From the NCBI GenBank assembly GCA_950295325.1, contig OX485804.1:29078001-29142000 (forward strand): a stretch of 64,000 nucleotides of DNA, in the 5' to 3' direction. The translations under genes were made by a program, and so were the position numbers. The notes under the pieces were generated by a model. The model did not search any database, was not told where the DNA came from, and worked only from the letters and a program-made list of their open reading frames with translations. Numbering within the stretch: the stretch's first letter is position 1; each line of letters opens with the position of its first letter. Of the stretch, positions 1 through 64,000 are shown one piece after another. This DNA is from Polytrichum commune. Lineage: Eukaryota > Streptophyta > Polytrichopsida > Polytrichales > Polytrichaceae.

Positions 1-441
1 AAGGCGGGCGCGGTCCAAGTCCGCACTTGAGGGACCAACGGAGTGATTGAGTGAATGCAAGATGGATGTAAAGTCTACATGGATGGATTCCTACATGGCA
101 CCAAATGGATCATATATATGTTCATGGTCACTTGGATTATTTTCGAAACACCGCCTCTTGGAGGAGGTAGGCCTAACACAACCTTAGGAGACCATGGCAC
201 TCCGGAAATTCACAACCATTGACTTATCATATTTTATCATGTGTGAGGACCCCGCATGATTAGTAATTCATTGAAATAGCATTTGGTTGAGGTCCTGTCA
301 CATGCGACTTCACACTACACTTGAGGGTCCCTGATCACATTATATGATTTTGGAAGTGTCTTAGGACGGTCTTTGGACACTTTTTGGGGGGTTCTCACAA
401 TTTCATGGTCACAACTCTTGGCTCATGCGTGAAGTGGCCCT
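1..441 (-). mobile_element. R2 inverted-repeat element, copy 1 (cut by window edge)
   Basis: First of nine R2 copies. Its right end carries the R2 terminal repeat read outward as CATGCGTGAAGTGGCCCT. Internal blocks such as GGAGGTAGGCCTAACACAA and the CTACACTTGAGGG block recur in the copies at 3412-3920, 33262-35019 and 42099-42612. The left terminus lies outside the window. R2 is non-coding here; short open frames within it differ from copy to copy. The superfamily is unassigned because no target duplication is certain. Confidence 0.75.
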
Positions 442-705
442 CGTGCTAGACATTGATGATCAAGATATAATGTATGTAATTTGCATCTGAGGGCACCCAA
501 ACTACGTATTTGAATTAGACACTTTAATAATATCAAAGTGTTTCGTTTACTCAAATAGTGCACTTGAAGAATGAGTTCATTTTAGATAGGGTCACTTTTG
601 ACATGATTAGTTAAAAATGAAAGTATGTAGCTCAAATATGTTTTTTTTGGCTTGGAGAGGCCTAGTATGGGCCTCTTAGACACTTAGGGGTTAACCTTCA
701 ATGCA
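442..705 (+). repeat. R1 dispersed repeat, copy 1
   Basis: Shares an ordered series of blocks with 20983-21203 plus 24956-25090 and with 30170-30510: 'gggcaccca', 'tcaataatatcaa', 'gtgcacttgaagaa' and 'gggtcacttttgac', then 'gtagctcaaata' and 'ggagaggcc'. It directly follows an R2 element here and at 20983. No coding capacity is seen. It may be part of a larger retroelement. Confidence 0.55.
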
Positions 706-867
706 TTGCCAAAAGGAGGAAGGAAGTATAGGTTTGCACCCTGGCCCCATGGCTTACATTTATATTATAGCCTAAGGACAAGGGTGGGAGCCCTAGGGGT
801 GAGGGTTGTAATATACATGCAAGTCCAATGGCATGGGTGCAACTTGGCATTAAAGCACAACACCATT

Positions 868-1224
868 TAGGGTATTTAGTGTCATGTACATTATTTGTAG
901 AGGGCCTAAACTAGATGCCGAAAGGCTTAGTAGTGTCACATCCGTTACTTTGTCAACATGACACTATTTGTCAAAGACAAGTAACTTATTGAAGTGCAAA
1001 CTTATTTATATTATGGCGTTTAGGATGTTTGAGATGTTATGCACATTGGGATCTTTGAGATGATAATTTTTGCATTACAAGAAGGTATTGTTGAACATAC
1101 AACTAACAAGTGTCATGTGGTGACACTAATGGTCAACCTTGTTGCCGTTAGTGTAACCTAGGATAAGTCTCATGATAAGGTAAGTGATTCTATTAGTCAC
1201 GCGACACTAAATACCATAAAAAAA
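868..1224 (+). mobile_element. R7 MITE-like element, copy 1
   Basis: Bounded by inverted ends: left GGTATTTAGTGTCATG, right CGACACTAAATACCATA. Interior blocks (AGGGCCTAAACTAGATGCC, TTGAGATGATA, CAAGTGTCATG, TTAGTGTAACCTAG) recur in order at 36087-36588. It is non-coding. Confidence 0.6.
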
Positions 1225-1394
1225 TTACACTATTTTTGATATTTTGTGTCCCATGCTTAATAGTGTCACAACAATACTTTGCCAACACAATTTTTCAAAT
1301 AAGACTATTGCATAATTAGTCATGAGTTTTGGAGTGGTTCCATTTTCCCGGCCTCAAATCTAGTCTCAACTGAATATAACTAAGTTTTTATTAT

Positions 1395-1665
1395 ACAACC
1401 TAACCTCCGTTAAGTCACCCTCTGTAATGTTATTCCCTCTCCTATATCATGGGTTTTGACATTAATATCATCCACCAAAGAAAAAGAAAAAACCCACCAC
1501 ACTCACACATCACATTGTCATTATTGCAATGTTGACTTTGTGTTGTTCCATAATGTCACGTGCCACACTAAATCTGTGTTATCACACATCCATGGTAACA
1601 CTGCAAACCTCCTTAATATCACCTGCACTTTGGTTGCCACAGGCATGATATTAGGGAGGTTAAAG
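1395..1665 (-). mobile_element. R4 element, copy 1 (internally deleted)
   Basis: Matches the reverse complement of 2044-2510, including the blocks 'ttccataatgtcac', 'tgcactttggttgccacag' and 'catccatg'. It is shorter than copy 2 and the ends are eroded. The open frame at 1456 lies wholly within this repeat and is not taken as a gene. Confidence 0.6.
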
Positions 1666-1901
1666 TGTATTGTGGGAAGTATTCAAATTTTCAAATGACT
1701 ATATGAGTGGCTAGTAAACTTTGTTACATTATTCTCATGGCCTTGAAGACTCCTTAAAGTTTCTCTTGAACATTGTCATTGGAAGCCCCAATTGTGAACT
1801 GTATGCCAAATAGATTCTTAAGAGAGGTTTGGTTAAGTCCACCGGAGACCAATTTATATTTCAATTAGAACAAATGCTTGTTTCCCATTGGCCCGGCTGA
1901 G

Positions 1902-2600
1902 CAGTGTCTGGGAAGATTTTTGGGCATAACCGGTCGAGATCCTAGTGTTTTTCCAAGAGTGCAACCGGTTACATGTTGACATCTTTCGGTTTTTCTTTAT
2001 TGATTTGAGGTGTGTTCTATAAATTCCTCTAAAAGAATCGGCACACTCTAAACTCCGTAGTATCACACCTGTGGCAACCAAAGTGCACGTGATCTTATGG
2101 AGTTTCGCAGTGTTAACATGGATGCGTGATGCTATAGAATTAGTGCAGCATGTGACATTATGGAATAACACAAAGGAGATGTGAGGACAATTTGAATTCG
2201 CTCTCCCGTCATCTTTGCTAGTGCGGTCCACTCCATGGCCTTCCCGGGCGATGTGGTGGACGCATGCACCAACATTCAACAAGTGGCAGAAAAAGAAGAA
2301 GGTAACACTCCACATGTTGACACATGACGCAATGTGAGGGTGTGGGTTGCCTTCTTTGGTGGTGTGCATTAATGACAAATTTCATGATATAAGGGAGAGA
2401 AATGTGACAATAAGGAATGAGATTTGAACTACGAACATCCGTTCCCTAGGGTTTCGGGATATTGGAGAGTGTGTGACATTATGGAGGTTGATATTACGGA
2501 GTTTAGGGTGTACTTTTTCCGGGACGTCGTGAACTTAACCAGTTATTTCTCAAAGTCAACTGGTTCATCTGTAACTAGTGGCCAGTTCTAGATCTCTATA
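1902..2600 (+). mobile_element. R3 hAT-type MITE, split by R4
   Basis: The R3 consensus order is visible: 'cagtg..gggaagatttttgggcataaccgg', 'aaccggttacatgttgacat', 'attcctctaaaagaatcgg'. After an interruption by R4 it continues with 'gaacttaaccagttatttctcaa' and 'ttcatctgtaacta'. R4 occupies 2044-2510, and the R3 text continues on the far side without loss. R3 is about 230 bp in clean copies. Confidence 0.75.
2044..2510 (+). mobile_element. R4 element, copy 2, nested in R3
   Basis: Inverted ends CACTCTAAACTCCG (left) and CGGAGTTTAGGGTG (right). The right flank begins TA, and the left flank CA may be a mutated TA copy, consistent with a TA target. The minus-strand open frame (1854-2378) crosses the R4/R3 boundary, so it is a chance frame. 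Confidence 0.65.
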
Positions 2601-2678
2601 ATTTGCAAAGCGAGTTAGGGTTTGGACAAAAGGTCAGCCCCCTGGCTTCCAGGATGGTGCTTGATCTGATAGGATATA

Positions 2679-3166
2679 CAGTCCACCCTCGATAAATGTT
2701 ACACTTATAAACGTTAACTCATTATATTTGTTAACAAAATCGTACTCCCCTCATATTGCTAACTAGAATGTTAACTATGTTAAATGTTAACAATAATTTA
2801 CTCCCCTCTTTGTTAATTTGCCATTTATAAATGTTAACCTACTAAATACATCCAATACTGTGTGATGACATCCATTACATTGACTCACAACCTTTCAAAG
2901 TGGCAAAAGCCACCAAACTTGACTTTTGTGATCAAATTATTCATCTAGACTATATTGATTCTTATTTTGTTTCATAAAAATAAAAGATTGATTTAATACA
3001 CATATTTTACATATGATAATTTTGCAAAATTCTCCCTCCATAATTGTAATGAATTTATATTTGTTAAACATTCAAAAAGCTCCCTTTATAACTGTTACAA
3101 TGTTAACTCACTATAAATGTTAGGAAAATTTTACTCCAGAGCCTAACATTTATAGAGGGTGGACTG
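2679..3166. mobile_element. pogo-like (Tc1/mariner) MITE, TA target
   Basis: A 488-bp non-coding element. Left end CAGTCCACCCTCGATAAATG and right end CATTTATAGAGGGTGGACTG are near-perfect inverted repeats, flanked on both sides by TA (2677-2678 and 3167-3168). The CAGTCnACCCTC start with an ATAA run resembles pogo-type termini. The interior is AT-rich with many TAAATGTTAAC-like motifs. No transposase is present, so it would depend on one supplied elsewhere. Confidence 0.85.
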
Positions 3167-3411
3167 TACCCACACACCTGTGAACAAACATTAGAAAACA
3201 ACCACTATAAATCACAATATTAAGAAAATTAATAGCAATAAAACTTTATATGTATAGAGCTGGTTTTCATGTGTGTCAACTGTGAATCTATGTATTTATG
3301 TAAAGGATAACTCTAGCAAACTGATCCGAGAAAGCATCCTGGGACAGCCTGACTCCTGAGGGTCAATAAGTAGGGCTTGTTGAGGCGCATTAGCCTCACC
3401 CTTGGAAAGAA

Positions 3412-3920
3412 AGCCACTTCACACATGAGCCAAAGGCCGTGACCATGAAATTGTGAGAGCCCAAAGAAAGTGTCCAAAGGCCGTCCCAACACACCTCCAT
3501 CGTCATGTGGTGTGGTCACGGACCCTCAAGTGTAGTGTGAAGTCATATGTGACCAGGCCTTCAACCAAATGGTATTTCAACGAATTTCTATTCATGCGGA
3601 TCCACACACATGATAGAATAAAATGGAATAAACCAACGGTTGTGAGCGTTCGGAGTGCCATGGTCTCCCAACGGTTTTGTGTTAGGCATACCTCCAAGAG
3701 GTGGTTTTTGGAAATAGTCCAAGTGACCATGAAACATGATCCGTTCGATGCCACGTAGGAATCCATGTAGACTTTACATCCATCCCGCATTCACATACTT
3801 GGTTGGTCCCTCAAGCGCAATGTGAAGTAGCGAACTTGGACCGGCTCCGCATTTTCCACCAATGAGAGTGCTCGAAGTGTAATGGTCACGGGCTCTCAGT
3901 CTCGCGTGTGAAGTGGTCCT
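3412..3920 (+). mobile_element. R2 inverted-repeat element, copy 2
   Basis: Left end AGCCACTTCACACATGAGCC and right end 'tcgcgtgtgaagtggtcct' are inverted relatives of the R2 terminus AGGGCCACTTCACACA. The interior matches 33262-33988 and 42099-42612 closely. The overlapping open frames on both strands at 3313-3790 are shadows of this repeat. Confidence 0.8.
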
Positions 3921-4553
3921 GAATGCGATGTTTAGTTTCACTTACTATTTGAAACTACGCAATGCTATATCTATAGACTGTACATCTCATATTTTACCAA
4001 CAAATGTGGAATTGGTAGTTTGGACATCATAGATCATTAACAACCCTACTTGGTAAAACATCACACCAATCGTAAAAAAAGATATAGCACTGTGTAAATC
4101 CAAACAGCAAGGACCACTAACTATCATATTTAGTGCAGCTGGTATACATAGAGATCACACTTATCAATACCCTTCAAACTTTCGGAGGCTAAGTTAATCA
4201 CTAAGTCAAGAGTTAATTATGTGCTACTTGATCTTCTCTTGAGACTGTAATTAATTATCTGCTGACTTGGCAGAGCAACAATTGCCATGGACTTCTCTGT
4301 GCTCATCAAAGTAGCGTACCCCTAATTAATTATATAGTCCATAGTATCATTAGTCTACCCCAAACCCTAATAATATACTAACTAGCCACTTAATACAATT
4401 GTCACTGCTACTGCACATTGATGGCCTCCTACACTAGCTACAATGTTGTGAAAGTGGGTTCTGAACCACATTTAGGATGCAGTTAATTAATGGAGCGAAC
4501 TTTCCCTTGAAGAAACTTCATCTTCTCATGCTTGAAGCACCGTCCGTGCATGG
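3921..4553. other. AT-rich non-coding stretch
   Basis: No gene, RNA or clear repeat boundary is seen. Every long frame is interrupted. A palindrome-rich 'taattaattat' segment lies near 4250-4330. Confidence 0.5.
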
Positions 4554-5480
4554 CAGTGATCGGGGAGATTTTTAGACATAAGGTAGAGGGTGCTTAAACC
4601 AACACTTTAAGCTATTGCACATACATATGGCTATGTGGTTGATATATAAAATATATATTCATATTAGCCTTTGGGCTAAACATAGGTATCAAGAAAGAAA
4701 AAAATATTTTTAGTCTCAATTGAATATTTGATGAATATTCAAAGTCAAAACTACTAGCTTCCTTATACCAATCCATAGGCCCCGTGTATGGCAACCTCGC
4801 GTATGATGAGGACCCCCACCTTCATTGCCTAGAACCAACACAACATAGCTGGGTACTAGACCCAAACTACATCAAAGCCCAAGTAGTAATGGTATGCAAA
4901 GCCACACGGCTACCTCCATGATCCCTCCCGGTTCGCTTGCAAAACCATCACCTTGCATCCCGGGAACCGACCCCCTTTGCACCCCGGGAAATGACCCTTT
5001 TGTGCTTTGTGGGCCTACCTCCTTGGCGTTGTGAATAGAATGACTAGAATAGGCATTGACAAGCCACCCTAATCCCACCTTGAACCAACCCGAGATAGAG
5101 TGGAGCCCGTTACATACCCTACATGAAGGTCATGGAGGCCGCTATGAGGTGGCACCACTAACGGCACCTAAAACCGTCACTTCGTGGGCCCAGACACTCC
5201 TACACCGCCGGGTACGGTTCAAGGTTGTAGAGTGTTGGCAATTGGGAGGCGTTTATAGGTGTTGGTTTTGGATGGGGTGTTGGTTTTAGCACCCTCTACC
5301 TTAATCAGTTGAGATCCTAGCGTTTGAAAGTCCAACCGGTTACATGTTGACATCCTTCGGTTTTCCTTTACTAAATCGGGTATATTCTATAGATTCCTCT
5401 AAAACAATCGGTAAGTTTATTGCAATCTTGAACTTCAACCGGTTCATTTGTAAATGGCTGCCGGATCTCCCTGATCATAG
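4554..5480 (+). mobile_element. R3 hAT-type MITE, split by R5
   Basis: Starts CAGTGATCGGGGAGATTTTT and ends near CTCCCTGATCATAG. R5 is inserted at the TAA of 'agacaTAAtcagttgag', leaving the rest of R3 intact (5304-5480). The flanking octamers gtgcatgg and gtacatgc agree at 6 of 8 positions, compatible with an eroded 8-bp hAT duplication. Confidence 0.8.
4581..5301 (+). mobile_element. R5 TA-target element, copy A
   Basis: A 721-bp element with inverted ends AGGTAGAGGGTGCTTAAACC and, at the right, 'ggttttagcaccctctacct', flanked by TA on both sides. Copies at 28126-28798 and 43159-46185 share the interior ('actttaagctattgcacata', 'cctacctccttgg'). Short frames inside are not conserved as protein. 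The TA or TWA target suggests mariner or PIF/Harbinger affinity. Confidence 0.85.
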
Positions 5481-7176
5481 GTACATGCATGAAATTTGCC
5501 CTTGAAATTTACCCATAATCAGAAAATTGTCGCCGAGGTCAAAGTCTGTACTTGCTAAAAGCACGACATGGTTCTGACATCTCATTTGCTAAAGAATAAG
5601 ATTGGTCTAGGATGACACCTTCTCCACAATGGCTGCAACCTCAATGACATGTGTGTTGGTCACTTAAAAGTGTTAGATTAGTGTCATGTTTGTGTGGAAA
5701 AAGAGCCATGTTTCCTTCTAGTGATGGGAGAAAGCTTGGTACATTGGTGTCAGGAGTTTGGTGCACATTGAGATAGCTCGTTTTGCAACGATTGTGTCGA
5801 AAATGATATGATCCACACTTGGTAGAAATGGCGCCCAACAAGGTGATTCTTCATCTAGAATTGTTACATAGATTGTGTTGTTTTCTTTTTTCCATATTTT
5901 TCTCTCCTTAAATAAATGAATAGCGACTTGGCGTTGAATGTGCACACACGAGCTTCTTGCATTCTTTTCTAGCATTCCACTTGGTTAAACTTTTATGATA
6001 CTTTCTTACCTCTCTAGGGTTTTGAGCAACGAAACAATCCTTTGATTGAAGGTTGCTCTTTTTCTTCTTCAAGGTTTGAACAAGGAAGATAGGTTTTCAC
6101 ATGAAAAACGTTTCTGGTAGATTTTGTGTCTTATGGATTGTCTTCCTTTTGAAGGATGTGGTTGTAGATTTGTGTTTCAAGATTATGCTTGTAATTGATT
6201 TTATTTAAGGCAAGACAAAATAGTTGCTCTTCAAGGTGGCTTATATGTCACTACTTCTCATACATGTATAGGTACGTACGAAGAACAATTGGATGTTGTA
6301 CAGAGTTACACACACACTTTCGTATGAGACTTATTGACTAGCCATGATTATGGGCTAGTTACCCAACAAAATGACATATTTAAGTGAATATGGACACAAT
6401 TTCAAAATTTGGACTTTTTGGTGGCTTCGATTCTATCGGCAGATCTCGGGGGGGCCACTCCCTTGTATATTTTGCATACACCTGCGATAATGACCTATTA
6501 AAATGGGGGCTATTTACCTATGAGAAAGGATTATAAGGGATGCTAATTTTTGAAATAATGGTAAATTGTTGTGATTATTTGCACCCTATTGGTAATTATA
6601 AATTCTTGGATGGTTGATTTTATGGTACCCTATATTACTTATGTGTAATTTTTTCCCCTAATTGCCCCCATTCCTTAAAGTGTATGATATAGTAGAATTC
6701 TCATTAGAAGCACGTGTATAGAGTAAGAGAAACAAACATTTACTAGGGTTTAGGGTTCAGGGTCACACTGAAGTCCGGGCAAAGCAAAACACTAAACAAT
6801 AACAACAAAAGATTGCAATTACATGTCATTAAGCAACACGAGCCAACGAATAAAAGTTGTGTTGGATAACACAGTTAGAAACCTTGAGGTCTTAGGGAAC
6901 ATGCCAACCACATGTGTCTCAAAGTCACATTTACAAGGTTTGCATAAGCCCTACAATTGATGCCTTGATCTTCCAATCCTACACATTGGAGGAAAATCCC
7001 ACGCCATGCAAGCAAAATCCACCTAAACTAGCTAGGCTACCATTTACACATGTGGGAGATATGAGGGTACTCGAACTGAAATGACTACTACAGATTTCAA
7101 GGTATACTAATGATCATTCAGCCTTTTTTCCAAATTATATCTCCACATGTGTGAGATAGTACAAATTTAGCAGGTT
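5481..7176. other. non-coding stretch
   Basis: AT-rich sequence with no recognisable gene. Overlapping minus-strand frames at 5641-5975 have no domain or conserved pattern that I can see. Confidence 0.4.
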
Positions 7177-7521
7177 TTATTTTTTATTTGAAATGAACTC
7201 ACTCAATGAGTTTGCATCTACCTCATCTAAGGTGTAGATTTTGCTAGTTGATTCATACACTAGAGACACAGTTGAGATAATAGCATCTACATCAACCCAC
7301 ACATAGTCACTCTCAACATACTTATATTTGTTGAGACCCGGCTGTTTTTTGAACCAATGGAGGTAAGCCATAGCAGTTGGGAAGAGCGTTTTCCTATTTC
7401 CGTTATGGAGTGCACGTTTCATCAAGTCAATGGGTTGCCAACAATTGCCCCATTTAGTAGCAACCTTCACCCTTATCTTTTGAACCCTTCCTATATAGAA
7501 CATGCCATATTTTGGTGGCAA
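7177..7521 (-). pseudogene. unrecognised ORF remnant, about 114 codons
   Basis: An open minus-strand frame of balanced composition, unlike the low-complexity frames around it. It has Trp-rich stretches (KWGNCWQP, YLHWFKKQPG) and an acidic patch (YVWVDVDAI ... LDEVDA). The first codon of the frame is TTG; the first ATG is at the seventh codon (GMFYIG), so a true start is uncertain. I do not recognise the family. It could be a decayed transposon protein or one exon of a split gene. No RNA signals or neighbours support expression. Confidence 0.3.
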
Positions 7522-8534
7522 AGTATTTAATTTTTGAAACTATCGCTTTTTCTCCATGCTATTTTATATGTACCACTTAGGTAATTTAATCATGTTTTGT
7601 CAAATGCTATATTACATATAATCATGTTTCACAATCCCAGAGCACCCTATACTACATCTAATAATTCTACAAATTTTACGCCAAATTTTTATACAAGACC
7701 CTATATTTTATCACACGTAGTTCCTACGTTTTTCGCCAATGCCCCCCCCGAGCGGCAGATACATCGATACACTACTAATATACTGAATTTTTATGGGAGA
7801 TATGTGAATTTTTAGTGATTACTTGAATGTTATGCCATGAAGATATGATGGAAAATCAACTATCTATTTTTTATGTTAAATCTATGTAAATAAATGTTGA
7901 ATAATGAAAATACAATCAAAGAAATTGCTATAATATGATCAAAATCAAGTTTGCATATTTTATTGGAGAATCTTACCATACAATCCTATCGTAGGATCCC
8001 ATGACAAAACTCAGCATATTGTAAATCCGGACTTGGACTCAATCCATTTTTACTTTAATGCCAATTCAAATAGTCTTATTAGTGTAGTCCACAATAATAA
8101 TATGGAGCCCACATAACTTCTCATTATTAGAATCAATTGTGGGCCATGTTAATAATCAATTGATGTTTGATGTCTAGTTAAAATTATTGTGGGCTACATC
8201 AATCATTCTTTCTAGAAGATTAATATGAGTGGACAATTTTTTTTGCTCCTTTTGATGTAAGGATCTTTTTTATTTTATTCAAGGCGTTCGTCGAAAGTCT
8301 CAAGGAAGATTGAGTGGAAGACCTGGGGTCCAAGACCCACATTTTTCCACCCTAACTAAATAATAAGAATGACCCACACTAATATGACTATTTAGTGTGA
8401 ATAGGATTAGGTAGAAATTAAAGTTAGTGTACCCTAAGTGCAACCCTTGACCACATGGAGTTTGGAATTGTTGTGTGGAGTTGCATACATGGTAATTCTT
8501 ACACTCAAGGGGAGTAAGAACATACAAATTTTAT
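7522..8534. other. non-coding stretch
   Basis: AT-rich. No convincing coding region or element ends. A C-run (7742-7748) and several oligo-A/T tracts are the only landmarks. Confidence 0.4.
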
Positions 8535-8910
8535 TGCATTTAGTGTCATATGGCATATTTTATGTCATTGTGGTAACTTTTCCAATGAATTTAAAAATAA
8601 AATAAAATATACAAATATCGTCATCCCAATGTACTTTTAGTTCATCCAAAAGCCAAGTATTGAAACCAAGTTTGGTATGTTCTGCATCCTAACATTTTGG
8701 TGATGAGATATTGTCATGTATGAATGAAATTTGGATGAAAAATAGCTTAGTAATTGACAGTAATTGCAACATTTGAATATGTAAAGTGCGAAAAAGTTTT
8801 ACAAGGAATGACAAATGCTGTTAGATTTACATTCCCTAGTGTTGATGACACTACATGGGCGGTTTACAATTAGTATTGAGCAAGAAACATAGAATTGGTG
8901 ACATTATAAC
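8535..8910 (+). mobile_element. R8 MITE-like repeat, copy 1
   Basis: Direct-orientation match to 62035-62390. Shared blocks include 'ttttatgtca', 'gacagtaattgcaaca', 'tttttacaaggaa(t/c)gacaaat', and 'caattagtattgagcaag' followed by 'aattggtgacat'. Ends near TTTAGTGTCA / GGTGACA, similar to R7 termini, so the two may be related. Non-coding. Confidence 0.6.
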
Positions 8911-8937
8911 AATATTCCAGGCCTTGGACAATTACCA

Positions 8938-9440
8938 AAATAACTATAGTTAACTAGGTTTTTTTCAAGACATTTTAGGGAACAACTATAGTTAACTAGA
9001 AAAATTTCAAACAACTACAACTTGAGAGTTCCAAAATTTGTAAGGAGCCAGCCGGCAAGGTCTTTCATTTATGAATGGAAATATATTACAATAACTTCTT
9101 TAAGAGTCCTTATGTTAGAAATAGTGCTTGTCACCCATCCCGGCCCATCCCAAGAAGGAATAGAACCCTCCGTTCCTTGCAACATTTGAACCCATTACAC
9201 TCTAGATTACTTAGAGATGATGAGGTCATGCTCATTGGGTGTTGATTGAGTGCGAGTCACAAAAAAAATCAGGTCCCAAATTTAAGGATCTGAATAAAAG
9301 AAAAAGAAAAAGATATAGATGCTATGATCTGTCATGGTACTACATTGCACACTACGCCCAACTGTAGTTAACTAGATATAACTATAGTTAACTAGATTTT
9401 TTGGAAGACTGAAATTAAAACAATTATAGTTAACTACATT
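8938..9440. repeat. cluster of AACTATAGTTAACTAG motifs
   Basis: The motif AACTATAGTTAACTAG or one-base variants recurs about six times, for example at 8942, 8984, 9360, 9378 and 9419, each followed by a T- or A-run such as gttttttt. The motif contains overlapping palindromes (AACTATAGTT and GTTAAC). Spacing is irregular, so it is not a simple tandem array. Confidence 0.6.
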
Positions 9441-10495
9441 TTTTGGCAAGTCAAATCACAAACAACTATAATTACAAAAGGCAACTAGTTCACTAATAGT
9501 TGAATTAGTTGGTTAGTTGTCCAAGGTTTGCAATATTTCGTGTATTGATTACCACCAAGTTACTACTATGTGGTGAAACGCATGAGTAAGTGTGCAATGT
9601 CAAGGAACATGTGTGATAGGATAAGAGTAGTGTCAACTTTTTATAGAGTAGCTAACTATTTGCTATTCATGGTTGATTAATGTCGCATGGAATTAAGTAC
9701 ATGGTAATTCTTATCTTCACTTGGGAGAATAAGAAGATATGAAAGAAACAATGATGAAGAGTAAGAATATCTTTCACTTGGGAGTAGGAATATATGAAGC
9801 AATTATGCATGGTTCAACGTGCTTGGTTCTTCATAATTGTAATGTCAATACGCATGGTTCTTTCATATATTCTTAAGGTTTTCTATTAGAGGATATTTTT
9901 TTGGTACTTAGATACTTGAGAATAGGTCCATCTATCTATAGTACCTAGTTAGGACTAGGTGTTACTTGTGGATGCATTTGAAATTGGTATGAGACATAAA
10001 GCAATTAGGGTATACTATAGAAACCCTAACATGAGGTTTCATGCCTTCTCTCTCCCTCACATTATTGGTTGTGTGAGGGGACCATTTTACAAAATGCTTG
10101 CAACCCTTTGAGAACTCCCGCCCACCTAAAGCATATCAATTGAAAGGAAACGGCCCTTAATTAGAGGATGTATTTGCATATAGAATAGGCTTTGCATATG
10201 TTCAATCAAGCCACCAACATGTATTAAAGCCAATTTTCATTTGGTTTATCATAATATCATTCAAGCTATGCTGATTGCTCTATTTCCAAAAATAAAATAG
10301 ACTGTCTTACACCATCTCCCACCATGTGTTGTTTCCTTGGTGCAAGGTAGTTGAATATTAGCCAAAAAATGAAACTTGTCAAGGATCCATTGAAAATTAA
10401 GGGGGGGGGGGACTTCCCCCCAACGCTTATTGTCCTACAAAGCTAGCAATACAAATTGAATAATATTACAATCATATTGAAGTTGCTATTACTTT
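9441..10495. other. non-coding stretch
   Basis: No gene seen. Contains a 10-base G run near 10402. Ordinary AT-rich sequence otherwise. Confidence 0.4.
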
Positions 10496-11620
10496 TTGCT
10501 CGACCCAACTCTCAACACAAGTTCCAAGCCTCACCTCCAGAATGTGTGGCCATGTAGGCACATGTGTCATACTTGGGACTTAAGAATTGGGACCCCGTGC
10601 GAGGTGGTAAGGTCCCAACTTCCATGCTCTCAACGGTTAAGATTGCATGGATTGACCTCAATCAAGGGACTTCAAACTTAGGATTTGAGACCCACGTGAA
10701 CCGACCCTAAGTTATTGTACTGATGGTTCCAACTCTCAACACAAGTCCCAAGCCTCAACTCCAAAATGTGTGACCATGTAGACATATATGTCATACTTGG
10801 GACTTAGGACTTGGGACTTGTGTGAAGTGGTAAAGTCCCAAGTTCCATGCTCTCAACGGCTGAGATTACACGGATTGACCTCAAGTGACTCCAGACTTAG
10901 GACTTGGGACCCGTGTGAGGTGGTGAAGTCCCAACTTCTATGCTCTCAACGGTTGAGATTGCACGGATTGACCTCAAGTGACTTCAGACTTAGGACTTGG
11001 GACCCGTGTGAAGTGGTAAAGCCCCAACTTCCATGCCCTCAACGGTTGAGATTGCACGGATCGACCTCAAGTGACTCCAGACTTAGGACTTGGGACCCGT
11101 GTAGAGTGGTAAAGCCCCAACTTCCATACCCTCAACGGCTGAGATTGCATGGATCCACCTCAAGTGACTCTAGACTTAGGACTTGGGACCCGTGTAGAGT
11201 GGTAAAGCCCCAACTTCCATGCTCTCAGCGGTTGAGATTGCACATATTGACCTCAAGTGACTCCATACTTAGGACTCGGGACCCGTGTGAAGTGGTGAAA
11301 TCCCAACTTCCATGCCCTCAACGGCTGAGATTGCACGGATCGACCTCAAGTGACTCCAGACTTAGGACTTGGGACCCGTGTAGAGTGGTAAAGCCCCAAC
11401 TTCCATACCCTCAACGGCTGAGATTGCACGGATCGACCTCAAGTGACTCCAGACTTAGGACTTGAAACCCGTGTAAAGTGGTAAAGCCCCAACTTCCATG
11501 CCCTCAACGGCTGAGATTGCACGGATTGACCTCAAGTGACTCCAGACTTAGGACTTGAGACGCACGTGAACCGCCCCAAAGTGAATTTCACTGATGGTTC
11601 CCACCGTCAAGCTGCTTGCA
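10496..11620 (+). repeat. 93-bp minisatellite with nested higher-order unit
   Basis: Between 10808 and 11551 the marker 'gacttggga' (or variant) falls exactly every 93 bp (10808, 10901, 10994, 11087, 11180, 11273, 11366, 11459, 11552), with no indel across eight units. Before the array, 10496-10730 carries a single-unit version with the same flanks: 'ctctcaacacaag' upstream and 'cacgtgaaccg' then 'tgatggttcc' downstream. Because 93 is divisible by 3, one plus-strand frame stays open for 225 codons (10788-11465) as a 31-residue repeat. I do not call it a gene: no homology, no flanking coding sequence, and neighbouring units differ by many non-silent changes. Confidence 0.85.
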
Positions 11621-12270
11621 TGGGGAGCCTACAACTTGTATGGGATAACATACTCACTCACAAATGCCACCCTCTATTCTTCGAGTTGCTCAAGTCCATT
11701 TCCAAAAAGTGGAATTATTAGTTATACAGATATTGGTATTGAGGAGACCTATTCAAACGGCATCGGGTTGAGTGATCGTTCCAGGAGATCGATCGGTTGG
11801 TGCACTCCCCAACGCTCTTGGGCCGGACACGTTGTATGCTTTCCCGAATCTCAATGATTCTTGAGACTTCAATTAATTAGTGTAGTAGATAAATTTGGCA
11901 GAATAGCTAGATTTAAACTGCACATGCGCCGATCGAGCCTGAATAAACACATGTGCGCTACATTACTGTACGTACGTGTGGGGGTCATAGTTCTCCTCAA
12001 TTGTGACGTCACTGGAAATAGTAATAAATGCTTCAAAGTGTGGGCGGGCTGGTTGAATCTTGAACAATTTGACCACCGCTGGGGGAGCTAGTAACATTAT
12101 CTCATGTCACATGGTCTCTCTAGATGATCTGCCAGAGCCATTGGTTAACTTAATGAAGTTGTTTAGGGTTGAGGCTTTAATTTAGTTGTCGGTGTTTTTG
12201 GGGTGCTGGCATGCATTTCGTGCCTCGCACCATTGTTGTGAAGGACATGTTGGATGCAGTGCCTGGGGAG
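11621..12270. other. non-coding stretch
   Basis: No gene recognised. Two overlapping plus-strand frames (11536-12091) have no visible domain. Confidence 0.4.
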
Positions 12271-12502
12271 CAGTGATCGGGGAGATTTTTGGGCATAATA
12301 ATCGGTTGAGATCCTTAGTGTTTGCAAGTCCAACCGGTTACATGTTGACATCCTCCGGTTTTCCTTTATTAAATTGGGGTATAATATTCCATAAATATCT
12401 CTAAAACGATTGGTAATTGTCCTGCAGTCTTGAACTTCAATCGGCTATTTCTCAAACTCTACCGGTTCATTTGTAACTAACTGCCGGTTCTCTCCGATCA
12501 TT
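12271..12502 (+). mobile_element. R3 hAT-type MITE, intact copy
   Basis: Runs from CAGTGATCGGGGAGATTTTT to 'ggttctctccgatcattg', giving inverted termini. Holds repeated CCGGTT or AACCGGTT motifs at about 12302, 12332, 12462 and 12484. Immediately followed by a second copy in the same orientation. Confidence 0.8.
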
Positions 12503-12737
12503 GCCGGGGAGTTTTTGGGCATACATAGTCAGTCAAGATCCTAGTGATTCTAAATCCAACTGGTTACATGTTGACATCGTCCGGTTTTGCTTTGTTCAGT
12601 TGAGGTATAGTCTTCTATAGATTGCTCTCAAATGTTCGGTAATTAATCCTCCTGAAGTCTCCAACTTCAACCGGCTATTTCTCAAACTCAACCGGTTCAT
12701 CTGTAACTAACCACCGGTTCGGTTGTCCCCGAGCAGT
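12503..12737 (+). mobile_element. R3 hAT-type MITE, tandem second copy
   Basis: Begins 'ccggggagtttttgggcata' and ends 'ggttgtccccgagcagtgg'. Head-to-tail with the copy before it. The first few bases of its left terminus are missing or merged at the junction. Confidence 0.75.
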
Positions 12738-12837
12738 GGATGGATCCGATTGTCGAGGAAAGTCGCCTTTGATTAATGGTTTGTAGTTTTGGTATCTGGG
12801 TAGTCTGTACTTTTTAGAGTTAGCCTTTAAATTCTCT

Positions 12838-12985
12838 CAAGAACTCATGGTTTGGTGGGGAGTGTTGGCCCACCTTTGATATTTTATAGCAATCAAGAAG
12901 TGTTCATAAAATCTCTCAATAAATAAAGGTTCGGTAAGGAGGTTTGGCCCACTTTTGATATTTCATAATGATCAAGAAGTGTTCA
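12838..12985 (+). repeat. two-copy tandem repeat, about 74 bp
   Basis: The blocks 'ttggcccac(c/t)tttgatatttyat' and 'atcaagaagtgttca' occur twice in direct tandem (first at 12866, second at 12945). No coding role seen. Confidence 0.6.
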
Positions 12986-14760
12986 AGTGGTGTCGGACCC
13001 ACAATTTTAGTGGAATGACGGGGAGGCGTTTGACTCTTGGCTTCTCTCCCAAACTTGGGCTCAAAATTGGGGTCATTAAGAAGTGTTACGAAGTGTTGCA
13101 TGCATTTCTCGTTTTAAAGATTGTCATTTGATGCCGAAAAATAAGGACAAGTACACCGGTTGTCTGAATTGGTGCATATTACTATTCGGAGTTACGCAAT
13201 GCAATAACGTCTCACTAAGGAGTTCAATATTAACTAACGAAAGTTCAATAAGTTGTTTGGAAATTATAGAACATTATTGGCTTTAATGGTGAAATATTAC
13301 ATTCTCATGAAATAGTTGTAGCACTGCATACCTTTGAATAGTAACACGCACTAATTGGGATAATCAAAGTACCTTCAAAGCAAGATAATGTTCAATCACG
13401 TCTATTTCTATACAATATGTTATTTTTCCTAGATCACCTTTTTTGGTGTAAGTTCTTCAAAATCAAGTAGGGTCTTTGAGACAAGCATGTTACATTATCA
13501 TCAAAAAGGTTACAAATGCACACTCAAACTAAAGCATCACTTCTTGCGCCCTATTATTGTACATGGATTTGGTGTTAAGCTATGGTTGTTGGATGTTGCA
13601 TGAACGTTTGAATTTTGAAAGGTACTACAATGTACATACAACATACACTCATAAGAAAAACAAGCCTTTTCACCATGGTCCACTTGACACGTTGTTGTCT
13701 AAACCTATTCAGAACATCAAATTCATGTCAAATTGATCGATTCGATGCACATTTGACACTATATTGGATGATGTTGATGGGTCTTAGGTAACATATGTCA
13801 AACTTATCAACTAAAATGAGCCAATTGGTCCGCTCAATTTAATGTAGGGAACGTGATGGGAACGTAATGATTGCTAGTTGGTACGAGAGAATACCTGTTG
13901 AGGGTTCTTAAAATACAACTCAACCATTCCAATACACCCACACATGTTTATAAAACCATGCAAATAATCAATAATAATATGGAAGATCTCATCAATTGTG
14001 ACAAAAGGATTGTCTCATGATGGCCCAATTGACTCATTTTAGTTGATAAGGCCATGATGTCAAATAGACTCCCTTTCCCTACTACACCGATCCTCCCATT
14101 TAATGAGTGTGAACTAGGATTGTGTGTGGGAAATTATTTAGTGAAGGTGATATTAAATTTCCGTATGTTATGAAATTTGTGCCATCAAAAGATCTAGTGT
14201 TTTGGGAGTCCAAAGTTGCTCATTTGGACCGTCCGACGATGTACCTTTTTGTCCCTAGCCATCGACTTTTGATCTGGAGAGGTTTTAGGGTTTGGTGGTC
14301 AGGCGTCCAAACACATTCTCAATCTCATCGCCAGCCTTTTGCTTTTCTTCTCACCTCTTGATCGAGCTAATTTATCACACAGGCAGTCCAATCGGACTCA
14401 CTTCGACTTCTCGTCTCCATTTACAAGTTTCATCTTCTATCGAGAATGTGATGCTCTTGCATTCTCACATCCAAGCAAGCTTCGCCGTCCTTCTCCTGTG
14501 TCACGCTTCCTAGCTAGCTAGGTTGGCTTTCAGATCATTTGAGGTTTTGGGTTTGGGTTTGGGTTTTGTTTATCAGGATTTCTGTGCCTTCAATGTGCAA
14601 TACGTGCATTTATGATGGAAAAGCATGTGAAGAGTGAAGTAAGAATTAGAGTCAGACTATGCGTGCATCCTAAGTTATTCAATCGAGCACACTGGATTTT
14701 ATGAAGGGCCTTTTTGAGATTATCTTTGAGTGACTTGGAAAATAGTACCTCGAGAGTCAG
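12986..14760. other. non-coding stretch, possible transcribed leader
   Basis: No protein domain recognised. The section from about 14280 to 14580 is CT-rich then GT-rich (a repeated GGGTTT motif near 14550), reminiscent of a plant 5-prime leader, but no downstream gene is clear. Confidence 0.3.
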
Positions 14761-15051
14761 ATGCAGCAGAGTAGTACTCGGCATTGGAAGGTCTATGAAT
14801 CATATACTTTTGCATTGAGAGGAGCTAAAAGAAAAGGAATCCCAAACCCCAGGCCTTTGAAGATTTTTGTCGATGCGGGGGAGAGAATTTCCTGTCGAGA
14901 ACTCTTTGATCGGGATGAGAGTGTGAGAAACAAACGGACACGCTTTGTAGCAGTTTGTGATGAATTGTGTTTTCCATCTGAGCGACATTTGCACACAACA
15001 AATTTTTTCTATCATTCTATAAACATCTTAGAGTACACACTAATGTCTTGA
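14761..15051 (+). CDS. small ORF of 96 codons, unrecognised
   Basis: ATG-initiated frame in otherwise featureless sequence. Composition is protein-like: a basic segment (RGAKRKGIPNPRP), then PLKIFVDAGERISCRELFDR, then a second basic patch (VRNKRTRF). I do not recognise a family. Opposite-strand frames of similar size overlap it, so chance is possible. It could be a captured exon. Confidence 0.2.
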   Translation: MQQSSTRHWKVYESYTFALRGAKRKGIPNPRPLKIFVDAGERISCRELFDRDESVRNKRTRFVAVCDELCFPSERHLHTTNFFYHSINILEYTLMS

Positions 15052-18000
15052 CGTCTATGGTAAATGAGCATGAATTCATGAATTGAGTATCACTCAGTAA
15101 AAAATTTCAATCCTCACTAATTTTGAGAGTTGACCAAATAACACGTGTTTCAGGAATTAATACCACATGCACTCAAAGGGGTAATCAGTCCAGAGATACT
15201 TGACATGGAACATTGAAGTTTGTCGTTGCACATATGGCATGCTCCGTAATTGATAAACATCTAATATATATCTGCATACATATATACATTAAAAAAATTA
15301 GCACATAATAGAATTTTCGAGCTTATTTACCACAATCAAGTATGTGAGCGGCCAACCATTGCAAAGTGGTCAGAATCTTTCAGAATGTAACATATCTCTT
15401 CAATTTGAAACGCAAATCTAGGACAGGTACACTTGGTATTTGTTTGAAAAACGTGTCTGTTTCAGACTCCAGTACCTTACACATGTCTTCAAATCCACCG
15501 ACCTTCTCTTATCCTGAGGATTTCCGATCAAAGCACCGCCATTCCGTGAATCCGAGCAGTTGACGAGTCCTCGTCGGAAATAGTAACTTTAGAATGGAAA
15601 CTTCATCTCCGACAAAAATGGAAACATCCTTTTATCCTTTCCTTTGGGTAGATTTGCTACATATATATATATATACATACTCATCAAGACACCATGACTC
15701 ATTCGAAGCATTTTCAACATCACATTGAGGTGACACATGTCGAATGGGATGTGTCGGAGGAATCTACTTTCTGCACTCGATACAAGATATGGTTTAGTGT
15801 GGTATTAAGATTGATGGGCCATGTTATATGTTATGGCGTGGTCTTCATGATTTGTTTTGTGATAACAAGTGTCATCTTATCTGGTTGTCAGTTTGTGATT
15901 GTATAAGGTTGTATACGTGGATCGATGATGAATAGTGTGGGCTACGGTAGACCATATGGATAGCATGGTAGTGAGGGTTGTGACCCTAGATTGCTCATGG
16001 TAAGGCATGTGGCCTTATTGGGAGCATTATTAACTCCACATATGCTTTTGATTGTTGGATCGGTTTTGGAATTGTCTCATTTGGTTAGCAATCTTGGATC
16101 ACAAAGATTGACATCTCAACTTTTGAAACCAGGTTTGAGGTGCAAAGGTTTAAGAGGTCAAAGTGAAGATTCTCTTTCTCTTTGAACGATCACATAGGCT
16201 CTTCCAATTGTGTTGAATATTGAACCTTGTAATGGTTATTATATTCTGAGCGTATAGTCGAATCTCACTTAAATGTATATGTCATGTGGATGTATAATCT
16301 CTTGCTACAAACCTTCTCATATACCACTCAAGTATAAGGTATGTGCGCCTTACGTGGTCACTCTTCTTATTTGGACAGTGACATTGAGTAATATATGGCC
16401 CAAGGTTTGTAGTCGAGAATGAACACCCCAAAAACATGTATTACGATGAGATTGTGCTCAAAACATTGACACCAATCTAGGTTTGATGCATGTTAATGCA
16501 ATTGGGAGAGTCTATGTGATCACTTGAAGAAACGAAAAATCTACACTTTGATGTGCTACAAAAAGAAAAGAAAAAGGGAACGCAAGTGCTTCTTGATCCT
16601 TGCATGAATAAAATCTCGTTTGTCATTAGAAAATACCCATGCATCGCATGGATGGTTTCCATGGTGTGTTCTACTTACTTGTAAGTAGGCGGGTTTTTGC
16701 TCACCTGTAGGTGGAGTCTTATACCGGGGCCTTATGGTGGGTGGTTTTATTTTCATTATTTGTTTCAGGGTTGAATGGGTTGTTGGTATCTTTCTAATTC
16801 TCTTTTGTTGAGGAGGATGCAGAGCAAGTCTTTAAAACTTGGACATCCTATAGTATATAGGAATTGCACCTCAACTTGGATTTGAGGCTTGAAACGAAGG
16901 TTTGTGTTACATGCAATTGCTAACTAGATGAGACAATTCCCAATTTGATCTAATGATCAAAATCATCCATGGAGTTGGAAGCATCCACAATAAAGCCACA
17001 CGCCTTAGGTGCCCAATTAAGAAAAGTGACCACATAAGGTCCACATACCTTTAAAAAGTCAAATAAATTGCACATGCTAACGTTGGCAGTGCATGCAAAT
17101 AATGGCCAAGGCTAGAGACCCACCTCTTTGGGCTAAGCCCCCACCACTATCACCCATATAAAGGGGTCTAGTAAAAACTTGACCCCCGTTGCTTTGTTGT
17201 GGATTCATCTCAAGTGGACCCCCTTACAATAATTTGGAACCTCTAATAGTAATTTGAGGTCGACTATTATTAAGAATGAATCTACACTATATAATACAAT
17301 TGACTATGTTTTCACCTTGAATAATATTTGTGGGGTCCATATCAAGGAGGTGGGCGTCTAGCCCTGGCCGAAAATTGTACGTCTCCCCCACAAATCAATG
17401 GCCAACCACCATGTGGAATGATCTGAGAGAGAGAGTTGTCTTTTTTCAAAGCTTGATCTTCTTCTTTTCAGAGGCCTTTTCCTTTTTATTCTTCATCAAA
17501 ATAAAGCAAGGGTGGGTGGGTGGGATTTTCTTTCATCACAAGTTTATTACTCACCAAAACATAGTATCTGTCATTGTAATTGTGTTCTACATCATATGAA
17601 GTAGTTTGAACTTTCAACAAGGAGTATGTATTCTCATTAGAGTGGTTAGATATGTTATCATGTTTCCTTGCTTTCAAATCAAAGCTTGATAGCATAAAGC
17701 ACTAAAATGTAATGATGTGTGTCATGCTCACAAAAACACATTACATATGGCAATTGAGTTCAAAACATAGTCTAGTATATCACTACATTGTGCATAATAA
17801 CTATTGTTACAACCAAGTAATAAGTTAAGGATGTAATATGTAAACTTACATACCTCACTTGTATGTATTCTCAATATCTCAACTACTTTCTAGAGTTTGT
17901 GTACATATCAAGATACTAGTTCAAAGTAATATAGTAACTTTCACAAGTATAAGATCATAAAGTGAAAGAGTATCCAAACATGAGTAATGTATTATTATTG

Positions 18001-18588
18001 GTGCTAAAAATGTGAAGAGCTAGCCTCACCTGCACCCGTGCCAACCCGAACATACAATTATGTGTTAGAAAGGCGTGTGTCAGGTGTCTTCAACTAAGCT
18101 CAGTTGCAATCCATGTCACACATTTACCTCACCTGCCAAGTCCATTGAATGTTTGTAAATACCAATACTCACTACAATACAATGAGTATACAAACCTGCT
18201 CTTTTGCCATATTGTGTAACTTCTTGGATAGTAACAATCTTTAGTACACCAAACACCATGCACTTCCACACTTGAAATGCATCCACATTCTAAGCCAAGA
18301 GTTTGCTCCTTCAAGCATGTAAAAGAGTTTTCACATGGAGGAGCTTAGGGTTTCAGTATTGGTTTAGTAAGGTATAGTGGCCGCTTTAGGTCACTGAAAA
18401 CCCTAAAACGTGGAGCGTGGTAACTTTCCTTTACCATGGTAAGTTAACTCATGGTTAGGTTTAGTTTAATGTTTTAACTGTGGTGTACATTCTACTAAAT
18501 GTCCTAGTCTTAGTAGAAGGTTTTAATCAATCTTTTCAAGAATGTTACATTTAATTATATCTCAAAGGCAAAATCTAGAGCAAAGCGG
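15052..18588. other. long non-coding stretch
   Basis: No gene, RNA or element that I can support. An AT run sits at 15661-15676 and scattered short frames carry no domain. Confidence 0.4.

Positions 18589-18628
<40 letters not shown>
18589..18628 (+). repeat. (GA)n microsatellite
   Basis: About 40 bp of near-uninterrupted GA dinucleotide with one AAA interruption near its start. Confidence 0.9.
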
Positions 18629-18630
<2 letters not shown>

Positions 18631-18930
18631 CTCATCCATCCAACATAAAAATGTGAACCCCTATAGGTTTGTGGTCGATTCATCTCAAATGACTTGGACT
18701 AGACTAAGTCGGGGTTTTTAGAACTAATTCCGGTGTCAAATCAACTAAAAAAAAAAGCAACATTTGGATTGCACACTCATTGCAAGGCTTTTTGATGTTG
18801 GATGAATGAGACGTGCACTCATAGTATGCGATAATTCCTTCTCCATTTCTAGAGCCACTCCCATTGGTGACGGGAGTGGAAAACGGGCTTTAATATAAGT
18901 TCTAGATCATTTGTGCTTCCTGTTGTAACA

Positions 18931-19325
18931 AGGGTCGCTTCACACACAAGACTGAAGGCTCGTGACCATTGCATCCTAAGATCTCTCATTGGTCAAAAAG
19001 ACTACGACCGTCCAGTTTCCACTACAATGGCCATTGTGAAGGCCTCAAGGCCCAAAGAAACTATCATGGGTGAGAAGGCTACATAGAGTCCTACATTACA
19101 TACTATAAATAACGTTTCACGGCCTGGCTTGTCGGAATTTGCATCATGCCCACTTCCACGAGGTAGTAGGCCTGATGCGATTTCCGACAGAGAGACATAC
19201 CGTGTCAACGGCACGACCTTTAAATGAGAATAAAGACCATGTCAGCGGTACGACCTTTGGATGAGAACAAAGAGCCCTCACAATTACACGATCACCACGG
19301 CCCTTGGCTCGTGTGTGACGGAGTT
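18931..19325 (+). mobile_element. R2 element, copy 3 (short subfamily)
   Basis: Starts 'agggtcgcttcacacacaag' and ends near 'ccttggctcgtgtgtga', with inverted, eroded R2 termini. The interior ('tctcattggtcaaaaaga', 'gaaggcct') matches 49593-50208 rather than the longer R2 form, so R2 has at least two subfamilies. Opposing short frames here are repeat shadows. Confidence 0.65.
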
Positions 19326-19855
19326 GCCTCCTCCCTTCCTTCCTTCCTTCCTTCCTTCCATCCGTCCCTAACACCAAGGCAGTTGCTGTCCTGGGGGAGT
19401 TGGCGTCCTGCTGGGGACGCTCTGTCCTGGTGGGCAAAGGAGCTGGCTGCCCTCCCTCAGTGTGGCTTCCAAGCGAGTGACAGCAAGGAAATCAGTTAAG
19501 CTAGGACACGGTGTCCCTCGACTTGCAGAGGCTAGTCCAAGCTTTGAGGCACTGACCCCATTGGGACAGGCTGTTACAAGTAACCAGGCTTGTGTGTCCT
19601 GTGATGTTGCTGTCACTAATAAGCTGGAGTCCTGGGAACTAACAGCTCAGCTAGCAAGGAGCTGCTGTAGATGAGCATGAATGGGCCTGTTATAAAAGAA
19701 GTGCTGGGGTTGTTTGGAAGCACAAGGGGCTCCTTGTATACACACAACTGTAAGGGTGGTGGAGACAGCTCGCGCCACTTTAAGGCACTTAAGCCGTAAA
19801 GGACACATGGTCTTCATATAGGACCGCATATACTGTACACAACTGAGGGCCACTT
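19326..19855. other. GC-richer island between two R2 copies
   Basis: Clearly higher GC than its surroundings and opens with a (TTCC)n tract (about 19333-19358). Near 19691 it holds a TATA-box-like TTATAAAAG. It may be an LTR fragment or captured DNA. Frames on both strands overlap (19224-19674 plus, 19368-19616 minus) and none shows a known domain. Confidence 0.4.
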
Positions 19856-20982
19856 CACACATGAGCCAAGAGCCGTGACCTTGTAATGGTGAGGACCCTT
19901 GACTCTCATCCAAAGGCCGTACCGTGGGTGTTAAGAAAGCCGTTTTATGTAGTCACGGTGTCATGTAAAGAGTTATGCTAAGGGAAAACACCGGGTTCCT
20001 AGCTGCAACTAGATCAAATTAAGGACGAGAAGAATTCAACTCAAAAACTTGAAAAACTTGATGAAAACATGAGAGTGTGGAAAATTGTTCAAGGAGCGAG
20101 AAGACTTCCTCTTCCCCATCTTTATATATCCATTCGCATTTTAGACATCCATACTCCTAACTTAAGACAACTCACCTTTTCTTTAGCAACTTCCTATAGA
20201 TAACTCTCAACTATCTAACTCTTAACTACTAACTTAAGATAACTCACTATCTTCTAAGCAACTTTCTATGGATAACTACCAATCAACTAACTTTTAATTA
20301 TTAACTTAAGACAACTCTCTATTTTCTAAGAAACTTTCTATGAATAACTATCGACTATCTAACTTTACACAATCCACTATCTCAAGACAACTAGGTGATC
20401 ACTCATAACCTTCCTTTATACTATCTATTCTATGAAATCAAACAAATTTCTTAATTTCTTAATTTTCTTAATTTTTTTTTTGTAAAAGTTTGCTTCACGA
20501 CATGAAATTTTTTGCTTCACAACAACGGGCCCTCAAGCATAGTGTGAAGTGAGAATGGACCATGTTGCGGGACCATTGCATATTTTGTTGGCGGACAAGA
20601 GGGGAGGATTTGGTTTAATATAATGTGTCTCAAACTCTATCAATTAAAGAGAATTACTTGGTGGTGTTTGTCTATCCTAGAATCTGTCATGCTGGAATTT
20701 TTATTTTTAAAAAAGTCATGGTCTCCATGAATTTTCATCAAACCCACCTCTTGGAGGTGGGCTTGACGAAATTTTCGTGAGACCATGAAACCTTATCCAT
20801 AGTCCATGTAGGACTCCATGTAGACTTTTCATTCATGAAGTCTTCTTTGGGCCTTTAGGCCCTCGTTTAGGCCTTCACCTTCGTGTGTGAGGTGAACTTG
20901 GATAGTCTCCACCCTTTCGACCAATGAGAGCACTTAGATTGCAATGGTCACATGCCTTCAATCTTGTGTGTGAAGTGGCCAT
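19856..20982 (-). mobile_element. R2 element, copy 4, split by a solo LTR
   Basis: Left terminus AGGGCCACTTCACACATGAG and right terminus 'cttgtgtgtgaagtggcc'. It is the reverse orientation of the 49593-50208 subfamily: 'ggccgtacc.tgggtgtt', 'ttatgtagtc', 'gcatagtgtgaagtgagaat' and 'aggtgggcttgacg' all occur in inverse order there. A 566-bp insert separates 'ttatgtagtc' from 'ggccctcaag', which are nearly adjacent in the other copy. Confidence 0.8.
19959..20524. mobile_element. probable solo LTR in R2
   Basis: Begins TG (TGTCATGTAAAG) and ends CA (GCTTCACAACA), flanked by ACGG on both sides (19955-19958 and 20525-20528). The uninterrupted equivalent at 50092-50116 confirms that this block is extra. 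The interior has three degenerate copies of a roughly 65-bp unit ('aacttaaga(c/t)aactc', 'ttctaagcaac', 'tatggataacta'). No coding. A terminal-repeat miniature retrotransposon is the alternative. Confidence 0.6.
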
Positions 20983-21203
20983 TATGCAAGCCTCGTGGAC
21001 CAAGTTCAAAAGTCATGCTCTACATATTTATGGGTTTGGAATCTTCTTTTATGCATTATTTTATGGTAAAGAGAAAATAATCATATACTCAAAATTGATA
21101 TAGTTGATTAAACTATAACCTATGTATTTGCATTCAAGGGCACCCAAGGTGCATTCTTGAACTGAATTCGTCAATAACATCAATGTATTTAACATATTCA
21201 TAC
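20983..21203 (+). repeat. R1 copy 2, left half
   Basis: Aligns with 30170-30340 ('gggtttggaa', 'cttattttatgcatt', 'tcaataacatcaa'). The match stops at about 21203 within 'catattcata', where a LINE begins. The continuation lies at 24956-25090. Confidence 0.6.
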
Positions 21204-22078
21204 GTCTCAGCCATGCCACTCACAAGGCTACAATGGCTATGGGAAATATATAACCAAAACCCAATGCACCCCATGCTCCACTTCTTACCCCCCCCCCCCC
21301 ACCACAACAAGACTTTTCCATTGAAATCTTATGGCTAACTCAAAGATATGTCATAATCCTCCTAAAAAGAAAGCCAAAAAAACATAACCCAAATAACAAC
21401 CACCAAACCCTACACCCCTCCACCCTAAACCCAAAACCTCATAGAAACATACATAATTACATATTCATATTACTCCTCGCCCCTCACATGCCCAACAAAA
21501 CTCACTCAATACAACTCCCCACACAACAAAGACATAATATTTGGATCGATAGGACTTGCACACTCGTCAAAATGGAAAGGAAACGGTCTAGCCCACCCCC
21601 CCCAAACCTCATAATTGCTAACCAATCCACTGGGCCCACATGGCAACCCAAAAAATCAAGACACCACAACTATCATCATAATCAACCATAAAGAGAACCC
21701 CCTCCCCTTCACCAATATAGAAAGTCACACAATAATAACCATCCCACCAAACACCATACAATACAACCCCACATTGGAATGGCCAAAATATCTAAACCAA
21801 TTAGAAAACCAATACACTACTATATTAAGCATAAAAAACCAAAGCCCCCCACCAGGCAACCCACATATACTCAACACAATCACGACCAACATACTTGGAC
21901 TATATAATAATAATACCAAAATTCACTTACACCAAACTAACCCCCCTAAGAAAAAAAGAAATTTTCACACGCATGGTACACAACCTCAAACTATCACCAC
22001 CTGGAAAGGAACCACTCAACACAACCCCCACTAATAGAACTATACAATACCCACCCCCTTAAATTCAAACCCCAACAA

Positions 22079-22480
22079 TGCATATACATTGATGGATCAT
22101 TTATACCCCTTGACAAAAATGGCATAGGCAACACATCTGGATCAGGTTTCTACTCCCCCGCCAATAACCTTCGGATTGTGGAGAGACTCCCAAGCTTATG
22201 AAACATCCTCAAAGCCAAATTAAATGCCATCCTAATAACAATCCAAGGTACACAACACCACACACAAAATACCCACATCTTTACAAATAGCCTTAACAGT
22301 ACATACCTAATAGATAACCACATACGGTACCCATCATCCCAACATAGCCACCCGGATAAATTACTCATCGTCGCGATAGTCGACCATATAACTTGGTCCA
22401 CACATAAAATAATAATTCAAAAAGTTAGAACACACACATGCATAATAGGCAATGAAATCGTGGACCAATGAGCAAATGAT
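22079..22480 (+). pseudogene. LINE RNase H domain, inactive
   Basis: Ribonuclease HI fold as found in several LINE clades, where it removes RNA from the RNA/DNA hybrid. One frame can be followed from YIDGSF (Asp codon 22091) through LKAKLNAI (22217), IFTNSL (22286), a stretch ending in HTCIIGNEIVD (Asp 22463), and ANDEAL. The family uses four acidic residues, D-E-D-D. Here the first and last Asp remain, but the Glu is Lys (AAA) and the second Asp is Asn (AAT). In-frame TGA stops occur at about 22199 and 22469. Both lost acids fit G-to-A change on this strand. It cannot be active as it stands. Confidence 0.75.
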
Positions 22481-23272
22481 GAAGCCCTTCTAAACAAACC
22501 CACACCCCCAAGATACATACGGCCCATACTACACCATACTGGCTCAATGGGGTCCCAACAGGTACCCACACGGGTGCTATACACAACCTACAAACGTACA
22601 TCAAAAAAGAACACATGAACCAAGAACTAAGACCGGCCCAATCCAAATTCACATACGTAGACAAATGGACATCCAATGACCAAATCAACCATAAACTCTC
22701 CAACCAATTTTGGAAAAAACCCGGGACCACAGACACCCAAATCACACAAACTTTAAAATTCCGATATGCCCAATATATGGTAACCATCGTAAAAATATCT
22801 TCTAGCCCAACTTATACCCAAACCCGAATTGTACGCTATGCCCCAATATATCACATACACATGGCCACACCTACTCTCTACGTGTTCAAACCCACACTTA
22901 AAGAGATTGCGTATAGCATTCCATGATAAAGCAGTCCACCAAATCATACATACGCTATAATTAAATAAACACACAAGATACTGCACACTTATAAACGCAA
23001 GCAAACCATAACTCTAGACCACAGGACAACACGGTCCCACAATGGCTACTCCCATGCACATGCCCCACTATACCATGCACATGCCTAGCCAGACTTAGAC
23101 TGGACATACTATGCGTACTAGGCACTCCCACAAACAACTAACCCCCCCCCCCCAACGCCAACCTCACCAAATGTCATACAATTCATTTAATTCACCTATT
23201 GCCACGACATATTCCCAAACACCTCACACAATGAAAGATCCGCTAAATACAACCCATTCATACAAACACTTA

Positions 23273-24560
23273 GGGCCGGTTTACACTACGGTGGAGAAGG
23301 CCTCCGGTCGGTCAAGAATGCTTGGCCAAGACATGGTTATATGAGGCAAATGGTGGATGTCCCGGAGAAGAATTAAAGGCAATAAAATATTTCTTAAGGA
23401 GTCTTGACCGGTTGAAGTCTAAACACCTAGAGGAGAAGTTTAGCGGAGAAGTCCACCGGAGAAGAGAAGTTCACCTAATGGTGAAGATTTTTTATGATAA
23501 AAAACCATAATTCTCTACATTCACATTGTATCAAAAGATTTCAACAAGAATTGTGTAATATAATGCTCAATTTTATTCAAAAGATAATGAAAATTGTCAA
23601 ATTGCCAATTGTCAAGTTTGGCCCATGTAGGAAATAAATGTCTCCTTGGGTGTTTAAGAATGAAGAGGGGAAAACCCATACACATTGGACAAAGCACTAC
23701 TCTTTGGTATTATTTAAGACATGCTCTCCTCTTAATCATCCTCATCAATTTCTCTCTTCTTATCTTTGATCTCCAATCATGGATAATCGAAGAAGAGAGA
23801 TTTTGTGCTCTCTTATGATCTTTATGGTTTTGAAGCATTTTATCGTCTCAACTATGGCGATACAAAAAACCATCATGTATCACCATAATGCTTCAATTAT
23901 GATGATGGCATATTTTTTGTTTGGGAGCAAGGAGAGGGTGGTGTGGAAATTGGACCGGCTAAGTGGATATGTGTCACAATTTCTGCTTGGATCATATAAT
24001 GCAAAAATGTTCAAAGATCGTGTACGGGTGAGTAAGCCAACTTTTTTTTAATTTATGTCATTTGCTTGGACCCATGTTGAGCAAGAAAGATACAAAATTA
24101 AGACTTTGTATTTCAATAGAGTGTAGAATTTCTTTGACATTGCATCGATTGCCAACCGGTGATACTTTGCATACACTTGCCGATTTGTATGGTATTTCAA
24201 AGTCAAGTGCTTCAATCATAGTGAGAGAAGCTTGCCAACACCTTAGGTTTTGAAAAAAACCAGATTTGAAATCTACGATCCATATCTGTTTTTGAAAATT
24301 AATTTTTTATTGAGTTGGGCTTCTCCGGCCTCTTGAGGCCGGACAAGAAACTCCTCCTCCGGAGAAGCCCAACTCCAAAAAGTGCCGCCATGTAGGCGGC
24401 CATGTCATTTTATCATCCATGAGAAAAGTTCACCACCATTGTTTTCTTCACCTAGTGTAAACACCCACCGGTCAAGAGTTGCATTTTCGACCAATCACAA
24501 TTGAGAAACGCCCTTTTTTTCATGACCGGTGGACTTCTCCACCGTAGTGTAAACCGGCCC
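23273..24560 (+). mobile_element. PIF/Harbinger DNA transposon remnant
   Basis: A 1288-bp element with inverted termini GGGCCGGTTTACACTACGGT and 'accgtagtgtaaaccggccc', flanked by TTA on both sides (23270-23272 and 24561-24563), the hallmark target of PIF/Harbinger. It inserted into the LINE coding tail, and joining the flanks keeps the LINE frame. Base composition is normal for G on this strand, unlike the LINE around it. It encodes only the N-terminal part of a transposase. Confidence 0.92.
23779..24253 (+). pseudogene. PIF/Harbinger transposase N-terminal remnant
   Basis: Two frames together resemble the start of a DDE_Tnp_4 transposase. The first (23779-24051) ends with FKDRVRVSKPTFF at an oligo-T run. 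The second, shifted in frame, runs from about 24062 with LGPMLSKKDTKLRL, then LHRLPTGDTLHTLADLYGIS and KSSASIIVREACQHL. In the family this region is a helix-turn-helix-like DNA-binding segment preceding the DDE catalytic core. The core is absent, as the element ends about 300 bp later, so this is a deletion derivative that cannot transpose itself. Confidence 0.85.
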
Positions 24561-24955
24561 TTAGAACATCCGGCTGGCAAGTCAACCCATTCATCACCAT
24601 CACAGCAGATGTCAAAGGGGCTATTCACAAACAACCACTTAAACACTTAGAAAAAGTCAAAATACCCAAAAACGAGATCAAAACACTTATGAAACATCTT
24701 CACCAAATTGCCATTGAATGCCTCACATACCCAATACTAAACAAAAGGAAGCTAGACAACAAACAACCTCTAGTACATCCCCCCTAGATGTTAGGTACCA
24801 TGCTCTTCTTGAGAACTAGAGGAGCCCACCTTCTGAGAGGAAGGAAGTACCCTTTTAAAATGATGCTTGGTAAAACATGAACACATTGTAGAGGAGTGGG
24901 CTCCCATTCACATCGGCGTATAAACCGAACCCCGACGTTACTTTTATTTTTATTT

Positions 24956-25090
24956 ATAACGGATTCAAAAAGTAATAGGGTCACTTTTCACTCTATATAT
25001 ACACATCTAGAATTGAAAGCATGTAGCTCAAATAAGTATTGTTGTGCATGGAGAGGCCCTCAAAACACCTTGGGGCTCAGTGTACAACAT
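24956..25090 (+). repeat. R1 copy 2, right half
   Basis: Resumes the R1 text interrupted at 21203: 'ggattcaaaaagtaatagggtcacttttcac', 'gtagctcaaataagta', 'ggagaggcc'. Compare 590-700 and 30395-30480. Confidence 0.6.
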
Positions 25091-27570
25091 ATATACACAA
25101 TTTCTACGAGTTTTGCACACCCCACCCCCCCACCCCAAGAAAAAAAAAGTAAAGTCTTTAACTCAATTAAAGATACAAAATTATGAATTTGAAATGTCAT
25201 GTGGCGCAATTATTTTTTTGGAAGGAAATGAAGAAGAAGAAGAAGAAGAAACTCATATGTGACATTCATGATCATGTTTTTGGATATGTACTTGAGGCAA
25301 AGTTTTGTATTCAAGGGCAAAGTTAATTTTTTTTCCATGACCTAAAGACAATATCTATAGAATTGGAGGTGCATTCAAACTTTTGCTATGGGGGAACAAT
25401 GTTTCATGATTTTGATGTAAAATATTTATGAAGAAATCGTGTAGAACGGGAATAATCCATAAATCTGCATTTGAGATCAACCTAGATTTTGCACAAAAAA
25501 TATTTCATGCACAAGGAGGAACACAATAATACGTGACACAATTGAACATATTACATATAGATAGAAAAGTTAACACTAGAGTAAACATATGTATTCGGTG
25601 GTTTCTCAAAATCGACTCTCATTAAAGACATATGTATAAATTGATTAACAAAGAGTTGAATAGACATATTGCATGAACCTTTTCTTTTCTTTTTAAAAAT
25701 CCTTGGCAAAATTGGCTTGAAATACACATATATAAGTTTGAAAGAGAGAAAGAAAACTCCGAATGCCCCATTGGTTAAGGGTTGACCTTTTGTCTCTCAC
25801 AAGCAATGAGTTGTAGTATTTTTATCCTTAGGTGGAGAAAATCATTAGTGTGCATGCCAATTAGAAGTACATAACTTTCCACTTTGGTACAAGCTTAGGT
25901 GTTGGATCGGGTTACTAATGGAGTTGGAATTATTAGTCTTATTCATGTTGGATGGCAACCACAATCGCACTCAATGAAATTATACATCCGTAGTGAACAC
26001 TTGTAGGCTCGGTTACCTACATTTTCTAACACACACTAAACTTTAGAGAAAAGGTTGCGGAACCACCAATAGAGTTGTCCTCGAAATCTTGGTAGAGGAG
26101 GTTGAAACACAAACAAATTTTGAATTTTAACGTATTTTTGTACAACTTGCCTTACCCATGTTAGGCCTTATAAATGACCACATGAGTAAAAAGATTCTCC
26201 TCCTATTCTCGGTCTCACCCAAGTTTAGTCTCAAGTTTGATGGTTTTCTTTGGGAACATGAAAATCGAGGTTGAGAACTTCTTGTGGGCCCAACTTGTTT
26301 AGATCTAAAACATGTGTGTGTGTGTGTGTTTTTGGTGACATCAAAGAGTCTTCAGTTGACACACCAAAGACAAGATGCACGTCCAAAGACCAGATGTTCC
26401 CGACCTTCTTAAGGATAACTTTAACATATGTGTTCAAATCACCATTGATTATTTTGCAGTATTCTTTTTGTGAGAGGGATTCAACATTTAATAATTATAA
26501 TTTGCAACCACCTTACATGTATTACCTAGATAGGTTAGGAAGTTTAGTTTAGTACATATATATATTTTAAAAGAACCACCCAAATACAATGTTTTTGGAG
26601 GTTTTCAAGAGCTAACAAATTTATTTGTTTGTTTGTTTTTTAATTAAAAAAAGAATTACGAGGATTCTTGGGTCAAATGAGATGTATTTTTAGGAATGAT
26701 AAAAATATTCAGCACATGGGTGTGTAAGATAGGGGGTAAGGAGTTGTTGAGAATCGAGATGCAACTTATATCTAAATTGGTCATCTCAACACATACACAC
26801 ACCACATGCCCATGCAATTTGAAGTTGGAGGTACACAATTCTATGAATTATTAAATCAAACCGTTTGTTACAAACATAGTACAAATTAGTAGGTAAAACG
26901 ACATAGGACACCTTGGTAAGTATTCCAAGTAAAAAGATTTTTCATAACATAGCACCGCCAATGTACATATGGTACTTGCCCCATAACAAAAGCGAATCAA
27001 CGCATGAATCAACTAGCTTTATTTATTTATTTATTTATATTCTCATATTTTCAATTCAATATAATGGAGTCAGTACAAGGATTTTGGGTATTGCCACACA
27101 CAATTCCATTCTACATAATGGTCGTTTGTGTCAAAAACATGTGGTCATTTTGAGTTGCATGCACATATGTTTTTAGGTTGTAAGTTCCAAGTCGTTTGGT
27201 CCTGCGATCCTTGCATATTTGCAGAGCCTAAGATAGACACATGTCATAACTACTTGCACTAGTTGCTAGCTATGAGGTAGTTGAGCCTAAAAGTGACGCT
27301 TTTAGGGAGGTTAAATAGCTCTAAAACAAAATCGTAGATATGAAAACTTGAAATTGCTGACATAATTATTTTTTATTTTAAGAATTCATATGCAACTTAT
27401 GGGCAACCTTTACAAATCCATCAAGTCATTTTTTAGAATTGAGCCTTTTAATATCCATTGATATTTCATTATCCACTCACATTTTTTGTAGTAGATCATA
27501 CATGGACAAATCCCAATAAATCTCTTTTCCAATAACTACATTACCTACTACCCATGTGCACATGCAAATA
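25091..27570. other. non-coding stretch with microsatellites
   Basis: No gene recognised. Contains a (GAA)n run at about 25228-25250 and a (TG)n run at about 26311-26329. Near 25757-25785 the text 'ttggttaagggttgacc' resembles a tRNA-type A box, but no matching B box is convincing. Confidence 0.4.
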
Positions 27571-27710
27571 GTGTGAGCAGAGTGGATGACTAGAGACGTG
27601 GTATGGGAACCATGGTTTGCCAGGTTCAAATTTGGCTGGCCTCCATTTATCCTAAGCTTAGCACCCTAAGCACTTGGAAAGTCCTAGTTGGTTGCTACCT
27701 ACATGCATGA
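27571..27710 (+). mobile_element. possible tRNA-derived SINE
   Basis: Near the start is GTGAGCAGAGTGG, which fits a polymerase III A box. About 50 bp later is GGTTCAAATTTGG, which fits a B box. The spacing suits a serine/leucine-type tRNA head. ACATGCA occurs just before (27560-27566) and just after (27711-27717), a possible short target duplication. No A-rich tail is present and no second copy was found in the window. Confidence 0.35.
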
Positions 27711-28125
27711 TCAACTATGTACAATGTAGATACTTTCAAAATAGCAAACAAGTACATCGAAATTCATGTATCAAAATAAATAAAAAGAAGCGGGTTCTAT
27801 GGCACATGGTGTTAGGCTAATATGCAGTATAATATATTAACCACCAAAAAAGTGTGAAAACCACCATGTTCAATAGCACACGGCCCAAATGACAACACTT
27901 TAAAAATTGAGTGTACTAGATGTGCTCCAGGCTTTTACAGTAGCCTAAAAATGACCATAATGTGTAGAAGCTTTGTAATTGCTAATAATCGCAGTCAGCT
28001 AGTACGACAATCCTAATAGTCAAAGGAGGATGTTTTCCCTCCAAATGCAAGAACCTCATAAAAAGGCAGATCTTACCATCAACACACGAGTCATGCTTTA
28101 TTTTAGAGTATTATAAGGTAGAAGG

Positions 28126-28798
28126 TGCTTCAACCAACACTTTAAGCTATTGCACATACACATGGCTATGTGGTTGATATATAAAACATTTAATCATATT
28201 AACCTTTGGGCTAAACATAGGTATCAAGAAAGAAAAAATATTTTTAGTCTCAATTGAACAGTTGATGAATATTCAAAGTCAAAACTACTAGCTTCCTTAA
28301 ACCAATCCATAGGCCTCGTGTATGGCAACCTCGCGTATGATGAGGACCTCCACCTTCAATGCCTAGAACCAACACAACATAGTTGGGTACTAGACCCAAA
28401 CTACATCAAAGCCCAAGTAGTAATGGTACACAAAGCCACATGGCTCCCTTCATGATCCCACCCGGTTCGCTTGCAAATCCATCACCTTGCATCTTGGAAA
28501 CTGACCCCCTTGTATCCCAAGAAATGACCCTTTTGTGCTTTGTGGACCTACCTCCTTGGTGTTGTGAATAGAATGGCTAGAATAGGCATTGACAAGCCAC
28601 CCTAATCCCACCTTGTACCAACCTGAGATAGAGTGGAACATGTTACCTACCCTACATGAAGGTAGTAGAGGCTGCTATAAGGTGGCACAGACACTCCTAC
28701 ACCGCTAGGTACGGTTCAAGGTTGTAGAGTGTTGGCAACTGGGAGACATTTATAGGTGTTGGTTCTGGATGGGGTGTTGGTTTTAGCACATTCTAACT
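28126..28798 (+). mobile_element. R5 TA-target element, copy C
   Basis: Left end AGGTAGAAGGTGCTTCAACC and right end 'ggttttagcacattctaact', flanked by TA. The interior is nearly the same as 4581-5301 with small deletions near the right end. Unlike the other two R5 copies it is not inside R3. Confidence 0.85.
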
Positions 28799-29518
28799 TA
28801 GCTATGCATAGCTTCTTTGAAATTAAACAAGGGAGCAACTTATCTCTCCTTTTTATATTGTAATTATGTGTACCTCGTAGCGCCACGGAACTCCAAAGAC
28901 AAAATTCTACCTGCAATCTTTGCATGGAGAGTGTGTAAAATTTCATTTTGACTACTTTATGACTCACATAATTAAGTTCCGTCATCAAACCTAGGTGGGT
29001 GCTCAATGACAAGAGGATATTGTCACATATAAGCGTACATCTCATCCATCTACTACCCTCAAAGGTTTGTGGCTGATGTATCTCAAATGACTTTGTCCAA
29101 ACTAAATCAAGGTCTTTGAAGCTAATTCTAGTGTCCAATATACTTCTTTTTGAAAAGAATTTGATTTGGACTCATACAATCACTAGATTTTTATGTTGGA
29201 TGGATAAGAGGTACATTTGTATGCGATTATTTCCCTCTCGCCATACTGAACACCATCTTTCTACAATTGCGTCTCTTAGATGTTGGGAGTGGATGAACCT
29301 AAATCCCATCCACTTTGATGTGATCACTTTCATGGATATTCATGAACAATCAACTGGAGGACTACCGAGTGCAGATTTTGAGGTTGGATATGGTTGTTGC
29401 AAATCTACAATTGTCTGATTATCAAGCACCCAATACCTAATGTCATGAAGATCTTAATAACAATGGTCAAGATTTGTATTGCTCCTATGAGAAATAACAC
29501 CGAACATGTTGTGCAAAC
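28799..29518. other. non-coding stretch
   Basis: A minus-strand frame (28716-29138) crosses the R5 boundary and has no domain. I see no gene. Confidence 0.4.
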
Positions 29519-29741
29519 CAATGAACATGGAGAACCAACCGTTGGCTATAGATGAACCAGTTGAGTTTGAGAAATAATTGGTTGAAGTTCAAGACTTTAG
29601 GAAAGTTACCAATTATTAGAGGAATCTATAGAATATATTTCAAATTAATAAAGAAAGACCGAAGATCACAACATGTAACCGCTTGGACTTGGAAACACTA
29701 GGATTTTTGACTGATATTGCCCAAAATCTCCCTGGACACTG
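29519..29741 (-). mobile_element. R3 hAT-type MITE with perfect 8-bp duplication
   Basis: Runs from 'caatgaacatggagaacc' to 'aatctccctggacactg' in minus orientation. It is flanked by GTGCAAAC at 29511-29518 and again at 29742-29749, an exact 8-bp target duplication, which together with CAGTG-type termini places R3 in hAT. Confidence 0.88.
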
Positions 29742-30169
29742 GTGCAAACCGAACAAAGGCATTGCTTTGATTAAAGAAGGGTGTAATCCCAAATGTACAC
29801 AGTGATAGAGAGTCCTTAGTGAAATCACTAAGGACAAACTTAATTGTGCTAAAAAAGACCAAAAACTAATCCCACGACCAAGAAACCTAGGATGATGTGA
29901 TTGACTAAGTTAAGTTACATGGGAGGCCGCCCAGGCAGTCTTTCATTAGGGTGGTGCCACGTAGGTGGGGTGACCAGGTAGACATCTGACGTAGCAAACA
30001 TGCCACGTGTACGCAAGGGCTAGGGGGGTTCCTGAGGTTGCAATACAATCTGAAGAGAGAGGGGAAAGGAAGGGAGGAGAGAGTTTGCCTTCAACATGCT
30101 TAACCCTAAAGGGTCTCAATATATGTCCATATACACAATCTACACAGGCCTCACTGAGCCGCTAGAATT

Positions 30170-30510
30170 CATGTCTTATATAATTTCATGGGTTTGGAAC
30201 CTTATTTTATACATTGTCTTATGTCAAGAAGAATATTAAAATAATACTCATACTTGACATGGATTATGAGAACACAACACATATATTCACATCCGAGGAA
30301 ATCCAGGTTGTGTATTTGAAGTTGAATCTTCAATAACATCAAGATATTCAAACGATTCAAAAGTGCACTTGAAGAATAAGTTACTTTTAGATGGGATCAA
30401 TTTGACATACTACTTAGCTAGAAATGAAACTAAGTCGTAGCTAAAATACATGTGTTTTTTTGTGAATGGAGCAGCCTATTGGACGCAAGTTAAGGGTCAA
30501 GTTACAGCAA
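30170..30510 (+). repeat. R1 copy 3 (uninterrupted)
   Basis: The most complete R1 copy: it holds in one piece the blocks separated by the LINE at 21203 and 24956, so it serves as the empty-site reference. Non-coding. Confidence 0.6.
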
Positions 30511-31429
30511 CTTGAATGCAATAGAATGGGTTTTCTCTCCAATTTCCAGCGTTGTTATGTAAGCCTCAAGTCTTCATTTTCTTGAGCTGAAAATTGGCAG
30601 CTTTTTAGGAAGCGGATTGAAAGGTTGTCATGGAGAATCGGTGAGAAGCTTTAATTTGACAGACAGAAAGAGACCATAACATGATAACTTGAACAGAAGG
30701 GTTGTACTGAATTGAAGCATTACATCTATTATCCAGTTCTAAACAGACAGAGATCCTCATGTGTTACACCTATTCAAATGGTAAAGGGAACTCACAGCTT
30801 TTCAGTGCGGAGAGCCATAATCTTATATGTGTAATAGACATCCATATAAACTATCATACTTTTCTCTAGAAACCCAATCAACATTATCCAATTGACCACT
30901 AGAGATGAATTGCTAGAGAACACGGCCCCTTTACTTCTCTTGTTCCCGTTGACCAAACTGGAGGTCCCAGAATCAACAATGCACAGCCACCGCTCTAACC
31001 CCCACTCCACAAATAGATAGTGTTCGAAGACTTTTTTCTTCCGGAGAGTAACCTATGGATGATGTGTATACTAGCATCAAACCAAATTTCAAGCACATCT
31101 GTGCAACTTTTGAGACTCCTGTCTATGCAGTCACATTCCACACACCCATGTCTGAGCAAAGGGGGAAGGCTGTGATTAGCAGTGCACTTCATTACTCAAA
31201 ACTACACCCAAATTCGGCAATCGAGTGTAAAACATACTTCTTGTAGCTGATCAATTGTTTTGAGCATTGTACCATGGTAGGAAAACATTTTCAGAAGGCA
31301 GTAAAGCATATTCACATAATCCCTACAAACAGAAGCAGAGATCCCAACCCATTGATTCTGGTGCAATGTGACCAAATCCCTAACCCAATGAAAAGTGTCT
31401 AATCTCACACAAATACGGGTATGATTGTC
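30511..31429. other. non-coding stretch
   Basis: No gene seen. Short frames on both strands around 31000-31400 overlap each other without a domain. Confidence 0.4.
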
Positions 31430-31975
31430 ACATAATCATCGTCAAGGAGCACACAAAACATTTGAGTCATAGATGGATGTGATGTGATTGTGCAGTGAGC
31501 ACCTAGTGTACAGGATTTATTGTCACAGTAGGAGCATGTTGCATGCTCCATCAAGTAGAAATACACAAACAAAACTTTGCACCGTGGCCTTTCCTTCGCT
31601 ATGCAGCAGAGTCACTTCACTCTTTCAACACTCGCTACTGGTATACTGTCACAAATTGATGAATGGACTTTGAAGAAACTAGTGTCCGCACTCAAATGGG
31701 TGTACATTCTCAAAATTGTCCAAGGACTTTGACGGATTGTGCCAATACTACTCGAAAGAATTACATGGCATCCCATGGAGGGAGCTACTCACATTGCAAA
31801 ATGAGGAATCGAGCACCAATATGGTGACATTAATGGCACAAGCTGAGCGGAGAGAATCAGTCTTGGTATGTACAGGATACTCTTCTTGGGGTGTTGGGCA
31901 CGACGAAGATTCAGCTAGTTCCATCTTCGGAAGGGAGAATGTACATCAAAGAAATGAGCTTTCTTGCGATGATGG

Positions 31976-32344
31976 TCATCCTCGGCTGTGTTCCTCAGTG
32001 TGCCAGCTATCCTCGTCGCCCACATAAATTTTGACCTGGTTCCCATTCGCGTCGTACTCGATGATACCTGAGAACGAGAGAGGCTTGCAACGCCGGCCTT
32101 TGGGGATCGTCCGCTTCCAGATGGCAGAGTCCACTTGGTCGCAGCTATCCATGCCCTCCGCGTCCATCACATCCTGCGTCGACGAGCAGTCATCGCTACT
32201 CAATGTGCTCGCGCCGCTGCTACTGAAAGTCCCGGCGCTCGACCTGGGACTAGAGTTACCATATCCCTGCTGCTGCTGCTGCTCCACTTCTTCTTCGTCT
32301 TCTGGCGAAGTCACCCGCGGTCCACTGATTGCACACATCCCCAT
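31976..32344 (-). CDS. small acidic, Ser-rich protein of plant W-K-R/F-S-G type, 122 aa
   Basis: Intact frame from ATG at 32344 to TGA at 31976. The N-terminus MGMCAISG has Gly2 and Cys4, the arrangement seen in myristoylated and palmitoylated proteins. Then come an acidic stretch with five Gln (residues about 15-26), a Ser-rich disordered region (31-55), and a conserved C-terminal module: IWKRTIPKGRRC (about 75-86), PLSFSGIIEYD (88-98) and GNQVKIYVGDEDSW. I associate the W-K-R...G-x-x-C...F-S-G-x-I-x-Y-D pattern with small plant proteins of unknown function. The paralog at 59217-59570 differs by roughly a dozen substitutions, three length residues and the C-terminus. A GTG three codons upstream also keeps the frame open, but the paralog fixes the start at this ATG. 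No intron is needed. Function unknown; membrane association is inferred. Confidence 0.7.
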   Translation of the reverse strand: MGMCAISGPRVTSPEDEEEVEQQQQQGYGNSSPRSSAGTFSSSGASTLSSDDCSSTQDVMDAEGMDSCDQVDSAIWKRTIPKGRRCKPLSFSGIIEYDANGNQVKIYVGDEDSWHTEEHSRG

Positions 32345-32681
32345 TGTGATCACAACCCTCTCCCAACTCGCACCTCACCAAACCCACCCCAACACCTCGC
32401 CGAAATCTTAACAAACGGTTCCTTCAAACTCCCGCTTTCACCCACAACCCTCCCCACCGCACCCGCCTCACCAACCCGATCTCATACAAAACCCGATCAC
32501 AAAAAGCTGCAGACCAAACAAACTAATCTGCTTCCACCTTCACCTCCCGACCAGGAAACTCCGGCAAACACACAATCCAGTGTCGCACAGATGGGAATTA
32601 GGGGAGACTCTGGACGCGATGCAAGATGCAACGACAGCCTACTGCAGGGATTTCGGTGTTGGTAGAGGTCTTATAGCAATG

Positions 32682-32707
32682 TGTAGCACGCGCAAAGCGC
32701 AGACGGA
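32682..32707 (-). promoter_or_regulatory. conserved upstream block shared by both paralogs
   Basis: On the minus strand this reads CGTCTGCGCTTTGCGCGTGC followed by TACA, identical to 58850-58874. It lies about 340 bp upstream of the start codon in both segments. Conservation amid diverged flanks suggests a promoter or leader element; which one is unknown. Confidence 0.4.
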
Positions 32708-33015
32708 GGCGGGGCAAGAGGGGTCGGTGGGCGTTCCTTCCATAAGATATGATTAGGTCGAAGAATTGCCATCCCGCATAGCTAAGCTAGATGGCCCTGC
32801 AGCCAGCATGAGGCTCGTGCGACGCGATCTGAGCTAAAATTAAACCTCGCCCACACGCACCGGAGTGAACGGGCGTGGCAACAGCGCGGCGTTGAAATGA
32901 AGTGACTTTGCATGGCCTCAGTGCCGATGACGAGACGCAGACACCGACTTGGGCATCAATGCCGCGAGGGAGAATAATGCCGCGTTGGCAGGCCACGTGG
33001 GCGCAGGGCATTCGC

Positions 33016-33261
33016 TGTGACCGCCATGCACCCCGATCTGATGCGAGGGAGGGCTTCGATCGGCGTGGGTGGGCCTGCCTGGGCTAGCTTGAGGGCGATG
33101 GGGATCCGGAAGTTAACTTAATTAATTAATTGGGTTGTGTTATATTACAAACATAGTGATTTGGTTTCTTGCTTTGATGCCAAGTCTGGCGGCGGCCGGA
33201 GGCTTTCTTACTTTATTCATTAATATAGAAGGCCAAAAAGCCCGCCAACAATGAATGAGTA
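33016..33261. other. short spacer
   Basis: Contains a 'taattaattaatt' tract at 33117-33130. No gene. Confidence 0.4.
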
Positions 33262-33988
33262 AGGGCCACTTCACACACGAGACCAAGAGCCATGACCATG
33301 AAATTGTGAGAGCCCAAAAGAAAGTGTCCAAAGGCCGTCCCAACTCACCTCCAAACTCATGAGTGTGGTCACGGGCCCTCAAGTGTAGTGTGAAGTCATA
33401 TGTGACCGGGCTCTCAACCAAATGCTATTTCCATGCATTTATGTTCATGCAGGTCCTCACGCATGATAAAATAAAATAAATCAATGGTTGTGAGCGTTCA
33501 GAGTGCCATGGTCTCCCGGTTTTGTGGTGGGCCGACCTCTAAGAGGTGGTTTTTGAAAATAACCCAAGTGACTTGTGATCGGGGAGAACCAGCAGTTAGT
33601 TACAAATGAACCGGTTGAGATTGAGAAATAACCGGTTGAAGTTCAAGACTGCAGGAAAATTACCGATCATTTTGGAGGAATCTATAGAATATACCCCAGT
33701 TTAATAAAGGAAAACGTGAGGATGTCAACATGTAACCGGTTACACTTGCAAATGCTAGGATCTCAACCAGTTTTGCCCAAAAATCTCCCCGATCACTGCA
33801 AGTGACCATGAAATATGATCCATTTTGATGCCATGTAGGAATCCATGTAGACATTACATACATCTTGCCTTCACGTACTCCGTTGGTCCCTCAAGCGTAG
33901 TGTGAAGTGAACTTTGACCAGCTCCGCCTCTTCCACCAGTGAGAGTGCTTAGAGTGTATTGGTCATGGGCTCTTGGTCTCGTGTGTGA
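33262..33988 (+). mobile_element. R2 element, copy 5, split by R3
   Basis: Starts AGGGCCACTTCACACACGAG. Its right terminus is fused at 'gtgtgtga' to the next R2 copy, with the outer bases of both ends missing. An R3 MITE lies inside at 33573-33798. Confidence 0.8.
33573..33798 (-). mobile_element. R3 hAT-type MITE, best-defined copy
   Basis: A 226-bp element with inverted ends 'ttgtgatcggggagaacc' and 'aaatctccccgatcactg', flanked by CAAGTGAC at 33565-33572 and 33799-33806. The empty site exists in other R2 copies as 'gtccaagtgaccatg' (3717-3731 and 42411-42425), so insertion and an exact 8-bp duplication are seen directly. Subterminal AACCGGTT motifs are present. Confidence 0.95.
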
Positions 33989-34599
33989 CACTCGAGACCA
34001 AGAGCCATGACCATGAAATTGTGAGAGCTCGAAAGAAAGTGTCCAAAGGCCGTCCCAAGACATTTCCAAAATCATGTATTGTGGTCACGGGCCCTCAAGT
34101 GTATTGTGTACTTCAACGAGTCTCTATTCATGAGGGGTATTCCCAAATGATAGAATAGAATAAATCAACAGTTGTGAACTTTCGGAGTGGCCATGGTCTC
34201 CCGGTTTTGTGTTAGGCCTACCTCCAAGAGGTGGTTTTGAAAGTCTACACAGATTCCTACATGACATCAAATGGATCATGTTCGATGGTCACTTGAACTC
34301 TTTTCAAACACCATCTTTTGGAGGTAGGCCTAAACACAACATCGGGAGACAGTTGCACTTTGAATGTTCACAACCATTGATTTATGCTCCTTAATCATGT
34401 GTGAGGACCCTTGTGAATAGGAATTCGTTGAAATAGCATTTGGTTGAGGGCCCAGTCACACATGGCTTCACACTACACTTGAGGATATGTGATCACACCA
34501 CACGATTTTGGAGGTGTCTCAGGATGGCCTTCGGAGACTTTCATATGGGCTCTTACAATTTCATGATCATGGCTCGTGGCTCATGTGTGAAGTGGCCCT
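33989..34599. mobile_element. R2 fold-back, copy 6 (long palindrome)
   Basis: The left half (33989-34243) is R2 in plus orientation to 'aagaggtggttttgaaa'. The right half (34244-34599) is the same region in minus orientation, ending 'tgtgtgaagtggccct'. The two arms could pair over more than 200 bp. It is either a palindromic rearrangement of two R2 copies or a true fold-back element. Confidence 0.75.
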
Positions 34600-35019
34600 A
34601 AGACCATGAAATTGTGAGGGCCCAAAAGAGGTGTGCAAAGGCCCTCAAGTGTAGTGTGAAGTCATATGTAACTAGGCACTCAACCAAATGCTATTTCAAG
34701 GAATCTCTATTCATGTGGGTTCCTCACACATGAATAAATTCAATAAATCACATGTCATGAGATTTTAGTGTGCCATGGTCTACTTGTTTTGTGTTAGGTG
34801 TAATCCAAGCAGGAGTCCAAGTGACCATGAAACATGATTCCTTTTGATGCCATGTAGGGATCCATGTAGACTTTACATCAGTCTTGCATTCACTTACTCC
34901 ATTGGTCCCTCGAGTGTAATGGTGGAGCAAACTTGGACCAACTCAACCTTTTCTAGCAACGAGAGTGCTTAAAGTGCGATGTTCACGAGCACTAGGTCTC
35001 GTGTGTGTGAAGTGACCTT
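34600..35019 (+). mobile_element. R2 element, copy 7
   Basis: Begins within the left terminus ('agaccatgaaattgtgagg') and ends 'gtgtgtgtgaagtgacctt'. Adjoins copy 6 directly, completing a three-element cluster. Confidence 0.7.
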
Positions 35020-35573
35020 AAGAACTAGGAAAAATGCACCTACTTCGAGGGGAGGCGGAACCCTCTGACGTGTATAACACCACCACCAGGGTGTATTTTT
35101 GACAAAGTTTTGCAAGTTTTTGACATTTGAAACGCAAAACACTTGCACACACAAAAATGCATGTCAATGGACACACACGATGTAGAATTTGACATGTACT
35201 ATGACTTTTCAAGAAAAAACCACACGTCAATTGACATGTTGAAATTTGAAATGACACGTACTACTAAGCATGTGACATTGATCGAGGTGACATCTTGGAA
35301 ATAAATGTAGATGTCAACTGAAATTCATTCTTATTTTTGAAAATGTCACATGACACCTTGAATTTGAAGTTAAACGTCAAATGAACTTTGTCAATCATAC
35401 ACGCTGACCACCACAAAAAAGTAACAAAGACATGACCCCACCAAGAACAACCCACCAAGGAAGGAGCGGTTGGGAGCATTGCTTATTGCTTGTGATGATG
35501 TGAGTTGTCTTGCGGTGGAGCTGATTAGATTTGGGAAATTGGAATCTCTTTTTTTGGAGTCGGTAGAAGTGGA
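35020..35573. other. non-coding stretch
   Basis: Repeated 'tgacatgt' and 'cacacg' motifs, but no gene or element ends. Overlapping minus frames lack domains. Confidence 0.4.
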
Positions 35574-35786
35574 CAGTGAGATTTTGGGCAAAATGGGTTG
35601 AGATTCCAGTGTTGCCAACTCCAACCGGTTATATTATGTTGTTGTTGTTTTTTTGGCGTTTCTTCATTAACTTGAAGAGTATGTTATTCCATAAATCCTT
35701 CTAGAATGATTGGCCTGACGTCTTGAACTCGAACCGGTACTTTCTCAAATTCATTTGTAACTAGAGTCAGCTCTCCCTGTTCGTAG
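35574..35786 (+). mobile_element. R3 hAT-type MITE, degraded copy
   Basis: Order preserved: 'cagtgagattttgggca', 'gggttgagattcc', 'ccaaccggttat', 'attcc..aaatccttctagaatgat', 'gaaccggtactttctcaaa' and a terminal 'ctctccctgttcgtag'. No target duplication remains. Confidence 0.65.
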
Positions 35787-35796
35787 GTTGGTAGGA

Positions 35797-35897
35797 CATG
35801 CAGGATTTGGGCAAACCAACCCATACACTCGTTTCTTGTTGGATATCTAAACCCTTGTCTCCAAGGAACCAGTGTACATGTTAGTTCGCCCCAACTG
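35797..35897 (-). repeat. R12 inverted repeat, left arm
   Basis: Reverse complement matches 37045-37140 over about 95 bp, including TACACTGGTTCCTTGGAG, 'agggtttag' and 'atccaacaag.aacgagtgta'. Together the arms enclose 1.15 kb that contains R7 copy 2. Confidence 0.75.
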
Positions 35898-36086
35898 ACA
35901 TGGAGTGAGTGTGCTTATTACGCTGAGCTTGGTAAAGAAATTCAAAATGAGTCCCTTCACTACAAGAGTAGCGGTTCCGTGCTAATGGTTCTCTTCCAAT
36001 GGCTAGGTTTATATTTTACTACAACAATAGATGTCCAGTCCATATTCATAGATTTTAAGCACATCTAGTGCAAAAGAACTACACTG

Positions 36087-36588
36087 TTTATGGTATTTAG
36101 TACCACACATACTATTTGCGAAGGGCCTAAACTAGATGCCTAGAGGTCTCAAAGTGTCACGTCTGCTAATTACCAAACTAATATTTTTTCGTCACCATAA
36201 CAAACTTTTCAAGTGAAAAGATATTTACACTATAACATTTAGTGTAACACAATTTTTGGATACTTGAGATGATAGTTTTGCGTTTTATTGTGCAAGAAGG
36301 AGATACTATAGAGCATGCTAATGAAAAATGACATGAGTTCACAATTTGAGTACGCCAAGTGTCATGTGTGTACATTTTAGTCAACTCGTAGACCATTGTG
36401 TACCATGGGCACACACCTCATAACACGTTTGAGCATACTCATGCCAAGATATTAGTATGTGCACTTGAACGCCAAGTGTCATGAGGTAACAATAGTAATA
36501 GAGTTGTTGATCATTAGTGTAACCTAGCACACGCCTCAAAAAAGGGTAAGTGACACCATTACACACGTGACACTAACTACCATAAACC
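36087..36588 (+). mobile_element. R7 MITE-like element, copy 2
   Basis: Ends GGTATTTAGTACCACA (left) and 'acgtgacactaactacc' (right), inverted relatives of copy 1 at 868-1224. The interior is longer, with an extra segment near 36400-36480. Confidence 0.6.
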
Positions 36589-37044
36589 ATGTAATGGTAA
36601 GGGACCGAGCTATTCCCGTAGTGCTTTGACCAATTGATTTTCCATCCTTCAATTCCAAGACCTCGGATTCAAGCACGGACGTCATAGTAAACTTGTTAAC
36701 ATGCCCACACTGAAATAAGCGACCGGCCCACAACAGTAGGAGAGTTTCCATCTTGAGAGGAGTTTTTGTCTTGCATGTAGTAAAGCGAAAGGGTGTAGTT
36801 ATAGTACATTACATCCAACGATGTTACTTGTGAGTAAGACAAGAAATCCTTACTAGTAGCAATACATTTCGGAAATAGATGAAATTTTCATATAAAAAAA
36901 AAAAAAACTCGTACTTTTGTAAAGAACCAACGACCAACCCTGGTGTGAGCATGGCATGAGTTGGCAAGAAGCAATGTAGTTTCAATTATCTCGTATATTA
37001 CATAGAATCGAACCCTACGATCTAATGGAGATGCTCGCACCTAT

Positions 37045-37140
37045 AAAACAGGCTGGGGCGAAACAACACGTACACTGGTTCCTTGGAGGCGAGGGTTTAG
37101 GCATCCAACAAGGAACGAGTGTATGCGTTGGTCCGTCCAA
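37045..37140 (+). repeat. R12 inverted repeat, right arm
   Basis: See 35797-35897. The 114-codon frame starting at 37025 runs through this arm and is not supported as a gene. Confidence 0.75.
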
Positions 37141-37855
37141 ATCTATAGAACACCCCTCCGGGGACCATCCCAATGGCACTCCAATGCAGTTGAAATCTGT
37201 TCCAACGTATTTGCCAAGAGCAGCTGCAATTCAATTTACGATCTTCATCTCGTGTCTAGAAATATCAAATATAGCTAAATTCGTTAATTTGGGACTTTTT
37301 CGGCATTTTGAGACAATTACAAATATAAGAACATGGATAAAATCACACAAATATTGGAGAATGTTGTAAGATGCAAATACTTTGAAACGGGTGTTCATAT
37401 CAAGAACCCAATTAAGAACTCATATCAAGATGGTTTAGGTAGAACGACCCAAACATTAGACCATGTTGTTGTGGTCCATATATTAATTTGAGACAAGAGA
37501 AAGTCTCAAATTAACGAATATAGTGATTTAATCTACTAAAGCATGAAGATTGCAGTGCAATTATTGCAAGGTCATCAGAAAATAAAATCTCCTTTTTGTT
37601 GTATTAATAGGATCATTCCAAGTACAACTTAACTCTTTTGAGGCAACGGACCTGACATTTTTCAGGTTCTATACACTTATTGCAAAAGTAAGTTGTTGTC
37701 TTTAGGCCAAAATGCAATTATTGTACGCTGGCCTTTCCACACTTTTCTGAGGATTAACAACCACCACAAGATTGTGAGGGTTTCAAACCCTGCCTGGAGT
37801 GAAATTAATATGAAATGAGGTCGTACTTCAAGTAATTAAGTAATTAAGCTCCAAC
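37141..37855. other. non-coding stretch
   Basis: No gene recognised. Confidence 0.4.
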
Positions 37856-38089
37856 CAGTGATCGGGGAAGTTTTTGGGCATACTAATCAGTTGATATCCT
37901 AGTGTTTGCAAGTCCAACCGGTTACATGTTGACATCCTTCGGTTTCCTTTATTAAATTGGGGTATATTCGTCTATAGATTCCTCTTAAATGATCGGTAAT
38001 TTTCCTGCAGTCTTGATGAACTTCAACCGCTTATTTCTCAAACTCAACCAGTTCATTTGTAACTAACTGCCGGTTCTCCCCGATCATTG
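37856..38089 (+). mobile_element. R3 hAT-type MITE, nearly intact
   Basis: Starts CAGTGATCGGGGAAGTTTTT and ends 'cggttctccccgatcattg', with clean inverted termini and all internal landmarks. The flanking octamers do not match, so the duplication has been lost or rearranged. Confidence 0.85.
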
Positions 38090-38559
38090 GCATGTATATG
38101 GGGTTGAGAATTGAAATCAAGATTCTTACATCTTCGCTACTTGACAGGAAAATTTACTGCAACCTCCTCCAGTTATCAAAATTGCGGCATTAATAAAGCT
38201 AACAGATCGAGGTTGATAACACAATTTAAAGCAGACAAAATCCTCTTTTTGTTTTGAAATTCAGGAGCACCATTTGGCAGTCAACTTTCATTATTATGAT
38301 CATAACAAATGCTTTGAATTTCTGTAGGAAGGAAAAAAAAAAAAAAAGTGATTAGCGTAACATACCTAGCTAGCTAGCTAGTAGCAGCCAAAGTGTTGAG
38401 ATTGTGATAAATATGCTAAATGTAGTCATCAAGGAAGGAATTAACTCTTTGTGCTCTGTTTGCTCTGTAACGAATTCTTGCCACATCACTCATTCCACAT
38501 ATTATATACCATTGTAGATGCATGTTCTGCAAAGCCCAACATTTTCCTTTCTAATTGCA

Positions 38560-38790
38560 CCCATACCCAGACCATGCCCATCAGCAGTGACCTATGCCCA
38601 CCCATAGCATGACATGTGCGCACCCATGCCCACCCATGCCCACCCGTGCTATTCAAATTGCGCCCATGTATTCAAAAATTATGTAATGTGTATTGTGTAA
38701 TTGTGCCCCACCCATGCCCGCCCATGAACAATAATATTGCACCCATGGGCATGGGTGGGTATGGGCATGGGCATGGGTATGGGCGCCCAA
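38560..38790. repeat. CCCATGCCCA-type repeats in inverted arrays
   Basis: The left part is rich in CCCATGCCCA / ACCCATGCCCACCC (38566-38720). The right part (38736-38785) has the complement, GGGCATGGGTGGGTATGGGC. The arms can pair around an AT-rich centre. Non-coding. Confidence 0.65.
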
Positions 38791-38987
38791 TGTAGAGCTC
38801 TGATGTTCTGATGACCTATAACATGAAATATGATAATAACAGATTAATTGTTGGGAACCGACGAAAATACAACCTTAATGCGAACTCGTGCAACTTTGAA
38901 GTCTGGCTTTGTATAAGCCTCTGAGCCCTCCCAATGTACTATCTTAAACAAGCTTTTCAAGGTTCTTTTGCACATCATTGGCATTAA

Positions 38988-39095
38988 GGTATTGAGGCTT
39001 TAAAGTAACACCTTCCCTTTGGTGATACTTGTTTTTAATCCTTACACCGTCAACAAGTGAATGCAATAGTGCCATCAAGTAAGGTATTGAGACCA
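38988..39095 (+). repeat. R9 dispersed repeat, copy 1
   Basis: Shares 'gtattgaggctt(t/c)aaagtaacacctt' and 'tcaacaagtgaatgcaatagtgccatc' with 63877-63985, same orientation. Confidence 0.6.
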
Positions 39096-39199
39096 TAAAG
39101 TGGTATTTTAAGAAACTTTTGTTATTTCAAGAAGGCTAAGTAGCTTGGGAATTTTTCAAAACAATTCCATATATTAGTGCATCCATAGAGAGTCTAACA

Positions 39200-39202
<3 letters not shown>

Positions 39203-39232
<30 letters not shown>

Positions 39233-39241
39233 TACATATAA
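39203..39241 (+). repeat. (CATA)n(CA)n microsatellite
   Basis: A mixed tract of CATA then CA dinucleotides, then CATA again. Confidence 0.85.
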
Positions 39242-39634
39242 AATTAAAAAATCATATGCAACCTACATAACATTACTCATCGATGTGGGCTTTTAGAATA
39301 TAACAATGAGATGATGTGAATTCAATCCAAATTTTAGTCTCCTGGTGCAACTTTTGAGCATACCATTGTTATATTTTGAGGGCCCACTGAATGAGAGTTG
39401 AATGTTGAGTAATGTCATGTACTAAAACCTTCAATGGTGTCTGAAGGAAAGAGCCTTACACTATCAACTAGGGGGTCTATATTGGTACTAGGTGGATTCC
39501 GAGGTAGTAAAAAGGCATTTAATATAGTAACTTCTTTTTTACAAACATACGTATATACTATTGAAATATAACAACAACCAATAAAATATGCCAAAGGTAT
39601 CTAGGTGTTATTTGAATACTTCTCTTAATCGGAT

Positions 39635-39835
39635 CCCTATGTTTGATTGGTATGTGGTTCGGTGAGGATCAAAGAGTAAACACCATAAACTTAAGACACA
39701 AGTTTAAAAGAGATTGGACTCGGTCTTTAAATATAATTAATTGCTCTACACTCAACAGTGAACACAATTGCAAGGACCTATACAATATTCATTTAACCAA
39801 TCAACAAACATGCACTTCCAATAACCAAAACTTAA
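39635..39835 (+). repeat. R10 dispersed repeat, copy 1
   Basis: Matches 46905-47100 in the same orientation: 'gattggtatgtggtt.ggtgaggatcaa', 'tttaaaagagattggact', 'aatcaacaaacatgca'. The open frame at 39643-39909 lies over this repeat and is not taken as a gene. Confidence 0.6.
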
Positions 39836-41465
39836 TCAGGGTAGGGTTGATTTTCAATCTTTTTTTGTATATGTTTCATCATAGATTTGCTAATCCAACA
39901 CAAGTGTAAATCTAATCAATAGAGTTTGGAGAACATGAAAAAAAAGAACCGAATTACACCCACAAACCTGAGCAAAAACTCAAGTTTGTCACCTAATTGT
40001 TACTTCATGTGGAACTTCAATTTGAAAATCTAGTGTTTGGCATAGCTTTAAGATAGACATGTCTAAATCCAACATAGAAATAATACGAACACCTACATTT
40101 AAGTGTAACATGGTTAGGTGTGGTTCTAACAATGAATTTAAAAAAAAACATGTGTTTAAAGAAGATTGGACTATGTGCTCATACACTAACCATTCTAAGT
40201 TCAATAGTTAAGATGATCAAGGAAACCTATATGACCACTTAATGAGCATGAAAATCTTTCACTTTGATAATGAATAATATAATCATATGAGCCCCAAATT
40301 ATTATATAACAAATTGCTACATGCATGGTTTAGATTTGTTAATCATCTCACACTTATTGTGTATTTCCTAGCCTACAAGAAGTGGGTGCAAAGAGGAAAG
40401 AATTCAATTAACACACATCTACCTTAACCCTTGATGTCCTATGTGAACATGATATGGTCATGACTAGTTCACTTTGACACCAATTCGGATGGTTTTTGGA
40501 TTGTTTCAACTACTCTTGTTGCTCATGTTTAGGTTTGCTATGTCCTGTCATGTGGATAATTTTGATTCAACAAGTATGTCTATTTTTGGATAAAGTCAAA
40601 CATGGGAGTGTCCTCTCAACTAGTTTACAATGGAACCGCTCCATGAATGCTTGCTCGACATTTGTCACCTTGGTGGTTTAGGGCAGCATATCCTAAACAT
40701 GCTTTTGCTATTGATCCCTATGTGCAAATGATTCCCAATTGTTATGAAAATTTGCATGACACTCAAACGCAACATATCTTAAACACCTAGTGTTTGAAAT
40801 TTAATTGGACATGTGTTGGTGGGTGTCAATCCATGTGGTAGGTGCGCAATTGTGGCATTGTTGCCTCAAATTGCAAATATTCATAAAATATTGGCTTCAA
40901 GATTTGTGAGTTGATTTGAGTAGGTATATTTCCCCTCTTATGAATGATGATAACATGATGTCATTTGGAGATAATCCGAGTGGGGGTTCGATCAACAAAC
41001 CAACCCCAATTTAAGTTCTAAATTGCTACCCCTCAAGACCACTATTGACATTCCTACTATAATCTCCTACATAACAAAACTTTAACGTTTAAAAATTGGA
41101 TTGTGAGTATTCACCTCTAATTACCAAACATCTATACAATTGAATTCGTCAAAAAAACTATAAATCTCCAGCTACGGTCGCTGAAATTGAGGTCACATTA
41201 TCTAGACAGATTTGAGGAAAGTCAGGGGTTAACCTCCTTTGAGATAAAATTCTAAGAAAAGGCAATAAAATACAGTGGTTTGACTCCCATGTAGAATCTT
41301 CAAATCAAATTGCAGCTGAAAACCAAGCCGGGAATTTGGCATCAACTCATGAACTACCAACCATTAGGTAAGCTAGCCTGCATAGAAGTTACAAATCTAC
41401 ATAATAAATTAGAGAGTATACTTAAAAAAATCTACGTAGAGTGTTAACCTCATGGGCCCATATAG
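39836..41465. other. non-coding stretch
   Basis: No gene recognised, though it lies directly downstream of a minus-strand gene remnant and could include its 3-prime flank. Confidence 0.4.
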
Positions 41466-41974
41466 TTATACTTTTGGAGGTATGCTTTGAGGAAAGTTGA
41501 ACACATTTTGGGGATCCCACATGTTTTTGGTTGTGACGAGAGCATCGAAGTTGCGCCCATAGTACACACGAAGAGGCATGTCCTGATTGATGTAGTTATG
41601 GTAGGCTTCGGGCGTTGCATATAGTCCACCCACACTTACTGAACCAGGCCACCAGTGAACGGTTCCTATCAGCAAGGGTCATATTTAAAGTTGGTTTAGC
41701 AAGTGAGAGCCACTGGATGTAACCAATGTTGGTACTCACCATTCACTGGTGGCCCGCACCAATAAGCGTGGGCATGCTAATACTTACACATGACACTCCA
41801 ATAGTCATCAATGAACGAGGTTTCTCGAGTACACATATCAATGGTGTTCACATTTGAGTAGGTCACCATCTGAATGCTTAAAAACGAGTTGCGGTGGCAA
41901 AACGCGGTGGTGTCACAAGCCACTTTGTTGATGTTGGATTGTGAACCGTAGAGGTCATATATAAAAGTATGCGC
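41466..41974 (-). pseudogene. BBE-like FAD oxidoreductase, C-terminal remnant (two exons)
   Basis: Berberine-bridge-enzyme-like proteins are secreted flavin oxidases acting on alkaloids, monolignols or oligosaccharides. The C-terminal BBE domain is readable. The upstream exon (41974-41788) gives FIYDLYGSQSNINKVA, then TAFCHRNSFLSIQMVTYS and DDYWSVM. It ends at a good donor, GTAAGTA (41787-41781). The last exon (about 41638-41466) gives EAYHNYINQDMPLRVYYG, NFDALVTTK and WDPQNVFNFPQSIPP before a TAA, matching the family's AYxNYxD...YYGxNFxxLVxxK...DPxNxFxxPQSIPP ending. The intervening sequence is mostly an R6 MITE (41629-41772). No N-terminal FAD-binding domain is found, and an R2 element begins 125 bp upstream, so this is a truncated gene. 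An intact parent elsewhere is likely. Confidence 0.8.
41629..41772. mobile_element. R6 MITE, copy 1, in BBE-like remnant
   Basis: A 144-bp element with long inverted termini: left CCCACACTTACTG...CCACCAGTGAACGG, right 'ccattcactggtggcc' ... 'aataagcgtggg'. The copy at 46466-46609 has exactly the same length. It lies at the edge of the last exon and its right arm reads into the coding frame. Confidence 0.85.
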
Positions 41975-41977
41975 TCA

Positions 41978-42014
41978 TATTGTTGTTGTTGTTGTTGTCG
42001 TCGTCGTCGTCGTA
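41978..42014 (+). repeat. (TTG)n(TCG)n trinucleotide repeat
   Basis: A run of GTT units passing directly into GTC units. Confidence 0.85.
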
Positions 42015-42098
42015 TGAATGGATGGCATGGCCATGGCAGTGATGCCCGTGTCTAAGAGCCCGGGAGTGTTCCCATAGATGGACTTGGCTTTGAATATG

Positions 42099-42612
42099 AG
42101 GGTCACTTCACACACGAACCAAGAGCCGTGACCATGAAATTGTGAGAGCCCAAAAGAAAGTGTCCAAAGGGCCATCCAAACACACCTCCAAAATCATGTA
42201 GTGTGCTCACAAATCCTCAAGTATAGTGTGAAGTCATATGTGACCGGGACACTCAACCAGATGTTATATTTCAATAAAATTTCTATTCATGCAAGTCCTC
42301 ACACATGATAAAATAGAATAAATTAAACCAACAGTTGTGAGCGTTTGGAGTGCCATATTCTCCTGGATTTGTCTTAGGCCTACCTCCAAGAGGTGGTTTT
42401 TGAAAATAGTCCAAGTGACCATGAAACATGATCCATTCGATGCCATGTAGGAATCCATGTAGACTTTACATCCATCTTGCATTCACATACTCCGTTGGTC
42501 CCTCAAGCATAGTGTGAAGTAGCGATCTTGGACCGGCTCCGCCGTTTCCACCAATGAGAGTGCTTGAAATGTAATAGTCGCGGGCTCTCAGTCTCGTGTG
42601 TGAAGTGGCCCT
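42099..42612 (+). mobile_element. R2 element, copy 8
   Basis: A 514-bp copy with left end AGGGTCACTTCACACACGAA and right end 'tcgtgtgtgaagtggccct'. Closest to 3412-3920. Provides an empty-site reference for the R3 insertion at 33573. Confidence 0.85.
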
Positions 42613-42973
42613 AAGGGGGGGAACAATATGTGGTTGTTGAGGACAATATTGGGGTTGGTGGATGCATCATAGCCCCAGGACAAGCAACTTGTGCCAATGT
42701 TTTCAATTTTTTTTCAATTTTTTTTAAAAAAAGGTGGCCATATAAACCAAACCGTGGGAATATTATTTTTAGCACTTCTTTCACCCTGTTAACAACTTTC
42801 TGGTCTTGTACAAATTTTTGATAGAGCCACCTTGACCACATGCTAGGTAGGAAGACTGGATATTAACTTACATTGACATGTATCCATGGTGAGCCTGTGT
42901 GGTGCCGCATCGGACATTAAAAGGTTTGAGAAAAGGTTTGACAGATTCGACTTCCTTCCCAAGTAGGCCCCCT
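42613..42973. other. non-coding stretch
   Basis: Starts with a G-run and includes an oligo-T/A tract at 42707-42731. No gene. Confidence 0.4.
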
Positions 42974-43158
42974 CAGGGCTCAAGGAGTACGGGCGGTTAC
43001 TTACATATGAACTGGTTGAAATTGGAGACTTCAAGAGAATTATCGATTGTTTTCGAGGAATCTATACAAGAGTATTCCTCAAATGAATGAAAGCAAAACC
43101 GGAACATGTCGACATGTAACCAGATGGGATTTAAAATCACTAGGATCTTGACTGACTA

Positions 43159-46100
43159 AGGTAGGGGGTGCTTAAACCAACACTTTAAGCTATTGCACAT
43201 ACATATGGCTATGTGGTTGAATTATAAAATATATATTCATATTAGCCTTTGGGCTAAACATAGGTATCAAGAAAGGAAATAGATTTTTGGTCTCAATTGA
43301 ATGTTTGATGAATATTCAAAGTCAAAACTACTAGCTTCTTTAGAAGCAATCCACAGGTCCCATGTATGGCAACCTCGCATATGATGAGGACCCCCACCTT
43401 TATTGCCTAGAACCAACACAACATTGTTGGGCACTAGACCGAAATTACATCAAAGTCCAAGTAGTAACGGTACGCAAAGCCACACGGCTACCTCCATGAT
43501 CCCACCCAATTTGCTTGCAAAACCATCACCTTGCATCCCGGGAACCGACCGTTTTGTGCTTGGTGTCGAGGTCACCTTCAAACCCCCAGCAAACTTAGAC
43601 GGTGTAACCCGCTGCTGACCGGTTTACATGGACACTACACTTATCTAAATTAACTTTTGAAGGTGTTTCCTCTTGGATAAATCTCTAAGGAGAAAGTAGC
43701 CTAAGCTTTCAAGCTTATGTTCCCCGAAATCCTAATGTTGAGGTTAAGTGTTATGAATGAAGAGAGTGCTCTTTTGTAATCAATAACAACATTCTTCCAT
43801 TCATTTATAAATCCTCAACCAAAGTTCACAATCACATTACTTTGAGAGTTTTCATTTAACAATTTATTGCAATGCCTTCAAAGTGGAAGTTGACTACTTG
43901 ATGGTCTTTAATTTCTTCTTTTCTCGAATGATGGCTTTGAAATCCTCTTAATGTCTTCATTCTTCTAAAGTTCCCTTTTGTCTGGTTTTCCTTTGTATTC
44001 TCTACTCATGAGAGTTTAGTTCTTCATTCTTGAATATCTCTAAATTCCTAGGAAGGATCTTCTCTAATCTTCCTATTCTCTTGAGTGCTTTGGTCTTGGA
44101 TTCCTTACGCAATCTTCTTTGTCTTCACGATGAGCTTCGGATTTTGTCAATCTCTTAGCATCTTCACTTTTGATATCTTGACATCTCCTTAGACCCAAAA
44201 GGTATCTTAGATCTTGGTTAGAAAGTTCGTTTAAACCTTTAGTCCTCAAAAGGGCTTCAAACTTGCGGTCTTAGTCTCGGGCTTGCGGTCCTCTGGTCCC
44301 GAGGGCCCTCAGTCTCCCTGAATTGAAAAAAAAAAGCTTTTAATGTCTTCAAGTCTTTTCTTGTAGTACTGGATTTCGTAAACTCTTGAAAAGACCTTCA
44401 AATCCTAAAGTCCTCTCGGCCTCTGGTACCGTGGTCCTTCAGTCGCGCGGGCCCTCAGATTTTAAGACCGGCGTCGCGCCTCCGCGATTCTTCGAACTCG
44501 TTTGTTGCGGATCTTAATTTAAAGACCGGCTCCGATCAATTCCCTGGACCTTCGGTCTCGTGGGCCTTCAAGGTCGCGGGCCTTCAGCAACTTGGGCTCC
44601 CAGTTTCCCAAACTTTAGTCTTCTTACTCAAAACCGTCCATCTTTAAATATCTTCAAGTATCTCTAAGTCTTCGTCTTCGTCTACGCAGTCTCGCGGTCA
44701 CTCAGCCGCGGGCCTCCAGTCTTCGCGGCTCTCGGCTCTCGGCTACCAACTGGTCCTTATACTCGAAGTCTTTCGACTTCGAGTACCTTCAAAATATCTC
44801 GGAATCTTTGATCGTCGTTCTCGCGTTTCGTGGTCTCGCGGGCCCTCAAGGACACGAGCTTTCGACTTGAAGATCGAAGAAGACGAACTTGCGGACCTTT
44901 AAGCAAGGCCGGCTTCGTTCGATGTTGCGGACCTTTAATCAAGGCCGGCTTCGATGACGCTCACGTAGGAATGTTGGAAATGAATAATGAGGTGCTATAG
45001 GGGTCCGTAGTGCCCCTTTATATAGGTTTTGAAATCTTAAAATTGGTTGAATTAGCGGTTAGGTGTGGCCCCCTAATGCCAAATGTCTAAATAGGCTAAT
45101 TTTAGTCTGAATTAGGGCTGCAGTCTAAATTTAGGTCTACCGGATCTATTTACAGTAACCGCACGTGTTAAATATAGATGTTCTTGTGAGGTGGATTGTT
45201 TAAAGTTCTTCTTCCTTCCTAGATGTGCCTAGGTGTGTTCGGTTACCATCCATGAGTCATTCATTCACAATTTCATCCTTCATTGCTAGATGGTCAAGGC
45301 GGTTAATGTCATCCAAGGGATTTTCATCCCTTGGCTTGGTCCTTCACCCACATCCCTTTGAGTGTTAACTAAATGTTCACTAACGTAACTAGGTTGCTAA
45401 CTCTAGTAACTAATGCCCTTTACTTATCATCCAAAATGGCAACCACGTTACTCCTTAATCATTACGAGAACTTAAACCTATCCTACGAATGTGTACATCC
45501 GTTCCCCATGGTTGATGCTCGTTCCCAACGGTGTCTTGTCCGTTCCCGCCGGCCTCGCCATCGTTCCCGCCGTCTAAGTACGTTCCCGGGTCACCTCCGT
45601 TTCCGGCCACGTGGCCGACGCCCGTTGGTCCACCTCCCATTTAAGGTTCAGTGCCGCTTCGTCATCCCCCCAGTCCCGGTCGTCTCCTCTCCCAGTTACC
45701 CGGGTCTTGACCTGTCTCCTTGCCCTGCTTACTGCCTCCTACCGCAGATACCCGGCACCCGGTCCTAGCTCCCGTTCGCTTCCGATTCCTCGTCTCCGAC
45801 GCTCTCTCTCTCTCTCTCTCTCTCCTAAGTCCTCTGTGTTCGCAGCTAACGGCCATCACCGAATCTCTTGCTGCCGCAGGGGTGTACACTTGGTGGGCCT
45901 ACCTCCTTGGCGTTGTGAATAAAATGACTCGAATAGGCACTGACAAGCCACCCTAATCCCACCTTGAACCAACCCGAGATAGAGTGAAGCCCATTACCTA
46001 CCCTACATGAAGGTAGTGGAGGCTGCTATGAGGTGGCACCACTAATGACACCTAAAACCATCACTCCAGGGGCCCAAACACTCCTACACCGTTGGGTATA

Positions 46101-46185
46101 GTTCAAGGTTGTAGAGTGCTAGCAACTAGGAGGCATTTATAGGTGTTGATTTTGGATGGGGTGTTGGTTTAAACACCCTCTACCT
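43159..46185 (+). mobile_element. R5 TA-target element, copy B, split by LTR
   Basis: Left end AGGTAGGGGGTGCTTAAACC and right end 'ttaaacaccctctacct', flanked by TA. Without the 2.3-kb insert its length is about 700 bp, like the other two copies. The join ('gcttggtg' to 'ggcctacctccttgg') matches the uninterrupted R5. Confidence 0.9.
43564..45888 (-). mobile_element. large solo LTR (2325 bp) inside R5
   Basis: Begins TGTCGAGGTCACC and ends GGGGTGTACA (TG...CA), flanked by CTTGG at 43559-43563 and 45889-45893, a typical 5-bp LTR-element duplication. No coding domain inside. A minus-strand TATATAAAGGGGCAC (about 45023-45009) looks like the promoter TATA box, so the LTR probably reads minus. 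It holds GC-rich repeated phrases ('cgcgggccctcag', a duplicated 'aaggccggcttcg') and a (CT)n tract at 45801-45824. The open frames at 44757-45956 are shadows within it. Confidence 0.8.
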
Positions 46186-46211
46186 TATGCCCAAACGCTT
46201 CCCGGGCACTT

Positions 46212-46465
46212 CCCGACCCCCTCGAGCCCGAGAGGTAAATGTTGAAAGAGGCAGGTATGTCCGAGGGAACATTCAGTACCCGCTTTTGGAAAGCCTTGAG
46301 ATTTCGAAACTCCAAGCCCGTGTTGTTCTAGAAGTATCTAAAGTGGGTCACCGGGAAAGGCACATCGTGCACTCGGAAAGTGAAGCATGTCACAAATCAT
46401 GCGAGTGAACGTTCCATAAACTATGTGTAAATATGATGTTGGTCATGGATGCCGTTCATAGCATG
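46212..46465. other. short spacer, no gene recognised
   Basis: The frame at 46187-46408 starts inside R3. The rest (GKV-type, basic) shows no domain that I recognise. Confidence 0.35.
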
Positions 46466-46609
46466 CCCACACTTATTGGCGTGGGTGACCAGTGAATGGC
46501 TCCTACCAACAGAGGCCGTTTTTAATTCCAATTCGGCCAGTGAGAACCACTGGAGGTGACCGGTGTTGGTAGAACCTGTTCATTGGTGGGTCCCACCAGT
46601 AGGTGTGGG
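46466..46609. mobile_element. R6 MITE, copy 2
   Basis: 144 bp with inverted ends CCCACACTTATTGG...ACCAGTGAATGG and 'ttcattggtgggtcccacc' ... 'aggtgtggg'. Same length as 41629-41772. Confidence 0.85.
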
Positions 46610-46904
46610 TGGGCTTGGGATTGTCACCTTGCCAACTATCCAAAGTGCATATAATAATAGCCCTAGCCTCTAGCCAAACCCATGAGTGATGTTTGAGTTG
46701 CTTTGTCATAGGTCGGTTGTGTGAAACCACTCATGTCCACGACTAGCACCCCATCTCGACCACCTGCCATAGCACTCTTGAGCATGTGTAAGAACGTTCC
46801 CTTTCTATTCTAGCTTTAAGAATATAATCTCAGTATTCCTACTCTCCTTGCATACATACATAAGGTATGTGGATCTTCTTGGTTGCTTTTCTTAGTTGGA
46901 CGCT

Positions 46905-47100
46905 TGTATCTGATTGGTGTGTGGTTAGGTGAGGATCAACAAACAAACAACATAAAAGTCACATGTTTAAAAGAGATTAGACTACGTTTTCAAAATTCAT
47001 TAACTACACCACACTCAGTAATTGGAAAGAAATAAAAATAAATGGGAGGGCCTACGTATGTAATCAACGAATCAACAAATATGCAATTCTGGTAACCGTA
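46905..47100 (+). repeat. R10 dispersed repeat, copy 2
   Basis: See 39635-39835 for shared blocks. Confidence 0.6.
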
Positions 47101-47496
47101 GTAACTAAATATGACACACCCGAGTCTTTTTGTTTTTTTATTCCCTCATTCTTGCACATGCACTCTTCTTGAAGCATGTTGTCCCAAAAACCTAGCCATT
47201 GGCTGGCACGCTTATGATTTATGCTCGATCATATGTGCTCAATATTCAAATGACGATGCCGGAATTCGAAAGCTCCCCTACTTTTTGCAAAACCCGGTTC
47301 TTCACCTAGCAGTATGGAAACCCAAAAAACAACCTCCTAGAATGAACTCCCCATGCAAAGTGAACCCAACCTGTAGAGCTGTTGGCGATCATGTATGTTC
47401 AGGTGTCACTTTGATTTGATTACCCTCGCCCTAACTTAGCCGTTTGCAATCCACATTGTCTCCTCCACTTCTGTGAATCCAAAGATGTTGGATCTA
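47101..47496. other. non-coding stretch
   Basis: A plus-strand frame (47111-47419) has no recognisable domain. Confidence 0.35.
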
Positions 47497-47984
47497 AAGC
47501 GTCCAGGGAGATTGTGGGGCATGCATAAGAGCATCCTCAGCCCATTCTCTGTACTCGCTCCCGGCAGCCCCATTTGCAAGGAGCCCTGCGAATGGGAGGG
47601 CGGAAGAGGCGGGAGGGGGGTCCAGCCCTGCGCCCGGCAAGCGCCCCCGGCACACAGTTGACCTTGCCACGCAGGCAGGCAGGTCGGAGCGGGCAGCCAG
47701 GTGGATCCTGGGTTTAGCAGATAGGGTTCTCTGCCAGTACAGTAGCGGGAGGACAAATTCTCACGTCAAACTCGAAAAAAGTGCCGAGAGCGGGAGTACT
47801 TTTGACGGGACCCGCTCCATAACGGGACGGGTAGCGAGGCCGTTGGCCCGAACCCCGGGCTCACTAATCCCGGCAGTTACCGTTGCCGAGAGAACGGGTC
47901 GTCCGACTGAGGATGCTCCAATAGCTCAAAATCCGAGTGTTTTCCAAGTCCAGCCGCTTACATCTTGTGACCTTCCCATCTTCT

Positions 47985-48041
<57 letters not shown>

Positions 48042-48178
48042 TTTTTGAGGTGTATATATCCACAGATTGCTGTAAGAATGATCAGTTGTTTACTTGGATT
48101 CTTGAACTTTAGACAGTTGTTTCTCAAACTCAACCAGTTCGTCGATCTGTGACTAGCAACCAGTTCTTCCCGGGATTG
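47497..48178 (+). mobile_element. R3 hAT-type MITE split by a Tourist-like element
   Basis: Left part 'gtccagggagattgtggggc' to TAA at 47528. After the insert it resumes 'tagctcaaaatccgagtgtt', 'cttacatcttgtgacct', 'tttctcaaactcaaccagtt' and ends 'cttcccgggattg'. Its centre is expanded by (TA)n(T)n at about 47988-48046. Confidence 0.7.
47529..47918. mobile_element. Tourist-like (PIF/Harbinger) MITE, GC-rich
   Basis: A 390-bp element with perfect 12-bp inverted ends GAGCATCCTCAG / CTGAGGATGCTC, flanked by TAA (left) and CAA (right), a probable eroded 3-bp duplication. Markedly more GC-rich than surrounding DNA. Frames on either strand across it (47436-47756 and 47473-47661) are not genes. Confidence 0.75.
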
Positions 48179-48684
48179 CCATCAAATTGAGTGTGCTTAT
48201 TGTTGATCTCCAGCAAGTGTTTTGGTGAATGTGTTAGACTTGAATTTCTCGCCGGAGTCTCTGCAGCCAGCTTAAGTTGTGCAGTTGGCTAGAGCTTTGC
48301 AAGTGCCTGGCTTTTAGGTTAATGTAGGGTTTCATTGCCCAGCCACATACCCCCGGTCCCGCAGTTGGGGGCGGCCGACCAGGGCATATGGGACAAGGTT
48401 CCAAAGTGCTATGACTGGTTGGCTGACCTTGTTCTATATGGCCTAGCAGGCCGTCCCTAGCTGTGGGGGTCCCAAACCGGGTTGGCTGACTGGGGGGCCG
48501 CTGTCGTGAGGCAAATTCTTATATGATGTAAAAAAATATGGTGTTCTTATTTTGATTTGTTTTCATTGATTTTTGTAGAAAGTAAAGTAATAAAGAAAGT
48601 TAGGAGAAGGTCGTGATTAAAATTGCGACTTCTAAAAGGTTTTATGGTCTACTTTGTTGACTTTGAAGATCTAATCTCATGAGA
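48179..48684. other. non-coding stretch
   Basis: Includes a GC-rich patch at 48345-48510 of unknown origin. No gene. Confidence 0.35.
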
Positions 48685-49005
48685 GTAAGTTTTGATTTGA
48701 TTCAATTTGGTAGTTGTTGAAAAGAAAGATAAAGGTTGTTTCAACGTTCTTGACCCTTGTGATTTATGATGAAAAAATATGAGTGGATGGAGATAAGGGG
48801 GGATATTATGGATTCGAGAATCTATTTTTCGATAGAATACCCATGTAATCTGTTTCAATAGACAATGACATGCGTTCTTTGGAAATCGTGAGTAATGAAC
48901 GTAATTCTCGAAGCAAAAATGTATAGGATAAAAAAATAGAGGTTGAACATGACGTTCAAGAAGAAGAGTCTGTACTAGCTGTTGAAGGTCACGATGTTGA
49001 AGCCG
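48685..49005 (+). repeat. long inverted repeat, left arm
   Basis: The reverse complement of 51505-51868 aligns throughout: 'tctcatgagagtaag', 'tgatttgattcaat', 'atgagtggatgga', 'atagaatacccatgtaa' and on into coding text. The inner part of both arms encodes the same peptide pattern on opposite strands (DMRSLEIVS... / DMPSLKTIS...). Confidence 0.8.
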
Positions 49006-49185
49006 CTGAAGGCTAGAACGTTATACAAGACGTTCCACTTCCGTACGTAGAGGATGTCCAGCCTCCAAATATACGCAATTTGTTTACTTTACATCCTTTG
49101 GGGTCATACATTCTGATTGATGAACATGTTGGTAAACTACTATCATGTTTTGCCTGACGTGTTGGACCTTGTGCCGACCTTGACT

Positions 49186-49592
49186 AACATCCATACCTAA
49201 ATGATCCGAAGTATGTCGATTTGGATTTAGCTTGGTTTATGATGTTGACCGAGGATTTTGCCAACATTATTTGATAGGATAGGTTGTCCAACAAACAGAA
49301 AGGTAAAATCAAGGACCTTAAAACGTTTTCGTATTGGATTCACGTCATTTGAGATCCTACAATTATGAAGGTCTGTGGAAGAAATAATCAATGCGAAACG
49401 CCCCCAAGAATGAGTTTGTGAGGACCTTGAGGCCAAATTTGGTGTGACATTGAGTCTCAAATACAAAATCGATCGTGACTTTATCTAAAAATCATGTTGA
49501 CATTGCAGTCTCCGGCACGTTACAATCGTTCATTTTATTGGATGCGAGAATTTATAGAGTTTAGTTTTTTTGTATGAAGTGAAAACTTCATG
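49186..49592 (+). repeat. 407-bp direct repeat, first copy
   Basis: Almost identical (about a dozen differences seen) to 50209-50920 once a 299-bp insertion is removed from the latter. It ends exactly where R2 copy 9 begins. The minus-strand frame 49227-49466 is a shadow. Confidence 0.9.
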
Positions 49593-50208
49593 AGGGCCAC
49601 TTCACACACAAGGCTGAAGGCCCTTGACCATGGCAATGTAAGAGCTCTCATTGGTCGAAAAGGCGGAGACCGTCCAAGTTCACTTCACACTAGGAGGTGA
49701 AGGCCTAAAGGTCCAAAGAAAAGTTCGTGGATGAAAAGTCTACATGGAGTCCTACATGGCTAGTTGTGGATAAGGATGCATGGTCTACCGGAATTTGCGT
49801 CAGACCCACCTCCAAGAGGTGGGCTTGACGCAAATTCTGGGAGACCATGACTTTTTTAATAATTTTTCCAGCAGGACAGATTTCACGACAGACTGCATGG
49901 CAGATTCCAGGACATATTCCAGGACAGATTCCAAGACAGATTCCAGGACAGACAAACACCACCAAGTAGTAATCTTAAATTAATAAACTTGGAGACATAT
50001 TATATTAAACCAAATCCTCCCCTCTTTTTCCGCCAACAAAATATGCAATGGTCCCGCAACATGGTTCATTCTCACTTCACACTATGCTTGAGGGCCAAAG
50101 ACTACATAAAATGGCTTTCCCAACACCCATGGTACGGCCTTTGGATGAGAGTCAAGGGTCCTCACCATTACAAGGTCACGGCTCTTGGCTCATGTGTGAA
50201 GTGGCCCT
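49593..50208 (+). mobile_element. R2 element, copy 9, between direct repeats
   Basis: Left end AGGGCCACTTCACACACAAG and right end 'tcatgtgtgaagtggccct'. Belongs to the same subfamily as 19856-20982. Contains a 12-bp tandem run ('ttccaggacaga') at about 49868-49953. Bounded on both sides by the 407-bp duplication. Confidence 0.85.
49868..49953 (+). repeat. 12-bp tandem repeat inside R2
   Basis: About seven units of 'ttccaggacaga' or close variants ('attccaagacag', 'gcaggacagattt'). Confidence 0.75.
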
Positions 50209-50920
50209 AACATCCATACCTAAATGATCCGAAGTATGTCGATTTGGATTTAGCTTGGTTTATGATGTTGACCGAGGATTTTGCCAACATTGTTTGATAG
50301 GATAGGTTGTCCAACAAACAGAAAGGTAAAATCAAGGATCTTAAAAAGTTTTCGTATTGGATTCACGTCATTTGAGATCCTACAATTATGAAGGTGTGTG
50401 GAAGAAAAAATCAATGCGAAACGCCCCCAAGAATGAGAGTTTGTGAGGACCTTGAGGCCAAATTTGGTGTGACATTGAGTCTCAATTACAAAATCAATCG
50501 TGACTTTATCTAAAAATCATGTAGACATTGGCCTTAGTCCACCCAACTATGGTGGGGGGTCCTTGGACCTTGTTGTATGGGTACCTCAAAGCCCTTTGGG
50601 GGGATACCATGTCCGGTATCTTCAAGGCACTAGTGGCTAGCTAGGAACTAGTATAGTGTGTCACTATAGTGTCCATCCTCAAAAGGGGAGAGTAGTATTG
50701 TCCCAATGTCCCCTTGTCCAGTGGGCATCGGGTCATTGGCATTACGAACAAACACTTTATTCATGCCGGCCCCTTGCTAAAAAGGGACCGGAGTTTCTAT
50801 CCATCTTTCTATCTATCATGTAGACATTGCAGTCTCCGGCACGTTACAATCGTTCCTTTTATTGGATGCGAGAATTTATAGAGTTTAGTTTTTATTTTTG
50901 TATGAAGTGAAAACTTCATG
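50209..50920 (+). repeat. 407-bp direct repeat, second copy, with insertion
   Basis: Second copy of 49186-49592, beginning directly after R2 copy 9 and continuing into the element's next coding part. Interrupted by the retroposon at 50531-50814. Confidence 0.9.
50531..50814 (+). mobile_element. SINE-like retroposon, 284 bp, 15-bp duplication
   Basis: Flanked by ATCATGTAGACATTG at 50516-50530 and 50815-50829, an exact 15-bp target duplication. The sister repeat at about 49486 holds the unoccupied site with one mismatch. The 3-prime end is a short 'tctatccatctttctatct' tail, a simple-repeat tail as used by some SINEs and LINEs. No clear tRNA A/B boxes, so it may be a 5-prime-truncated LINE end or a SINE of other origin. 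Confidence 0.85.
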
Positions 50921-51504
50921 AGGCCGAGCCAATTGACCATTTCGTCTATCACTATATATCGTTCAGAAATGGGTGTCATGGTTCTTATCGCAAGGAACAT
51001 TTTTTACTACAGATTTTACTATGCAAGCTGCATTATATACTCATCATCAATATATTGCTGGATTTATAATGAAAGTAGGGGATATGATTGCTTGCTCGTA
51101 TAGAACCATCTGCTATATTTGGTACTCAAATGGAACGTCACATTGGAGTGTTGTGTTTCTAGAAGACCAAATAATTATGTACAAGTTAAACGTGGCTCAA
51201 GTTACGGCTAAGAAATTCGTGGAAAGTCGTGTGCACGAGATATGTGATGTGCACGGTTATGGATCCTTGTTGTTTAGGCCGAGGTTTGAGCGACGAGGTA
51301 ATATGAAGATCAAGGTCTATCAAATGTCGTGTGCACGAGATATTGTTTGTGATATAGAAACGATTTTTTGATGACATACTCAAAACTATCTATACAATAC
51401 GCACGAGGCTCAAGCAAATAAGGGATCTATTGGCCATGTAGACCGCCATGTCGACTAAAAAATGTGATCATTGTTTAAAGGGTATTAAATTGGAAATCAT
51501 TGTT

Positions 51505-51868
51505 TAAACATGGCATTCTAACCTTCAACAGTTCCAATATCATAGCTTTCAGTAGCTACTACTTGATCTTTTTCCAAAACTTCATATTCAACCTCCATTC
51601 CTTCATCATGTACATTTATGCTTCAAGATCTATGTCTACTACTAATGGTTTTCAAGGAAGGCATATCACTATCTATTGAATCACGTTACATGGGTATTCT
51701 ATATATATATATATATAAATGGGTGCTTAGATCCATATCACCCCCTTGTCTCTATCCACTCATATTTTTCATTTTAAATTACAAAGGTCAAGAAAGGTGA
51801 GACAAGCTTCACATTTCTTTTCAAGAAATACTAAATTGAAATCAAATCAAATCTTACTCTCATAAGGT
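51505..51868 (-). repeat. long inverted repeat, right arm
   Basis: Partner of 48685-49005. A (TA)n run (51701-51717) replaces part of the arm. On the minus strand the inner part reads MEVEYEVLEKDQVVATESYD, parallel to the left arm's IEVEHDVQ... peptide. Confidence 0.8.
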
Positions 51869-54489
51869 GTTTCCCCTCGTAGATAAAAAAAAAATGGGGG
51901 GGGGGGGATCTTCCTCTCCCGAGGCATTCTCTCTCCCATATTTTAAAAAAAAAACTTTTGTTCCATATCTTTGAGGATAACCATTGATTTTTGTATAATT
52001 GGTAGTTTTAAAATTTCTATGGAAGTGTTTATTTTGCTTTTGTAATTCCAATGATGTGTAGATTACCTTATTTAGAGTTGTTATAAGGAAATTAAGTCTA
52101 TCAAAGTGAAGGCAATTTTATTGTCGTTAGAATCCAATAGCATATGCTTTGAATGCTTGTGGAAATGTGGCGAGTTGCTAGTTTGATCTCATATCTTAGG
52201 AATATTTATATCATGTTTATAGCTTTCTAAAAAACCATTAAACTCTTAGTCCTGATATAGGAAGTAAAAGTTATGGATATGGAAGTGTAAGGGTGTAGAA
52301 TTGCCAAGGGCTTTAGGAATTCAAATTTTAATGAGCTTTGAAAACCGGATAGTATGGAATTTTTATCTAAATGTTTAAGGGAACATAGAAAATAGAGTTG
52401 GGTTTCCAAAAGTTCATGGCGCACTTCATTTGGAATTTTGGTAAAAATTTCATGGTTTTTAAAGTGCAGGGGTGTATACCTACCATGGAATTTTGAAGTC
52501 TCAACTTCAACATGCTATATATATTGAACGTTATATTATTTCTTCTAAATCTTGTATAGTTTGCATATCTTTGTGTTGGCTTTCCAAAAAATCAAAGTAC
52601 ACAACATCATTTGGAATATTTAGGCACACGTGGCGCTCAATTGAGTGTACACAATATTTTTAAGGATTTAAGCCTCGGCACATGTTGTTTTCTTTCTGGT
52701 AATGGACACATAAATTTGGTAATTTAATGGCATAACCCACTGTGTACACTTTTGGTTTTCTCAATACCTTAGTCTAACTCTAGTTGTAGTTGAAATCTTG
52801 TGTTTTCCTATATCAAAACCCTCTCTACCCGACACTGCTAGACCCCCTAGTGTGGCCGGGCTATCAGGCACCATTAGTTAAGACAAGAGGTGGCCAAATG
52901 AAAGTGTAGAGGGCTGCCAATTTTAGCCCCCCCCCCCTAGTTTCACAACACACAAGTAGGTTCCTTAAGTTTCCTATCAGCTTTGGAATATAAGAGTGAA
53001 ATTTTAATCACCGTCATGTTGGTAGCCAGGTAGGCTCGGTGAGAGATAATTCCTCGGGTGGGAAAAACATGTAAGTAAACTTGCGGACCTTGCTAAAAAC
53101 ACAAGACTTAGGGTTAAATGGGCCAGGGTCTTAAAAGCGTTTGACCAAAATAAGTAAATAAACCATAACATTTTTTTGGTACACTTGACCGTGTTTGCAC
53201 CCAACTTAGACTTACCAATTTCCCTACTACATATTTTTCTTCTTCTTCATATCATCTTGATTATACCTACAAGTTTTGTATTCTTCAACCCTATTTTAAA
53301 ATAAGAATGATCCTAATTTTTTTCTGCACTTGGTTTGCAAGATGACTAGATCACCCATTTGAGCACATGCCTTTATCAAATATTCAGTAAAATTGTAATT
53401 ATTGACAACATGAGATTGTACATTCATGTGGTTTTATCATATGGTTTTATGATAGAAGTAGCAAAAAGTAGTCCTAAAGGTGGACCACATCTTTTGTTAT
53501 AAGCATGTTGTCTTTTACATGTCTTTCAAAGTTGTCTCCAAAAGCTTTAACTTCCAAATTGGTTTTTTGACCATAATGGTTCTCAAAGTATTTGTACAAT
53601 TGAGTTTTTCATCGTATGATTCCAGTCCGATGCCCTCAAATCATGCTTGTATTGCGATGTGCATGTATTGATAATGCAAAGGATATTCTCATATGTAGTT
53701 ATGGTTTTGGACAAATCATGTATATATTTGCATAAATTCATGGAATATTCATGTACTTGATGGATATTCTTCAAATATCTACTCATTACATTTTTTCAAA
53801 TAATTTTCTTTTACCCTAAAACTCTAGAATTATTTTCTATTTCTTTAGTTGGAACAATAGATAGGACCCTATCTTTTATTACACCACCTTTTCTAGTTAA
53901 ATGTTAATGACCCTCCCGTGAGGAAGAAGACACAAGAATATGCAAACTCGTAGTGAGTATCTCCTAGTTGCACCTTTACCAAACACTTTTGTGAGTTTGG
54001 GTACTTAAAATGATCCCATACACGTGTCAGTTACCTTGTTAACAACAAGATTATCTGTTCAAATTGTCATTTCAAAGTATCATTTGGAAGCCATGTGTTT
54101 CAAAGAAGTATAACCATATCTTGATTCATATCCAATTTTACGAGCTTTAATAGTACCAAAACCATAGTTGTCATATAGGAGCATTTGTCTGTGCTACCCA
54201 TCCTAGTCATGCCCCACCTTTTGCATTATAATATTCCAATAATATTATTATACAATATATTAACCATATTGATTTTCTAAATTTACATTAGGATAATGCT
54301 TACACCTATTATTCCAATGAGATGGACTTCATGACAGTGTGGATAATAAACAATAGATTGGTGGACTACGTCAATTCTCAAATGCATTAGAGTTAGAGTG
54401 GACTAACCAAGCCATGTTGGCAACATTACATGTGGCATGATGCGTGACCTGACTTGACTATGTAAATATCAATGAAGATGCAAGCATGA
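51869..54489. other. long AT-rich non-coding stretch
   Basis: G-run at 51897-51907, C-run at 52928-52936. No gene, RNA or element ends that I can support. Confidence 0.4.
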
Positions 54490-54740
54490 CAAGTGGCACA
54501 GAGTGATGCAAACCAATGACAACAATGGTGGAAAATGACATATGGACAAGATATTTACATTGGTTGACCGCATGACATATTTCTATTTTAACACAAAATA
54601 TCTCATGCCAAAAGGTTTGGTGTGATGCACATTGATGACAATGGTGATGCCACATGACACAAAGCATGATTAGACTCTTCACATTGATTGACTTTGCAAT
54701 GCACCATATTATGAACACCAAAATATCATGTGTGCTATTA
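54490..54740 (+). repeat. degenerate two-copy repeat, about 118 bp
   Basis: The order 'gatgcaaaccaatgacaacaatgg', 'acatatgga', 'tttacattggttgac', 'cacaaaatatc' recurs as 'gatgcacattgatgacaatgg', 'acatgacac', 'cttcacattgattgac', 'caccaaaatatc'. Non-coding. Confidence 0.55.
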
Positions 54741-55019
54741 GACACTACTAGGAAGAGTGAGGGGTTATCAATGTCAATGGACCTCTAAACCACTCAAATC
54801 AATGCAACTAGCTGATATAACAAATGCGTTGATTTAAGCTTCTTTTCAACATAATATTTTGGACTCTAGTGGTTGTTCAACCCATTCCAACCTTTAATCA
54901 ACGTTTGATTTTGGATTTAGCGGCATTATAATTTACTAACCAATTCGGTAGGCTCTCAAAGACCTATTTTAAATTGTTTACTCCGAAGGGGGAACCTTTA
55001 TACCTGTTTTGCATATATT
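54741..55019. other. non-coding stretch
   Basis: Nothing recognisable. Confidence 0.4.
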
Positions 55020-55580
55020 GAGTCACATAAATTATCTTGTATATGACAAAACCCTCCTTATGTTGCCATTAGATTTTGTGGAATAACCCCATGTGTGAGT
55101 TTTAAGTTTATCCATAACCCTCATAGAGTAAAAAATTCTTTCATGTGAAAAGGAAACCTTTCATATTACCTCCAACTTTTGTGTAAGTCAAGCATATGGT
55201 GAATTTACTGTTGATTTTTTTCCAAGGTGAAATAAGAACTCATTTTACTAACTCTGACATTTGTGGAAGTTACTCATGTTTGAATATACAATCTATCCCA
55301 AAACCCTCATAGAGTAGATTCTCTTTCTATGTGAAACCATGTTTTTCATGTTACATCCAACTTCTGACCACTAAATTACTCATGCACAATTTTACAATTT
55401 ATCTATAACCTTATAGCATAAATTTTATTCTAATGTGGCAAAATAATATGCATTTTACTTCCAATTCCTGTGAAAGCTCCTTGTGTGTAGAATTGCAATT
55501 CATCTAATAACCCTCATGAAGTTCACAAGTGAAAAAATTACAAACCTTTTATGTTACCTCCAATTTGTTTGCAAGGTGAT
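55020..55580 (+). repeat. degenerate tandem array, about 110-120 bp unit
   Basis: The phrase 'cataaccctcatagagtaaa.ttct..catgtgaaa' followed by 'catattacctccaactttTGtg' returns about four or five times (roughly 55115, 55305, 55400, 55508) with heavy divergence. Confidence 0.55.
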
Positions 55581-55888
55581 TAAACTTCCAAGGTATGGGA
55601 CAGTCAAAATCAAACTTTTGTTGTTGGATATCATTTGATAGCGGAAACACGAAGTAAGGTACATATTCTTGCAAAGCAAATTAAGTGTTATGATGCAACT
55701 TATCAATATTGCACAACATATATAGTTAGGCATAATTACAAACAACTCTATTATGCAAACTGTTATTATGTCAACAAATAGGAAGACACACAAGAGATAG
55801 AAAGACACCCAACCACCCATGTATTGCAATGAGGAAGACATTGAAGGATTTGGCCTCTGAAAAGAGGAAGTTCAAGTTTTGAAAATAT

Positions 55889-55911
55889 CTCTCTCTCTCT
55901 CTCTCTCTCTC
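55889..55911 (+). repeat. (TC)n microsatellite
   Basis: Uninterrupted CT dinucleotide run. It supplies the RERERER tail of a minus-strand frame. Confidence 0.9.
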
Positions 55912-55914
55912 GCT

Positions 55915-56660
55915 CGTTTTCTTGAAATTTTTATATTCCTTCATGGGCTGCCCGGAAAAAATAGCAGGGAAAATACTATTTAAGCACACCAGTAAGTCCG
56001 ACACTGTATCATTCCAGTTAGCCTCACTTTGCTTGCACATGTTCCTGGTAGAGATACAAGTCTTTGAGATAGCAGTAGAAAGTTGCCTACACATGCTCCT
56101 GCGGGAAGAGTTGGGAGTTTTTGTAACTTAGGAGATGCACGGCATGAGTGTACTTCTTTGAGACAACCTGCTGCTACATGGTTTGTCGAAACTCCGAACT
56201 TATAGGAATTTTGCATCACTCTACATACCTACCTGGTCAAGTGATTTTCTCAGGGTCTGAGTGACATAAATACTTATATTAATTCAAAGTAGCAAGATGA
56301 GCAAAGCAAGGGCAGCCGCCGCTGATGATTTCAAGGTGGAGAGATTAACATGTATGCGAATTGCTTACATTTGGCACATGACTTAAGTTAGCACAAATTA
56401 TGCTTAAGTCATATGATTATCTATTAAATATGTTTATGACTATGGATTACAAAGAGAATGTAGTAATGGTGTATATTACCTACCTTTAAGGAAGTGGTAA
56501 AGCCTTGTTGACATCGATAACAAGTAAGAGGTCTGCTAACACCTGTTGTACGCTCTACTGACATACTTTGTGGTATTCTTGGGGAGCATGGGCACAGGTG
56601 AGGACCTCTTCTACAAGTGCTACACGCCTTCCGAAGATTTGTCCACTCATTTCAATTCCT
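55915..56660 (-). pseudogene. possible two-exon gene remnant, helical protein
   Basis: Exon-like piece 1 (56652 to about 56487, minus) reads MSGQIFGRRVALVEEVLTCA, HAPQEYHKVCQ, stop, SVQQVLADLLLVIDVNKALP. It ends at an excellent donor (AAAG/GTAGGT). Both stops, TAG and TAA, are one C-to-T change from Gln codons (CAG, CAA). Piece 2 (about 56106 downward) follows an acceptor-like CTTCCCGCAG and reads MCRQLSTAISKTCISTRNMC, then KQSEANWNDTVSDLLVCLNS. Heptad-like hydrophobic spacing suggests a helical bundle. Family not recognised. It may be decayed or may be a coincidence of splice-like signals. Confidence 0.35.
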
Positions 56661-58128
56661 AAAGACTACTTGCTTTTTGCCTGGAATTGATTTTGAGTCC
56701 TTCTTGTTTTTACACCAATCTTTCTTCTTGTCTACATTCTCTATTAGATCATCAACTTAAGCTCTATGCACCTTATGGTACGTAATGAAGCAGTTGGGAT
56801 TATAATAAACAAATCAAGAAAAAGACTACCAGTATAGCCATTTAACTATACGAGGTAAATTGAATAAAGTTTGAGATTCTTGATTTTTCACAAAGAAATA
56901 AATAATAGAGTTAAGATAGCTCTATAAATAGTCATATATATATATATATATCTCTCTCTCTCTCTCTCTCTCTAAAATTAGCCATGATCTCCTGAAAATA
57001 TGAATATGGTTATTCTAGCTTGTATCATGATAGAATTTGTTCAATCAATTTTCCATGGAAATAGTAAAAGATAGAACTATATCTATGTAAGCGTGTACTT
57101 GGTGACTGCTTTGAAGTGTAACTGAAAAACAGTGAAGGAAACCATATCCTAATCACGAGTTCGCTTGCGGCCAGGACATGAGTACGGGATTTTCAGTCAA
57201 GCTTACTGTGACAAAAATGAACTCTGTTTTACTCGAGAATATGGGAATGTGTCGAAATCATACTGGATTATACTAACCTTGCTTAGACATGGTAGGTCTA
57301 ATGCAAATATTTTTGCAAACACAATTAAGCCTATGGAATTCACAATAATTGAGGCGCAAGTAATATCAGGAAATGGTGTTATGATTGAGTGAGTTTTTCT
57401 TGAACTAAATTCTTGACAAAACTATTTCAAAAGCAATATTGTAAGTTTATTACCCTTATATATACTGAAATATAAACTCGGTCATTCATTGATGCTACAA
57501 CATTATGTATGCATATGTATGTTTTACATAATTTGTTAAGAGGTGAATTACATCTATGAACAAAATTCCAACAAGTTTCTTGTGGAAGGATGGAATAACA
57601 AGATGAGGAATGAATAATGACTGCTAAACTTGATTACCCGGACCCTACCAAGTGATGTATGTTGTCATAACTTAACTCTATATGTATAGTGATGACATAT
57701 CCTATCAGGACAAGACATTGGTCAAGACAAGATTAGCCAACTCTCTCTCCATACATACATCTAAGACATGTCTACCTATTAGTATGAAATTATTGGAAAG
57801 TTGCAAGCATGATGTGTTCTTCAAACGGTTAATGTGTCACACTGTCTCTTGAGATGTGAGCACTTTGTAGGGTATAGAGAAAGAACAAAAATCATGAAAT
57901 CCTATTGGCAAATGTTTGGAGTGATAAACAATTCAATAGCCACATTGTTTTTCAATTATTTTGTTGTGGCGCTTACAAAGAGCAATCTATTTTGAGCAAG
58001 ATCAAATCTATTATACAAAATCGATAGCCCAAATATTTAAGGTTGTTCAATTAGGCCATTAGTAAGTGCTATATAGATGAGATATGAATCATCAATCATG
58101 CAATTATCTATAAAGTCCCTGAAATCAC
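56661..58128. other. non-coding stretch
   Basis: (TA)n(TC)n at 56934-56973. A 75-codon plus frame (57165-57392) has no recognised domain. Confidence 0.4.
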
Positions 58129-58294
58129 AACATTATTAAAATCCATAACAATGTTGTGTGGGACTGACAATATTTCACGTCATGTACCCGAATATTCCCC
58201 ACATTTAGACTGAACACGGGGAATATCCGGGACATATTCCGTGGAAAAAATACTGTCAGTCCCACATAACACTCTTATGAATTTGAATAATGTT
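58129..58294. repeat. 166-nt near-perfect hairpin
   Basis: Arms of about 72-75 nt: the left begins AACATTATTAAAATCCATAA, the right ends 'ttatgaatttgaataatgtt'. Both contain TGTGGGACTGACA.TATTT in the paired position and meet at GAATATTCCCC / GGGGAATATCC around a 17-nt loop. It could be a MITE, a young miRNA-type hairpin or a small-RNA source. No flanking duplication is obvious. Confidence 0.8.
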
Positions 58295-58849
58295 AATGAA
58301 GAGATGAATCCATGGGTTTGATCCTTCTTCGAGAAAAACTGCTATTTACTAATAACTTGTTAGCTTGTCATGTATCAAAACCTATTTTATGAACATGTGA
58401 CATGAATGATCCACCACTAACAAAGCTACTTAACAAATCCTACCAACTCCACAAAATATCCCCAAGCCGAAGCTCTTAATGATATTCCCACCTACTCTAG
58501 ACTAATAATCTTTATAACACATTAGTAAGAACTAAATCAGATCGCACGAGATCAGGATGCAAGACAGCAACGGCCAATGCCTATCACCCACGTGGCTGCC
58601 AACGCGGCATTAATCTCGCCTTCATGCCCAAGTCGGTGTTTGCGTCTCGTCATCGGCACTCACAACAAAAGTCTTCGATTTCAACATCACGCTTTTGCCA
58701 CGCTCTTTCTCCAGTGCGTGTGCATCGATTGATATGTGTAAATTTAGCTCTTCCGGATTCGGATTGCATCGTAAGAGCCCCATCATCTATGCCATTCTTC
58801 GACCGAAGTAATCAGATTCTAGTACCCACGAACCCCTCTCGCACCGCCA

Positions 58850-58874
58850 CCGTCTGCGCTTTGCGCGTGCTACA
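58850..58874 (+). promoter_or_regulatory. conserved upstream block shared by both paralogs
   Basis: Reads CGTCTGCGCTTTGCGCGTGC followed by TACA, identical to 32682-32707 on the minus strand. The core GCGCTTTGCGC is nearly symmetrical. Role not known. Confidence 0.4.
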
Positions 58875-59216
58875 TACTGCTTTAAGACTTGTTCACGCAA
58901 CACCAAATCTTGCAGTAGGTCGTGAGTGCATCAGCTTGCATTGCATCCTGAAGTCTCCTCCAATTGCTATCTGTGCGAAACTGAATTGTGTGTGTGCTCG
59001 AGTGTTGTGGTCGAGAGGTGAAGGAGGTAGAAACGAATTCGGTGTTTTTGGATCTGCCGCTTTCTTGTGTTGCGGGGTCGTGTGAGATCAGAGTGTTAGG
59101 GGCGTGCGATGAGGAAGATTTTGGGTGCAAGCGGGAGCAGTTCTAAGTGTTTTTGGTTGAAGTGTTTGTGAGTTTCGGTAAGGTGGTGTGCGTGGAGAGC
59201 ACTGTGATCGGTCGCA

Positions 59217-59570
59217 ATGGGGCAGTGCGCATTCAGTGGACCGCGGGTGACTCCTCCAGAAGACGAAGAAGTGGAGCAGCAGCAGGGATACGATAACTCT
59301 AGTCCCAGGTCGTGCGCCGGGACTTTCAGCAGCAGTGGCGCGAGCACATTGAGTAGCGATGACTGCTCGTCGACGCAGGATGTGGTTGACGCGGAGGGCA
59401 TGGACAGCTACGACCAAGTGGACTCCGCCATCTGGAAGCGGACGATCCCCAAAGGCCGTCGTTGCAAGCCTCTCTCGTTCTCAGGCATCATCGAGTACGA
59501 CGAGAAGGGAAATCAGGTCAAAATTCATGTGGGCGACGAGGATAGCTGGCACACTGAGGAATGCAGCTGA
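59217..59570 (+). CDS. small acidic, Ser-rich protein of plant W-K-R/F-S-G type, 117 aa
   Basis: Intact frame from ATG (context GTCGCAATGG, with A three bases upstream rather than the preferred context being perfect) to TGA at 59568. Residues 1-8 MGQCAFSG keep Gly2 and Cys4. The acidic/Gln stretch is 15-23, the Ser-rich region 28-52, then IWKRTIPKGRRC at 72-83, PLSFSGIIEYD at 85-95 and GNQVKIHVGDEDSW at 98-111. Relative to 31976-32344 it has three fewer residues in the Gln tract and ends two residues earlier. Substitutions avoid the 72-95 block, which is identical in both. This suggests selection on that module, so both are probably genes. Function unknown; membrane anchoring through N-terminal acylation is an inference, since Ser lies at position 7 rather than the favoured 6. 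Confidence 0.72.
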   Translation: MGQCAFSGPRVTPPEDEEVEQQQGYDNSSPRSCAGTFSSSGASTLSSDDCSSTQDVVDAEGMDSYDQVDSAIWKRTIPKGRRCKPLSFSGIIEYDEKGNQVKIHVGDEDSWHTEECS

Positions 59571-60200
59571 GGATGACCATCATCGCAAGAAAACTCATTC
59601 ATTTGGTGTACATTCTCCCTTCCGAAGATGGAACTAGCCGAATCGTCGTCTTGGCCAACGCCCAAGAAGAGTATCCTGTACACACCAAGGTCGATTCTCT
59701 CCACTAAGCTTGTACCATGAATGTTACCTAATTGGTGCTCATTCCCAAATTTGTAATGTGAGGAGTTCCCACCGTAGGAGAGGCAGCTTCAGGTAACAGG
59801 TCTCAAGCACGACTTCAATGCAAATCTCCTGAGTGGCATTTGCACAATCCGTCCAAAAATCCTTGAACATTTTTGAGAATGTAGACGAATTTGAGTGCTT
59901 CTGTCACTAGTTTTTTGGAAGCCCATTGCACTGATCGATGTGTGAAATGTATCAACAGCGAGTATTTGAAAGGGAGGCTGTATAGCGAAGAGGCCACAAT
60001 TAGGAGAGCAGATGAGCCTGAGGGTAAAGGTTTGTTGTGAAGCGGCCTCCTCCCCTCACTCCGTGTATTTGGACTTCAACATAGAGCATACAAAATGCTC
60101 CTACTGTGACAATAAATTTTGTACACTAGGTGCTCACTGCACAATCACATCACGTCCATCCATGGCTCAAAACCTTTGTGTGTGCTCTCCTTGAGCATGA

Positions 60201-62034
60201 ATTTGAGATATGTCTGTCAGTATCTTTGTAGGATTTTTGGTGACATTGCATCAAAATTTAATTTCTCCTTTGTGCAGACAACTCTTTTCTTTTGGATTTG
60301 TACTTCTGTTTGGATTAGATAGGCTGTTGGAGTGATAACATAAGTGTGCTAAATGTTTCTGTCTTCTTGAAATGTTTCTCTCTCATGGCACATTGTTGAA
60401 GACAATGTGTGATGCATTGAAGTGGAGTAGTTATGGCATTAAATTGCACCTCACTTCAAATATTCAATACTAACACGCAATCAATTTAAACACTTAACCA
60501 TGCTTCAGTGGCCGCTCAAGACGTCTCGTTCCATTCCAGTTCGGCACACCCATGCTTGCCACCCCCTGGCATGGAACTTGACCCTAACCCCCCTAACCCC
60601 TGGCAATGAACAATTGAAAGTGGCTATGGGATTTTCAATTTAGGTCCCTAATTAGCTAATTGAGTTTCAGCACAAGACTTGCTTCTCAAAAGGTTGCAGA
60701 ATTGACAAGCTATCAGGCAGGTCGGAGATGGAGGGACAAATAGCTCATGGAGATGGGAATGGAACTCTGCTTGGCTCAATATTTGTATCAAATCGCAAAG
60801 CTTTCATGAGCAGCAGTCTAGGAAAAGATAAGTGCAATTGATGCCAAAAAAAAAATTCCATTTTCCCAAGAAAACAGATGATTGCAATCGATGCAAAGAA
60901 TTTTCCGTTTTTCCAAGATAATTGAGTACGAGCTTAAGAGAACCGTAAATAAAATGGCGTTGATGCCCAGTGTTTCTTGCACATAGGCTGCAAAGAAAAT
61001 CCGCTTGTAACATTATGGCTATGGGTTACCCTCTACAGGCAGTCCAAATTCATCATAAAAAACAGCACTCTCTTGAGCATCGCATCACGTCACATGGCCC
61101 TGACATTCATCATCTCTGTCCCAATATCTAGGGTGTTGGGAGATGTACCACTTTCACCAAGGTGGGCTTGAGGGCCCTTGTGCACTGTTGCAGGAAGTCA
61201 CAGAGAGAGTCACACCAAAAACCTAATTGGCTCTAATTAATCTCAGAAGATTCACAGATTTTGACGATCAAATCATTGCAACCATGTTGTTGATTAATTT
61301 GCATTACATAAGTCTTATCAACAAATCTGGAATTCTTACCTTGCTTTCAATGTTAAGATGGCGTCTTGTTGAATCCCATGTGAGATGACTACAACAAGTG
61401 CTTTGGTCATTTTCAATAGATTCTCACTCAAAATTCTTAAGAGTTTGAGCTCTGCTTTGTGGGTCCCAACTTCCAAGCCGAGGGACTTTCAACATTCTTT
61501 AGTTCTTCTCATGGGCTTGTCATGAATTCTCCTTTGTTTGGTACAAGTCTCCTTGAGTGATATCTCACTTTGTGCATGGCCACTTTCCAACTGCTCAAAT
61601 TGTTGAGAACATTCAAGAGGTTGTCAAAGCTCTCTATAGTTTGAGCATTCACAAAAGCTTGCGACCTCAAATACCAAACTCCCAAAAAGTTGTAAGTTCA
61701 AGCTCGCTACTTGAGTTGTAGTGTAAACGATGCTATATTACTTAGTACCGTAAGAATGAGGCTAATTCATTATGGGAGTGGCAAATTATTTATTGATTTA
61801 AATGAAAACTATTCATAAAGCTTATTGATTTTTTTTCAATAATTTCACCATTGTTTCATGATACACATTGACAATATGAATGTGTTATTTTAAAATGATG
61901 GAGATAGCACTTAGTTTGTTGCTTCCAAATCAAGGTTTGATAATCCGAAAATTCATCATCTTGGTTCCAAAGTTTTGCATGTTTTCATATTTTGTTTTCA
62001 AATAACTTTTGAACAACAAAGGTTATAGCTACAC
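60201..62034. other. non-coding stretch
   Basis: No gene recognised. A C-rich patch lies at 60555-60605. Confidence 0.4.
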
Positions 62035-62390
62035 TAAACATGATATTTACAGTCACATGGTATTTTATGTCACTATGGAAACCTTTCAGATGACACTTCT
62101 TTTGTATCAGTGAACAAATATTGTCATTGATAATGGATGAGTTCATCCATTGGCCAAAACCCTACTTTCTCTTGTCAGCAACTTGTGATGAAATATTGTC
62201 GTGGATGATTGAAATTTGCATGAAACTCACTTGGCAAGTGACAGTAATTACAACACTGTAAATCCATAATCCCCCAAAAATTTTTACAAGGAACGACAAA
62301 TAATGTTGGGTTAACATTTAGTGTTGGTGGCACTATACCACGGTTAGCAATTAGTATTGAGCAAGACAATTGGAATTGGTGACACTAAAT
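62035..62390 (+). mobile_element. R8 MITE-like repeat, copy 2
   Basis: Partner of 8535-8910. Left end 'gatatttacagtcacatggt' and right end 'ggtgacactaaatatc' are imperfect inverted repeats. Confidence 0.6.
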
Positions 62391-63876
62391 ATCATATTTA
62401 GTGTACCTTTTGTAGTTGACCCTGTTGTGGCTGGCATATGTTATAATACTTCCCCAAAACTTCATCCAATCAATATCCATTTGCAGAGAAGCAAGGTGGT
62501 CAAGGTTTGTTCAGTAGAAGTAAGCTTATGGATCATTAGAGGATTCTTTGTGCCAAGTGCACATAAGTGTGGTTTGTGAGACATTCAATTGCGACATTAA
62601 CAAGAAGCACCATTTTGAGTGTCGCCAATTTTCGGAGCTAATCCATTCTTATTGCTTTATTGCAATTGATCCATGTGTCACTAGTTTTGGTAGATTTTGG
62701 GTCTATTGTTTCCGCACAGGTGAAGGCGCTGGTAACAAATTAAGAAAATCCTAAAGAACTAAAAGTTTTCTCAAAGTTTTGTTGCCCCATAATAGAGCAA
62801 ATGACTGTCCTTACTAGTTTTTTTTTTGTTTAGGTCATTGACACATGAAAAGTTGGAAGTGGCGGGAGATTCTTGCAAAAACCTTGAGGCTTAATCAATA
62901 ATAAGTGGTACTAAGGACTGTGGTTAGATTGTATGGAATCACAATTGTAGGTACTCAATGTATTCACAACATATCACAACATATTTGGTATGAGATGGTT
63001 AATATGTGATCATTTTTTTTCATGTAAATGTACATATGTGAATTGTCATTGCCATTATATTAACTAAACCAATGTTAGTTGTGACTTGTAGAAGTGAACA
63101 ACAAACCACTCATTTTTGTCTTCAAGATGGACGAGGGAGAATTCCTTCATAAGATTTTTTTTATAGACAGTGAGTTTGATGCTCATGAACTATGAATTGG
63201 ATTATGTAACATCCTAAAAAATGATGAAGGTATTTCTTTGTCTAATCTAAACAATAATTTTGACCTACTACTTCTTTTCAAGTTGCCAAAAAATCTATCG
63301 ACATCTTGCAATGGGTGTTTGGCCAAACAAAGTTTCATGAGCTAAACAAAGTTTCCAAAATTTAATTTGGCATTTCGTACTTGTATGATATCAAATCATT
63401 TGGGGATGTGCCATCGTAGTCAATACAATTCTTATGTTACGGGTGCACATCCAACAATTTATAATTAAAATACCTGATGGATTTCGTAAGTCTTTTTGGT
63501 GTAACAAATACAATGATCTAATTTTGTGTCATTGAAAAACCTCTTTGGTGCATGTTTTCATTATAATTTATGTAATTATTATATTAAAAAACACATTTAA
63601 TTCTCATGCCGAGAATATGCAAAATGTTATGTTCCCAATGTTACCATCATTCTTGTTGGTCCCAATGTTCCCAATGTTCACAATATTGGCATCCCAAACT
63701 ATGGGTAATGTTTGTTTTGAGACTTTCCAAAGTCTCCAATTAACGAGTATAGTGTTAAATTCCCAAAATCTAAGTAGTTGTAAATGTGTGGTGCCACCTT
63801 TACCATTGGTGCCACCTACTGCACTCTTCGATATTGGACATAGGTGATGAACCTCAAAGTGTTATGTGTCTAAAGT
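62391..63876. other. non-coding stretch
   Basis: Short plus-strand frames (62370-62754, 63545-63847) show no domain. A repeated 'cccaatgtt' motif at 63628-63680 is minor. Confidence 0.4.
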
Positions 63877-63985
63877 ATTGAGGCTTCAAAGTAACACCTT
63901 GCATTTGGCAACCTATTTTAAATCCTTGAGCCATCAACAAGTGAGTGCAATGGTGCCATCGAATAAGCCGTTGTAAAAAGAAATC
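63877..63985 (+). repeat. R9 dispersed repeat, copy 2
   Basis: See 38988-39095 for shared blocks. Confidence 0.6.
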
Positions 63986-64000
63986 AATCATTTGCACCAT

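Follow-up and report, generated by a model that had tools for sequence, protein, structure and literature searches.

The locus raises the question of whether a single TA dinucleotide within a dispersed MITE family, R3, is used repeatedly as a target by different transposable elements, and if so, what makes it attractive. A first-pass annotation of the 64-kb stretch of DNA analyzed here (the window) had described three R3 copies broken at an identical TA and had proposed that R3 is a preferred target. In the R3 consensus, all three breaks do fall at the TA of positions 26-27 (site 26), which lies just inside the left end of the element. Additional TA sites are indeed present in R3, as had also been noted, and the consensus contains 14 of them; the post-hoc chance that 3/3 breaks fall at one of 14 sites is ~1/196, a value that disregards the reader's choice of the case. 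The reading we favor, with a probability of roughly 0.6, is that site 26 is a reusable TA near the left end of R3 that is favored by both R5 and Tourist-like guests; some TA-targeting guests probably departed again, leaving footprints that were later amplified.

R3 is present in high copy number, and its 226-bp consensus begins with CAGTGATCGGGGAGA and ends with TCTCCCCGATCATTG (the right end was trimmed by eye), including short CAGTG-like terminal inverted repeats. A CAGTG-type terminus is a mark of hAT elements. The flanking 8-bp target site duplications matched at 8/8 positions in 33/80 copies, at ≥7/8 in 48/80, and at ≥6/8 in 57/80, and judging from these duplications together with the inverted ends, R3 is a hAT-type MITE. 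The window is dense in R3, with nine copies and one short fragment. The motif sequence at site 26 is TAATCGGTTGA. Sites 26 and 169 of the consensus form the ends of inverted copies of one 11-base motif, TAA(C/T)CGGTTGA. The previously proposed target, GGGCATAACC, is at best half right, as R5 has also landed twice at site 169, which in the consensus has TAA(C/T)CGGTTGA in common with site 26 but lacks GGGCA.

Two of the three guests are R5 elements lying in opposite orientations relative to R3, and the third is a Tourist-like element, all as first described (Table 1). The junctions of copy 2 read GGGCATA-R5-TAGTCAG on the R3 strand. Two further details had escaped the annotation: the R5 of copy 2 is in two pieces, and copy 3 was lengthened by four bases ahead of its Tourist-like insert. 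No clear terminal repeats were found for the unrelated insert that divides the R5 of copy 2. Of the two TAA units flanking the insert of copy 3, the one at 47526-47528 is intact, and the one at 47919-47921 has changed to CAA. The lone R5 reported outside of R3 in the window is present as well, although it starts at 28116 rather than at 28126. Among full R5 copies, 50/51 have a TA on both sides. The canonical Stowaway terminal repeat is of the CTCCCTCC type; R5 instead starts with AGGTAGAGGGTGCTTAAACC; it behaves like a TA-targeting, Tc1/mariner-like element that we do not file as Stowaway. A second Tourist-like element was found at site 26 elsewhere in the genome (L141). Its body is unlike that of the window element, and it has TAA on both sides, the ends GAGCATCCTCAG/CTGAGGATGCTC, and an R3 duplication of CATCCATG. 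Both elements exhibit the 3-bp TAA/TTA duplication (one side altered to CAA in the window) and inverted ends, by which they are PIF/Harbinger-type MITEs.

Table 1. Coordinates of R3, R5, and Tourist-like features in the window
Feature	Position	Strand	Detail
R3 copy 1, left arm	4554..4580	+	target TA at its end
R5 in R3 copy 1	4581..5301	+	721 bp; TIR AGGTAGAGGGTGCT...; TA duplication; R3 orientation
R3 copy 1, right arm	5302..5480	+	second TA at its start
Uninterrupted R3, site 26	12296..12301	+	footprint-like TAATAA
Uninterrupted R3, site 26	12522..12527	+	footprint-like TACATA
R5 outside R3	28116..28798	+	TA flanks
R3 copy, clean length at site 26	33570..33801	-	8-bp duplication GTCACTTG in flanks
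Uninterrupted R3, site 26	37881..37886	+	footprint-like TACTAA
R3 copy 2, right arm	42974..43158	-	outer end approximate
R5 part 1 in R3 copy 2	43159..43550	+	R5 1-392; opposite orientation to R3
Unrelated insert within R5 of R3 copy 2	43551..45888	.	in place of ~32 bp of R5
R5 part 2 in R3 copy 2	45889..46185	+	R5 425-721
R3 copy 2, left-arm remnant	46186..46212	-	second TA at its start
R3 copy 3, left arm	47497..47528	+	ends GGGGCATGCATAA, in which TAA follows four additional bases
Tourist-like element at TAA of R3 copy 3	47529..47918	.	ends GAGCATCCTCAG / CTGAGGATGCTC
R3 copy 3, right arm	47919..48178	+	starts CAA (altered TAA); TA/T microsatellite expansion inside

Genome-wide, site 26 was longer than clean in 112/750 R3 copies, and strict TA-n-TA additions of 6 types accounted for 51 of the 100 longer copies listed (of 112). 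At the control site 65, 68/743 copies were longer and 5/743 were strict TA-n-TA, comprising 4 types by our own reading, and the contrast by types between the two sites is therefore 6 to 4. A single type (TAC) makes up 41/51 of the strict site 26 footprints and shows linkage to an addition of three bases at 106-116 (9/19 copies vs. 1/24 clean copies); thus, many of these share descent, and the TAC-type copies were probably amplified after gaining the addition. In fetched copies, additions of ≥3 bases were found in 7/39 at site 26 (unselected), 9/70 at site 65, and 7/65 at site 169, so site 26 is not far above the other two. It should be noted that one of the 7/39 is supplied by the inner full copy (TTCATAA) of a locus composed of three nested R3 pieces (L068), which was labelled 'clean' in the R3 tree from its listed piece; that one tree label is wrong. 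The tree of 73 copies (68 of the 80 fetched, after an identity and length cut, plus five window copies) is nearly unresolved, with 2/70 inner branches starred; thus, origins of the footprint types are not countable from it and single origins are neither shown nor excluded. Double events were also seen at site 26, namely TGCTAAGTTAA, CACTAAGTTAA, and the Tourist insertion in a previously lengthened copy.

Excision is probably the source of the short TA-n-TA additions at site 26. That they are instead old R3 subfamily variants or products of replication slippage is a possibility that we consider somewhat doubtful. Tandem duplication can yield TAATAA and CATCATAA, the TAC copies have a second 3-base variant in common, and slippage-type additions such as CAT and TTG are common near site 65. 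However, TAC, TACGG, TAAGT, TAGTC, and TGCA/TTCA do not copy their adjoining bases, and an identical AGT addition occurs between two TAs at both site 26 and site 65.

For R5 itself, five insertions were found at site 26 genome-wide (window copies 1 and 2, L007, L127, and L136). Site 169 carries two (L135 and L157), and a search pattern of equal length found none at site 65 genome-wide; these specific searches covered three of the 14 TA sites (26, 65, and 169). L136 was assigned to its site by spacing and a left-arm remnant because its R3 is diverged, with the match beginning 25 bp from the R5 end. The junction pattern GGGCATAAGGTAGAGGGTGCT, allowing ≤2 mismatches, matched 104 places, of which 100 were listed; 18 of 20 fetched stretches came from these listed matches and one of the 18, L127, is an R5 in R3. 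An exact match to the same pattern at C7:17409389 (L121) was rejected as an R5-in-R3 case, as neither an R5 body nor R3 is present, and C6:14660447 (L158) was excluded from the count as a third site 169 case, no R5 body having been found there. R5-like ends that lack an R5 body occur in several places. Under random TA use, the number of R5 expected at site 26 is 0.2 (4394 R3 copies) or 0.7 (an assumed 15,000 copies), an expectation that is uncertain because the R3 copy number is uncertain, and the five observed correspond to P values of 2e-6 to 7e-4.

This excess is evidence against the view that there is no site preference at all, only R3 abundance, MITE clustering, and luck combined with selective noticing, a view that we regard as unlikely. 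In its favor, the window is R3-dense, a large insert at site 26 was found in 0/20 copies of a small R3 census, other R3 positions are also interrupted or carry additions, sites 65 and 169 are lengthened in a fair share of copies, and 1/33 R5 in an R5-centred sample lay within R3 (with a further 0/18). However, MITE clustering would lift every R3 TA site equally, whereas two R5 were found at site 169 and none at site 65, and a second Tourist-like insertion lies at the same TAA. Site 26 is accordingly a preference and not a strict hot spot: the proposal of R3 as a preferred target stands with respect to the genome-wide R5 excess, but not with respect to exclusivity.

Another model, quite improbable in our judgment, is that a TA-targeting transposase attacks an extruded R3 hairpin in which TA 26-27 would be paired with TA 169-170. 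By DNA fold prediction (z -3.29), 26-27 is the sole TA among the 14 to pair with another TA, and R5 insertions do occur at both of the paired TAs; however, an insertion into the stem should mark both arms and a single R5 was seen per R3, while sites 26 and 169 share sequence regardless. Most improbable of all is that the nested R3+R5 units represent one or two events co-amplified by the hAT machinery, since although R3 copies with short additions were probably amplified (the 41 TAC-type copies and the 106-116 linkage), an amplified nested unit is largely ruled out by the occurrence of R5 in both orientations at site 26 (the same as R3 in window copy 1 and L136, opposite in window copy 2, L007, and L127), by the 81.6-98.7% mutual identity of the seven R5s in R3, which are about equally close to R5s outside of R3, and by differing flanks beyond R3, to which the different bodies of the two Tourist-like inserts can be added. 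The nearest relative was an R5 outside of R3 for four of the seven and window copy 1 for the other three (by a margin of ≤0.2 points or a tie). Because the R5s in R3 are roughly as close to outside R5s as to each other, the R5 events are independent, as the first-pass annotation had argued from orientation.

Returning to our favored reading of a reusable TA, site 26 would be a TA in the young consensus that forms part of a subterminal TAA(C/T)CGGTTGA motif with an inverted recurrence at 160-170, and TA-targeting elements would favor it as a target. R5, with its TA duplication, and PIF/Harbinger-type Tourist-like elements, with their TAA duplication, would have landed there independently and several times; some TA-targeting guests then probably left, leaving short TA-n-TA footprints, and the footprint-bearing R3 copies would have multiplied further. 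The insertion structures, duplications, R5 independence, and counts in this scheme are as found; from them we infer that the short additions stem from excision, what kind of elements were excised, and that, close to the hAT end, the motif, the shape of the DNA, or occupancy by proteins may underlie the preference. The R5's intrinsic sequence taste is ruled out as the cause, as the target profile from 49 R5 insertions outside of R3 is weak and ranks site 26 10th of 14, and the earlier suggestion that the motif is recognized fails for R5 in general. The other suggestion, that nesting in dispensable DNA is favored, fails by itself to predict a single position. Among nine insert-bearing copies, the motif beside the insert has 0-2 differences in five, and 3, 4, 5, and 7 of 11 bases differ in the other four. 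DNA deformability, ranked using step values, places sites 65 and 26 first and second, yet it fails to separate them, the search at site 65 having yielded no R5. A broader proposal, that hAT MITEs offer in their subterminal region, perhaps via a repeat motif to which a hAT transposase would bind, a landing pad that attracts TA- and TAA-cutting transposases of unrelated superfamilies, is one we advance tentatively and consider rather unlikely. If true, a single element family would act as a mobile trap that can be used again and again, acquiring insertion scars, losing them, and spreading them.

With thousands of near-identical 226-bp targets, R3 amounts to a naturally replicated test of how TA-targeting transposons choose where to insert. 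Inserts and scars can be counted per R3 position, which makes it directly testable whether insertion is guided by the sequence around a site, by DNA shape, or by proteins bound there. Comparable cases have been described. In the portions of PMC1925063 that concern the Triticeae beta-amylase intron, Stowaway elements recurrently inserted and excised at one TA, and as in R3 there was repeated MITE gain and loss at the same TA, several distinct footprints, and insertion at the site of an earlier footprint. In that example, the site is a single intron locus, orthologous between species, whereas site 26 is a consensus position of a MITE family dispersed through a single genome and has received at least two kinds of guests. 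Jiang and Wessler (2001), as cited in PMC1925063 and PMC3695323, reported that MITEs occur more often within other MITEs, sometimes at specific sites; relative to those nested MITEs as so cited, the R3 host is hAT-type and the R5 guest duplicates TA without a canonical Stowaway end. The sections of PMC3695323 on carrot DcSto describe two different elements that occupy an identical position in separate variants of one region, as well as the nesting of a Tourist-like MITE within a Stowaway-like one, with TA and TTA duplications. The carrot families are different, and their shared position is a genomic locus rather than a position in a MITE consensus. Thus, it is already published (PMC1925063) that MITEs can use a single TA repeatedly and leave footprints there, and R3 is a clear and testable example of it rather than a new phenomenon.

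R3, a MITE in a genome of 408 Mb (64 contigs), carries hAT-type ends flanked by 8-bp duplications, and its consensus is 226 bp long after by-eye trimming of the flank. Among 80 fetched copies, the duplication was perfect in 33, matched at ≥7 of 8 bases in 48, and at ≥6 of 8 in 57. R5 is 721 bp long with inverted ends of ~25 bp, and TA flanks both ends in 50 of the 51 full copies read. The first-pass annotation had reported three R3 copies in the window interrupted at an identical point, and these breaks are real and all align to a single TA at consensus positions 26-27 (site 26; other TA sites are likewise named by consensus position). The window spans C2:29078001-29142000, and its features are listed below.

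Features of the window
Feature	Position	Observation
R3 window copy 1	4554	Interrupted by R5
R3 window copy 2	42974	Interrupted by R5
R3 window copy 3	47497	Interrupted by a Tourist-like element
Insert within R5 of window copy 2	43551-45888	2.3 kb, in place of ~32 bp of R5; its ends show neither clear long terminal repeats nor clear inverted repeats
Nested R3	12271-12503 (region 12271-12720)	Within the left end of a second R3; duplication C(T/C)GGGGAG, derived from the host R3 terminal repeat
Repeated segment, ~970 bp	31780-32731 and 58825-59770	Inverted copies, 82% identity
Open frame	50937-51371	PsaA/PsaB match over 32 residues (E 4.6e-6); tentatively fits plastid DNA transferred to the nucleus
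Open frame	10782-11465	Tandem DNA repeat of a LRTWDPCEVVKSQ-like unit

Searching the genome with a 28-base pattern spanning the junction between the R5 end and the R3 sequence right of site 26 (≤3 mismatches) returned four places. R5 occupies site 26 at three of them, and the fourth corresponds to the left side of the site-169 R5 in L135. A further case, L136, came from a mixed query in which 40 of 5119 candidates were scored; here R3 is diverged, the match begins 25 bp from the R5 end, and the site was assigned by spacing and a left-arm remnant. Including window copy 2, which was read directly, a total of five R5 insertions were found at site 26. Specific junction patterns of this kind were run for three of the 14 R3 TA sites (26, 65, and 169) and yielded no places genome-wide for site 65 and three for site 169 (L135 and L157 confirmed, one unconfirmed). 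With the TA frequency assumed to be 0.065 (the window has 0.070) and with rough first-look counts of 1223 R5 and 4394 R3 candidates, the expectation for each R3 TA site is 0.2 R5 insertions (P(≥5) 2e-6), or 0.7 (P(≥5) 7e-4) if 15,000 R3 copies are assumed. Of the 33 copies in an R5-centred sample, one was inside R3, located at site 26, and none of 18 additional R5 copies checked was inside R3. A Tourist-end pattern at site 26 identified one more place, L141, an AT-rich element with ends identical to those of the GC-rich Tourist-like element of the window, TAA flanks on both sides, and a host R3 duplication of CATCCATG.

At site 26, two R5 insertions share the orientation of R3 (window copy 1, L136) and three oppose it (window copy 2, L007, L127); site 169 has one of each (same in L135, opposite in L157). 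When the seven R5s in R3 were compared with ten R5 copies outside R3, the closest relative was an outside copy in four of the seven, while window copy 1 was closest for three, by a margin of ≤0.2 points or a tie. The sequences flanking R3 also differ among the R5-bearing copies. Thus, with both orientations, about equally near relatives outside R3, and unlike flanks, the R5 events are independent as originally proposed, and the amplification of a single nested R3+R5 unit is largely ruled out.

Site 26 also exceeded its clean length of 9 bases in 112 of the 750 R3 copies having exact anchors on either side. Among the 100 of these listed, 51 contained strict TA-n-TA additions (footprint-like additions between two TAs) of six types (TAC 41, TAA 4, TACGG 3, and TAAGT, TACTAC, and TAGTC 1 each), and 19 more contained TGCA or TTCA additions. 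At control site 65, 68 of 743 copies were longer, with five TA-n-TA additions of four types in a list read by eye; its commonest additions, CAT and TTG, were both slippage-like. The TA-n-TA contrast between the two sites is strong (Fisher 6e-11) when counted by copies, which are not independent, and is 6 to 4 when counted by types. A portion of the TAC copies descends from a single source, because another 3-base variant is associated with TAC (9 of 19 TAC copies vs. 1 of 24 clean copies). On a looser measure, additions of any kind of at least 3 bases among fetched copies, site 26 (7 of 39 unselected copies, one from the nested second copy in L068) was trailed only slightly by sites 65 (9/70) and 169 (7/65), with 4/76 at site 42, 1/57 at 197-202, and none at 93-97 (0/58), 125 (0/63), or 137 (0/58); block 106-116 has a frequent 3-base variant. 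Some R3 copies were altered twice in succession at site 26 (TGCTAAGTTAA, CACTAAGTTAA). In L165, site 42 reads CCTAGGTAGTG, a footprint-like TA-GG-TA at a different R3 TA.

The 80 fetched copies were chosen with site 26 unbroken; a single near-full match spans 60 of them, and the remaining 20 include breaks at many positions, some of which are nested R3. A census of 20 R3 copies present in the site-65 listing and absent from the site-26 anchor listing revealed no large inserts at site 26; two copies (L174, L179) carried a footprint-like addition at that site, and one (L168) had no recognisable R3 left arm. Therefore, interruptions are widespread in R3, with site 26 favoured rather than exclusive. 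In L048, an R5-like end (AGGTAGAGAGG) lies beside site 42, after a TA; this copy already reads CTAGCTA at site 42, a possible additional double event at one TA. L067 and L116 are both broken at consensus 202 with related, CACTAAA...CAGTG-like sequence beyond, which marks either another site of reuse or the end of an R3 subfamily. Further R3-in-R3 nesting occurs in L068 and L079.

The preferred explanation for site 26 is that local sequence or occupancy close to the hAT end has an effect. Subterminal repeats of other hAT elements bind hAT transposases. R5 targets outside R3 follow a weak palindromic pattern, A-N-C-TA-G-N-T, under which site 26 places 10th of the 14 R3 TA sites. Consensus sites 26 and 169 have TAA(C/T)CGGTTGA in common (forward at 26-36, inverted at 160-170), while site 65 has a variant ending in GG in place of GA. 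Beside the inserts, the present sequence matches this motif exactly in L007 and L135; it differs at one base in window copy 1 and in L141, at two in L157, at three in L127, at four in window copy 2, at five in the window Tourist copy, and at seven in L136. Because R3 is diverged in the last four of these and their present sequence may differ from that when hit, the motif counts only as a candidate cause. A hairpin target seems improbable: the predicted single-strand DNA fold of R3 does pair TA 26-27 with TA 169-170, but such a target should mark both arms, and double marking was not seen.

Repeated MITE insertion at one TA is already known, and R3 site 26 adds another example. In the portion of the Triticeae intron study considered here, MITEs repeatedly inserted and excised at one TA, leaving several footprints, with insertion at a site bearing an older footprint, and site-specific MITE-in-MITE nesting is cited from Jiang and Wessler 2001 (PMC1925063). 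The corresponding portion of a carrot study describes two different elements at exactly the same position and a Tourist-like element within a Stowaway-like MITE (PMC3695323). Compared with these systems as described in those portions, R3 is distinguished by a hAT-type MITE host with thousands of copies and by a single base step that has received two kinds of guest, and its many copies within one genome provide the replication that makes site use countable.
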